A DNA stretch of 64,000 nt from Mytilus galloprovincialis. Taxonomy: Eukaryota; Mollusca; Bivalvia; Mytilida; Mytilidae. The stretch is taken from assembly GCF_965363235.1 (NCBI RefSeq), contig NC_134851.1:58399522-58463521 (forward strand). Direction: 5' to 3'. A program made the position numbers and the translations under genes. The notes beneath the pieces are model-generated. The model searched no databases. It saw only the letters and a list, made by a program, of their open reading frames with translations, and was not told where the DNA came from. Positions 1 to 64,000 of this stretch are shown one piece after another; within the stretch, counting starts at the first letter, position 1; each line of letters begins with the position of its first letter.

Positions 1-64
1 GGAACGTTGAATGGTTTAGTAGCTGTACAACATACTAGTTATATTTAGTTAGCTTTTAATCTTC

Positions 65-1790
65 TTATAACAAAGTCAATATTTATACCAATAAAAACAA
101 TATTCAATGATCTTATCACAGTGTTGAATAGGTAACCTTTAAGAATAAGTTTTTTTAAAGGATCAACAAGTTTACATGGATCATTTCTAAATTTCCGGGC
201 ACGGTTAACAACATTTCCGTAAAAATGAGGATGTGCTATCCCATTTGAAATAAGTTTTATTCAGGGACAACCAAACTTTAAAACCAAATCTTTATATCTA
301 TGGAAAAATTTAGTAAAGGTTTTAAGTAATTTATGGTAACGATATCCCTGGTTAAATAATTTACCAGTAATACATAGGTTGCGTTCGTTAAAATCAAAAA
401 TGTCACAACAGACACGGGCATAGCGAACAAGTTGTGAAATATAAACACCGTAAGATGGTGCCAAAGGAACATCACCATCTAAAAATGGAAAATTAACAAT
501 AGGGGACGAAAAATCGTCTCTTTTGTCGTACATTTTAGTGTGTAGTTTCCCGTTTAAAACCGAAATATCTAAATCCAGGAAAGGACAGTCATTACCGAAT
601 ACATTTGATTTATTTAAAGTAAGTTCCTTGGGGTAAATTTCAGCAGTATATTGAGAAAATTCTTGATTATTTAACGAAAAAATATCATCAAGATAACGGT
701 AAGTGTTGTTGAATTTATCAATTAAATGCAATTTCGACGGGTCTTTACTGAGTTTAGTCATAAACTGTGATTCGTAACAGTACAAAAGCAAGACTGCTAT
801 TAAAGGAGCACAATTAGTGCCCATGGGGATACCTACAACCTGTCGATAAACTTTGTTGCCGAAACGTATGTAAATATTATCAAGGAGAAAATTATCAGCC
901 TCTATCATCTCATCACACCTCCAGTAAGTATATCTAGCATATTTACCTTTCTCATTAGAGAAGAAGGCTTTAAATGAGTTGCAGCAAATATATCTACATT
1001 CAGCTTTACCAAACGATCATGTAATTAAATAGGAAAACTTTTGTTTAATAAGATAGTGTGGAAGTGTAATGTAAAGAGTAGAAAAATCAAAACTATTAAC
1101 AGAATCATAAGGACCATCAAAAGCCCGCAATTTATCTAAAACATCCAAAGAATGTTTTACACTCCAAAAATGGTTTATACCACTATGTTCATATATTTTA
1201 TTACAATAATTTATGATAAGCTCTTTAATAGTAAGTAATTAACTAGTTAAGAGCACTGACAGATTAGTTGTAGAACACTTACTAGAGGCCGAGATGAAAC
1301 GATATTTAAATGTTTTTTTTGCGTAGTTTAGGTAGCCAATACATAGTAGGGACCTTCAAATGTTCAGAAGAAGCCTTAAGCTTTGATGTGGTTGTGATAT
1401 GCTTGTTTACTATATGACTCTCTGTGAAGCTGATGGACTTAAATGTAGATGAATTTAAAATTTCATTCTTAAGAACGTCCGTGTAGTATTTACGTCATAC
1501 CTCAACCACATTGTTGGCTGCTTTGTCGGCCGGTGCAAACAAAAACCGCTTTGAAAGTATTTAAAGTTTATTTCTTATTCTGGAAATAGGAGTTTTATGT
1601 ACTGTATTTTTTACTTCTAAATTATTTTCAAAATGTGATATTCTCTTATCTACCACATTCCATGAACTAACATTGTTGGTCTGATGTGTTGACGAATTAT
1701 ATATATTCCTCCATGACTCTAACTGTTGTTTTCTTTCAACTTTTGGCGTTAAGTTAAATTTCAAAATGATATTAAGTGTAACCAATGTTT
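65..1790 (-). mobile_element. Fossil Penelope-like reverse transcriptase element
   Basis: A decayed retroelement read on the minus strand. The longest open piece (261-908) carries the reverse transcriptase palm: a GIPMGTNCAP motif, the YLDD catalytic box, an FLDLDI segment and a YDKRDDF...YGVYISQLVRYAR thumb-side block. Upstream on its strand (about 1000-1560) are recognisable FDFSTLYITLP and ADKAANNVV segments; downstream (65-260) the similarity continues with IAHPHFYGNVV. The motif order and the conserved thumb block resemble Penelope-like elements rather than LINEs, but I see no GIY-YIG endonuclease, so the family is a moderate call. The element is broken in several places and is a fossil. 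Two further copies lie at 41890-42715 and 56270-56990. Confidence 0.7.
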
Positions 1791-1859
1791 TGTTTTTTTA
1801 TCAAAATATAAAATAAAAACAAACATAAAAAAAAACGAAAAAAAAACTTGTTTACTGAA

Positions 1860-2029
1860 AACAAAATATCTAACCAGTTTTTAGCTTTTTTATATGCATG
1901 CATACATGGTATAGGGTGTATAACTTTTACTGTGAACACTTTAACCTACAATCTAAAAGGTATTCCTAAATATAATAGTTTATGTTTTTTTTCAGCATGC
2001 AGTTTTAAGATAACAGCTTTTATCTAGTA
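1860..2029 (+). promoter_or_regulatory. Conserved 5' block and 3' splice site of cGLR-like gene 1
   Basis: The last 150 bases before the gene 1 ATG align by eye with the matching regions of genes 2 and 3 (a cytosine/thymine-rich stretch, a 'ctaaatataa' patch, then a T-run ending in cag at 1993-1995, followed by c-a/t-tgcag). A polypyrimidine tract plus AG at the same place in all three paralogues points to a 3' splice site with a short 5' UTR segment before the ATG. The upstream non-coding exon and the promoter itself cannot be located from sequence. Confidence 0.6.
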
Positions 2030-4081
2030 ATGGATAACCATAATGACCTTCCATTCTTGTCTGTAAAATTATATCATTACCTTTCTGATGTTGTTGTTGG
2101 ATCTGAAAAAGTGGTCAAATATAGAAGATACTTTTATAAATGCTTTGATGACATCTTGGACGAGGGAAACGATAGAATAATCAGTAGCGGTAGCAAAGCA
2201 GAGGGTCTTGATCTTCCAGGTAGTGACCTAGATTTGATGTTGCGATCGTGTGTTTATATGGTTGACGACAAGCTTGGAAATACAAAAGAAAAGCATCTGA
2301 TTCTAGACACGGATAATGCTTTGCCAGGTTTTGCCATAGTTAAAGTTTCTGATGATAGTGATCTTATAAACGACATTAACGTCACGCAGACAGTTCATGG
2401 AAAACTTTTGAAAAATGATTTTTTTAAACAAACGAGTTTTCAAGCGATTAAAGAAGATTTCTCATTACCTTTTATTAATGAAAAACTGAAAATTGATGTT
2501 AAAACACCGTTTAAAATTCAGGGCCCAGCAATATCTACTGCACTCAAAGGAATGACGGATCTTGATTATGTCCGATGCCTTCCTTGTCGTGAATGGCCTT
2601 ATATTGCAAAATGTTGGTTACACAGAAATAGATTCGACAAATGGCCTCCGTCAAATTTGATATCAGAGGCAATACACGAAGGAGTGTTATTAGTACCTGT
2701 AGGAAGTAAATCTCCTTCTACGGAAGAAAACAACTCTGAATGGAGGTTTTCATTTTCTCTAACTGAAAAAATGTTAGTTCACTCATTCAACCACAGTCAG
2801 CTGCTGTGCTATGCCTTGTTAAAGATTGTTCTAAAAGAGATCATAAACGAAGTAAATATCTTTAACAAACTTTTATGTTCATATTACATGAAAACGGTTC
2901 TTTTCTGGGTCTTAGAAGAAGACGACCACTCATATTGGGCACCTGAAAACTTATTGCGTTGTTTTTGGTCATGCCTACAGCGACTTCATTATTTTATTGC
3001 ATGTAATTATATTCCAAATTATTTCATTCCTGAACATAATATGATTGAAGGAAGATTTTCAAAAAAAGTTGGAAAACAACTTGAAATTTTTATAGAAAAA
3101 TCTCTAATAGAAAATACGTGGAAAGTACTGTTGTCATTGGATTTATTTTCTGAATTACGGAATTCCACGTTTTATATTTCAAAACCTTTACATCTCATTT
3201 CAGAATTCGATAAAACCATGATTACTATGAATATACCGGACTATTCAGAATGGATGGCAGACAGAGCATTTAGATCATTAAGTTTCTTTGTTTACAGAAT
3301 TCGAAATGCGTATTGTCCAACTTTTTTGAAAAACATCTATGCAATTGCATTACTAGACTTGTGTAAAAATATAGCAACTTCTATAGATATTCGTTCAGTT
3401 GATTCTCAAAAAAGCAGTAATAAGCATTATTACTCTCAATATAAACAATGTTTATCCCATCTACTGTTGAATTTAAACAGCGACGCCGTGTCAGGTTGGT
3501 TGCTACTTGCAGCATTTTTTTACACTTGTCAGGAATACCAAAAGATGAATGCTATACTTCAAATTTCAGAAGAAATTTTATCTAGTGATTTATATACAGT
3601 GTCTCACTGGGCGGATTTATCTGCAATAAAGCAAATTACATTTGAAAAATTGTTAGTTCCAAGTAGACAATTCCTCAAAAGGTTAAGACATTCATTGGTC
3701 AGATCTTTTGTTGTTGAAAGAGATGGTCAAAATTACGACAGTTTTATATTTCACGAAGATCTGTCTCTTTCCGGAGATGACTTTGGTATAGGAACTCCAA
3801 CAGTATTTGTACGCTACCTCACATTCTTATATTTTCACCAACTAAACAATACAAAAGAAATGAACTGTGCGTTGCTGTTGTTACAAGAAGCTGTTGAAAG
3901 ATCCGCGCGGTTAGATGGAATTTCCATTTTTTTGAATTATCATTTTTTGTCACATGCGCAGTCATTAATTGGTGTTTATGAAATTGAAACAATCAAGAGA
4001 ATGTTTTCCGTTATTAAGCCTTTTGATGTTACAGGTATATTATCAGCCTTTGAAAAAGAGTTGAAGCTTGATGTGGATTAG
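2030..4081 (+). CDS. Mab-21/cGAS-like nucleotidyltransferase (cGLR-like), gene 1
   Basis: A 683-residue protein encoded in one exon. Seen: GS at residues 54-55 followed by the paired acidic residues D66 and D68 (SDLDLM), a third Asp at 179 (LDYVRCLPCREWP, matching the cGAS VDI...WP strand), WPPSNL near 205, and the Mab-21 signature EWRFSFSLTEK at 237-247. Family knowledge: this triad binds the metals used by cGAS and related receptors to make cyclic dinucleotides when they sense nucleic acid; Mab-21 proteins share the fold without always being active. Here the triad is complete, so catalysis is plausible but unproven. No cGAS-type zinc thumb, signal peptide or membrane segment is seen. The C-terminal 330 residues look helical, with a conserved AVSGWLLLAAFFYTCQEY stretch near 485 and PFDVTG near 664; this extension is longer than in cGAS. 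The start is chosen because it aligns in all three paralogues after the splice site. Confidence 0.9.
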   Translation: MDNHNDLPFLSVKLYHYLSDVVVGSEKVVKYRRYFYKCFDDILDEGNDRIISSGSKAEGLDLPGSDLDLMLRSCVYMVDDKLGNTKEKHLILDTDNALPGFAIVKVSDDSDLINDINVTQTVHGKLLKNDFFKQTSFQAIKEDFSLPFINEKLKIDVKTPFKIQGPAISTALKGMTDLDYVRCLPCREWPYIAKCWLHRNRFDKWPPSNLISEAIHEGVLLVPVGSKSPSTEENNSEWRFSFSLTEKMLVHSFNHSQLLCYALLKIVLKEIINEVNIFNKLLCSYYMKTVLFWVLEEDDHSYWAPENLLRCFWSCLQRLHYFIACNYIPNYFIPEHNMIEGRFSKKVGKQLEIFIEKSLIENTWKVLLSLDLFSELRNSTFYISKPLHLISEFDKTMITMNIPDYSEWMADRAFRSLSFFVYRIRNAYCPTFLKNIYAIALLDLCKNIATSIDIRSVDSQKSSNKHYYSQYKQCLSHLLLNLNSDAVSGWLLLAAFFYTCQEYQKMNAILQISEEILSSDLYTVSHWADLSAIKQITFEKLLVPSRQFLKRLRHSLVRSFVVERDGQNYDSFIFHEDLSLSGDDFGIGTPTVFVRYLTFLYFHQLNNTKEMNCALLLLQEAVERSARLDGISIFLNYHFLSHAQSLIGVYEIETIKRMFSVIKPFDVTGILSAFEKELKLDVD

Positions 4082-5829
4082 TAAACAGTAAAGCAACATT
4101 TGATATATATATATTATGAATTTACCTTTAACAGGCAACACATCGGAACTGAAAGTGTAAAAGACAAGTATTCAAGACTTTTAAGACGTTTAAGCTTACA
4201 GTGTCATTGGAATTGTGTGTTGCTAACACTAGGTAGAGGTACAAAATGTATTTAAATGGTTTGCCGATTGAAAGATCGATTAGGAAATTTTAGTCAATGC
4301 CCTTGACCATAAATCCGTGATTTTTCTCTTTTTTTAGTACCAAAGAAACACTTCGTACAGATCGAAGATGATTCCTTTACATATAAAAAAGAAGATGTGG
4401 TATGATTGCCAATGAGACAACTATCCACAAAAGACCAAAATGACACAAACATTGCATGCCTTTTTATGGACAATTTGCAATTGTACCTTGCCTAGTTGTA
4501 AGCACACTTTTACAGATAGTGCAAGAAGAGATTGGTCTCGTGGCCATTTTTATCGGTCGTCTGTAGTCTTTCCATATATATATATTTTGAATATCGAGAC
4601 AAAACTCTGAGTCCTAAGTACACTTGGAAATCAAATATTTCCATAAATTGTTCTTGATGACATTTATATTTATATGTTATCGTGTTCGCCGCTAATTTAA
4701 TGAAGATTGAACGACAAAAGTCTAGCCTACGCACGGGCCCTTTACCTTGTTTTACCTTCAATTGTTTTATAGCAAAATGACACTTTAAGTCTACGTGAAT
4801 ATCGGAGATGATATGTTTTCTAGACAATCTTTTGAAAGATTTGTAGCATCGTCTTGATACAGTGCTCTCCGATAGTCTTTCAAAACATAATTTTGATAGC
4901 AGGATAATTGGGAATCTCAACTTTAGCTTCCCATAGTAACATTAATTTACTAAAATGATATTGTCAATTGTAACTGACCGTTTATGTGTGTTTTCAATAT
5001 AAGTTTTATAATGTATTTAACAGACAAGTTGTCCTATTTCATTGCTCAATAGGTATAAACTATACATATTTAAAGAGGTCATTACAAAAAGAATCCTCGT
5101 TTCTTTTTCCAATATAACTGTTTTATCTATGGCTTACTTTTTTATGTCCTTGGATATTAGAACTTTTATTAATTTTGTATTAAAACAAAATATTAATTAA
5201 GAGCATACTGTTATCAGCTAGATTGATATTTTATATCGAATGATAGTATATGATCAGATTCCTCTATGTTACACGTCTTCTAATGAGATGTAGATTTTGT
5301 AGATATTCTCATCTTTGATAACTGAATGTTGCGGACAAACACTCTGCATGACTGTATTCTTTATAAAATGTACAGCTGTAATGCATGTCAATTTGTAAAA
5401 TTGGGACAAAATAATTTTACTGGTGCTAAACTGTATTAAAATATGAAAACAAACCTAAAAAATGTACAATTTTAAAAATATTTCAGTTTTGTTATATAAA
5501 TTAAGCGTACTTATATTAGTAATTTAAACAAATTTATTCATTTGAATTTTCCCTATTCAGAAAATAGACTACGTTCTTTCCTTTTTCTTCCTCTTTTTTC
5601 TATATATTTTATGTATTTATACCAACTGGATATGTTTTGAATAATCTAGTCTTTCTGACTGCAACCATACTATCATGAAGAAATTTCACTTGAGTCTAAA
5701 ATATATATATCTCATAATTATTTTACATTTTTTCTTTTGACATGGAAAGACAATTAACCTAACGAAAAATTAATTATAGTGCATTCCCTAAGCATGCTAC
5801 GCAATATATTCCGAATATGATTTTTGGTT
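4082..5829. other. Non-coding stretch with a short SINE-like repeat piece
   Basis: No convincing gene. At about 4385-4450 there is a piece of a dispersed repeat ('gaagatgtggtatgattgcc...gagacaact') that recurs, sometimes reversed, at 22955-23035, 28700-28770 and 32340-32390. A minus-strand open frame at 4510-4920 begins with TTG and resembles no family I know; it may be repeat-derived. The rest is AT-rich with poly-T runs and TA stretches. Confidence 0.5.
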
Positions 5830-5833
5830 TTAA

Positions 5834-6422
5834 GGTAGATCACAAGTATGTATTTTTTGAGACAGATTTTTTTTATAATTTGGCAAAATGAAGATTTTAC
5901 TATGCTCTTTTCAAAAATTTAATAAAAAGTATTGGTCACCGTGCTATTTTTCAAGCTATGAGTCGTTGAATATTGCCGAAATTTGGTTAGTTTGTTCATG
6001 AAAAAACACATAAGTGTGCATAAAAAAATTCTATGAGATAGAATTTTGAAATAAATTGTGAGAAGAAAGGTTTCATAATATGTTTTAAAGAAAACATGGT
6101 GTCACCGAACTTGTTTTCTTGCTACAAGTAAAAATAAAAAAAATTGCCTATTAGCCCAGTATAAATTTTGTACTAAGAGAGTTATCTGCCCTTAAATGGC
6201 TAATTTGAAGAAAAAAAAATGACTTTAAAACCAAAAAAAAAATGATATTTGTTAAAATATTTTGTATAATACAATTAAATAACAAGTTTTCTTTAAATTC
6301 AAAAAGCATTCTAACAATTGAATTACAAATGTATCTCCAAATTTGCAGATTTAGGCAAGTAACTAGACCGATTTTGTACTGTGATTGTACAATCCAAGAT
6401 GACGGTATACCATGAATCTACC
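5834..6422. mobile_element. MITE-like element with TTAA flanks
   Basis: A 589-bp segment bounded by TTAA on both sides (5830-5833 and 6423-6426) with short inverted ends: GGTAGATCACA at the left and, reversed, GGTAGATTCAT at the right. TTAA target duplications are typical of piggyBac and Kolobok-type elements and their non-autonomous derivatives. The interior is AT-rich and has no open frame. The inverted repeat is only about 10 bp, so a chance match is possible. Confidence 0.5.
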
Positions 6423-6426
6423 TTAA

Positions 6427-6754
6427 TTAAGAATGTCTTTGATATATATTTTTATATAAATATATATATATCAGTCTAACGATTTGCACAACGGTACTGA
6501 TATAAGGTGTTAGTAAACGAAAAGGTTGTTATTAAATCGTGTTGAAAAATATTTCGGCTCAACAAATGGCCTTCTTCTTGTATCACAAATTTTAACAATA
6601 CTGATACATAATGTATAAGGTGTGGAAATAAATTGGTAATAATACAGGTAATTTTTGGTCGATTGATTTTAATCCAAAATCCTGAATATAAAAATATAAA
6701 CAAAACACTGTAGTTCAATATACATGACTGTGTATATCTGTGTACAAACCATAT
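6427..6754. other. AT-rich spacer
   Basis: Holds a TA-rich run (about 6440-6472) followed by 'cagtctaacgattt', a phrase that also appears near 58565. A minus-strand open frame (6476-6718) shows no recognisable domain. I see no gene. Confidence 0.4.
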
Positions 6755-7265
6755 TTGTCATTATTTTATTATGTATAAATTTATTACAAACTATTTTATA
6801 CCCGAACATCATATAATTGAAGGGAGATATCCAACCTAAATTTTGCAACAACTTGAAGTTTTTCTTGCAAAACTAAACGGTGATATCTACGAAACCATTT
6901 CAAAGACTACTCCATTAGCGTCGTTGTTACACACTCCGTTCGATGTAACAAAGCAAATTCCTGAATTTGATCAACAATTCTGACAATGAGTATTCCAGAG
7001 TACACGCCATTCCAACCCTAAGTAAATCGTTCATTACAATTCTTTGTCCAAAGGAAACTGAAAGAGAACTTTCCAAAATATATTAAAGAAGTTTACACTA
7101 TTACATTATTAGACACCAATAGATCAATAGCCAATTCTGTTAAGATACAATCGAAATCACAAGAGAACAGAAACAAAAGGTACTACTTAAAGTAAAGACA
7201 ATGTTTGGTGCTGAATGTGAACATAGATGCTGTCTCAGGCTGGCTTTTACTAGCATCATTTTTCT
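6755..7265 (+). pseudogene. cGLR-like pseudogene fragment A (C-terminal part)
   Basis: Nucleotide similarity to the C-terminal half of the cGLR-like genes starts at 'cattattttattatg' (residue 319 of gene 1) and runs to the AVSGWLLLA..F stretch near residue 495. It reads as PEHHIIEGRYPT, then decays with several stops and frame changes (for example a stop right after IEGRYPT). At 7266 the similarity ends abruptly where a minus-strand gene fragment (7256-7910) joins. Its closest relative in the window is fragment B at 8424-9570, with which it shares wording that the intact genes do not (VFLAKLNG, SIPEYTPF-like). The nucleotidyltransferase half is absent. Confidence 0.8.
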
Positions 7266-7910
7266 AAACAAACAAACATCAGCTTTCCAGAAGATATGCT
7301 AGATGAGAATTCAATGGTGTAAACTGAACCTTGTTCCTTTGTATATTCAATGTCTATTGTATCTCTTTCTGCATTGTATGAAACGACATTTCCTGAATAC
7401 CAACCGACATTCCATCCATCTTTACCAACTGTTGTTCCAAGTTCATGTCTCTCCCAGAAAACCTTCACCCTAGATCCGCTTTCTTTACATTGTTCAAAAC
7501 AGTTTATTTCACTCTTATGGTCATTTGAAAAGGAAACATCTCTTTTGGAATCAATTTCCTGCTGAACTGCAGAGAAGTTGTCTAACCATACACTGATTGG
7601 GTCAAATATTTTGTGCAAATTTTCCTCATTACATCCATCCGGAACTTCTATAACATTCTTTGTCACACTGGGCACAGATGAAAATTTTCTTTTTCTACGT
7701 ATATGGAATCTTTCGTTATAATAACGGCGCTGATTGACAATTAAGGCAGTTGCAACTTCTATAGATTTCCTGATTTCTTGCTGTGCATAGTCTTTAATAA
7801 CATTTCTTTAAAGTCGTATCATATACATGGCACACTTATAACACTCAGGCCTTGTTATGCCATGTTCACATTGCCCTATATTCAGTCGTGTGTAAGTGTA
7901 ATTTGCACGT
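7256..7910 (-). pseudogene. Broken gene fragment: Cys-rich segment plus Tudor-like barrel
   Basis: Read on the minus strand, from about 7910 downward: a plausible 3' splice site (tgtgtttag), then RLNIGQCEHGITRPECYKC (a possible zinc-binding C-x2-H, C-x2-C group), one in-frame TAA after MYMIRL, a basic helix-like stretch (RRYYNERFHIRRKRK), then a 60-residue block SRVKVFWERHELGTT..DGWNVGWYSGNVVSYNAERDTIDIEYTKE. That block, with aromatic residues and V-x-Y/W strand pattern, resembles a Tudor or similar small beta-barrel. No ATG begins the 139-residue open part, so it is either an internal exon or a dead copy; the stop favours dead. I do not recognise the parent gene. It lies in the opposite direction to the two cGLR fragments that flank it. 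Confidence 0.5.
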
Positions 7911-8423
7911 AAACTAAACACAATTAAGTTCACATTGATAATACTGAATGTTTTACGTAATTTAAATCATGTTTTGTCTACATGCAGTCGATAATAAATG
8001 TAGGCCTTATGTGGGTTAAGTATATATTCAAAGAAGAAACGTTTTTTGAATAAAGTTGATATTTATAACAATTATTTATATAGTTCTAAACAGAATTATT
8101 TGTCTAAATTAGACATATTGCTTTGTTATGAAAAATACTTTAGGTAGATTTATAAACCCCTTTTCAAGAACAAAAACTTATCATTGCCAAACACTACATA
8201 TGAAAACATTTTCCTGAATCGACTTAGCGTACACATCAATATTTTCCACTGGTCTTTTCTTAATAAACGGTTAAGTCATTAATTTTCTTTTCTTAATGAA
8301 CGAATAATGCATTACTAAAAACCAAGTGTGCGGTAAACTGTATTGTTTAGCTAGTAAATCAGATATAGTAACATGCATTATTTAGTCATATCAAGACTAG
8401 AAGCATTATCAGCATTCACAGAT
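7911..8423. other. Non-coding spacer between cGLR fragments A and B
   Basis: AT-rich, no open frame with a recognisable product. The end of the stretch, 'ttcacag' just before 8419, could be a 3' splice site for fragment B. Confidence 0.4.
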
Positions 8424-9570
8424 TCCATTATTTTATTATGTATAAATACATTCCAAATATGTTTTGCCATGTGATTATGGACTTTCCGAATTGATTTTCC
8501 TCTAAGTTCAGTATTTTTGTGATTTTACTTTTTATTTCATACCCGAACATAATATGATTGAAGGGAGATATCCAACCGAAATTTTGCATCAACATGAAGT
8601 TTTTCTTGCAAAACTAAACGGTAATACCTACGAAACCCTTTTAAAGACTACTTCGTTAGCATCGTTTTTACAAACTTCGTTCGATGTAACAAAGCCAAAT
8701 TCTGAATTTGATCAAACATTTCTGACAATGAGTATTCCAGAGTACAAGCCATTCCAACCCTTAGTAAAGCGATCATTACAATTCTTTGATCACAGGATAC
8801 TGAAAGAGAACTTTTCAAAACATATTAAAGAAATTTACACTATTACATTGTTAGACACCAATAGATTAATAGCCAATTCTGTTAAGATACATTCACCTGA
8901 GAACAGAAACAAAAGGTACTACTTAAGGTATATACAATGTTTGTGCCACCTGGTGCTGAATGTGAACATTGACGCTGTCTCAGGCTGGCTTTTACTAGCA
9001 TCATTTTTCTACTCTTGTCACGAATATCAAAAGATGATTGCAGAGAAGTTGTTTTTGTCTATTGATGTACATTTAAAATCTGACTGGTGGAACAATACTA
9101 CACTTAAGGAGGTTAAACGTATGGAAAACACAATTCGAAGTACAAGTAGGTCATTCTTAAAAAGATTAAGAAGTTCAATGATTAAATCGGTCGATTATAG
9201 AAAGAACAAGGAAAATAAGGGTAGCTTTATATTCAATAAAGATCTTGCTCCTGCAAGAACGGCTTTCCACATGGGAACTCCTATCGTGTTTTTGCACTAT
9301 CTTAATTTTCTAGTGTTTTACAGACAAACGAAAACACACGAAATGGTCCATACATTTCAATTGTTAAGAAAAGCTGTTGAAAGCTCATTTGATTTAGACA
9401 TATGGACCTCATCGGCGAATGGTTTATTTCCATTAACAGCAGCGATGTTGAAAGGCGACAAATATGTGCTTTCAAATGTGCCAAAATATTTTACAGCCAT
9501 CAGATCATCAGATGTGACAGGTACTTTTTCACAAATAGAGAGAGACTGCCTAAAGGCATTAGAAAGATAG
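8424..9570 (+). pseudogene. cGLR-like fragment B (C-terminal half only)
   Basis: An open frame of 338 codons (8554-9570) aligns with residues 341-683 of the intact genes: MIEGRYPT at the start, NIDAVSGWLLLASFFYSCHEYQKM in the middle and SSDVTGTF near the end. Homology begins earlier, at 8424 (HYFIMYKYIPN), but is cut by an 80-bp dispersed repeat at about 8459-8537 that brings a stop. The whole nucleotidyltransferase core is missing. The protein is clearly more divergent from genes 1-3 than they are from each other, so it belongs to another subfamily. An unbroken kilobase of frame means either recent death or selection on a C-terminal-only product; the first is simpler. It starts at the same internal point as fragment A. 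Confidence 0.75.
8459..8537 (+). repeat. Dispersed repeat piece inserted in cGLR fragment B
   Basis: The phrase 'gttttgccatgtgatta...ggactttccg...gttcagtatttttgtg' recurs at about 34893-34990 and 61020-61115. In fragment A the same coding position is uninterrupted, so this is an insertion. Confidence 0.7.
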
Positions 9571-12500
9571 CTTAGTATGCAGGAATACTAGTGTATGAAG
9601 GAAGCTATACACAATTCCAAGCGCAAGGGTTCTTTGTGCTGTCTTTTCGTGAACATTGAATGATAGCCGGACACTTGGAATCTCACATTGGCTTGCAATT
9701 TTTTTTTATTTCTTTAAGTATCAAAAAACATACTTATATAAACATGATAAACGAAACACTTATTGTGTGTCTAGTGTTTAAAAGAAATCTCAACTGTAAT
9801 ATCAAATCCTAAAATGACTGTAGTTGCATTTGGTCGAACATGCGAACATTCATTTTCTAGATTACTTTCTGAAAAGATTGAAACATAATAGTGCCAATGG
9901 AGTAGTATATACATTGTACAAACAAAAGCAGATCAACTCATCATATGTATTTGCTTTTGTTTATTTGTTTATTTGTTTGTTTGTTGTTGTTTTTCTTGGG
10001 GGCGGTGCTTTTCTTTTGTTAATAATTTTCATTTAAGGCGTATCATAAAAGACAAACAGTTCATTCAAAACATATTCAGTCCTTTTGTAAGATTTCGTAT
10101 AGCGGGTTTATTTCACGGGTGTTATATATCGCGATTTTCATTAAATAAATTATACGAAATATTTTGGCAGTTATTTTTAATGCAGATTAAAAACTTTTAT
10201 CTATACCTTTGCATGTTCAATTTTGGTGGAATTCATTTTGGCGATTTTATTCTATCCGCGAAAATAACCAAACATTTACAATACGCGAAAATAACCTGAT
10301 ATATGAAATATGATATAATGTCTACTCATGATTTAATTACAAATTTATCGTTTTAGCTTGTCCTTAATGTAAACACATATTATTTTCAGTCGTTGACAGA
10401 CCTATTGATTATGTTCTGTATGTCATTACATGCATTTATTTGTTTATCTTTTTCCATTTATATTATTGCGCTGTATTCTAGTTCTCAAAAGTAGTATTCA
10501 TATATTTTGCTTTGTATATAAACAATGATTGTGCTTATGAAAACCACCCTGTTCAAAATAATTATTTCATTGTAAGAATTATCCCAAATACCATGTTATA
10601 CTCAAAATAAAAAGATATCGACAAATTTGGTTCAAGATACTTTGTAACATCCCCGAAATGTAACGTCTGATTGGAATTGAAGTGATCCACTCACATATGA
10701 TTGGATAAATTAACATTTTTACAACTAAATATGCCGTAATATCTTTTTAATTTATAAAATTTAAGCTATATAGACATCGGTTTAATATATATTTTTAGTA
10801 CACAAGTCATAACTTTAAAAATAAGATCAAGGTAAACGATCACAGTCATGTTTTAGACAAAGAATGTCACCACATATCTGCTTTTTAATAAATAAAGATA
10901 ACGATATAAACAAATAATCAAATGTTAGTCGCGAAATGTCATGACTGGAATATTTTTGAAAAAAAATTGTTACGTGTCATGTTTGTACAAACTTCTGGAG
11001 AGGGAATTCTGTCTTTTAAAAAATCTGTTGCAATTCATTACTTTTTTTTCTGTAAATATTCAAAACAGGTTTTGTTGAATCACTTAAAACAACAGTTTTT
11101 GTGTGGGGGTATCAATAAACAAAAACGTATTTTCAGTCATAAGACATCAGTTTACGTGTGTATTAATCAATAAACTATATTCTCGCTGGCACCATAAAAA
11201 CTCATGCAGCCAAATAACGTCTACACTTCGATTCAGATATCATTTATGTGTATCCTGTGCGTCTCTTCAACCTTGTTTATATGAGAACGAAGCCACGTTT
11301 GGTAAGACATATAATCGAATTCCTCACAAACTAGTTCATGCAGATTCTGCTCCTCACATGACACCCATCGTAATGCTCATGTAAGTACATACCCGGTAGC
11401 AAGTCTATACCGCTGTGTGTAAGGACACATTTGCATGTTGATATGGTAGCTTTTGCAATGATGGAAGATCTAGTTATTAATCTCTTGTTGAAATTCCAAA
11501 GAAATAAAGAACAGTTCTAAATGTCTGATTATGCTGGATTTTCGCTTTAGTAGGTGTCTAAATAACATTAACGGTATCAATTGCCCTGCACCAGATGCGC
11601 ATTTCGACAGTACATGTCGTGATTGTATATGTTAAGATTCCGAGTGAATTATCAATACCTAATTCATTTATTCCGAAGTGTATAATGTTATGTAATTTAC
11701 ACACAAAAACGTTATGCACGAGAACAACAACATATATTTTCAAGCAGTTAGGAAGAGTGTTTTGCACCATAAAGGTCTTTAAAGATTGTTTTTAACGTTC
11801 ATATCATAACTGTTTCTCTTGGACACAGTTACCCCTTTTCTCTCTTTTCTCCGATTATTTTTTTCTCTGATTAAGCATTTCTATTTTCTCCTTGAAAAAG
11901 ATGTATTACTTTTTTCATGCTCATTATTATCAACGTTTGTTAAAATGGTCTTTTAAAACAACAACCTGCATTTGAATTGAGATCACTTTCTACCGCATTT
12001 ATGTTTACACGCCTATCATCATTGGAATTCGTCTGACATAATAGATAATGTCACCATTTTTATCAGCAAACAGACAGATAAATTACAAACAAAAGGTTAG
12101 AAGATTAAACGTATGTGAAGATACTCAACTGCTTAAATATATGAGTCAGCCATAATATATAACCAGGACATACCATGATTACCAAGTTTAAAAAGAAATT
12201 TATACTAAAACTAATTTTGTAGTTGTGTTTATTTTCTAAATATATGAACACAACTATTTTTGGCGCAACATCAATACCATCCTGGATCTTTTTCTCTACC
12301 ATCAGGGGTCCATTAAGGGATAAAAATACGTTTAGCATTTGTGTTAATATTTAAAACGCTATCAATGTATTAATGTAAGTTAAAAAAAAGTATAAAAAAC
12401 AATATCAGGTCAATGTCATAAGACTATTTAAATTTGTTTAGTATACAGCACGAAACTGTGGATGTGCTCGGTTCAACCGCGGCCTTTCCCAGTTTCTCAG

Positions 12501-12821
12501 TCTCATACAAAACAGTTTATATTGACTTAATATTGTATATACATACGATACATGAAGCTATATAACGTATGTTGTTTGTTATTAAATGATTTATATTTCA
12601 ACCCTTTTCACTTCTAAAGTTCAATCCGACAATCAGCATGTTGGGGAAACCTTCTATTATCTGATATATCTATCATGTTGTTTTTCTCTTAGTTCTAGAT
12701 ATTCAAACTTTGATTTGTTTGATTCAGTAATTTTGGGTTTCCTGTAAAACAAAATATTGAACTAGTTGAAATATGTGCCAATTGGAAACTCCTGAACACT
12801 AACAAGAACCGGCTATATATA
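9571..12821. other. Long non-coding stretch with two repeat scraps
   Basis: No gene seen in 3.2 kb. A reversed scrap of the R2 repeat lies at 11568-11622 ('gcaccagatgcgcatttcgaca'-type wording). At about 11335-11400 there is a diverged piece resembling the retroelement tail at 31080-31180. Open frames in the T-rich part (9824-10299) are low-complexity and unlikely to be coding. Confidence 0.5.
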
Positions 12822-12848
12822 CAGTTGGGTGCAGACCAAGCATTACAT
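12822..12848 (+). repeat. Left terminal inverted repeat
   Basis: 27 bp identical, in reverse complement, to 17877-17903. Preceded by TATATA, so the exact target duplication is read as TA. Confidence 0.9.
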
Positions 12849-13160
12849 AAAGTAAACGCAAGTTAACGCCGCGTGCACATATTTCGTTAGTTAACTTCAA
12901 ATCTCCCGTTTACTAGTAAACGCACGTTTACTATAATTACGTTAACGTGGCTGAAATGGAAATTTCTAATGTCTACCTTAGTAAACGGGCGTTTACTATG
13001 TGTCCGTTTAGTCAGTAGTAAACGGGCGTTTACTTCAGAATTCTTCAAATTTATTTTTACGTGCACTTACAAGTAAATGGGCGTTTAGTACAGATTTTAC
13101 AAGTATATTTTTACGTGCACTTGAAAGTAAACGCACGTTTACTTTTCGCGTTAACTGATT
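12849..13160. repeat. Left subterminal palindrome cluster
   Basis: About six motifs of the form GTAAACG(n)CGTTTAC, each a near-perfect 16-bp palindrome, plus GTTAACG-type variants. Likely binding sites for a transposase or other protein; inference only. Confidence 0.75.
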
Positions 13161-13689
13161 GGGTAAATTTAGAAATAAACTTCAAGTTCATTTGCACATT
13201 TATTTTATAAAAACGACCTTTAGTCTTAATATTTTACGTATATGTGTTTCAAACCAGAACAATTCAAAAACTCTTTTAATTCGAAATATTAAATTACACA
13301 AAATCACTTTCATTAAGTCCATTAACTTTACTGATAGGCAGATTTTCTATATTTTTCTTCCAAAAGTTACATGTTCAAATATCGATACGAAAAGAAAGGT
13401 TATCCGAGACATCGGGAGAATATTTCAATATGATGGGATATAAACATCATGGTTTTTATTGTTTCGTTCCCCATTCATAATTGTCTCTTCGAATTCCTAC
13501 TATAACTCGGGGTATTTAAAACCATTATTTTTAATCGAAATTCACCTTGTTTGCCTTGGATTTACATGATAAGATTCTGTTTTGACAAATGATAAAAAAA
13601 AAGACGTAAATTGTACAGTGTATTGAAAGGGATATCGATAAAGGGTAATATAAGTATGTACATTTGTACCGGTCATCTCGTCAATTTAA

Positions 13690-16600
13690 ATGTTCAAATA
13701 TTGTTATCTTTACATGGATATAATAAACTAATTTACTATGCAGCTATATATAGTGCTAATATGGTCTGTTTTGGTTAAAATTCGAGTCAGTCTGAGGTTA
13801 GAAAACTACTAAAATTTCAATATTTTGAATAAAAAGTACATGCTGGCACTCTAAATTGATACAAACAAAATTTTTTAGTCATAATATTCAAATATTGCTA
13901 CCTTTTTCATTATACAATCAATCCTTACATGAAAATATAACTCATGTACTATGCAGCTATATAGATTTACATAATAGAATGCTTATATGGTCAGTTTTGG
14001 TTGTTGCGAACAAATAATCTTATTATATGAGTCAGTCTGAGGTATGAAAACTACTGAATTTTTTTATGATTCAATATTTTGAATAAAAAAGTACATGCTG
14101 GCACTCTAAATTGATGCGAACAAAATTTTTTAGTCATAATATTCAAAAATTGCTACCTATTTTCTTATACAATCAATCCTTACATAAAAATATAACTCAT
14201 TTACTATGCGGCTATATAGATTTACATAATTAAATGCTTATATGGTCAGTTTTTGTTGTTGCGGACAAATAATTTTATTATATGAGTCAGTCTGAGGTAT
14301 GAAAACTACTGAATTTGGTTTATGATTCAATATTTTGAATAAAATAAGGACATGCTGGCCCTCTAAATTGATGCGAACAAAATTTTTTAGTCATAATATT
14401 CAAATATTGCTACGTATTTTCTGATACAATCAATCCTTACATGAAAATATAACTCATTTACTATGCAGCTATATAGATTTACATAATAGAATGCTTATAT
14501 GGTCAGTTTGGTTGTTGCGGACAAAAAAATTTATTATATGAGTCAGTCTGAGGTATGAAAACTACTGAAGTTTGTTTATGATTCAATATTTTGAATAAAA
14601 AAAGGACATGCTGGCCCTTTAAATTGATGCGAACAAATTTTTTTCATTCATAATATTCAAATATTGCTACCTATTTTATTATACAATCAATCATTACATG
14701 AAAATATAACTCATTTACTATGCGGCTATATAGATTTACATAATTAAATGCTCATATAGTCAGTTTTGGTTGTTGCGGACAAATAATTTTATTATATGAG
14801 TCAGTCTGAGGTATGAAAACTACTGAATTTTGTTTACGATTCAATATTTTGAATAAAAAAAGGACATGCTGGCCCTCTAAATTGATGCGAACAAAATTTT
14901 TTATTCATAATATTCAAATATTGCTGGCCCTCTAAATTGATGCGAACAAAATTTTTTAGTCATAATATTCAAATATTGCTACCTATTTTATTATATAATC
15001 AATCCATACATGAAAATATAACTCATTTACTATGCGGCTATATAGATTTAAATACTAGAATGCTTATATGGTCAGTTTTGGTTGTTGCGGACAAATAATT
15101 TTATTATATGAGTCAGTCTGAGGTATGAAAACTACTGAATTTTGTTTACGATTCAATATTTTGAATAAAAAAAGGACATGCTGGCCCTCTAAATTGATGC
15201 GAACAAAATTTTTTATTCATAATATTCAAATATTGCTACCTATTTTTTTATACAATCAATCATTACATGAAAATATAACTCATGTACTATGCGGCTATAT
15301 AGATTTAAATACTAGAATGCTTATATGGTCAGTTTTTGTTGTTGCAGACAAATAATTTTATTATATCAGTCAGTCTGAGGTATGAAAACTACTGAATTTG
15401 GTTAACGATTCAATATTTTGAATAAAAAAGGGACATGCTGGCAACCTAAATTGATGCGAACAAAATTTTTTAGTCATAATATTTAAATATTGCTACCTAT
15501 TTTATTATACAATCAATCATTACATGAAAATATAACTCATTTACTATGCGGCTATATAGATTTAAATACTAGAATGCTTATATGGTCAGTTTTGGTTGTT
15601 GCAGACAAATAATTTTATTATATGAGTCAGTCTGAGGTATGAAAACTACTGAATTTGGTTTACGATTCAATATTTTGAATAAAAAAGGGACATGCTGGCA
15701 ACCTAAATTGATGCGAACAAAATTTTTTAGTCATAATATTCAAATATTGCTACCTATTTTATTATACAATCAATCCTTATATGAAAATATAACTCATGTA
15801 CTATGCAGCTTTATAGATTTACATACAAGAATGCTTATATGGTCAGTTTTGGTTGTTGCGAACAAATAATTTTATTATATGAGTCAGTCTGAGGTATGAA
15901 AACTACTGAACTTTTTTATGATTCAATATTTTGAATAAAAAAGTACATGCTGGCACTCTAAATTGATGCGAACAAAATTTTTTAGTCATAATATTCAAAT
16001 ATTGCTACCTATTTTCTTATACAATCAATCCTTACATAAAAATATAACTCATTTACTATGCGGCTATATAGATTTACATAATTAAATGCTTATATGGTCA
16101 GTTTGTGTTGTTGCCGACAAATAATTTTATTATATGAGTCAGTCTGAGGTATGAAAACTACTGAATTTTGTTTATGATTCAATATTTTGAATAAAAAAAG
16201 GACATGCTGGCCCTCTAAATTGATGCGAACAAAATGTTTTAGTCATAATATTCAAATATTGCTACCTATTTTATTATACAATCAATCCATACATGAAAAT
16301 ATAACTCATTTACTATGCGGCTATATAGATTTAAATACTAGAATGCTTATATGGTCAGTTTTGGTTGTTGCGGACAAATAATTTTATTATATGAGTCAGT
16401 CTGAGGTATGAAAACTACTGAATTTTGTTTACGATTCAATATTTTGAAAAAAAAAAGACATGCTAACACTCTAAATGGATGCGAGTAAATTTTTTTAGTC
16501 ATAATACTCAAATACTGCTATCTCTTTCATTATACAATCAATTCTTACATGAAAATATAACTCATTTACTATGCCGCTATATAGATTTAAATACTAGAAT

Positions 16601-17410
16601 GCTTATATGGTCAGTTTTGGTTGTTGCGGACAAATAATTTTATTATATGAGTCAGTCTGAGGTATGAAAACTACTGAATTTTGTTTACGATTCAATATTT
16701 TGAATAAAAAAGTACATGCTGGCACTCTATATTGATGCGAACCAAATTTTTTAGTCATAATATTCAAATATTGCTACCTATTTTCTTATACAATCAATTC
16801 TTACATGAAAATATATCTCATTTACTGTGCGGCTATATAGATTTACATAATGAAATGCTTATTTGGTCAGTTTTGAGTGTTGCGGACAAATAATTTTATT
16901 ATACGAGTCAGTCTAAGGTAAGAAAACGATTGAATTTTGTTTGAGATTCAATATTTTGAATGAAAAAGGACATGCTGTCACTCTAAATTGATGCAAAAAA
17001 ATAAATTATGTCATTATATTTAAATATTGCTTCCTTTTTTATCATACAATCAATCTTTATATCAAAATATAACTCATTTACTATGCCGGCTATATAGATT
17101 TACATAATAAATTGCTTATATGGTCAGTTTTGGTGTTGCAAACAAATAATCATATATTACGAGTTAGTCTGATGTATGAAAACTACTGAATTTTGTTTAC
17201 TATTCAATATTTTAAATAAAAAGAGGTCATGTCCGTCAGGCTGGTACAAAAATTGCTGTCAATTGTTACGTACAATGTATTATATGGTCAATTATGGCAT
17301 GAAAATATAACTGAATTACTTCTATATAGAATAAGATAACTTGTTAAGAGGTAAATATTGTCAGTTTTGGTTAATGATATCAATTTTGTTTTACGAGTCA
17401 GTCTGTCTAA
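13690..17410 (+). repeat. 256-bp satellite array, about 14 units
   Basis: The marker phrase GAGTCAGTCTGAGGTATGAA recurs with starts of its GGTAT at 14041, 14296, 14552, 14810, 15122, 15379, 15636, 15893, 16148, 16405, 16661 and 16917, with degraded units on either side (13796, 17173). Spacing is 255-258 bp except one 312-bp step, where about 55 bp of the unit is duplicated (near 14885-14990). Central units are most alike and edge units most diverged, the usual pattern for arrays kept uniform by unequal exchange. Open frames of 64-76 codons in three units are chance products of the repeat. Confidence 0.9.
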
Positions 17411-17584
17411 GATAACCAAGAAATTTACTATAATTATTGTTCAATTAAATACAAATGTGTGACATTTTTAAATAACTTTTATCGTCAATATGTCAAGCAG
17501 AAATGACCGGTTGGTCAATTAATTTTGATGTTCCTTATCATTTCATATTTTAGGTCAGTGTATCCAGGTTACGATGACAATCTG

Positions 17585-17876
17585 CGTTAACGGCCGTTTA
17601 CTACAAACAGTAAACGCGCGTTTATACTTTTTAGGAAAATAGAAGACGCGCATTTTTTCACGTTAACGCGGAGGTAAACGGGAAAGTAAACGCCCGTTTA
17701 CTCTTTACAAAATTAGAAGACGCGCCGTTTTTGCGTTAACGCGGAGGTAAACGCGAAAGTAAACGCCCGTTTACTTTTAATGTCTACTGCAATTTCGGAG
17801 TTAACGCACAGTTAACGCGGCGTTTACATGAAGTGCACGCGAGTAAACGCCGCGTTAACTTTTTCGGCCCGTCTAC
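17585..17876. repeat. Right subterminal palindrome cluster
   Basis: Several GTAAACGCnCGTTTAC palindromes and GTTAACGCGG repeats, including two nearly identical 70-bp stretches (about 17640-17700 and 17710-17775). It mirrors the left cluster in kind but not base for base. Confidence 0.75.
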
Positions 17877-17903
17877 ATGTAATGCTTGGTCTGCACCCAA
17901 CTG
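17877..17903 (-). repeat. Right terminal inverted repeat
   Basis: Reverse complement of 12822-12848 over 27 bp, followed by TA. Confidence 0.9.
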
Positions 17904-18055
17904 TAAGTTATATATCAAAAACTTTAAAATTGTGCAAAAAACATAAAAGAATGCTAGTAAAAAATAGTATATCTTGGGAGTTTCAAGGTACACTTTTTTT
18001 TTGGTGTTTCAACAGAAAAAGTTTGAATTTTGAGATTACATGAATTAAATAGTTT

Positions 18056-19270
18056 TCCAAGGTACCAGGATTATAATTCAGTACGTCAGACGCGCGTTTC
18101 GTCTAGAGAAGAGTCATCAGTGACACTCATATCAAAATATTTACAAAGTCAAACAAGTACAAAATATAAGAGCATTGATGATCAAAATTATAAAAAGTCG
18201 TGCCAAATATGGCTACCTTAATCTATGCTTGGGATAAGAAAATCCTTAGAACCAGGCTTATAATTTAGTACGCCAGACGCGCGTTTTGTCTACATAAGAC
18301 TCATCAGTGACGCTCATATCAAATTTTATTAAGCCAAACAAGTACATAGTTGAAGAAGCATTGACGTTCAAAATTCCAAAAAGGTTGTGCCAGATAATGC
18401 TTTGGTAACTTATGCCTGGGATAAGATTTTTTCGAAAAATTCAGAAAATTGTAAACAGGAAATTTATAAAAAAAAAAAGGACCACATTATTGATATTCAT
18501 GTCAACACCGAAGTGTTAACTACTGGGTTGGTGATGCCCTCAGGGACGAAACGTCCACCAGCAGTGGCATCGACCCAGTGGTTTAAATAGTTATCAAAGG
18601 TACAAGGATTATAATTTAGTACGCCAGATGCGAGTTTCATCTACATAAGATTCATCAGTGACGCTCATATCTAAATATTCATGAGGACAAACAAGTACAA
18701 AATCGAAGAGATTGATGAATCAAAATTCTAAAAAGATGTGCCAAATAAGCTCAGGTAATTTATGTCTTGGATAAGACAATCCTTAGTTTTTCGAAAAATG
18801 AAAGTTTTGTAAACAGGAAATTAAAAAAAAAATGACCACATTATTGATATATGTCAACACCGACGTGTTAACTACTGGGCTGGTGATACACTCTGGAACG
18901 AAACGTCCGACAGCAGTGATATCAACCCAGTGGTTTAAATAGTTATCAAAGGTACCAGGATTATAATTAAGTACGCCAGACGCGCGTTTCGTGTACATAA
19001 GACTCACCAGAGCTCCTATCAAAATATGTATTAAGCCAAACAAGTACAAAGTTGTAGAACATTGATGCTCCATAATTTAAAAAAAATGTGCCAAATACAG
19101 CTAAGGTTATCAATGCATGGGATAAGAAAATCCTTTCTTTTTCGAAAGTTCAAAGTTTTGTAAACAGGAATTTTATAAAAAAAAATGACCAAATTATTGA
19201 TATTCATGTCAACATCGAAGTGTTGACTACTGGGCTGATGATACCATCGGGGACGAAACGGAAACTACTA
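18056..19270 (-). repeat. R1 repeat, tandem array (3 full units and a partial)
   Basis: R1 is a repeat of about 350 bp recognised by 'gagcgtcactgatgagtc', 'gacgaaacgcgcgtctggcg' and 'aatcctggtacctttgata'. Here it is reversed, with unit starts near 18056, 18247, 18597 and 18948. Each full unit also holds 'accactgggtcgatgcc..tgctggtgga' reversed. No coding capacity. Confidence 0.85.
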
Positions 19271-20028
19271 ACATTTTAAAATTCTTCATACAAAATGAAA
19301 GGGATTGTTCACTAGCTATTCATGTTCATTATTTCGGTTTTATGAAGGAATGTTGTACATTTTAGTAGCTATTTATAAAAATGGAAAATTCGAGAGGGAA
19401 TTAAGACCAACGGTTGTCAATCTTTCTAAATTGAATTTGTTTAGGTCTTACTGTGAAACTATAGTATATACCACATGTGTATCTTCGTGTTTTGGAATAG
19501 TCAATGCTAACGAAAAATGTGTCACAGATATTGCTCTGGTTGGACCGAGAATCAAACTGAATAGATTTATTGCAATGTGTGTTTTGTTCCCTGGTACATT
19601 GATGTACGAGGTTCATGTTATAGTCTCATGAAGTCTCGGAAGGTGTGACATCACGATCTTGATAGATTGCATTTAGTCTTTGTTAAATATGGGTTATGTA
19701 CAGTTTATCAGATATTGTATATACATGTAGTTTATTTAAGTTATATGCGACTGAATAACTTTTATAGATATATTCTAGTTTTATAGCGCTCACCCTCTCA
19801 CTTTGGTGACAGCTTCATCAAAATCCGTTATATTTACAATGAACAAAATATGAATACAGCAGTCATCATCGTGTATCAATTTTAAAAGGAACAATGTAAC
19901 TGAACATAAAACATCTATCTACAAACACATTCATTGATTTGCGTGTCTGACGTCAAAAAAATTGTATACGTCACATATATTTGTCGTTCAACGTAGCATA
20001 CAGAGTTAACAAATCAAGAACAAATTTA
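19271..20028. other. Non-coding spacer
   Basis: An open frame at 19305-19631 begins with TTG and has no recognisable domain; its first ATG would give about 93 residues. I do not support it as a gene. The rest is AT-rich. Confidence 0.35.
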
Positions 20029-20396
20029 CGTTTTGATCACTTAAGGGACAACGAGATATCATTAGAAAAAAAATCAATGTAAGCACTTGAGAATAGTTTA
20101 TAAAAAACAGAAAAATCGTTCCGAATATTATAAAGATAATTGAATAAATCACGTATACCTTTTGTATAATTACTTATTTAATAAAAACACATTTATTTTG
20201 TTTTAAATAATGAAGTATCGTGTTGATAACACTATTTGAGAACCAACCCAAATATACCTCATTTGACATAATCTTCGATTTACTGTAACTAGTAACATAC
20301 ATATTCAAATTTAGATAAGAGATAACTTGTGTAAATAGGGAGCGGTGTTTATGTATGAGAAGACATGATCTTTGCAATAGACACAATGTAAGTATT
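20029..20396 (+). repeat. Duplicated block D1, first copy
   Basis: About 370 bp ('acgttttgatcacttaaggg' to 'cacaatgtaagt') closely matches 31968-32333 in the same orientation with scattered substitutions and small indels. Non-coding in both copies. Either a dispersed repeat or a scrap of local duplication. Confidence 0.8.
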
Positions 20397-20559
20397 AAGG
20401 TATTATGTTGTTATAAGTAATACAAGCAAAATATACACAATATTTTTCGTGCAATAGTTGCATGTTACTATAAATTGTTGAAAATACCAACAATTTTCAT
20501 TTGATATTAATTCAAACCTTTGATATATAAAATTATAAGAATGAAAGGAGTGATATTTA

Positions 20560-21218
20560 GGGCATGAAAATACGGATTGTTTGTGTTATTAAAATTTGCT
20601 GTTACAAAATATTAGAAAAATATTTTAAATTAAGGAATGTATCTCCCTCGTGCAAAGCTCTGATTCCTTTCACTGATTTGGCTATACTTTTTGGACCTTT
20701 TGGATTATAGCTCTTCATTTTTTATATCAGCTTTGGATTTCAAAAAATTTGGCCACGAGCATCACTGAAGAGACATGTATTGTCAAAAAGCGCATCTGGT
20801 GCAAAAAATCGGTACCGTTAATTTTGTTACTACCACTGGGTCGATGCCTCTGCTGGTGGACTATTAGTCCCCGAGGGTATCACCAGCCCAGTAGCCAGTA
20901 CTTCGGTACTGGCGTGCAAATACGGATTGTTTGTGTTATTAAAATTTGCTGTTACGAAATATTAGAAATTATTTTTAATTAAGGAATGTATCTCCCTCAT
21001 GCAAAGCTCTGATTCCTTTCACTGATTTGGCTATACTTTTTGGACCTTTTGGATTATAGCTCTTCATCTTTTATATAAGCTTTGGATTTCAAATATTTTG
21101 GCCACGAGCATCACTGAAGAGACATGTATTGTCGAAATGCGCATCTGGTGCAACAAATTGGTACCGTTAATTTTATTACTACCACTGGGTCGATGCCTCT
21201 GCTGGTGGACTATTAGTC
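20560..21218 (+). repeat. R2 repeat, tandem pair
   Basis: Two units of about 350 bp starting near 20566 and 20916 ('aaatacggattgtttgtg'), each holding 'catcactgaagagacatg' and 'accactgggtcgatgcctct'. The last module is shared with R1, so R1 and R2 are mosaics. Scraps occur at 11568-11622 (reversed) and 40970-41035. Confidence 0.8.
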
Positions 21219-21334
21219 AACAACAACTTAAATGTGGACATATGTCACACAAAGAAATCAGCATTACGAAAATATCAATGTCAAAATCAATGTATGCCAC
21301 GATCAGTATCAATTCCGAAGCTTGATAAATGATT

Positions 21335-21708
21335 TATAACGTTGATCGAAATATAATATATGACTGTTATGTCGGCGTACCGGTAATAAGTATAACATTA
21401 CTGCAATAAATAAGTGGTTGTCTCTTTCGCAGCTAAAAACAATGCACAATTGCAGAAAAAGACAGTTACAAAACAAATGTAGCTGTACTTTGTTTCAATT
21501 CATTATATTTCTTAGCCTCGTACACATCTAGCTGATATTCAAAGATACTGAACAGTTATTGTCTGTATATCTAGATATGGTCGAGGTGGCGAATTTGTTT
21601 CTCGTTTGGGTTTTAGCTTAATTCTTTTTTTTTATTGATCAGCAGACATGTGCGTTCTTTATATGTGACGTTATTAGACATTACCGCATTTTTCGTGACG
21701 TCACAATT
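21335..21708 (+). repeat. Duplicated block D2, gene 2 side
   Basis: Matches 35945-36305 upstream of gene 3 ('ataacattact...aaataa', 'ctttcgcagctaaaaacaat', 'cctcgtacacatctagctga', 'gatcagcagac'), ending in a TGACGTCA palindrome at 21696-21703. It is the outer edge of the duplication unit that produced genes 2 and 3. Confidence 0.75.
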
Positions 21709-24700
21709 TCATTTAATTGGTCATGTTGTAAGTCTATACCATAGACCTTCTAAAAATAATCGAATTTTGGGACTAACTCATTTATTCTGCTGCCTAGCAA
21801 CCAATATAATGGTGGAGTTAAACTCGTCAAACATGATTATTATACAGATTTAATTTATCTATATTTGATATTAAACCTGTTTAGCATGTAGTGAACTTTA
21901 CACTTGTACACTATTTTTATATCACATAATTAAATGCACATTTTTGCCAAATTCACTGTTGTTTCTCCCTAGCAACACATCTGTTCCCATGGCAACCGAA
22001 ATTAGTTTTCTACTTTACCCAAATTAATTCTAAATATGTTGCAACAGCAAGGCAATTTGAGTTGCAAATTGTAAAAAGTAACAGACTTCAAAGTAATTGT
22101 TGAGGGGAAAAGCAATATTGAAACATCAACAAACAAAATAAAACACCGGTTATTGCTGATATATACAGATTGTGCATATAGTGCTGGGTGTGGTCTCACA
22201 TATCAGCGACAAGAAGAATAATACAAAGACAAGAACACATATGTAGCGCTAAGAAATCTTAATATTTATGATCTAAAATAAATAGATACAGACACATGCA
22301 TTAGAGGGTGTTTTAAATGTCGGTGTATTTCCATTATATTCAGTAGTGATGTTTCAGGTAGGGGCTCGGGTTGGAGGGGGCACTTCTATTAACAAGGTGA
22401 CGTGCCTCTGAAATAGTTCACCTTTTTAAGCTTAAAATAAGTGAAAAGTTAAGAAAACTATCAGATAAAAAAGATAAGGACAATAAAATTGCCATAACTT
22501 TATTGACTGTCAACTTGTTTGGTGTTCCCGCTGTGTCTTTATCAACCAATTTTCCTCTTTTGACAATTAAGTATTCCTCTTTTACATAAAACCACATGAA
22601 ACCAAATCAATATGGCAAAAGGTAACTTTTTTCCTACGCAATATATGACAATATATTTGTTTAAAATGTAAAACCGGGCGAGGAAACAAAACAGTGACAC
22701 CCCTATCAATTAAGTATTGAAGTAACCCCCCACCCCCACCCACAATAAACAAATAACATATGTAGATGATTGTTAGGTTTGACTTTTCGAAATTCATCTT
22801 ATTTTTATTATATATTTCAGATGTCCAGATTTATAACCATATCATTCTATAGCATTGCAAAACTGGTACATGCTACTATCTAAAAAAAATTGTATTCTTA
22901 AAATTTTTCTATATTCATTATATATATATTATTTCTTTTATTGTAGTTCTTGTCACTGTGACTAGCCTGTGTCATTTTGGTCACTTGTGGACAGTCGTTT
23001 CATTAGCAATCATACCACATCTTCTTTTTATAGTTTATTATATTTCTCCTTCACTAACCTTAGTGTCGTATGACCTTGGTCTTTGATTATCATGACAATA
23101 TTCATTATACATATAACATCAAAAAAGTTGAAAACAAGAATATATCGTAAGCACATGGATGCCCAAATTGCAAGACTAACACAGGCCAGCGAATCCTGAA
23201 TTAGGACAGGCGCAAAAATCGGCGGGCTTAAAAATGTTATTTTGAGATCTCAAACCCCCTCTCCCTTTAACTCTAGCCAAAGTAGAAGAAAATAAAACAC
23301 ACAACAATAGGCACAATAAAACTTAGTTCAAAAGAAGTCTGAGTCTAATGTCAGATTAAACTACCTTGACCATAACACAAGGACGTCAGATGAACAGACA
23401 AACATACACACAGAGCAGAAAGATAATGCCCACAAATGGGGCGTAATTTTTTTTTTTAAATTACTTTATTTATACACATGATTATAAATCTATTCAAAAC
23501 ATAACCTTTAAAGGTAACAAACACGTAGGATGCTTACAGACTTCAGGCACTTATTTCTATGCATGGGAAGGTCAACTATCCTTAAATATATATATCATAC
23601 ATGTATATACGAGTCTAAATAGAAAACTACGTTCAAATATGATTGCGTTGGATAAAAACCACAATTTTTATACGTGTGAATGTCAAACAAATTTCGTTGT
23701 AGAAGGGTCTCAAAACAGCACAAACAACATTTTCCAAAAGACCAAAAAAGTGAAAAAGTATATTTAAACAAAATGCATTTGACTAACAGGTCGAACAACT
23801 GATGTGTTTTAACCCTGCTGACTGCCATTTGCGATTGCCAAATACAATTGATCACAAGATGTAACAAAATGGATCTTAATATAAATTTAATATTAAACAA
23901 AAAAGATTTTTTTTATACATGTATATATACGGATATATAAATAGTCTACCTTATGCTGTTTCCGTTCTCTTACCATCAAATATTAAAGAACTTGTTCTCT
24001 ATACTCATTATCAACAAAGACACATCCAATTGGAATATAGGTACATTGTAGTTTCATTTTCAAAATAAATTTCGGGTTTCTCGCCAATAATCTAAATTTA
24101 AGGAAAAAAATCTTTTAAATCCCCCCTTTTATAACATAAATCATGGGTCTGACCCTAATACAAGAGATTGAGAAGACTGACCCATACAAACACCAAATTT
24201 TGAATTGATAATTAGCAGAAACATAAGAAACGTACAGATTATATCATATTGAAGGTCTATAGAAAATTTCATAATTAAAAAAAAAATGTCCTAAAAGTTG
24301 TTCGTGACTCCCTCATGTCCCTTACAATATGTAGTTGATTTGTTTTGTATTTTTTTGCAAAGAAATTTAACTAGATATACTTATGGAAATAATATTAGGA
24401 ATACACGTTACATTCATAAACCAAAAAATAAAGTTCCTATAGGCATACGAATTTATGAACTAAACTTTGTCAGATGAATAGGTCCAATTTGGAGTCTTTT
24501 TGGACGTCAAATTTCAGCTTTTTATTGCTCCGCTTGGCAATGAAAAATATAAAATAAACTATCGCACCAACCTTGCACCAAAAAGATTTTTAATTCGAAG
24601 TTTGAAATGTACAAACTTGTCAAAATGCCAAAATTTCTTGTTGGTGCAAGCATGGTGCGGTGGTCAAAATTTAGAAAAAACATCCAAATTTCTGTATTTT

Positions 24701-24903
24701 TGCTTATTTTCTCATTTATGACGTCATTTGCACCCACCATTGTGACGTCATTGAACCTTTTTATGTTAGATGAAAACACTTTTTTCAAATCATTGACTCA
24801 TATTCTAATAATTTATGGAGAAAATTCGCTCTGTTAGAATTTTTATTATCTTGTAAATCTGGGGCCATTTTAGGCCATTATAGCCCCTACTCCTTTAGCA
24901 TGT
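21709..24903. other. 3.2 kb block interrupting the gene 2 duplication unit
   Basis: The corresponding gene 3 sequence runs on without a gap near 36305, so this block was added on the gene 2 side (or lost from the gene 3 side). It has no gene. It holds a SINE-like scrap reversed at 22955-23035, a dispersed repeat at about 23160-23450 ('aatcctgaattaggacaggc...ctctccctttaactctagcc'), and two TGACGTCA palindromes 24 bp apart (24719, 24743). Its exact ends show no clear target duplication. Confidence 0.6.
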
Positions 24904-25189
24904 TTAGGGAACAACAAGAGCATAAGACGTCATAATCGAAGATAAATAAATAAAAAACTTATTATTTTAAACAAACTACCTGCTGATAAAAAATAACAGA
25001 TATGAGTTGCGCAAAAGAAGAGAAGTTTCCTTATTACACAACTGCTCTATAATTGTCATATATGTTACAAAACTTTGAATTTCCCGAAAAACTACGAATT
25101 TTCTTATCCCAGGAATAACAATGAAAAGATAACCTAAGCCGTATTTGGCAAAACTTTTAGGAATTTGGTCCTCAATGCTCTTCAATTTT

Positions 25190-25665
25190 GTACTTGATTG
25201 GCTTTATAACCATTTTCATTTGAGCGTCACTGATGAGTCTTATGTAGACGAAACGCGCGTCTGGCGTACTAAATTATAATCCTGGTACCTTTGATAATTA
25301 TTAACAACAAATGGGTCGATGCCATTGCTGGTAGACGTTTCGTTCCCGAGGATATCACCAACTAATTGCAAGTAGCCAGCACTTTTGTGTTGTTATGAAT
25401 ATCAATTGTATGGCGTTTTATATAAATTTCCTATTACAAAACTTTCAATTTCTCGAAAAAAAATAGAATTTTCTTATCCCAAGAATAGATTACCTAAGCC
25501 GTATTTTGCACAACATTTTTGGAATTTTGGGTCTTCAATACTCCTCAACTGTGTACTTGTTTGGCTTTATGACTTTTCTGAGCGTCACTGATGAGTCTTA
25601 TGTAGTCGAAACGCGCGTTTGGCGTACCAAATCTTTATTTGGGTACCTTTAATAACTATTACCTG
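25190..25665 (+). repeat. R1 repeat, tandem pair upstream of gene 2
   Basis: Two R1 cores at about 25218-25295 and 25580-25650. The equivalent pair upstream of gene 3 is at 36530-37035, so R1 was already there when the unit duplicated. Confidence 0.85.
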
Positions 25666-25789
25666 AGTTTTTTAATTTTTGGTATTAAGTTTAATTTCAA
25701 ATTGGTATTGCGTGTAATCGAGGTAGTTTGTTTAATAGAATATAAAAATACAAACGAATAATAAAAAAATATAAAACATAAAGCATTTA

Positions 25790-26451
25790 CAGTGTTCAGC
25801 TTTTGTATATACAGTGTAACCTTACTAATCCGACACCTGAGTATTCCAACATCCTACTTCAACCGAAACATTTTCATGGTTTCAAAATATACCTGTGTGA
25901 TGTTAAACTATTGTTTCAGATAAAGGGGAAGATTTGGTACAATTCAAACGTTTATTCCCGCTGCAGATGTGTGCACCTATCCTAAGTCAGGAATCTGATT
26001 TACAGTATACGTTGTTTGTTTATGTAGTTCATAAGTGTTTCTCGTTTCTCTTTTTTTTTTTATAGATTAGACCGTTGGTTTTCCAGTTTGAATGGCTGAA
26101 CATTACTAATTGTTTGGGTCCTTTATAGGTTGCTGTTCTGTGTGAACCAATGCTCCGTGTTGAAGGCCGTACCTTGGCCTATATATATGTATGGTTTACT
26201 TTTATGAATTGTTTTTTGGATGGAGATATCTATTCTCCCAGAAAACACCTGAGTATTAAGGCACCCAGCTTAATCCAATATTTTGTTCTGGTCTTCTATT
26301 GTGTCAGACTACGTAGGTTACACTGTACTTGTACCGTGTGTGTACCTTTTACTAGTAAAGTCCAATCTATGAACTAAATTTAATTCTATATATAATAGTT
26401 TATCTTTATTTTTCAGCTTGCAGTTTTGAAATTGAAACTTTTTTTTAAGAA
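25790..26451 (+). promoter_or_regulatory. Conserved 5' region and 3' splice site of gene 2
   Basis: Two blocks (25790-25892 and 26227-26451) match 37165-37491 before gene 3, including 'ctaatccgacacctgagta' and 'tgtaccttttactagtaaa'. A T-rich tract ends in cag at 26414-26416, 36 bases before the ATG, as in genes 1 and 3. Conservation suggests promoter or 5' exon/intron sequence, but some of it may simply reflect recent duplication. Confidence 0.6.
25893..26226 (+). repeat. R3 repeat inserted in the gene 2 5' region
   Basis: About 330 bp absent from the gene 3 copy. Wording such as 'gtttctcgtttctc' and 'agattagaccgttggttttc' recurs reversed at 28690-28985 and, more diverged, at 63335-63620. 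Confidence 0.75.
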
Positions 26452-28518
26452 ATGGATAATCAAAACGATCTTCAATTCTTATCTGTCAAATTATATAATT
26501 ACCTTTCCGAGGTTGTTGTTGGATCCGAAAAAGTGGTAAAATATAGAAGATACTTTTATAAATGCTTCGATGACACCTTGCTCTTGAGAGACTACAGAAT
26601 AATCAGCAGCGGGAGTAAAGCCGAGGGTCTTGATCTTCCTGGTAGTGACCTAGATGTGATGTTGCAAACTCATGGTTATATGGTTGATGAAAAACTTGGG
26701 AGCACATTGGAAAAGCATTTGATTCTAGACACAGATAATGCTTTGCCTGGTTTTGCTTTAATAAAAGTTCCTGATCAGAGTGATTTTGTAGACGAGATTG
26801 ATGTCACACAGACAGAGGATGGATTAGTCTTGAAAAACGATGTTTTAAAACAATCGCGTGTTGAAGTTCTAAATAAAGCATCTTCAATGATTGCCCTTGC
26901 TAAAGTACTGAAAATGGACGTTCAAACACTATGTAAGGTTCAGGGTCCAGCTACGAATTCTGCAGTCGAAGGAGTGGCGGATGTGGATGTGGTTCACTGC
27001 CTTCCTTGTCGTGAATGGCCTTCGATTGCAAAAAGTTGGTTACAAAGAAATAGATGCTTCAAATGGCCCTCGTCAGATGTGATGGCAGAGGCAATACATG
27101 AAGGCGTGTTATTAGTACCCGTAGGAAGTAAGTCTCCTACCTCTGACGAAAACAACTCTGAATGGAGGTTTTCGTTTTCTCTAACTGAAAAACTGTTAGT
27201 TCACTCATTCAACCACAGCCAGCTGTTATGCTATGCCTTGCTAAAGATTGTTTTAAAAGAGATATTTAACAAAGTACATATTTTTCACAAACTTTTATGT
27301 TCATATTACTTAAAAACGGTTCTATTTTGGGTCTTAGAAGAAATCGATGACTCATATTGGGTACCAGAAAACATATTGCGTTGCTTTTCTTTGTGCCTAC
27401 AGCGATTGCATTATTTCATTTCATGTAACTATATTCCAAATTACTTTATACCTGAACATAATATGATTGAAGGAAGATTTACAAAAAATATTGGAAAACA
27501 ACTTGGAATGTTTGCAGAAAAACTTCTTATCGGAAATATATGGAAAGTGCTGTTGTCAATTGATTTACTTTCCGATTTACGTCGTAATTTGTGCTATGTC
27601 TCGAAACCCTTCAAAGTTATTTCAGAATTTGACAAAACCATAGTTGCTATGAAAATTCCAGACTGGACTCAATGGATTGTAGATATATTATGCAGATCAT
27701 TGAGTTTCTTTGTTCACAGAATTCGAAATGAGTACTGTCCAACATTTTTCAAAAACATCTATGCCATTGGCTTATTAGACCTGTGTAAAAGAAAAGCAAT
27801 TTCTATAAAAATGCGTTCAACTAGTTCACAGCACATCAGTAATAAGCATTATTATTCTAAATATAAACAATGCTTATTCCATTTACTGCTGAATTCAAGC
27901 GGCGACGCCGTGTCAGGTTGGTTACTACTTGCATCCTTTTTCTACACTTGTCAGGAATATCATAAGATGAATGCTATACTTTCACTTACAAAGGAGATTT
28001 TATCTCGGGATTTGTATACAGTGTCTAATTTTATGGACCTTTCTACGGTCAAGCAAACTACATTTGAAAAACAGTTAGTTCAAAGTAAGCAATTCCTCAA
28101 AAGGTTGAGACATTCATTAATCAGATCTTTTACTTTTCACAGGAATGAACAAAATGCTGATAGTTTTATATTTCACGAAGACCTGTCCATTGACGGAGAG
28201 GATTTTTCTATAGGAACGCCAATAGTGTGTATACGCTATCTTACATTCTTGCAATGTTTCAAACAAAGCAATACAGAAGGAATGAACCGTGCTTTTGTGA
28301 TGTTACAGGAAGCTGTTGAAAAATCACCGCATTTAGATTCTATTTCCATTTCCATAAACTTCAGTTATTTATTACATGCACAGTTATTAATTGGTAATGA
28401 TGGAATTGAAACACTCAGAAAAATGTTTTCCGTTTGTAAACCTTTCGATGTTACAGGGAAATTATCAAGTTACCAGGCAGACTTTGAAAAAATGGTAAAG
28501 TTTTATTTGAATGAATAG
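26452..28518 (+). CDS. Mab-21/cGAS-like nucleotidyltransferase (cGLR-like), gene 2
   Basis: A 688-residue, single-exon paralogue. GS at 54-55, D66 and D68 in SDLDVML, D179 in DVDVVHCLPCREWP, EWRFSFSLTEK near 237 and PEHNMIEGRF near 334 are all intact, so the metal-binding triad of the cGAS fold is complete. By eye it is closer to gene 3 than to gene 1 over the whole length; it shares with gene 3 the wording MDNQNDLQFL and DVVHCLPC. Differences concentrate at residues 41-50, just before the GS motif, at 70-78, and at 129-175, between the second and third catalytic Asp. The C-terminal extension is helical-looking, with DAVSGWLLLASFFYTCQEY and PFDVTGKL. No targeting signal. Role in nucleic-acid sensing is inferred from the family. 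Confidence 0.9.
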   Translation: MDNQNDLQFLSVKLYNYLSEVVVGSEKVVKYRRYFYKCFDDTLLLRDYRIISSGSKAEGLDLPGSDLDVMLQTHGYMVDEKLGSTLEKHLILDTDNALPGFALIKVPDQSDFVDEIDVTQTEDGLVLKNDVLKQSRVEVLNKASSMIALAKVLKMDVQTLCKVQGPATNSAVEGVADVDVVHCLPCREWPSIAKSWLQRNRCFKWPSSDVMAEAIHEGVLLVPVGSKSPTSDENNSEWRFSFSLTEKLLVHSFNHSQLLCYALLKIVLKEIFNKVHIFHKLLCSYYLKTVLFWVLEEIDDSYWVPENILRCFSLCLQRLHYFISCNYIPNYFIPEHNMIEGRFTKNIGKQLGMFAEKLLIGNIWKVLLSIDLLSDLRRNLCYVSKPFKVISEFDKTIVAMKIPDWTQWIVDILCRSLSFFVHRIRNEYCPTFFKNIYAIGLLDLCKRKAISIKMRSTSSQHISNKHYYSKYKQCLFHLLLNSSGDAVSGWLLLASFFYTCQEYHKMNAILSLTKEILSRDLYTVSNFMDLSTVKQTTFEKQLVQSKQFLKRLRHSLIRSFTFHRNEQNADSFIFHEDLSIDGEDFSIGTPIVCIRYLTFLQCFKQSNTEGMNRAFVMLQEAVEKSPHLDSISISINFSYLLHAQLLIGNDGIETLRKMFSVCKPFDVTGKLSSYQADFEKMVKFYLNE

Positions 28519-28689
28519 ATAGTAAAAATAGATATGGCACATAGTTTACTTCCTTCTGTTTTATTAGGAGGTTAACTTTATACAGAAACGTCTAAGGAAA
28601 ACAGTCTTAGGAAAACAGATAAGAAGTTAGAAATAGCCTTTAACTTTACATTTCGACATAAAGATGATGTTCTCTCTCTAAAAGATTCA
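28519..28689. other. Gene 2 downstream sequence
   Basis: Short spacer after the stop. No AATAAA polyadenylation signal is evident close to the stop. Confidence 0.3.
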
Positions 28690-28985
28690 GGGAGACAAAT
28701 TTAAAGAAATAGGAAGATGTGGTGTGAGTGCCAATGAGAAAACTTTCCATCCAAATCCAAATAACAGTTTTGAAAAAAGTAAACCATTATAGGTCAATGT
28801 ACGGCCTTCAGCTCTGAGCCTTGGCTCACACCGAACAACAAGCTATACCGGGTCGTACAATTACTAGTGAAAAAAACAGTCAAACCGGAAAACCAACGGT
28901 CTAATCTATATAAAAAAAACGAGAAACGAGAAACACGTATAAATTACATAAACAAACGACAACTACTGTAGAAAGCTTGTTTCCA
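28690..28985 (-). repeat. R3 repeat, reversed copy
   Basis: Reverse complement matches the R3 insertion at 25893-26226; its outer end includes the SINE-like phrase 'gaagatgtggtgtgagtgcc'. Confidence 0.7.
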
Positions 28986-30810
28986 AATCCGTCCCGTAGT
29001 ATGTATGTATCACGGTATTCATATGTATATTTCATGCACATGTTTTTTTATAACAAAAATATGTAAGAATGTCAAAAATTTCTAGAATTCAACTTTTTTT
29101 CTTAACCTAATTTTTATGTTTAAATGACCCCCAAACAAATATTTGGTGAGGAAAAAATCATATGGTGGTTCACTTTTTTTTTCATAGACACCGGACAATA
29201 AATCTATTTTCGATATAGTTTTTGAAGATTATAGAAAATATGTCGTGTGATTGTCACCAGGAACATTATTCACAAGACACGAAAATGACACAGTAAATAC
29301 CATCTATAAGTCATCATATGACCTTCAACAATGAGCATTGTCCATACCGGATAGTCAGATATATAAGACACCAAAACGTCAAATGTGAAACATTTCAAAC
29401 GAGAAAACTAGTTTTTTTCGTATGAATAGTTCTTTTATTTTTTCCCGTTTTTGATTTCCCGTCAAAATAAAGCAGCACAAAACAAAGCATGCAGAACAAC
29501 ATACACACAAAAAAAAAAACGCGCGGGGGCATAGGATATCTGATGTAGATCACTTTTGTAACATGTGTAAGATCAAAGACGTTTGGATGTAAATATGCAG
29601 TGTCAAGTCTTCCCGTCAAAATTAATGTAGGCATTGTTTTTGCGTGGAACTTTTAGAATAGGAAGCCACGATTCAAACTCCTACACTTGAACGACTTGAT
29701 ACAAAATCATTGTTAATTCAGCATATTTAAACCTTGCTTATTGGATACCTATTAGATATTCTTGGAGTTGTACAGGTCTGTGAAATATGTTTTTAATCAA
29801 ACATGTTTTAATTAGTGCCAAAAAAAAAAAAGTTACCATTCTGTGTGGTCATGATAAGATAGCCGTATCGAAAGTTTTATTCATTATTTAAAGTGGGTTT
29901 ATCTGTTGACTCTCCATCAAAGTATATTGTTGAATATCGAATGCTTTATTCGCTGTATTCTGAACATCCCGAACTGTTTTATGATAGCTTCCGTTAATGA
30001 CAGTCACCTAAGATATGTTTAGTCTATGTCCAGACGGTTCAGTAGATGCTATTTACTAAATATAAAAAAAAAGCATACTGAATTTACGGAAGATTGGATT
30101 AATACATTGTAACAATAGGGAAAACATTTGAATAGCACTGAATTTACGAAAGGAAAATCTCTTCTTAATAGTCTAACGAGGCTCTAGTCTTTTTCAGTTA
30201 TGAATGATTGTTAATACTAGTTTCTTGTGTATATTTCGGAGTTTAGTATGACATTCATCATCACTGCACTAGTATACATTTTTTGTTTAGGGGACAGCCT
30301 GAGCACTTCTCTGGGTGTAAGAAATTTCTCGCTGCATTGAAGATTCATTGTTGGCTATCGGCTAATGTCTGCTCTTCAGTCGGTTGGTGTGACACGTGAT
30401 CGTACCTCATTTCCATTCTAAATCTTATTTACTTTGAGAATTTGGAATATTTAGTCGATGTCAAATTCAAAATGTTGAGTTATTAGAATGAATTTCAATA
30501 GATAATACTTATGTAGTGTTGAATTAAGTGATTTTGATTTTTACTGCTTTTATACGTTTAGCAGTAGCACGGGGACGCCAACATTCGTCTTTACCATTAC
30601 CATAGTTATAACCAAGCGGACCAATGATATGCGATTAATTATAATACATATACGACAAAACAAATAAGAACATTTATTTCTCTCCAGTGGCCATATACTT
30701 AACACGCTGTGGGTTTTCATTTGTTAATATAATACGTTACCACATTATGCCACTTTCATAAAATTTCATACTTTTGAAACTTTAATTGTGAGTTTTTCAT
30801 AATTTGATTC
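28986..30810. other. Non-coding stretch with a repeat scrap
   Basis: At about 29260-29420 is a piece of the repeat found at 57975-58330 ('gaccttcaacaatgagcatt..ccatac'). A minus-strand open frame (29395-29634) ends in a hydrophobic low-complexity stretch; its first 37 residues look less random but match nothing I know. No gene supported. Confidence 0.4.
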
Positions 30811-31017
30811 TTATCGCTGTTTAATCATCATTCTTGTAGATTCATAAAAGTAGAAAAATCCTTTCCATGTTAGGCACATAATACCATTGGCAACTTTTGA
30901 GTGTTTTCCACCTAAATATTCCCCATTTAAGTAGGAAGAATAAAAACTTCGGACATACCATGCTCCTTCATACCTTTCGCCACAGCTATAATATCTTAGG
31001 TCATTATCCTTGTCTTT
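30811..31017 (-). pseudogene. Fibrinogen-related domain C-terminus fragment
   Basis: Sixty-eight minus-strand residues read as the end of a fibrinogen-related domain: KDKDND (the calcium-site D-x-D-N-D), SCGERYEGAWYV (usual CA..Y.GAWWY), SSYLNGEYL (usual SNLNG.Y), then GIMCLTWKGFFYFYESTRMMI (usual GI.W..WKG.YYS....MKI) and a stop. Such domains occur in FREP and ficolin-like lectins, which are secreted recognition proteins expanded in mussels. The second of the usual pair of cysteines (in WWY..CH) is replaced, which argues against a normal fold. On its 5' side it runs directly into retroelement tail sequence with no splice site at the join, and no other exon of the domain is seen, so it is most likely a dead fragment. 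Confidence 0.65.
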
Positions 31018-31210
31018 AGTAGAAGACATAACACAACATAGAAAACTGAAGAATAAGCAACACGAACCCCACCAAATCCTATGGGTGATCCAAGGTGCCT
31101 CTGATAGGTAAGCAGATCCTGCTCCACATGTGGCACCCGTCGTGTTGCTCATGTTATAACAAATCTGGTAAATAGTCTTATTCAGTAGGTCACATAAAAG
31201 GGAAGGGGAT
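31018..31210 (-). mobile_element. Retroelement tail fragment
   Basis: Matches the sequence that follows the reverse transcriptase piece at 56340-56560 ('gcaacacgacgggtgccgca', 'gtggggttcgtgttg', 'ttctatgttgtgt'). It is a 3' portion without coding capacity, next to the fibrinogen-domain fragment. Confidence 0.65.
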
Positions 31211-31261
31211 TGTAGTTACGACATAAAGATCATATTTGATATTTGTAAAACGGTTATTATA

Positions 31262-31710
31262 TATGAGCGTCACTGATGAGTCTTTTGTAGACAAAACGCA
31301 CGTCTGGCGTACTAAATTTTAATCCTGGTACCTTTGATAACTATTTACACCACTGGGTCGATGCCACTGCTGGTGGACGTTTCGTCCCCGATGGTATCAC
31401 CAGCCCAGTAGTCAACATTTCGTTGTTGACATGAATACCAATAATGTGGTAATTTTTATAAATTTCCTGTGTACAAAACATTGAATTTTACGAAAAACTA
31501 AGGATTTTCGTATCCCAGGCATAGATTAGATTAGCCGTATTTGGCACAACTTTTGGAATTGAGGATCCTCAATGCTCTTCAACTTTGTACTTGTTTGGCT
31601 TTATAAATATTTTGATATGAGCGTCACTGATGAGTCTTATGTAGACGAAACGCGCGTCCGGTGTACTAAAGTATAATCCTGGTACCTTTTATAACTATTG
31701 CCTCTGCTTT
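31262..31710 (+). repeat. R1 repeat, tandem pair
   Basis: R1 cores near 31265 and 31620, spaced about 355 bp, with the shared 'accactgggtcgatgccact' module between them. Confidence 0.85.
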
Positions 31711-31967
31711 CATATCTCTCGAAAAAGAAATTTCAAGCAGAAAAGTTGTTAACTAAGTGGTTTATAAACCCTTAAATCATGTACATTATACCATAAGCAT
31801 ATCTTAGTATAACTACTTTTCGTGTGAACGAAAGCACCAGGGGTGTTCGTATAAAATCATTCTGAACATTTGTTGTAGCAAAATCAAAAGTTTAAGGAGA
31901 GCATTACAACACCAAAAATACGTCAAATATGTCCTAGGCTATTAGTGAGTGAAGATAGAAAAATGTA

Positions 31968-32333
31968 CGTTTTGATCCCTTAAGGGACAACGAGATATCA
32001 TTTACAAATTAAAAATGAAAACACTTGAGATCAGTTTATTAAAAAAACGGAAAAAATGGTTCCGAATATTAAAAAGATACTTGAACAAATCGCGAATACC
32101 TTTTGTGTAATTCCTTATTCAATAAAATCCCATTTATTTTGTTTTAAATAATGAAGTATCGTGGTGATAGAATTTTAGAACCAACCCAAATGGACCTCAT
32201 TTGACATAATCTTCGATATACTGTAACTAGTAACATACACATTCAAATTAAGATAACAGATAACCTGTGTAAATAGGGAACGGTTTTTATCTATGAGTCA
32301 GACATGATTTTTGCTATAAACACAATGTAAGTT
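31968..32333 (+). repeat. Duplicated block D1, second copy
   Basis: Counterpart of 20029-20396, same orientation. Confidence 0.8.
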
Positions 32334-32399
32334 TTATATAGACATAGGCAGATGTGGTGTGAGTTCCAAGAGACAACTTTCCATCTTAAACAATTCATG

Positions 32400-33560
32400 A
32401 CATAGCGATGCCAGTGTCTGAGCAGAAACTTGATGAAGCAAGGATATGTAATAAAATCTCGTCTTTTTTTCCTTAAAAAAATACATGGAGGGTGATGTTA
32501 GTGTCTGGGCAAAAAGTTGATGAACCAGTGGTACATGAAAGAAGGTCTCAAAAATTGATTGCGGGCGTTGCCAGTGTCTGTGGAAGAAAGTTGAAGAACC
32601 AGTGGTATTCCAAAGAACGTCTCGCCCTTTTTAAAAAAAAAAGTCCTGCAGGGTGATGCCAGTGTCTGAGTAGAAAATTGAGGAACTAGTGGTATATCAA
32701 AGTACATTTCGTAATTTAAAAAGAAAGAAAATGCATAGAGGGTGATACCAGTGTCTCAGTTAAAAGTTGAAGAACCAGTGGTATATCAAAGAACGTCTCA
32801 AAAAACAATTGAGGGCGATGCCAGTGTCTGAGTAGAAAGTTCAAGAACCAGTGGTATATCAAAAACGTCTCCTCCTTTTTTATAAAATCAAAATCCACGG
32901 AGGGTGATGACTGTGTCTCAGCAAACAGTTGAAGAACAAGTGGTATAACAAAGAACGTCTCGAAAATTGATTAAGAGTGATCCCAGTGTCTGAGTAGAAG
33001 GTTCAAGAACCAGTTGTATATCAAAGAACGTCTCGTCCTATTCATAAAAACAAAAGCCATGGAGGGTTATGACTGTGTATCAGCAAACAGTAGAAGAACC
33101 ATTGGTATGCCAAAGAACGTTTCGTCCTATTTATAAAAACAAAATCCATGGAGGTTGATGACTGTGTATCAGCAGAAAGTTGATGCGAAAAGTTGATGAA
33201 GCAGGTGTATGTAAAAGAACGTCGCGTCCTTTTTATAAAATATGAAAATTATTCATGGAGGGTGATACCAGTGTCGGAGGAGAAGGTTGAGAAACCAGTG
33301 TTATATCAAAGAATGTCTCGTCCTTTTTTTAAAAACAAGTCTATGGAGGGGGATACCAGTAACCGAGCAAAAAGTTGATGAAGCAGGCGTATGACAAAGA
33401 ACGTCTCGTCCTTTTTATATAAACAAAAACATCATTGAGGGTGATGTCAGTGTCTGGGAAGAATTTAAGGGAACCAGTGGTATGTCAAAGAACGTCTCGC
33501 CCTTTTAAAAAAAATCATGGTGGGTGATGTCAGTGTCACAGCAGAAAGTTGAAGAACAAG
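32400..33560. repeat. Minisatellite, about 14 units of 75-105 bp
   Basis: Recurring 'gtgatgccagtgtctgag', 'agttgaagaaccagtggta' and 'caaagaacgtctcgtcct' with spacing mostly 74-91 bp. Units alternate between a longer type with an A-rich tail and a shorter type. Short open frames on both strands reflect the repeat. Confidence 0.85.
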
Positions 33561-33599
33561 GGGTATGTCATAGAGCATATCGGCCTTTTATATATGAAA

Positions 33600-35944
33600 A
33601 AAAATTCTATTCCAATACATTGTTGATAAATATTCCATATCAACTTCACAAATGATACTCGATGGCCTTGCAATATAGGTTCTGAGTACTTACGTTGCTT
33701 ATCATAGCGATAACGTGTTACAGTATACTTTCATTTGTATTACACACTTATAGCTTCTGAGTGAGGTCGATACAAGGAAATATTGACCTATAAAGTATAT
33801 TAACTGACGACGACTGCTATAATTGTTATAATATTAATCTCCGAGCATATTTCTATCAAATCGTCAGTGTAATATATATTCGATTATTTGATTTTGTTAA
33901 AAATTTAAAGATATCATATTGTGTCATATACAATAACCACGAATTATTTGTTCGTTGTTATTTTTATAAAAAAAATCAATTATAAACTTTGTTATTTTTT
34001 ATTAACAATATCATGCAATTCATTACTTGACGTCACAAAGAATATCAGTTTTTAGATTTTCTACACAAAAACATCGTTTAAGCTTTATGCTATCCGCCGT
34101 ATTTTATCTACGTCGAAAGTATAGTGTAACATGCGACTACACTTAAACGATTTAAATTATTTATTAATATTACTTTACTGTATGGTCTGTTATTTTGTTA
34201 TATCCATTTGTTATATCTATTTGACGTGACTCTGTACTTTTGTATCCCTTTGTTGAGTTATTGTTCAATACTTTTGTTTTAATTTCTTTCACTTTTGCTG
34301 ATGTGCTTTGTCTTTGTATGTTTTAGTGTTTCTTTGATACATATGACGTGGTTTTGTACATCCCGCCATTTTGTTATTGTTCTTTTATAGTTTTGTATAC
34401 CTCTCTTTCGTATACGTATTTGCTTATGCTTTGTGTTCCTTTGATACATAATTACGTGGCTATTTTTCAGAAGAAATTAATAATAAGCATATAGATAAGA
34501 GGCAAGAATGACAGGGACATTTGTGATTTAGATTATGAAGAGAATATGCATAAGATAACTTTCATACTTTGAAAGACATTTTTGTTTATATCCCTACCGT
34601 GAGGTTGTACAATTTGATATATGCCTTTTTGCACTTCTTTGTTAAATATTTGTTTGTTTTATAGTGAATTAGATTCAATACAATTTGACAGCTGTACCCC
34701 TGTCTTTTTACATTGTTACCTAATATATCTATTTGTTTTGTTAACGCATATTTATCAATTATTGTAATTCAATGCAACTGTCATGCAAAAGAAAGGTTTA
34801 ACCAGCTATAATCCAGGCTCAATCCATCTTTTTCTACAAAAGAAAATGAATGTACCAAGTCAGGAATATGACAGTTGTTTAATATTTAATTCATTCGTTT
34901 GACGTGTTTGGGATTTTGATTTTTCTATTTGATTAGGAACTTTCCGTTTTGAATTTTTCCCGCAGTCCAGTTTTTTTGTGATTTTACTTTATAGTCCACT
35001 CTGTAGTAACTGTATTTTTGCAAAGTCAATGTTGGACTTTCTTTGAGAACATTATGTGTCTTGAAGAAACCATGGATGCCCTCCAAGGTTGAAAGTAGTT
35101 TTAGAATAACCAGAGTTAAGCAAAGGAGCACACATGTATATGATTTACTGTGAGAGAACTTATCCAGAAACGCTATGCTCGTCTACTGCAAATATTTACT
35201 TTAAAAATTACAAACTCAACTACCACTCATAAAAGCAAATATTAATACTATACCTGTCCATGAGATATAAAGCGCCAACAGTTAATGTGAATAGTTGGCA
35301 AATATTATCTAAATACAAATTTTAAAGTCAAAGGAATGAAATTGTTTTGAAGTCAAAACTTTGAATAATCAAGAATAAGATTTGTTTGAATTAAATAAAA
35401 GCAGCTTTATTAAAACCTAATATCATAAATAATAATTATGAATCAATTACAGTGTGTGCTACAATAGTGAAAATACATGAATAGTAAAATATAGGTCACT
35501 TACTAAAAACAGCTGATCTCTATGTAATCTAATTTGAAATTGACTATACTTTTTTTCTAAACGTTTAAAGGATTCAGTTAATCAATACACCTAAAAATAG
35601 TACGTGTGTACACAATATGAAAGTAACCAAAATGGCCATAAAATTAACAAGTTCGATTTGGGATAATTCTAACATTATAAAAGGATAAATATGGATTAAA
35701 TAGGATGCATTAATGATTTCTGAATAAGGTAATTTTGTTGTATTTATAGAAAATCATTCCGCATAACAAGCATGTGTACAAAAAATGAAAACATGTATGA
35801 CCTAGTTTCGCGGAAAATACGAATGAATGAAGGTTATTATTAAAGGATACTTGAAATAATCGTGGCACAACAACGTACGATTTTTTTTTCTTAAATTGGA
35901 AAATGCTTTGATATTTCATTTTACTGTTGTAATTAGTTGTTATG
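33600..35944. other. Non-coding stretch
   Basis: No gene seen. Contains a TGACGTCA palindrome at 34028-34035 and a dispersed repeat at about 34790-34990 ('gtaccaagtcaggaatatg', 'gaactttccg', 'tttttgtgattttac'), related to those at 8459 and 52990. Remaining sequence is AT-rich. Confidence 0.45.
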
Positions 35945-36305
35945 TTATAATAAATGATGTTTTACGTTGACTGAAATATTGTAATTTGACTGTTGTTTCG
36001 GTGTACCGGTCATAAATATAACATTACTATAATAAATAGATGTTTGTATCTTTCGCAGCTAAAAACAATGTACAATTTCAGAAAAGACAATAACAAAACA
36101 AGTGTAATTGTATTAAGTTTCAATTCCTTTGTTTATTAGCCTCGTACACATCTAGCTGATATTCAGAGATACTGTATCTGGTCGTGGTGGCGAATCTGTT
36201 TCTTGTTTGGGTTTTAACTTAATCCTTTTTTTTAATGATCAGCAGACTTATATGATTTATGTATGTGACGTCATTAGACATGACCTCCTTTTTCGTGTCG
36301 TCACA
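35945..36305 (+). repeat. Duplicated block D2, gene 3 side
   Basis: Counterpart of 21335-21708. Contains TGACGTCA at 36266-36273 and continues without interruption into sequence equivalent to 24904-25190. A shorter related piece lies downstream of gene 3 at 39780-39900. Confidence 0.75.
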
Positions 36306-36529
36306 ATAGAAAATTTAAGGAACATCAAGAACATTTGACGTCATAATCGGAGATAAATAAATAAAAAACAACTTAGAGTAAACAAACCATCTGTTAATAA
36401 AAATAACAGTTGCGCAAAAAGTAGAGAAGTTTCCTGACCACACTATCTGCTCTATTTTTATCATATGTTTTACAAAACTTTGAATTTTCCGAAAAACTAA
36501 TCCCAGGAATAGCAATTAATAGATAACAT

Positions 36530-37035
36530 TAGCCGTATTTGGAACAACTTGTTGGAATTTTGGGTCCTCAATGCTCTTCAATTTTGTACTTGTTCGGCTT
36601 GTATAACTATTTTCATTTGAGCGTCACTGTTGAGTTTTATATAGACGAAACGAGCGTCTTGCGTACTTAATTATAATACTGGTACCTTTGATAACTATTT
36701 ACACCAATTGGTCGATGCCACTGCTGGTGGACGTTTTGTCCCCGAATGCATTACCAACTTATTGCAAGTAGTAAGTATTTCGGTATTGACATGAATATCA
36801 ATTTTATGGCATTTTATTTTATAAATTTCTTGTTACAAAACTTTGAATTTCTCGAAAAAAAAGCCGGATTTTGCACAATTTTGGGGAATTATGGGTCCCC
36901 AATGCTCTTCAACTATGTACTTGTTTGGCTTTATGACTATTTTGATCTGAGCGTCACTAATGAGTCTTATGTAGACGAAACGCTCGTCTGGAGTACTAAA
37001 TTATAATCCGGGTACCTTTAATAACTATTAACTAT
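36530..37035 (+). repeat. R1 repeat, tandem pair upstream of gene 3
   Basis: Cores near 36619 and 36950. Position relative to the gene matches the pair at 25190-25665. Confidence 0.85.
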
Positions 37036-37164
37036 TTTTTTTTTCAATTTTTGGTGTTCCGTTAAATTTCTAATTGGTATTGCGTGTATTCGATCTAGTT
37101 CGTTTGAGAAAATACAAAAATACAAATGAATAATAAAAAACTATATAAAAAACATGAAGCATTT

Positions 37165-37491
37165 ACAGTGTTCAGCTTTTATAAATACAGTGTAACCTTA
37201 CTAATCCGACACCTGAGTATTTCAACATCCTACTTTAACCGAAACATTTTCATGGTTTTAAAATATGCCTATCGTTCCAGAAAACATCTTCGTATTGAGG
37301 CCCCCTGCTTGTTCCAATGCTTTGTTCTTGTCATCCATTGTGTCGGACTACACAGGTTACACTGTACCTGTACATGGTGTGTACCTTTTACTAGTAAAAC
37401 TCCAATCTATGAACTAAACGTTAAATCTAAATATAACAATTCATCTTTATTTTTCAGCTTGCAGTATAAAGATTAAAGCTTTTACGAAGAA
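37165..37491 (+). promoter_or_regulatory. Conserved 5' region and 3' splice site of gene 3
   Basis: Matches the two blocks before gene 2, without the R3 insertion. T-rich tract ending in cag at 37455-37457, 34 bases before the ATG. Confidence 0.6.
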
Positions 37492-39582
37492 ATGGATAAT
37501 CAAAACGATCTGCAATTCTTATCCGTCAAACTATATCATCACCTTTCTGATGTTGTTGTTGGATCTGAAAAAGCTGTTAACTATAGAAGATACTTTTATA
37601 AATGCTTCGATGAAACCTCTCTCTTCGGACATTGTAAGGTAATTAGTAGCGGTAGTAAAGCAGAGGTTCTTGATCTTTCTGGTAGTGATATGGATTATAT
37701 GTTTCTCCCTCAAGGTTATATGGTTGAAGAAAAGCTTGGGAATACAAAAGAACAGCATTTGGTGCTAGACACAGATAATGCTCTGCCAGGTTTTGCCTTA
37801 ATAAAAATTTCGGATAATAGTGATTTTATAGGCAACATCAATGTCATACAGACAGTTGATGGACAACTCTTAAAAAACGACATTTTAAAACAATCGCGTT
37901 TTCAAGTTATGAATGAAGCTCCTTCAATGTTTGACCTTGCCAGATTACTGAAACTGGACGTTCAAACACCATTTAAGGTTCAGGGTCCAGCAATAACTAC
38001 TGCAATCGAAGGAGCGGCGGATGTAGATGTTGTTCATTGCCTCCCTTGTCGTGAATGGCCTTCAATTGCAAAACGTTGGTTGCACAGAAGTCGATGCTTC
38101 AAATGGCCCTCGTCAGATTTGATAACAGAGGCAATACATGAAGGTGTGTTGTTAGTACCCGTAGGAAGTAAGTCTCCTTCTTCTGAAGAAAACAACACTG
38201 AATGGAGGTTTTCATTTTCTTTAACTGAAAAACTGTTAGTTCACTCATTCAATCACACTCAGTTGTTGTGCTATGCCTTGTTAAAGATTGTTTTAAAAGA
38301 GATATTTAACAAGGTAAATATTTTTAACAAACTTTTATGTTCGTATTACTTGAAGACGGTTCTATTCTGGGTCTTAGAAGAAGTCGACCACCAATATTGG
38401 GTACCAGAAAACTTATTGCGTTGCTTTTCCTTATGTCTACAGCGTCTACATTATTTTATTTCATGTAATTATATTCCAAATTACTTTATACCGGAACATA
38501 ATATGATTGACGGGAGATTTTCAAAAATAACTGGAAAACAACTTGGAATGTTTGCAGAAAAACTTCTTATCGAAAATATATGGAAAGTGCTGTTGTCAAT
38601 AGATTTACTTTCTGATTTACGCCGTGATACGTGCTATGTTTCGAAACCCTTAAAAGTTATTTCAGAATTCGATAAAACCATGATTGCTATGAAAATACCA
38701 GACTGCACTCAATGGATTGAAGATATATCATGCAGATCATTGAGTTTCTTTGTTCACAGAATTCGAAATGAGAACTGTGAAAAAAATCTCAAAAATATCT
38801 ATGCAATTGCCTTACTAGACCTGTGTAAAAGAAAAGCAATTTCTATTACAATGCGTTCTATTAATTCACAGAACATCAGCAATAAGTTCTATTATTCTAA
38901 ATATAAACAATGCTTATTCCATCTACTGCTGAATTTAAGCGGCGACGCCGTATCCGGTTGGTTACTTCTTGCTACATTTTTCTACTCTTGTCAGGAATAT
39001 CGTAAGATGAATGTTTTACTACAACTTTCAGAGGAAATTATATCTCGGGATTTATATACAGTGTCTATATTAGGGGACTTGTCTGCGGTCAAGCAAACTT
39101 CTTTTGAAAAAAAGTTAGTTCCTAGTAAGCAATTCCTCAAAAGATTAAGACATTCAGTGATTAGATATTTTATTGTTCAAAAGAATGAACAAAATGCTGA
39201 TAGTTTTATATTTCACCAAGATCTGTCCATTGACGGGGACGATTTTTTTATGGGAACGCCACTAGTTTTTATACGCTATCTTACATTCTTATATTTTTAC
39301 AGACAAAACAATACAGAAGGAATGAACAGTGCAATTATGATGTTAAGGGAAGCTGTTGAAAAATCTCCACAGTTAGATGCTATTTCCATTAGTAGAAATT
39401 ATTGGTTTTTGGGAAATGCCTTATCATTAATTGGTAATGATGTTATTGAATGTATTGAAACAGTCAGAAGCATGATTTCCGCCCTAAAACCTTTTGATGT
39501 TACAGGTTTAATACAATACTGGACGGCAGATGTTGAAAATATTATAAGCCCTCTTTTAAAGATTTATCGAAAAGATTCATGA
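37492..39582 (+). CDS. Mab-21/cGAS-like nucleotidyltransferase (cGLR-like), gene 3
   Basis: A 696-residue, single-exon paralogue, the longest of the three because of a short insertion near the C-terminus (IECIETVRSMI) and a longer tail. GS at 54-55, D66 and D68 in SDMDYMF, D179 in DVDVVHCLPCREWP and EWRFSFSLTEK near 237 are intact. Around the GS motif it differs from its sisters: GSKAEVLDLSGSDMD in place of GSKAEGLDLPGSDLD, so the glycine and proline of the activation loop region are lost. Whether this alters activity cannot be judged from sequence. The C-terminal region keeps GDAVSGWLLLATFFYSCQEY and PFDVTGLI. It stands in the same orientation as genes 1 and 2 and shares extended upstream sequence with gene 2. 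Confidence 0.9.
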   Translation: MDNQNDLQFLSVKLYHHLSDVVVGSEKAVNYRRYFYKCFDETSLFGHCKVISSGSKAEVLDLSGSDMDYMFLPQGYMVEEKLGNTKEQHLVLDTDNALPGFALIKISDNSDFIGNINVIQTVDGQLLKNDILKQSRFQVMNEAPSMFDLARLLKLDVQTPFKVQGPAITTAIEGAADVDVVHCLPCREWPSIAKRWLHRSRCFKWPSSDLITEAIHEGVLLVPVGSKSPSSEENNTEWRFSFSLTEKLLVHSFNHTQLLCYALLKIVLKEIFNKVNIFNKLLCSYYLKTVLFWVLEEVDHQYWVPENLLRCFSLCLQRLHYFISCNYIPNYFIPEHNMIDGRFSKITGKQLGMFAEKLLIENIWKVLLSIDLLSDLRRDTCYVSKPLKVISEFDKTMIAMKIPDCTQWIEDISCRSLSFFVHRIRNENCEKNLKNIYAIALLDLCKRKAISITMRSINSQNISNKFYYSKYKQCLFHLLLNLSGDAVSGWLLLATFFYSCQEYRKMNVLLQLSEEIISRDLYTVSILGDLSAVKQTSFEKKLVPSKQFLKRLRHSVIRYFIVQKNEQNADSFIFHQDLSIDGDDFFMGTPLVFIRYLTFLYFYRQNNTEGMNSAIMMLREAVEKSPQLDAISISRNYWFLGNALSLIGNDVIECIETVRSMISALKPFDVTGLIQYWTADVENIISPLLKIYRKDS

Positions 39583-41889
39583 ATACAACCACAGTCAAGC
39601 TCACGCCTTTCATAATATATATGGTCGACTGTTTTTATATTACAAAACTGACCATAAAGATTCCGTTCATATTTCTGATGTGGAATTTTTAAAGGTGCGA
39701 GGAATTCTCATTATTGTTTTATATGATAATTTGACATGCACCACCTGAAATTTTTTTTTCGAACGAACTGCAAACATATATATGTGTTCTTTCTATGTGA
39801 CGTCATCAGACATGGTCGCCTTTTTTTCATGCCGTCACAATAGGGAGTTTAGAGGAAAGCAAGAAAATACGACGTCATAATCGGATGTTAACCAATGAAG
39901 AACTGAGATCAAACGAACCACACGTTGATAACAAAAAAATTATACAACGGGTAAAAAAAGGAATAAATTGACGAAGAATTAAAGAAATAAATGTACGGCC
40001 TTCAACAATATTGATGATAAGATACGTTATCAAAAGCAATCCCTGTAATATGTAATATTTAATCTGTTCTTCACAACGTTGTTGCTTATCAGTTTTCATC
40101 TTTGCTATTTAATGGTGTAGGTCCGGTTAGGGCCGATTTTAGCCTCAAATTTCAAGTTCATATAACGAAAGATTTAGGATACTTTTGAAACACCTAAGTT
40201 TATATTTGGATTGAATCGATTAGTTTATGTGAAAATTTGTAACTGATTGAGTCATTAAAAACGTTCCTTTTCAAACTAGAAAAATGAAAATTTTATCAAA
40301 TATGTCAAAAAACGTCACTTGCTAGATGGTTTTGTCAAAATAAATGTGGCCGCATCCGTGTTCATCCTCAACCTGTATATATAGTATGTATTATCAGCAA
40401 ATACAACTTACATTTCAATATAATGAATGAACACGAATGCGGCCACTTGCATTTAAGACGGACACCGTCTAAAATTTTACTAAAATGCTAAAATTGTATA
40501 TTTTTCAGTTTTTCAGCATGACTTCAAGATGCTATTACTAGATATATGTGCATTGTATTGTACAAAAAACGCCCATCTTTATGTAGCAGAAGCATTCTAC
40601 TTTCCAATAAATAGCTTGAAAATAACATTTCAACAATTTTGTAAACCTGCTATATTGTGGGGCCAAACGGAGGGTCTTACTGAACCTACAATGTACTCCT
40701 TTGGTTTTGCAAACATTCGTTTTAGAACAAAAACGTAGGACTCAACAGATATAACCCCCCCCCCAAAAAAAACAAAAAAAAAAACAACATTGCTACAGTC
40801 AGATACAATGGTAACCCAAACATTTCCCCGAATAGAACATATTTGTATGCATATGTATTCAAATGATATTCTGAATGTTATTTTAAACTGTATAAAACAC
40901 ATCATATGCATTAAATATTAATTACAATTGTATGAGTCTATCTTAATATCTTTAACCTTGACATTTACTGAATCATCACTGAAGAGACAACACATACCGA
41001 AAAGGGCATCTGTTGCTGTAGAATTTGTACGGTTTAATGTGGGGAGTGTATACAAGATGACAAAGAAAATTTAAAAATAAGGTGCAAACTGCAACGCATT
41101 TCAGTTTTAAAAGTATTTAGACAAATTGTATTGCAGTGTATTGAAGGAAATACTACGGGTACCTTAATACTGCAATACACTCCAAAATATATGACCGTGT
41201 TTGACCTTGGCCAAAAAGTCCTCTTATTTGAGTTTTCAAGCAGAATATTTCAATATAAATATACTTAATTTTTGAGAAAGTGTTATGTTTAAATAAGTTA
41301 ATGAATCTGAATAAAGACAATTGTACAGTAAAACCAGATTTTACTGTACCTCCATTGAACTGAAGAATTTTATAGGACAATCTATTTTGTCAGACTTTGG
41401 CTTTACTTTTTTTCTGTTGTGGTTTTGTCAGTTGTTTAAATTTTTGAATACGTTATGGGTTTCAAATTATTTTACCTCACTTAAGAGACACTTATGTTGT
41501 TGTGTATACTGTTGTTTGTCCGTCTGGTTTTTTTTAATTTTATCTTAGCAATGGCATTGCCAGTTTATTTTTGACTTATGAGTTTAAAAGCCCCTTTGGT
41601 ATCATTCGCTTCTCTTTCAAGATCGAAATGCGCAATTTGAATATGTTTATTTTGTTGTGTTATTAAATAACTATCAACATCTGGAGAGGGTTGAGTGTTT
41701 ATAAACATGATAAATCCTGCCGCTATCTTAATGTGGATTTCAATTATCAAGTAACTATTATTCAGTCTGTAGTTTTTTATGTTGTGTTTTGTGTACTTTT
41801 GTTTGCCTGCTGGTCTTTTTTTTAGCCATGGCGTTTTCAGTTTACTTCCGACTCATTAGTTTGAATGTCCCTTTGGTATCTTTCGCCTC
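39583..41889. other. Non-coding stretch downstream of gene 3
   Basis: Holds a D2-related piece with TGACGTCA at 39798-39805, an inverted repeat at 40346-40365/40427-40446, an R2 scrap at 40970-41035, and two related retroelement-tail-like phrases ('atggcattgccagttta' near 41550 and 'catggcgttttcagttta' near 41827). Open frames are short and unremarkable. Confidence 0.45.
40346..40446. repeat. Inverted repeat with 61-bp loop
   Basis: GTGGCCGCATCCGTGTTCAT (40346-40365) pairs with 40427-40446 at 19 of 20 positions. No known element is obvious; a small MITE core or a hairpin-forming relic are options. Confidence 0.6.
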
Positions 41890-42715
41890 ACTTTTAACAG
41901 AGCTTTTTCTATAAAAATGGGAATCGTAGATACAAATTTCTTGTCTTTGGTAGCAATCATGACAATAATTCATATTTTGTGAAAAATCCAACTGAACCTA
42001 CCAGAAAATATACTGAAGATGTTATTATTTTGGTCGACAATATATTTGTTGAGTTTGGAGGATCTATAATTTAACATACAGGCGGTATTCCAATGGGTAC
42101 TAATTGTGCACTCCTACTGGCCGATTTATTTTTGTACTTTGATGAAGCAGAATTCATTCAGAACCTTCTAAAAGACAAACAGAAAAGCGAAATTCTTTAA
42201 TTTTACTTTACAATATATTGATGATGTTCTATCATTGAATAAAACATATTTCACCCAATACTTACATTGTACATCTCATATATCCCAGTAAACTTGAAAT
42301 TAAGGATACTACTGATACTAGCAGGTACTGCACTTGATCTTGTCCTCAATATTGACGCAGATGGACGACTTCACACGGAAATCTATGATAAACGGGACGA
42401 TTTCAACTTCCCAATTATCAATTTCCCATTTCTCAGCAGTAACATACCCTCTGGCCCTTCGTATGGTGTTTACATAGTATATATCAATTGATACGTTATT
42501 CTAGTGCTTGTTCACACTATATGAACTTCAAATACATGATTGTGCTCCTTACACAGAGACTGCTCCAACAAAGTTATGAGGACGACATATTTAAATTGAC
42601 ACTCCGTAAATTTTACGGATACAATCACGAATTGGTTGATCCGTACGATGTGTCTTTGTCCAATCAAGCTAAGGACATTTTTACCACATGTTAGATTGTG
42701 GTCATTACGTCGCAT
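41890..42715 (+). mobile_element. Fossil Penelope-like reverse transcriptase copy
   Basis: Plus-strand relic with a GGIPMGTNCALLLADLFLY motif, a YIDDVLSLN catalytic box, a YDKRDDFNFPIINFPF block and a LRKFYGYNHELVDPYDV end. It is the same family as 65-1790 and 56270-56990, and closest in wording to the latter. Broken in several places. Confidence 0.7.
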
Positions 42716-44870
42716 AGTCCTTTAATTACCGAACATGACTTGTTCCCGATTGTAACTGTTTTGCTGAGTGTGAATTAGCATTGCTATAAGACCTGTTACG
42801 GTACTTTTTTTTATCCCAAATTCATGTATTTAGTTTTGGTGTTATATTTGTAATTCTCATCGGATTTTGTCAAATGTCTGGATGTCTTTTCGGTTATATT
42901 TATGTGTTACGGTAAAGAAAATTAATCATCGCCTTCATTTATTATATTTGATTTGATTCATCGTAATTTGTACGATGTAATACGTTTGCAGATTGATTGA
43001 GAATTAACCGGACATTGAATATAGTTAATTGTCACTTTCCGTTGAGGCCTTGACTAACTCGATTGTGTCTATTTTTGAAGTTGGATTTTGTCGGTATATG
43101 TAATGTATCCGGTTGTTTTCTGTAATTAGTTAATACTTCAGTTTTATCATCTATATCTTTGATATAGTCGTTTTATAAAAGTTACTGTTTGTAAAAGTAT
43201 ACATTATTCTAAATAATAGGGATGTTCTTGTCCAAAACAGAAAACACTGGCCGTTTTTGGCTCAACTGTTTTAACTTTCGGTCCTCGATGCTGTTCAACT
43301 TTGTGCTTGTTTTTGCTATCAAACTTTTGTATCTGGGCGTCACTAGTAAATCTTGTGTGGACGAAACGCACTTCTGGCGTATTTGCATTTTCATCCTGGT
43401 GCCTTTTGTAAGTTATTATTCGTGTTTTTCTTTGTCAAATATATTCTCCTATTTATTTGTATTGTAGTCCTGTAATGTTGTGGTGTCATTTTAATGTTAT
43501 ATTTAACATTGTCATTAAAGCGGGAGGTTTGGCATGCCACAAAACCAGGTTCAACCCACCATTTTTGTCTTGAACAAATGTCCTATACCAAGTCAGGAAT
43601 ATGGTCATAGTTATATTATAGTTCGTTTTTGTGTGTGTTACATTTTAACGGTGTGTTTCTTTTGTGTCGTTTGTTTCTTCTTATATTTGAGTGTGAATTC
43701 ACATTATAAAAAGACGTGTCACGGTACTTTCTATTCCAAATTCATGTATTTGGTTTTGATGTTATATTTGTTATTAACTTCGGATTCTGTCTAATGCTTA
43801 GTTCGTTTCTGTGTGTGTTACATTTTAGTGTTGTGTTGTCATTGTCCTCTTTATATTTAATGAGTTTCCCTCGGTTTTGGTTTGTGACCTGGATTTTTGT
43901 TTCTTTCGATTTATGAGTTCTGAACATCGATATAGTACTGTTGCCTTTCATTTCACCGTTGATTGCTGTTTGTCTTTAGTGTTTTTCGTGTATATCTGTT
44001 GCATAAATTGAGTCGTTTTTGATAAAGAAAAACAAAAAAACACTTTGACCATTACCGCGCATTACACGGCTTTGTATACGGAATGGGTTTGGCACATTTT
44101 TAAATGACTTCTATTTGCAATAGCATGAATTGTTCTATATGATAAGAATGTTCTTACCCCGGGCATAAATACAATGCTGTATTTGGCGAAACCTTTTCAA
44201 CTTTTGATCTTCAGTGCTGTACAACTTTGTACTTTTTTCACTTTCGATCTTTTATATCTGGGCGTCACTGGTGAGTCTTGTGTGGTAAAGGCGCGTTTTT
44301 GGCGTATTGCATTTTAAACCTGATGCTTTTTGTTATCTAATTATCATGTTTTTCTTTGTCTAATATGTTCTCCTATTTATTTGTATTGTAGTCCTGTGAT
44401 ATTATGTTGTCATTTCAATGTTATATTTAATTTTGCCATTAAAGTGCGAGGTTTTGCATGCCATAAAACCAGGTTCAACCCACCACTTTTATTCCCCTTT
44501 AAAAGTGTCCTGTACCAAGTCAGGAAGATGGTCATTGTTATATTATTGTTCGTTTCTCTGTGTGTTGCATTTTAACGATGAGTCGTTTGTGTTTTCTCTT
44601 ATTTTTGAGATATTGAGATAAGACGTGGCACGGTACTTGTCTATCCCAAATTCATGTATTTGGTTTTCATGTTATATTTGTTATTCTCGTGGTGTTTTGT
44701 TTGATGCTTGGTCCGTTTCGGTGTTGTGTCGTTGTACTCCTCTTATATTTAATGCGTTTCGCTCGGTTTTGGTTTGTTACCCCGATTTTGTTTTTTGTCC
44801 ATGGATTTATGAGTTTTGAACAGCGGTATACTACTGTTGCCTTTATTTATATTAAACTGCAATGTTTATT
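42716..44870 (+). repeat. Repeated retroelement tail sequence
   Basis: Three related blocks (about 42790-42900, 43690-43975 and 44390-44860) share 'cggtacttttctatcccaaa'-type wording, 'catgtatttggttttgatgt', 'tcggttttggtttg' and 'atttatgagtt'. Between them sit diverged R1 cores at 43320-43410 and 44250-44340. This looks like 3' sequence of the preceding retroelement, multiplied. Confidence 0.6.
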
Positions 44871-46620
44871 GTAAATGATTTTATATAAAAAAAAATATAT
44901 CAATGGAGATTATCTGGCATCTTCTTATTTCTATATCAATTCAATATTCAATGAGGAATAAAAAAAAACGCGTTATGTGATTGCTTTCTCTTTTACGTGG
45001 AAAAAAGTCTTTCCTAGATTATTCCTTGTTGTAGAGAAATTCTCATAAAATCGTATTAAAAAATAAAAAAGAAAAGCTGTTAAAAAATTATCCACTTCTT
45101 CAATACGACACACAGGAAACAGTAGTATTGCAGCAGAAAATACTAACTTTGTATATTTTGTTATACCTAATTTACAAATCCAACAATTAACAGATGTTTA
45201 AGTCTAACTCTTAATCGTCGACTATAGAAAATGTATCAGCAAATCAATAGCATGGACCGCATTTATATATATATATTAACATTTGCAAAAAACACATCAC
45301 CAAAAATGATTTTGAAAGAACAGTTGATTCTACTTTAGGTTAACTTTACTTAAGTGAATTGAAACACATGTTTATATAGCTGTCTTCTAACAAGAAATTG
45401 AATATATCTATACCAATATCCTCTTCACGACTTTCGATTACAAAACTAATGACGACCTTCCTTAAATTGTAAGATCATACAAAATACACATGTTTTTTGT
45501 TGTTGTTTTTTTGTATTCTAAAACTATCCACTTTAAATATGTCTTTTTTTTTGTTTGTATTCTAAAACTGTCCACTTTAAATCTGGACCCGGGGAAGTAT
45601 AAAAATAACCCTACTTCAGTGCTCAATCAAACTCCGAAATAAACACTTGAAGCTATATAATATCGATTTATTTATTATTGGTTTTCATATCCTCCCTATA
45701 TATCATATATCAGGAAGACTTAAGCAGATACAGTAAAGGTTAGATTACGAAATATTTTCTGATCAATCCAAATCTGTTCATTCAAATGATAAATGAAATG
45801 AAACATGCAAACATTAAGACATGATTTGATTATAAATAATTACATTACATTTATTTTGTATTAGAATCAGTAATTTTGAATACCTGACATCAATCGCGAG
45901 GCACTCCAATATCAAATATAACTTCCGTATAAAATACAAAAGCTATGACTGCATATGCTATCAGTGACAATACTAGTTTGTGACAACACAAACAAAACGC
46001 TTTATATAACTCTTAATTTGATGGTTGTAGCATAGAAATGTGATGAAACAAATTAAAGCCCCTATTTATTTTGTAAAAGCGTTCATCATGCGCACATTTT
46101 GAACAGGAAGCGCAAGATGTGCTTCGGTCAACACTTTTATATACCAATACAATTATAAAAAGGACGGTTAAAGATAAAAGCATGGCAATTTTGTATATAT
46201 AAAACGTGCATTTAATAACAACCGTTCAAAAACTAATGAAGGTCGTTGATGGATGTCCATTGTATAGTTTGGATGATTTCATGCTGTAGGTTCAATACAA
46301 ATCTATTAACATCAAGGCACCAGTGTAATAAAGGAGAGGATTGCAACTGTACCTGACTAGAAAAAATACAAACTCTACCAAGCAATTAAGCCATGGATTT
46401 GTAATATAAGAATATAATTACATTAGATGTATGTTTCATTATGATTCTTCATTCTGATTGGCTAACTGTACATCACGTGTTATTCCGTAAGCAATTGCAT
46501 TGCTCAATAAAACTGTTCATTCATGATAACACGTGGTGTCACAATAAAGTGCACAGGTGAAATAAATAAAACAATAATAATATTTGTGTTTTCATGATCT
46601 TTGCTAAAAAAATGTTATTA
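44871..46620. other. Non-coding stretch
   Basis: A local duplication of 'tattctaaaactatccacttt' near 45520 and 45560. The block 45600-45850 is weakly similar to 48996-49250, suggesting an old duplication. No gene. Confidence 0.4.
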
Positions 46621-46779
46621 TAAGTATTGAATGATTCTTTTTGTAACTTCATAGGGTTGTAAAAGCGTTGACCGTGAGCCCATTTTTAGTATGAAGCGCT
46701 TCCGCGCTTCATACAAAATGAACTTCTGTCAACGCTTTTACACCCCAATAAAGTTACAAAAAGAAGCATTCAATTCTTA
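46621..46779. mobile_element. Foldback (palindromic MITE-like) element
   Basis: Two 52-bp arms (46621-46672 and 46728-46779) pair at 47 of 52 positions. The centre is a second hairpin, GTATGAAGCGC with loop ttcc (46689-46714). Related but diverged wording occurs near 46065-46140. No coding capacity. Confidence 0.75.
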
Positions 46780-47568
46780 AATGAATTTCAGCGCTAAAAA
46801 ATGATTTCTAATTAGACATCTATCGCAAAGTGTACAAAGCCATGTCATGACAAAACCTCAGATAACTAAAAGAAGAAAAACAACTGTAGGTTTATGTTTG
46901 AAAAACGAACCAGTTAAATAATTGACAACTGTTAGATGTATAACTGGATTCTGAATTGTAATAGGCAAATACACAAACAGTGTGTGACAGATGTAAACAG
47001 GTTTGGAGCACGCATACCTCCTTCTAGTATGATACAATTGAGTAGCAGCACGTCATTAGAACCAGCTTTGAATTACAATTGAAAAAGGCTTGATCTACCA
47101 GTACGTACACAATCAAACGAGCGCAGTTCCTCAATGAACCCTTTATTAACCGTAATTTGAGTGCCACAATTCAACATTTCACTTTTTCTGTTTTACAGTT
47201 AGACATGTTACAGTTTTTGTTCAGGCTAAGGGTGACAAAGACACGAACACAAATCGGGGTTCAGCGCTAAACTAGTGTTCATTTTCAAATTGTACACTCT
47301 ATGTATAAATAATATTGAATGCAGATAGTATGAGTACAACACATGTATTAAAAAAAACAATATTACATCAATATGTTTCCCATAGAAAAAAGGGGAAGTA
47401 TTGATATTACGGTTTCCTTTTTATTAATACATTATCTTGTTGTTAATCCTTATTATTTGTCTAACTATGAAATACAATAGAATATTTAAGGCATGAAGGA
47501 ATTACTAGATGAGTTATTTCTTTATTTCAACAAGGAATAGTAAAAAAGTGGCACTAACTTTTTTTCAG
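46780..47568. other. Non-coding spacer before the small membrane-protein frame
   Basis: AT-rich; ends in a T-run and cag near 47569, a possible 3' splice site. Confidence 0.35.
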
Positions 47569-47630
47569 ATAGTCAGTATTGATTCTTGAACTTCAAAAAC
47601 AGATTTTGGATTTATAAGGCCGAATTTTTC

Positions 47631-47903
47631 ATGTCAATCTTTCTCGGTCTTGGCGTTTGTGCTATTTTGACAATGTGGTTGGTGATCTGCATCTTCAATA
47701 TGAAACGACACCTTTGTTCAAAAAAGCCAATACAAAGGTGTAAATGGTGTAATCGTCTCCAAAACGAACCAGTAAAGTGCCGATCACCTGTAAAAATTCG
47801 ACAAAACTTCCCATTGAAAGTGGCCTTTAACCTGCAACAACAAGAAAACGCAATAGACAAAAACCAATATTGTGAACCATGGGAAGCAACAAGTAGCGTG
47901 TGA
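47631..47903 (+). CDS. Possible small single-pass membrane protein
   Basis: Ninety residues from the first ATG. Residues 2-23 (SIFLGLGVCAILTMWLVICIF) form one clear hydrophobic segment, followed by a basic, Cys-rich stretch (KRHLCSKK...RCKWCNRL...KCR) and a polar tail. The pattern suits a small type III protein with its C-terminus in the cytosol. A 3' splice site (ttttttcag) lies 60 bases upstream, and an in-frame stop at 47580 limits the frame on the 5' side. I do not recognise it; the frame could also be one exon of a larger gene or a chance ORF. Its base composition is less AT-biased than the surroundings, which favours real coding. Confidence 0.4.
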   Translation: MSIFLGLGVCAILTMWLVICIFNMKRHLCSKKPIQRCKWCNRLQNEPVKCRSPVKIRQNFPLKVAFNLQQQENAIDKNQYCEPWEATSSV

Positions 47904-48519
47904 ATTTCAGAAAATGAAATTGACGATGACTAATCATCACTGTAGTGTAAAATGATGAAACATACGGAATAGTAATGTATGAGCAACACAAGGAGAATTA
48001 TCTCATAAAACATGTCTAAAAATGTAACCGTAAATAATATTTTTTCTTCTTTTCCAGTTTTCTGTAATTCTCTTAAATCCACATATTTCACTCAAAATTA
48101 CCCTTTCCTCAAATTATATTAAATGTAGATTTTTAATATGTTGTTAGTACAAGCCTATATTCTAATTTGCACTTCAAAAACCTTGCGTTGCAATAAGTTG
48201 CAGGTTGAGTGATTTTAGAACTAAATTGACTGAGCTATATTACAAGTTTTTATATATGTAAAAAATGTCATTAGAATATGATATAACCAACAGGAACCTC
48301 AAAGATTAGACAAATCAACTATAGGTCAACTATAGGTCAACCTTACCTGATTAAGTTATAACCTCAGTATCTATAACTTTCAGACCGTTGGACATCAACA
48401 CAATCTTAAATGTGTCAATTAATTTGTCATCTCTTATCTACACTAACATTCCCTACACGATACAAATAGAAATATGCAGGGTTAACTTTGAATAAATAAA
48501 CGCATCGAATATACAAGGA
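47904..48519. other. Non-coding spacer
   Basis: Nothing recognisable; a small direct repeat 'aactataggtcaac' near 48318-48340. Confidence 0.35.
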
Positions 48520-48960
48520 TTAACTCTTCTATTTACGCCAGACGCGCGTTTTTTTCTACAAAAGATTCATCAGTAACGCTCGAAAAGTTAAAAAGGCCAA
48601 ATAAAATACGAAGTTGAAGAGCATTAAGGACCAAAATTCCTAAAAGTTTTGCCAAATACAGCTAAGGTATTCTATTCCTGAGGTAGAAAAGCCTAAGTAT
48701 TTCCAATATTCAAAAGTTTTGTTAAGAGTAAATTTATAAATATGACCATATCAATGATAATTCATGTCAGCACAGAAGTGCTGACTACTAGACTGGTGAA
48801 TTAAAACTCCATGAGTGTTAAAATTCATCATATATTAAAATGTGTACGCCAAACGCGAGTTTCGTCAACAAAAGACGCATAAGGGACGCTCGAATCAAAA
48901 AAGTTAAACAGGTAAAACAAAGTACGAAGTTGAAGAGCATTGAGCACCCAAAAGCGATAC
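48520..48960 (-). repeat. R1 repeat, reversed diverged pair
   Basis: Cores near 48535 ('acgccagacgcgcgttt') and 48845 ('acgccaaacgcgagtttcgt'), more decayed than the plus-strand pairs. Confidence 0.75.
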
Positions 48961-49561
48961 TTCCTGACAAGGTATAGTCACACAAACATGTGACAATTTT
49001 ATAATCTCGACCTGTGGGAATATAATAGACTTCATAGTAGTTTTCAATTAACTTCGGATATAAACACTTAACACTATTTTAGTATCGATGCAATTGATAT
49101 TGGATTTCATATATTTTTTTTAAATATCAGGAAGAATGAAGCAAAAGTTAGATTACAAAACTATATTCTAATCGATCCAACTAAAATGTCAATTTATCAA
49201 TAATGTAAAACATACACACATTCAAAAATGACCTAATTATAACTGTTAACAATAATAAAAAAAAAAAACAAAAAAAAAACCCCAAAAAAACTCGCAGTTG
49301 AAAGTGTCCTTTGGATTTTATACGTTCTAAAATAGTTCCAAATGTCTTTATATCATTGTCATAACAACAATCCCGAGTTTTCGTTTTGAAAAAAAAAACT
49401 TTGACCCAAAAGTCTTTAAAAAGAAGTTGAAATATATCGTTAAACATGTAAACACCGCAGCTTCCTTAAAGACGAACAAACATACATTCTTTGAACAAAA
49501 GAAATTAAAAAGTAAAACAGAAAAATTATATGAAATAGGTTTATTGACATTTTTACAGACA

Positions 49562-49566
<5 letters not shown>

Positions 49567-49635
<69 letters not shown>
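49567..49635. repeat. (TA)n microsatellite
   Basis: About 34 uninterrupted TA units. Such runs vary in length and are often misassembled. Confidence 0.95.
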
Positions 49636-49637
<2 letters not shown>

Positions 49638-50299
49638 TATATCAGATGTTTAACAATTCAACATTGCTAATTCTTCAAACATTTTAAAATATCTGACTAT
49701 ATTATGGTCACAGAAAAACTTCCTGGGTCTAAAAACGTAAAATATTGACAAAAAAAATGTTGCAGGGATTTATATTACGTTAATTCGTCAATTTCACAGT
49801 ATGAATTTGGGTCCACATTTGCACTAGGGATGCGACGTTTGACACATATTTTAACACAATTCGACGACAAAGTTACATGTAACCAATGAATGCGCCTGCG
49901 TGATTTCCCGCAGAAATTAGATATTAAAACATTCTTGAAAAGATGCTAGAAAAATTGTTATTCTTTTTTATTTTGTTTAGAATTAATCATCACAATACTT
50001 TAAGCGTCTCGTATTTAAACACAGTAAATAAATTTGATATTTTCTTGACCATGCCTTGATCATGAGGTCATGACCTGACAAGGAAAATGGCAGCTTACAG
50101 GTGCACGCCATGTTTCTCGCTGATGTCCATATTTTGTTTTATATGTATTCAGTTTTAACGTAACTGCATAAGAACAATTGGTTGGTTGTATTGCTATTCT
50201 TTCTTAAATTGATTTTGTTCTATAGTATAAGTTTTCGTTCGGTTCATATCGTTTGCTGTTTGCATGTTTACATTCAACGGTGATTGAATATCAATATGT
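49636..50299. other. Non-coding spacer
   Basis: No feature recognised beyond AT-rich sequence. Confidence 0.35.
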
Positions 50300-50530
50300 G
50301 TTTGTTATACTTGAGGGGGGATAGGACCTTTATCGGCCATTTGGGACTCCGGGATCGGGTGTTTTTAAGCTCAGGATTTCGGGATTTACACTTTCTGGAT
50401 CTGGGAATTATTTTTCGGATTTCGGGACCTCGGGATTTCGTTTTATTAAGCACAGGATTTCGGGATTTCATATTTTTAAGCACAGGATTTCGGGATTTCA
50501 TATTTTTAAGCACAGGATTTCGGGAATAGG
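50300..50530. repeat. 30-bp tandem repeat, open on both strands
   Basis: Three clean units of 30 bp ('gcacaggatttcgggatttc' plus a T-rich tail) at 50450-50525, with diverged units before them. Because 30 is a multiple of three, both strands stay open for more than 80 codons (plus: GFRDFIFLST repeats; minus: SRNPVLKNMK repeats). No evidence of real coding. Confidence 0.8.
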
Positions 50531-51034
50531 ACACCTCCTACCCACCCTCACACTTATGTTAACAGTTTTGTGTTGTTCAAATAGAACGCTTTAGTATACA
50601 TGATGCCTGCTTTTATCATTTATAATTAAACCAATATGTATGTGCAGTCTAATTAATATTTATTTCAAAACATGGTGCATTTTTACTTTATAGGACGGGT
50701 AATCTTAGGCCGAATTGACTATGTATAGCGACTGGTTTACGGTAGAAATTTTACCCTCCAGTATCCGTATCGTATAAGCAGGTCGTGGAACCAGTGTCGA
50801 TGTTATTCAACGAAGTTGTCAGATATGACCGGCGTTTGAACTGTACTTTGATATTTATTTTTGTCAGTGTCTGTGTGGTCTTTATATTTGAACTACTTAC
50901 TTGTCCACAGTTACACTGAATATGCATGTTAGTTTCTGTCTCCCCTCAGGGAGTTTGAAATTTTGCTTAGTTTACATATCATTGCATAACATCTATAATA
51001 CTAATATTACTAGGTCCAATTTGTCAGCTGTCAT
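50531..51034. other. Non-coding spacer
   Basis: Nothing recognisable. Confidence 0.3.
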
Positions 51035-51617
51035 CACGTAAAAACAACGAATCAAAAAATTCAAGTTTATATATAACTAATATAGTACAATGGTGTAGAT
51101 TAAAAATTACACCACTCCTTACCCTTTTGTTTTCCAAGTAATTAATATTGCCAATAATCAAGAAGTTCCGGGTCAAGTCCGATACCGATACCAATAGGAT
51201 ATTCACCTGTTACCTATTACCTTATATGTACGTTCCGCATCTGACAGGCGCACCAGCAAACGGTGTATTCAGGATTTATATGCTTATTCAAGATTGATAT
51301 GCTATATACACGGGTCATAATCACAGGGTTGACACTACTAATTTGTCAAATTGTTACAGGTCTATTGTAGTATTTTAATCAGTAAGACTTTCTAAGATAA
51401 CAATAGGAACACTAAAAATCTGGACTAAAAAATAAGGCGTTTAGGTACAGTTTTTAATTTGTTAGCGTGCATAACATAAAACAGCGAATCGAAGAATTCA
51501 ACTTTATCTATAACTAATATAGGACAATGCTGTTGATTAAAAAGTACTCCATTCCAGGACCTTTTGTTTTCCAAATAATTAATATTACCAATAATTGATA
51601 AGTTCCAGTTCGACGGG
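51035..51617. repeat. Direct duplication of a 150-bp segment
   Basis: 51035-51185 and 51455-51617 share 'tataactaatatag.acaatg', 'cttttgttttccaa.taatt' and 'aagttcc'. Non-coding. Confidence 0.7.
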
Positions 51618-51678
51618 TTCAAACAGAAAGATTTGAAAGCAGAGAAAACTGTATCTTATAATTGGCATGACTTTATTA

Positions 51679-52240
51679 GGTCTAGTATATTTGGTGTATG
51701 GAAGAACTGTAAGATGTACATGTCTAACTGGCAGGTGTGACCTGACCTTGACCTCATTTTCATGGTTCAGTGGTTATAGTTAAGTTTTTGTGTTTTGATC
51801 TGCTTTTCTTATACTATACGTAATATGTCTACTATATTTGGTGCATGGAATGATTGTAAGGTGTACATGTCTAGCTGACAGGTGTCATCTGACGTTGACC
51901 TCATTTGCATGGTTCAGTGGTCAAAGTTAAGTTTTTGAGTTTTGGTCTATTTTTCCAATACTTTTTGCATTTAAAAGGTCAACTATATTTGGTGTATTGA
52001 AATATTTTACTAACTATATGTCTGTTACGCAGGTTTTATTTTACCTTGATATCATTTTCACGGTCCATTGCTAAGTGTTTGTGTTTAAGACTTTTTTTTA
52101 AAATTTATAAGCAATAAGTCAACTATATTTGTTGTATTGAAGAATTGTTAGCTGTATATGTCTGCCTGGCATGATTCATCTGACCTTAACCTCATTTTCC
52201 ATGGTTCATTGATCAATGTTTTGTGTTCATGGTTAATGTT
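51679..52240 (+). repeat. Tandem repeat, four units of 140-151 bp
   Basis: Unit starts at about 51681, 51828, 51979 and 52119, each with 'actatatttggtgtat', 'gtacatgtct', 'cttgacctcattttcatggt'. Units are well diverged from one another. Confidence 0.85.
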
Positions 52241-52939
52241 GAGTTAATGTGACAGTTGTGATAAAGCTTTATATTTAGATCTTTCAACATAATATCAATG
52301 ATTAGTAAAGAAGGCGAGACATTTCAGCGTGTGCACTCTTGTTTATTTGAAAGTTGACTGTTTCTGCTTCTTAAATATGTGTTGTGCTTGACAATAAAAT
52401 GCACATATCTCATATACTGGTCCGAGAACACAGTTATTTTGATTTCGTAGTGTATTTTTTTTTACATTGTTTTAGACAATAAATGGAAATTTAAAAAATC
52501 CCACCTGCGCTTTCTCCATAATAATTTATGCAGTGTGTTGAACTTCTTTTAGGACAAATTATATCAAAACTATAGAAAACTTCATAAGCTCTTACTAAAA
52601 TTATGGACAATTTTATATGAAGGGGGTCTTGAAATCTTTTCAAAGCTTCTGAAATACTAATTTTTGACCTTTTTAAACTGGACCAAATCACTACCTGACT
52701 ACTTTACATTATAATTCCTGAATCATTTTTTTTTACAGTGTAATTTTATCCCTCTTCTTGCTACTTGAGGCATAAAAATAAAAATAAATTTGGAAGGGGT
52801 ATAAAAAAAATTGACAAGTACACACTGTCCACACTTAGGACTGTTTTGGTTGACCACAAACATCAAGGGAGGATAACTGTGTACTCGGACCTAATAGGAT
52901 TGAAATTTTTTTGTCACGAGTTAAGCGATGATTTGTAAC
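52241..52939. other. Non-coding spacer
   Basis: No gene. A minus-strand open frame (52491-52691) is unremarkable. Confidence 0.3.
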
Positions 52940-53235
52940 ATTGTCATAAATATAGAGCTTGGCTAGCCATGAAACCATGTTCAATTCACCATTTTATGAT
53001 ACAATTTCCTGTACCAAGTCAGGAATATAGCTGTTATCAAATAGTTCGTTTCTATGTGTGTTGTATTGGCTTTTTTTTCTTGTTCTTCAGTGTTTCTGAT
53101 GTTTCTTTGTTTTCCTCTTTTACTTAATGTGTTTCACTCGGTTTTAGTTTGCAGCCTTAACTTGTTTCCTCTCATTCGATTTATGAATTTTGAACACCGG
53201 AATACTACTGTTGTCATTATTTATAACAATTACAA
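52940..53235 (+). repeat. Dispersed repeat, retroelement-tail type
   Basis: Shares 'gtaccaagtcaggaatat', 'ttcactcggttttagtttg' and 'tgaacaccggaatactactg' with 43560-43975 and, reversed, with 59455-59715. Confidence 0.65.
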
Positions 53236-54307
53236 GAATAGGAATAATAATTGTGTTAGTAATGGTTTTATTAAATGTATTTATATCTAAATATTTCGGT
53301 TTTTGCCTATATCAAACTGTGTATAACAAATAGTATCTGTGCATAGATTTGATTTACACTAAAATGGAAATGAATGAAATAGGTAAATAACGAATGAAAA
53401 ACAAAATAGAATTAAATACAAACGAAAAGACATAAAGCAATGCCCTATTTATTGGAAGTACAAATACCGAGGCATGTTTAATAGCATTCGAATGCACGCT
53501 GAGCAAAAACGTCATATTCGGGAAAAGGCCACTTTCATTACTTTAAAGACTGGACGGCGTAGACGGTAAACCACAATACAAGACGTGATAAAAGTGACGA
53601 TGTTCATAAAATTTAGACAGTGTAATATCTAATTTTTCCTCCTAATAATTTTGCTGGAGCAGTTTAAAACCAATCACAACGTTTTGTGGATTTTTTTTTA
53701 CACCCCATCATATATGAATTATTACGTATTAAAAGAACAACTTGATGATGACAAACCTATGAATTAGTTATGATATTATTTTTTAGCGATAATTATAACT
53801 AAATTCAGTCATCTGTATAAAGTATGTCTTTATGCTTTAAAGTGTATATAGTTAATAAAATTATACCCTTTGGGTAGTGTTATAAAAATGGAAGAATATA
53901 CAAGAAACTGAACTTTGAAAAAATTTCCAAGAATGCATTAGTTTCTGAATAGGCGAATTAGGAACTTGAAATCGTGACGTTTGTCATATACTTTAGTGTG
54001 ATATCGTCCTTCTGTTTAGATATTTAGGAAAGCTTCAATATGTGATCAAGCAGTACTTTAATGATAAGAAGTATCCTTAATCCATTAACTCTGTCAAGGA
54101 TTAGTAAATAAGAAAATCCCATGAAACTTTCTTTACGGTTACAGATATTCTTTGTATGCTAACTAACACTGCTAAGTTATGAACCATATTGAACCTGCTA
54201 GAAATGTTTCGTATTATTTTCAAATACTAGTATATAAATCAAGGTTTTATTTTCAAATTTCTACAATTTTTTTATTTCAGTACGTGTGCAATCTGTTATT
54301 TGTAATT
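53236..54307. other. Non-coding spacer
   Basis: Nothing recognisable. Confidence 0.3.
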
Positions 54308-55497
54308 AGGTCTTTCCACTTTTCTGTGGAAAGACCTATTCTTTTTCTTCTGATTATTTTTTTTTTCTTCCGCCTAATTTTGTTCTTGCGATAAACATTT
54401 GTTTCGCAATATGTCGCTTAGATATTTTGTATATGATATCGAACAGTTTATGCGCTTTTGAAATTTACCCTGCGTAAACGAATACTTTTCTTTGTAGGAG
54501 TTATCTCCCCAAACACTGTTTTCCTTGTTATCGCATCTCCTTCGCAACCGTTAAAGATTATGACAAATTTATTTTACAAAATTGCTCGTTATATCCTTCG
54601 CATGATTTGTCCTATTTTGACGAAAGCAATATGACCGCTCCATATGAGAGTTATTTCCCCTTATGCATCTGATATAAGTGATATGAATTTCTATCTTATA
54701 AACCATAAGTGATAGAGACCTAGGATCTTTTGATTTGAGGTCCTTGGTCCCAAAAAATGAAAATTAGGTCAAGGTCAAAGGTCAAGGTCATATTCTAATA
54801 TTTGAATTTGGCTTATTTTCACTTATATCCAAAGACTGTATAAGATATCAACAAATTATTTTTACTAAATTGTTAGTTGCGACATGTCGTAAGATGTAAA
54901 TTTAGATTGCAAGCGTACGTTGAATGTAAAAGGGAGTTTTCTCCCCTCTTGTATTTAAAAATACGCGTTTGGTGATATAACTCATTAACTAAATAGAATT
55001 AAGGCCTATGGTCTTTTGATTTGAGATCCTTGGTTTATGACCTTGGAATTGATCTCAAGGTCATAGCTTAATTTGACGTTCTAGATTTTGACCTTTGCTT
55101 TTATTCTATATGTATACATGATAAAGATATACAACTTTTAGAAAAAGGTATCAAACCATTTAACCTTGAAAAAAACAACCGGAAGTGACTTTTTGTTAAC
55201 CGGAAGTAGCTATTTTTTGTACTTTATTAATATAAAAGTATATAGAACCAGATATTTTTGGAATCAGTGTCAAGTAAATATTCAAATATAATCGGAAGTA
55301 ACATTTTTCAAACCGGAAGTAACAAATTATCTCCCTTATTTAAAAAAAAATGTATGGAAACAATATATTTTTGGAATCAGCTTACTAGAAGCTATCATTT
55401 GACGATTGAAATGACATTTTAAACTTAGTTTCACAACTTTTCATATCAAAATACATTGTTTTGATGGAAAGACCTTCAATTGTTCTCTGAACAATTG
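54308..55497. mobile_element. Hairpin-ended repeat element, about 1.2 kb
   Basis: The left end is a perfect hairpin, AGGTCTTTCCAC / loop ttttct / GTGGAAAGACCT (54308-54337). The right end repeats TGGAAAGACCT (55465-55475) and then has a second hairpin, CAATTGTTC / tct / GAACAATTG (55477-55497). The interior has several ACCGGAAGT repeats near 55170-55320 and no open frame. A terminal hairpin recalls Helitron-like ends, but the CTRR terminus is not clear, so the class is open. Confidence 0.6.
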
Positions 55498-55919
55498 GTT
55501 TTTAATTTTAATATATTTTTTCTTTTATCATGTGCGTTTTCAAAAATAATAGATCTAACGTAAAATTCAACGTCATTATAAAAACATTCATAGCAGACGT
55601 GCATTGCGGTTACAAAATAATGCCACACTTTCGCTGGTAATGAATGATGTCATTTATTCAAACAACAATGTTTTTTTCCGATTCGTCCACAATTCTTAAC
55701 AGTTAGTTTCAATAAGGTAATGAAACTAATAAAACATCTTACGATTAAAATACGCAATATTACCTTGGAAGTTTTCCATAGCCACTTGATTATTTTATTG
55801 CGTATTCAGTCAAATTCACATAATGACGCAATTTGTATTTTATATCCTTATTAATCAATAAAATTGAAAGTGAAATTGTAAAACTTCTTAATAATCATTT
55901 AACGGATCAGCACACACTT

Positions 55920-56150
55920 ACAAGGTCATCTTTGAATTTTTCGAAAAACGAAGGATTTTCTTACGCCCAGGAGTAGATTACCTTAGCCGTATTTGGCACA
56001 ACTTTTTGGAATTTTTGGGTCCTCAATGCTCTTCAACTTTGTATTTGTTTGGCTTTTTAACTGTTTTGATCTGAGCGTCACTGGTGAGTCTTATGTAGAC
56101 GAAACGCGCGTCTGGCGTATCAAATTATAATCCTGGTACCTTTGATAACT
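55920..56150 (+). repeat. R1 repeat, single unit
   Basis: Well-preserved core at 56072-56145 with the preceding 'gccgtatttggcacaact' module. Confidence 0.85.
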
Positions 56151-56269
56151 ATCATCACATGATTCACGAGGAAATGTTAATTAAATATTTTGTATACTTA
56201 CGCTAGAATACTTCCTGTTGAATTCAGCTGTCAAATATAGTAAACAAATGATATTTCGTTAAAAGAGGG

Positions 56270-56990
56270 ACGAAAGACACCAAAGGGACAGTCAAACTCG
56301 TAAATCTAAAACAACTGACAACGCCATGGCTAAAAATGAAAAAGACAAACAGAAAAACAATAGTACACATGACACAACATAGAAAACTAAAGAATAAACA
56401 ACACGAACCCCACCAAAAACTAGGGGTGATCTCAGGTGCTCCGGAAGGGTAAGCAGATCCTGCTCCACATGCGGCACCCGTCGTGTTGCTTATGTGATTA
56501 CAAATCCGGTAAATAGTCTAATTCGGTAGGTCAAATTCATGAAAGGGAAGGGGATTGTAGTTACGACGTAAGGAACATATCCGATATCATTTGTGAAACG
56601 GTTATTCCATAACGGTCAACCAACTCGTGATGGCGTCCGTAAAATTTACGAAGGGATGATTTCAACTTTACCATTTGGAACTCTTGGTTTAATAGCTTCC
56701 TTGTGAGCAGTAACCCTCTATCAAGAAAATCATGATAGGAAATGCAAGCACGGGAATATCGTATCAATTGGGAGATATATACCCCGTATGCAGGTGCTGC
56801 TGGAATGTTGCTACTTAGAAATGGAAAGTTCACAATTGGAAAGCTGAAATCATCTCTTTTGTCGTAAAGTTTTGTCTTCAACCGACCCTCATTGTCAATT
56901 TCTAGATGTAAGTCAAGATATGAAGCCGACTTAACTGTATCTGTAGTATCCTTTATCGTTAAATGTCGATTTCATCATGTTCATGCTGAG
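56270..56990 (-). mobile_element. Fossil Penelope-like reverse transcriptase 3' part and tail
   Basis: Minus strand: KTKLYDKRDDFSFPIVNFPF, YGVYISQLIRYSRAC and LRKFYGRHHELVDRYG (56561-56881), the C-terminal part of the reverse transcriptase, followed by the tail (56270-56560) also found at 31018-31210. The palm with its YxDD box is not present. A truncated relic. Confidence 0.7.
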
Positions 56991-57533
56991 TTATTTTTAT
57001 TACACTTTTTAGATCGTGTAGGAATAGAAAACAAGTTGTGTAATTGTGTTATGTGTTAAATTTGTTTGACCAATTCTATGCAATTAAGTAATAGAATATT
57101 AACTAATCAGAAAATAACGAAGCATGAGTGTAAAAATCCACAAAATGTTTACAAGTTGTGTTGTCACACTGAGTAGTTAGTCAGATATAAAAAAAAACAC
57201 AATTGAAGCAGATATGGGGTATACCTTACTAGAACGTCAACACAACTACACTAAAAAAAGATAACAATACAAATACAGGCTAGAGGTCAATAGTTGCCAA
57301 CTGTCAACTATCAAATCAAGCTCTGAATTCTCTTATGATAACTATTTCTATAGAGTTTATTTTGGTAACAAACTAACCAGAATCTGGTAAAATACTGATC
57401 TGACTACGGACTTTCTGTTCTGTATTTCCTTCGTAGTTCAGTAATTCTGTGAGTTGACTTTTTGCACCAAATAATAATCAATATGTAAACGAGTTTGTTG
57501 AAAATTTTACTTCACCTTTTCTTTAAATTTCAG
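56991..57533. other. Non-coding spacer
   Basis: Nothing recognisable. Confidence 0.3.
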
Positions 57534-59125
57534 ATTGAAGATATTAATGCGAAATGAAGAACCGAAGGAACGTACAATTATCGTTACTTTATTTTTTTTT
57601 TGTAGGATCTTAAAGGTTTTCAAATATAAAAAAGTAATCGATACTTTGATAAATGTTTTGATGACTGTTTGAATTAAGAAAATGCCAGATGAATTAATAG
57701 AATCAATATGATGAGAATCACACAGGAAGTAACCTTGATTTGATGTTTCGCCTTGAAGAATTTGTGGTTGATAAATCGCATTGGGATATCAAAGAAGAGT
57801 ACATAGTTCTAGATATCCATAAGCGTCGCAAGAAATTGCCTTGATAAAGGTCCAAGAAAGTAAATCGGAATTAAGGGATATTTATATAAACTTTGGATGT
57901 AGCTTGTAAAATGATTGTATCAAGGTGCATGACTTCCTTAAGGCTATAATGACATGACATAAAAATTGTAGATCACTGTGCGACTTCAACAATGAGAAAA
58001 GTCATTCCGTCAAGTCAGTTATAAAAGACCCTGAAATAAAACATGTTAAACAGTTTAAACAAAAAAAACGAACGGCCTAACTTATGTTCAAATTAATGAA
58101 CGGTAAACAAATATATAACACAGCAACAAACCACAGCTACATAATTACAGTCTCCTGACTTTGGTTAGGCATATAAAGAATGTGACGGGGTAAAATATGT
58201 ATGGTGGCACCTAACCCTCTCCCTAACCTTGGACAGTGGTGTAACAGCACAACACAACAATAATCTATCAAAATCAGTTTAAAAATGCTTAACTCACCAG
58301 ACGGATGTTGCGACAAATACAACTTAAAAAAAACACAGAGTAGACGGAGGAGGGTGTTTGAACATCCCGAAAAACAAAAAAATTAAATATAGAGCACACA
58401 AAATTGCGCGCCCTACAAAATTAACCCACCAAACAAGTCCTCCAAAAAAGAGATAATACACAGTAAAGTAACTTATTTGATACCACAAATTCGTATAACT
58501 GTATTATCTTTGATTCTCCAAACAAGTTTGGAATACTGAATACGTATATTCCAGCGAGACAACATATCAGTCTAACGATTAACTTGTCGAAATATATCTA
58601 ATAATTAACACGAATTTTCAACTGCGCAGGTACTTATGATAATACCGAATTTTGATATATTGAATGAAACAAACTTAGCATATAATAAGCCGTTAAATCT
58701 AATTAAAAACTGTACCATAATTGTTTATTACACCTCTAGACAAATTGAACAAAAGCGAGCTCCACACATATGCACATTTGAGATTGTCGGTATGACCTTG
58801 CAACTCATAACTGTAAACTGTGTAGACAAATATATGAAGTCAATGCTATCTTACATTCTTATATTTTTACAAACAAACCAAAACAGAAGGACTGAAACGT
58901 GCAATACAATTGGTACAGGAAGCTGTTGACAAATCTCCGAGGTTATATTGTTTTTCCGTTGCCAATATCTTTTCATTTTTGGAAAATACACAATCAATAA
59001 TTGATGTTGATGGAATTTAAACATTCAAAAGAATGTTTTCCGCTTGATAACCTTTTGATGTTACAGGGACATTATCATGTATTCAGACAGACTTTGAAAA
59101 CAAGTGCAAGTGTTTTAATGAATAG
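57534..59125 (+). pseudogene. cGLR-like pseudogene with the middle lost
   Basis: A third dead relative on the same strand. A cag splice-like site at about 57532 and an ATG near 57555 mirror the intact genes. At 57618-57900 the sequence matches the N-terminal part (RYFDKCFDD equivalent; GSNLDLMF, where the first catalytic Asp reads Asn; then a D-x-K-x-x-x-D-x-K block and YIVLDI). At 58836-59125 it matches the C-terminal part (LSYILIFLQT..., QEAVDKSP, MFSA, PFDVTGTLS, a tail like that of gene 2). Several stops and frame changes are present. The portion equal to about residues 125-570, including the third Asp and the Mab-21 signature, is gone, replaced by 0.9 kb that includes a dispersed repeat. 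Confidence 0.75.
57975..58330 (-). repeat. Dispersed repeat inside the cGLR pseudogene
   Basis: 'gacttcaacaatgagaaaag', 'cgaacggcctaacttatg', 'cctctccctaacct..gacag' and 'cttaactcaccagacggat' belong to a repeat also scrapped at 29260-29420; similar wording is at 23160-23450. Confidence 0.65.
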
Positions 59126-60660
59126 AAAGTGAAGACACATAATTACACATAGTTAAGTGACCAAATTCTACAATTGGCTTCCCACAGACAATTTCTCAAC
59201 ATATTGAAAGAGGCGCATTTGCTGTTAAATTCATGTTGACCGATTTGATTCCAATTATCATCTTTGCTTTATAACATACCTAACGTATATACAAATTATA
59301 AAGTGTGTACAATGAATAATTAATATGACATGGCCTCGATCATATATCAAACAGTATCCTTTAAATAAGAAACATCATGTACGGGCAATAATTCCATGTA
59401 CAATTGGATGTTCGTAATTTAGGCACATATCTCACGTTAAACTCAAAAGAATTTTAAGGCAACAGTTTTATACCGCTGTTCGAAATTCATAAATCGATTG
59501 AGAAAAAAAAATCCAGGTTACAAACTAAAACTGAGGGAAACACATCAAATATAAAAGGAGATCTAGAACTACGACACAACAGAAACACAAAATCAACATG
59601 TAACACACACAGAAACAACCTTTAAATATAACAATGACACTTATCCTGACATGGAAGAGGACATTAAAAGAAAAAAAATGGTGGGTTGAAATGTTATTGC
59701 ATGCCAAAATACGTGTTCAAATATTATAGGTATTGCAATATCCAATTCAGAAAGTGCATTTAGTTTGCTTTTTAGTAATTTTCAGCCTAAAAGGCATAAA
59801 CGGGTATAATCTTAACAATTAAAAACTCGCTCAGGTTCATTCAGATTTATTATATTCATAGTGTATAATTCTGCACAAATATAAAATACGTATTCTTTTC
59901 GTGTTTGGGAATATAAAGATATCATTTGGTTGAAACGCACTTGAAATTAAGTCTTTCTAATTATAGGATACTTGTATCAAGAGATTTCTTGAATTACCAG
60001 ATACGCCGAAACGAAGGATGATAATGTCTATTTCATGATGAAAATAACCTTAAAATATAATGGTTAGGTCAGCAGTTTTTTTCAGGCCATTTGTTGTAAC
60101 TTTTCTATACTGTCTGATTATCACACAGACTGACAAAGTATACTCGATTCCTTTAAAGGTCAATATTAGATAGAAATTGACTTTTTATTGGGCTAGGTAC
60201 ATGTAGTAATTGATGACAATGTAAGGTTAATGAAGCTCTTCAACATGCAGTTGAGATCGGTATGCGTAATATTTTTTTCTAACATTACTTTTATATTGTT
60301 TTTATATAGCTGTTAAAATAGTTATGGCACATTTAAAAAAAAGATTATACATATTTTCCTTCTTAAACTACATCCAAACTGTAAGGAAAAGTAACATGAT
60401 GCAAACTTTCAATCGAATAACTATCATTTTGTTTCTATTCGTCAATAAGGACAACAATATATGTTATAGGTTCAGTATAATATGTTTTGTCTAAATGATG
60501 TGCTTCGAATTGTGATAAACAACTGTTAGTGTCTTTAGTGGTCGTGACGAATGAAATTATCTTTACAATTTCATTTTTGTTTATGCATCATAAGTTTTGT
60601 GTAGTGATGAAACACTTATCGTGTTAATATGTGTAAAGAATTATATACACATTTAAAATA
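59126..60660. other. Non-coding stretch with one reversed repeat
   Basis: At 59455-59715 lies a reversed copy of the retroelement-tail-type repeat of 52940-53235. No gene. Confidence 0.5.
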
Positions 60661-60853
60661 TTCAGATGGGTAAGTTACACAAACATACTAGGTCAAATTG
60701 TGTCGTATCATCGTTTAAAGATAGGTAGGTTTCATCAACTTACTGAAATTGATAGAGTGAAACGACGGACCTCTATTCGACGTATTGAACGAATCAGTAG
60801 CTGTCTAAAAGGGAAAACATGTCTACAAATAACACCAGTCAATACAATGGTGA
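60661..60853 (+). other. Weak exon candidate
   Basis: A frame reading YHRLKIGRFHQLTEIDRV, then KRRTSIRRIERISSCLKG, ends at a strong splice-donor-like site (aatg|gtgagt near 60851), and another donor-like G|GTAAGT lies at 60669. Base composition is richer than around it. No ATG in frame starts it and no family is recognised; it may be chance. Confidence 0.2.
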
Positions 60854-63334
60854 GTATATTATTATCGTATTTATCTGCACGACCTTCCGTCATTTAGAGA
60901 TTATAAAAACGTACTGGTATAAGTTAATGTCGAGCCTTTAATGCAGTTGTGTCACCACACCTGATCTAGTGGCTGCAAATGAATTGTGATAATCATGGAG
61001 GTACTTTCCCAATACTTGTTTGATGTGTTTTGTCATTTGATTATGCAATGTGATTCGGGACTATCCGATTGAATTTTCCTCAGAGTTCAGTGTTTTTGTG
61101 ATTTTAATTTTTACTGGTTTGTAGTGTATTAATACACAATTTGAAACACTCGATATCAAATACATTTATTTTCACAATGTCGTTTTATTTAACCTGTAAG
61201 AACAACGAACATATAACTGTTGAGAAACAACTAAGAAACACAATGAACTCTTGATTATAATAATGAAACATACGACAGATTTTATCAATAATTCTAATAC
61301 TTTTCAAAGTATTTATTCAGGTTAAAGTTGGATTTAATTTGTGAACTATGTTGGATATATAACGAATTTTAAATGTTAACTAAAAATATTCATTAATTTT
61401 AAAAGTAAAATCTAAAACTATTATAAGGATCAAAAGTCGGTATTCATGGCTGGCTATACAAGTTACGAACGAAGAATTATTTTAATTTATATTATAATGA
61501 TCTTCGGTTGATTGTCGTCAAACTTTTTTTAAGATTACCCCTAATAAAAAATTTCGCCGTTGAAAATGACTTTAAGGACGACATGGTTTTTTTTCAATGT
61601 TATGAAATAAACAAATTTACTAGAGTATGTTACATCATGGGATTGAGAGTATCATTTGTTTTTAACGCGATCAACTATTATTCAGAAAAATCATATCTGT
61701 AATGTTTGGTGATACACTAAAACGTGACTTAACACTTTACAAAATTTTATTATAAAATCATATGTGTTTGAATACTTTATTCTTGTGCAATGTAGGAGTT
61801 GTAATAATTGTTTGTTATTTTCTTTATGAAAAAAACAGGACAATAATAAAACACGTTAATTTATAAAATGTCAATGGAAATTGTATAAGTTGAAAAAAAA
61901 TCGAGAATTACTGTACGCGTACAATAATAAAATAGCTAAAATAGCTTTGTCACGATATGGGTACATGATGATTCATTACATTTTATTGTATCGCCAAAAA
62001 ACAGGTAGATGTGAAATTTAAATCTGTTTTAATTCACGATTTTAGATCAGCGTGACTGATTTACGCGTTAAAATTTTACCAAAAAAATTATATCAGTGGT
62101 TTTTAAAGGGTCGTATTATACACTGTAAATATAAGTAATACTAGTCATTGGTAGGAATATCATATTCTATTAGTAAAGAACGAAAACACATTTTGAATTA
62201 TTTGATAATGCTCAATCGCTTTAATTTATAGTGAATTGATTTTATTGAATATTGATAAAAATCTTCGTTTTTTATGTCTTAAGATTGTTGACAATAAAAA
62301 ATATAAGTTTCATATGTTTCACCTGTATAACATATACGTACAACATAAAACAACACTGTAGATAATAGAGGTAAACACAACTAATATTTCTAAAAAAACT
62401 TGCATTCATACTCATCCTGTTTCTATGTCTTGTATATGCTGTATAACAATGTACAATACAAGGAAAACAGTAGTATTTTTAACCATAGGCGCCAACTCTT
62501 AAACTTTCTTTATTTGATCTTGCTTAATGCAAAATTTACAGAATGTAGGATAGGAAAGTAATACTTTTTTTTCCCTGTTAAATTGTGGCATTATGATTTG
62601 TCTTATGACCATTTAATGCGTTAATAGCGCCCAATACAAACAAATCATATCTCCACCTGTTTTAAAAGTATCTGTTTAATAAAACCACTGTATTTATACA
62701 TGAGTAAAGATAAATTGTGTATTGAATAGGGCATACATAAAAGCAAATCAATGCCTTGTATATTTTTAGCAATGCCAGAGATCGCAAGGCAGTAGAAAAA
62801 AAATTAACAAAAAATACTTGTCCCAACATACTGTCTCGTGTGACTGGGAATTAACAAAAGATATATACCATTTGTTGGGAATTTGACCCATTTATTTGAT
62901 GAATTCAATATAAGAGCTCAAATTAATTTAAATCTGTAGAGAAAGCCAGTTTCTAATAGTTTTCAAATAAAAATCACCATAGGTAAACAACACTTATGAC
63001 TGAACAACATATATGAAAGTATTTGAATGTCCATGGATTGTGTAACCTTCCCACTTACACTAAACATCATGGCACTATTCTCAATACATCATTACAGCAT
63101 ACACTCTTTGCTATTTCACCATACACATTACACCATTGCATCATACCCCTTACACATTATAGCTACACCATTCAAAATTACCCATAATTAATTTCAAAAA
63201 AAGCGTACGACTACAAATTTATGTATTTGTTTAAAAAAGAAAGAGTTTTGATCACAGTATTGTAAATCAATGGCAAACCGAAACGGTATTTCCTGAATTA
63301 AATACGATTTACTTTGATCTTTTTATTGTTTGTA
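60854..63334. other. Non-coding stretch
   Basis: A dispersed repeat piece at 61020-61115 (same family as 8459-8537). The rest is AT-rich with no recognisable feature; the frame at 61508-61702 is unsupported. Confidence 0.4.
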
Positions 63335-63620
63335 AAGAAATAAGAAGATCTGGTATGAGTGCAAATTAGTCAACTCTCCATCAAAGTCACAATGCGTAAA
63401 AAGTAAACAAGTATAGAACAAAGTGCAGCCATCAACACGGAGCCTTGTCTCACAAAAAAAAGTAATCTAAGAAGGCACCCAAGATGACTAGGATAAACTT
63501 AAACAGGAAAGCAAACGGTCTTATATATATATGAAACGTGAAACGAAAAAAAAATCACTTCAGAATCACATCATGCAACGACAACAAAATAAGACAAACT
63601 AACAATAACAAGTAAACACA
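63335..63620 (-). repeat. R3 repeat, diverged reversed copy
   Basis: 'agaagatctggtatgagtgc', 'ggagccttgtctcac' and 'aacggtcttatatatat' follow the order seen at 28690-28985. The last 380 bp of the window hold nothing I recognise. Confidence 0.6.
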
Positions 63621-64000
63621 CACTGAACGAATAAACGGAGTAGTGCTCACAATACTAGAATAGCAGTAAAAATATATCGTCATACTAAATACTAGTACTA
63701 AATCTACGCTCACTTACAACTATAAGTTGATGAATAATCGTAGATACATAAATAAAACACCCACACTGTAATTACAGTTGCAAGCAGTTGAGGGTTTATA
63801 CACATACATAAAAAAACGTATTCACTGGCAGACATACGAACTTGCATTGCTACATACATAACAGTCATACAAAGACGAGATACAACACAACATAATTAAG
63901 TTCAATGCATTTCAAATCATATGCAGGTCAAATAAACATGTTAGCGTGAAAGAAAATAAAAATGAGTAATTCCCATTGCGACGTGTTTTTATATTTGGTT

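Follow-up and report, generated by a model that had tools for sequence, protein, structure and literature searches.

Intact cGAS-like receptor genes with a long, possibly TPR-like C-terminal extension in a tandem cluster of Mytilus galloprovincialis

Three genes in the 64,000-nucleotide stretch of Mytilus galloprovincialis DNA analysed here (the window) encode proteins in which a cGAS-like core is followed by a long additional C-terminal part. The locus therefore raises the question of what this part is, and whether such proteins would recognise their ligands with the core or with the tail. The preliminary description had listed three Mab-21 family genes on the same strand, of 683-696 residues each, and a check of the open reading frames (ORFs) reproduced their coordinates, strand and lengths exactly. 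The genes, as defined by ORF, Pfam and alignment, and the sites in front of them are:

1988..1995, + strand, acceptor-like TTTTTCAG before copy 1, identical at 26409-26416 (copy 2) and 37450-37457 (copy 3)
2030..4081, + strand, cGLR (cGAS-like receptor) copy 1, 683 aa; core 1-349, extension 350-683
26452..28518, + strand, cGLR copy 2, 688 aa; core 1-349, extension 350-688
37492..39582, + strand, cGLR copy 3, 696 aa; core 1-349, extension 350-696

Copy 3 shares 76% identity with copy 2 and 70% with copy 1. The Pfam families Mab-21 and Mab-21_C (PF03281, PF20266) exceeded their curated cut-offs in all three copies, with a joint span of about residues 90-351, and the family profile matched PDB 8gjy (cGAS-like receptor 1) with an E value of 1.4e-25 and human cGAS with about 1e-21. 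Rfam gave no match at the gathering threshold within the window. The genes had been called single-exon, which holds for their coding part. A pyrimidine tract and a CAG acceptor-like site end 34-35 nt upstream of each ATG, and an in-frame TAA lies between this site and the ATG in each intact copy; since the acceptor-like CAG is so placed, each single coding exon is likely preceded by a predicted non-coding 5' exon.

The residues expected of an active nucleotidyltransferase (NTase) are present in the core. On copy 3 the relevant features are:

37651..37695, + strand, GS motif and first two catalytic acids (residues 54-68), by alignment
38026..38028, + strand, D179, third catalytic Asp; its counterparts in the alignment are the third Asp in human cGAS and the corresponding Asp in PDB 8gjy
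38269..38544, + strand, ordinary Mab-21_C helical lobe (residues 260-351), by Pfam

As had been claimed for each copy, GS54-55, D66/D68, D179 and EWRFSFS (residues 237-243) were found in all three. We aligned the three window copies with 19 fetched loci, chosen as full-length and extension-bearing, and G54, S55, D66, D68, D179, E237-W238-R239 and S241-F242 were invariant in all 22 members. The Asp of human cGAS aligned with D179 is the one we take to be catalytic in cGAS. The profile alignments with 8gjy and cGAS begin at profile position 99 or later, outside which D66 and D68 lie; these two residues and the GS correspond, by alignment, to the GS...[D/E]xD that short cGAS-like genes of this genome carry. 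A MAB21-like gene of this genome (L001), which has no GS and carries Gln in place of the third Asp, served as a useful negative control. Two Pfam nucleotidyltransferase families gave weak matches in 11 and 10 of the 22 members. The preliminary description had also reported no zinc thumb, and this was borne out: in the alignment with the family profile, a gap stands where human cGAS has the segment that we take to be the thumb, and there is no insert. The full-length model of copy 3 had a mean pLDDT of 33.3, and most of the NTase half, for which the alignment was shallow, scored about 20-30.

The strict cGLR pattern given in the available text of PMC9980059, h[QT]GS X8-20 [DE]h[DE]h X50-90 h[DE]h, was satisfied by none of the 22 extension-bearing members, because the GS is preceded by Ser (21/22) or Ile (1/22) where Gln or Thr is required, and because the spacer for which the pattern permits 50-90 residues is 108 long in the window copies. 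The loose form (G[S/G] loop, [E/D]h[E/D], third acid) was satisfied by all 22, although the methods section of that paper, in the part available, also requires X50-90 ahead of the third acid, a spacer shorter than that of the window copies. Compared with the animal cGLRs described in the same excerpt, the mussel proteins share the NTase core with a C-terminal helix bundle, the catalytic acids and the extreme radiation, but differ in the residue before the GS, in the longer spacer to the third Asp of the window clade, and in an extension of about 340 residues that Pfam does not detect in the window copies. Relative to vertebrate cGAS, core homology and the third catalytic Asp are shared, whereas the window proteins have no zinc thumb, an acidic core and the extra helical extension. 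The window copies would presumably be catalytically active.

The extension comprises 334-347 further residues beyond the core in the three copies. On copy 3 it was delimited by genome search and model:

38542..39579, + strand, helical C-terminal extension (residue 351 to end)

It had been described as lying past the usual cGAS-fold core, which agrees with our boundaries: the Mab-21_C lobe ends at about residues 341-351, and the PDB matches listed for the family profile end at profile positions 328-352, where the extension starts. Reading the whole C-terminal region as the ordinary Mab-21 lobe was therefore rejected. Pfam found nothing at cut-off over residues ~350-690 of the three copies, with two weak sub-threshold matches. 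In a domain-only model, residues ~594-693 of copy 3 formed helix pairs with pLDDT of 65-86 (10-residue means). The best Pfam TPR match among extension-bearing members was in L061 (E 7e-5, 23.4 bits, cut-off 30.1), so none of these members carried TPR repeats at the curated score, and the window copies had no listed TPR match. Self-alignment of the profile revealed no internal repeats in the extension, the best-scoring segment pairs being overlapping columns. A sequence search for solved relatives returned two matches up to E 10, the better one (0.53) being the chaperone YscY, which we take to be TPR-like. A resemblance to IFIT proteins appeared in the list for the full-length model; it was absent among the best 50 matches listed for the domain-only model and was therefore not relied on. 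The likeness to the TPR superhelices of Tom70 and IFIT5 likewise comes from a low-confidence model, without a sequence match. These weak sequence and fold matches suggest that the extension may be TPR-like.

The conserved extension had been taken to mark a subfamily with its own domain architecture. It is indeed distinct from the Mab-21 lobe, but it is not particular to this array. Residues 361-696 of copy 3 matched at least 120 places in the genome (120 of 120 scored candidates; 567 in a first look), and the extension of one member on contig C8 matched at least 122 (122 of 122 scored; 796 in a first look). When hits no more than 1.2 kb apart were merged, at least 184 separate places remained, counting those that are truncated or contain stops: 59 on C8, 51 on C13, 30 each on C14 and C5, and 14 on eight other large contigs. 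Among 20 further long-frame Mab-21 loci (L041-L060), drawn from the highest-listed Mab-21 hits away from the C14 cluster, the profile found the extension in five, and N-terminal ankyrin repeats occurred instead in five of the ten that were scanned; six more loci, picked as extension hits, all carried it by profile. The main clades were recovered alike in a tree of the core and one of the extension, which differed in minor points, for example in how copy 1 and L012 were ordered. Since the extension recurs at so many places and travels with its core, it belongs to a large genome-wide class, and an array-specific architecture was ruled out. The order of a cGAS-like domain followed by TPRs is, moreover, already in print for the oyster: in the available text of PMC8195603, Crassostrea gigas TRADD-N proteins have a Mab-21/cGAS domain and then TPRs, which again argues against an architecture of the array's own. 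Those proteins resemble ours in having a cGAS-like domain and a TPR-type tail in the same order, but are larger and carry HEPN, immunoglobulin and DED-TRADD-N domains, whereas the mussel proteins consist of core and tail only. The accessible part of PMC9980059 reports more than 200 cGLR genes in some bivalves and notes TPR- and ankyrin-bearing cGLRs there. The three genes exemplify a known kind of immune-gene expansion and not a new one.

The charge of the two parts is the aspect of the finding worth following. The core pI is 6.1, 5.7 and 6.2 in copies 1, 2 and 3, and the extension pI is 6.0, 9.0 and 8.6, respectively. The extension had a pI of at least 8.6 in 19 of 22 members, the exceptions being copy 1, L012 and L063. 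Of 26 extension-bearing sequences, 23 had a core pI below 7; the set of 26 includes a few near-duplicates and truncated sequences (L029 and L032 are one gene twice, and L017 and L018 are near-identical) and leaves out those with a core match of fewer than 250 profile positions (e.g., L019 and L050) as well as L009-L011, which are the window genes again. Core pI values were 7.7-8.9 in six stand-alone members, of which four belong to a single C5 cluster and another is the MAB21-like L001; the seventh sequence placed in this class, L022, is an extension member with a frameshift and has a core pI of 5.9. A rank test of extension-bearing against stand-alone cores, with L022 included and relatedness uncorrected, gave p = 0.001. 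Fourteen other long members, several with ankyrin repeats, had core pI below 7 in 10 cases and were similar to the extension-bearing ones (p = 0.61). Stand-alone cores are thus basic, and cores with appended domains mostly acidic. Since the available part of PMC9980059 associates nucleic-acid sensing with pI values over 8.5 and with ligand-binding surfaces that are long and positively charged, recognition may have shifted onto the appended part, and these proteins would then be second-messenger synthases whose recognition step has moved from core to tail.

We therefore propose, with a probability of roughly 55% for the explanation as a whole, that the three genes belong to a very large family of cGAS-like receptors that has expanded in tandem, and that each encodes a cGAS-type NTase core, its catalytic residues complete, with a TPR-like tail of about 340 residues attached. 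The tail would recognise either a partner protein or a ligand that is pathogen-derived or danger-associated; this recognition would order the active site of the core; the ordered core would synthesise a cyclic di- or oligonucleotide; and the product would be read by STING. Exon-like matches to the STING ligand-binding domain above the cut-off of 27 were found on C3 (32.5 bits, with a stop within the match) and on C8 (29.8 bits), both being exon-level matches without gene models.

A rather unlikely alternative is that these are ordinary nucleic-acid-sensing cGLRs, in which the core binds dsDNA or dsRNA and the extension just oligomerises, localises or scaffolds. The proteins belong to the same family by profile match, two oyster cGLRs are dsDNA-activated according to the accessible text of PMC9980059, and a basic extension could simply raise nucleic-acid affinity; however, the acidic core in all three copies (pI 5.7-6.2) and the missing zinc thumb argue against it. 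We consider it still less probable that the products are non-enzymatic adaptors which, by analogy with shrimp, would activate a kinase through direct contact. According to the available text of PMC12928593, Mab21 proteins of shrimp can function without making cGAMP: LvMab21-1/2/3 interact with IKK-epsilon and produced none upon ISD or poly(I:C). A TPR-like tail would also suit protein contacts, but all 22 members sampled, which come from seven large contigs, keep the catalytic residues unchanged, and an adaptor would have no need of them.

Besides the three intact genes, the array contains three decayed or truncated copies, so the earlier picture of an array of three intact genes was correct as to these and incomplete as to the rest:

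6717..7270, + strand, decayed copy (equivalents of residues 307-499), frameshifted and interrupted by an insert, by similarity
8533..9570, + strand, copy reduced to the extension, with an ORF at 8554-9570 (338 aa), ~41% identical to the intact extensions
57630..59110, + strand, decayed copy in pieces (equivalents of residues 30-93 and 596-683), by similarity

The window sits in a 1.1-Mb cluster, with 26 extension places between 58.08 and 59.21 Mb of C14. The next Mab-21 match lies 3.4 kb past the window in a 739-codon frame (L016), whose first ATG is ~3.1 kb past the window end. The cluster looks like the outcome of birth-and-death via tandem and segmental duplication. For the three pairs of window genes, dN/dS was 0.36-0.41 over residues 1-255, 0.11-0.16 over 256-350 and 0.41-0.50 over the extension; all three genes are therefore under purifying selection in every part, the extension being least constrained, and no positive selection was seen in the extension in these pairs. 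In a recent pair outside the window (L016/L018), dN/dS of the extension reached 0.90, on few changes. A decaying array without present function, to which the three damaged copies and the many stop-bearing matches elsewhere in the genome might point, is hardly credible given three full ORFs, a conserved acceptor-like site and dN/dS of at most 0.50 in every region, which rules out a pseudogene array for the intact copies.

Building on the proposed tail-sensing synthases, a more tentative idea is that within this very large cGLR repertoire recognition has moved off the acidic core to a faster-evolving, usually basic TPR-like tail, a logic like that of NLRs. If so, one conserved second-messenger engine would be paired with many different sensors in the cGAS family, and an acidic core joined to a constrained, faster-evolving and mostly basic tail would offer a testable answer to the question of how a large number of cGLR copies could differ in ligand.

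Two cGLR loci of the same genome, L021 and L025, were near-identical in the first 255 residues (dN 0.003) but differed in the extension, the helical, TPR-like C-terminal tail (dN 0.065), and this contrast suggests that gene conversion or tail exchange may have occurred between copies. L025 is also a member of one of three pairs of loci (L018/L017, L037/L038 and L029/L025) with identities of 98.2-99.8% and an offset of about 1.05 Mb on C14, the contig carrying the window. The pairs point either to a segment that was duplicated recently or to a haplotype that has been retained.

C14:58109-58128 kb versus 59159-59178 kb: paired segments of L018/L017, L037/L038 and L029/L025
Window 8554-9570, and the locus L024: open ORF with the extension alone
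Window 7259-7807 (-): 183-aa ORF, insert within a decayed cGLR copy

The ORF at 8554-9570, like L024, is possibly an extension-only gene. The NTase core was absent upstream of it, where just short frameshifted pieces equivalent to about residues 307-499 were found. About 70 kb upstream of this ORF, C14:58336115-58340035 showed 97.2% identity across 3.8 kb. The 183-aa ORF has five matches in the genome, itself included; one adjoins L024 (100% identity over 179 residues), and others lie inside longer frames on C14 and the contig C3. No Pfam family reached its cut-off in a scan of this ORF.

Elsewhere in the window, a reverse-transcriptase-like fragment at 261-1016 (-) matched PF00078 weakly (E 0.0074, under the cut-off), and the ORF at 56561-56971 (-) resembles it by eye; both are probably retroelement remains. 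A satellite array of about 13 copies of a 257-bp unit occupies 13816-17231. The fibrinogen C-terminal domain fragment at 30811-31215 (-) (E 3.8e-13) may belong to a fibrinogen-related gene, either as one of its exons or as a relic.

A profile search of L043, a long cGLR, found no extension, and its C-terminal part gave weak TPR matches (TPR_12, E 8.2e-5). In L045, L046, L047, L051 and L053, N-terminal ankyrin repeats precede the cGAS-like core, a combination which is a second cGLR architecture of the same genome.
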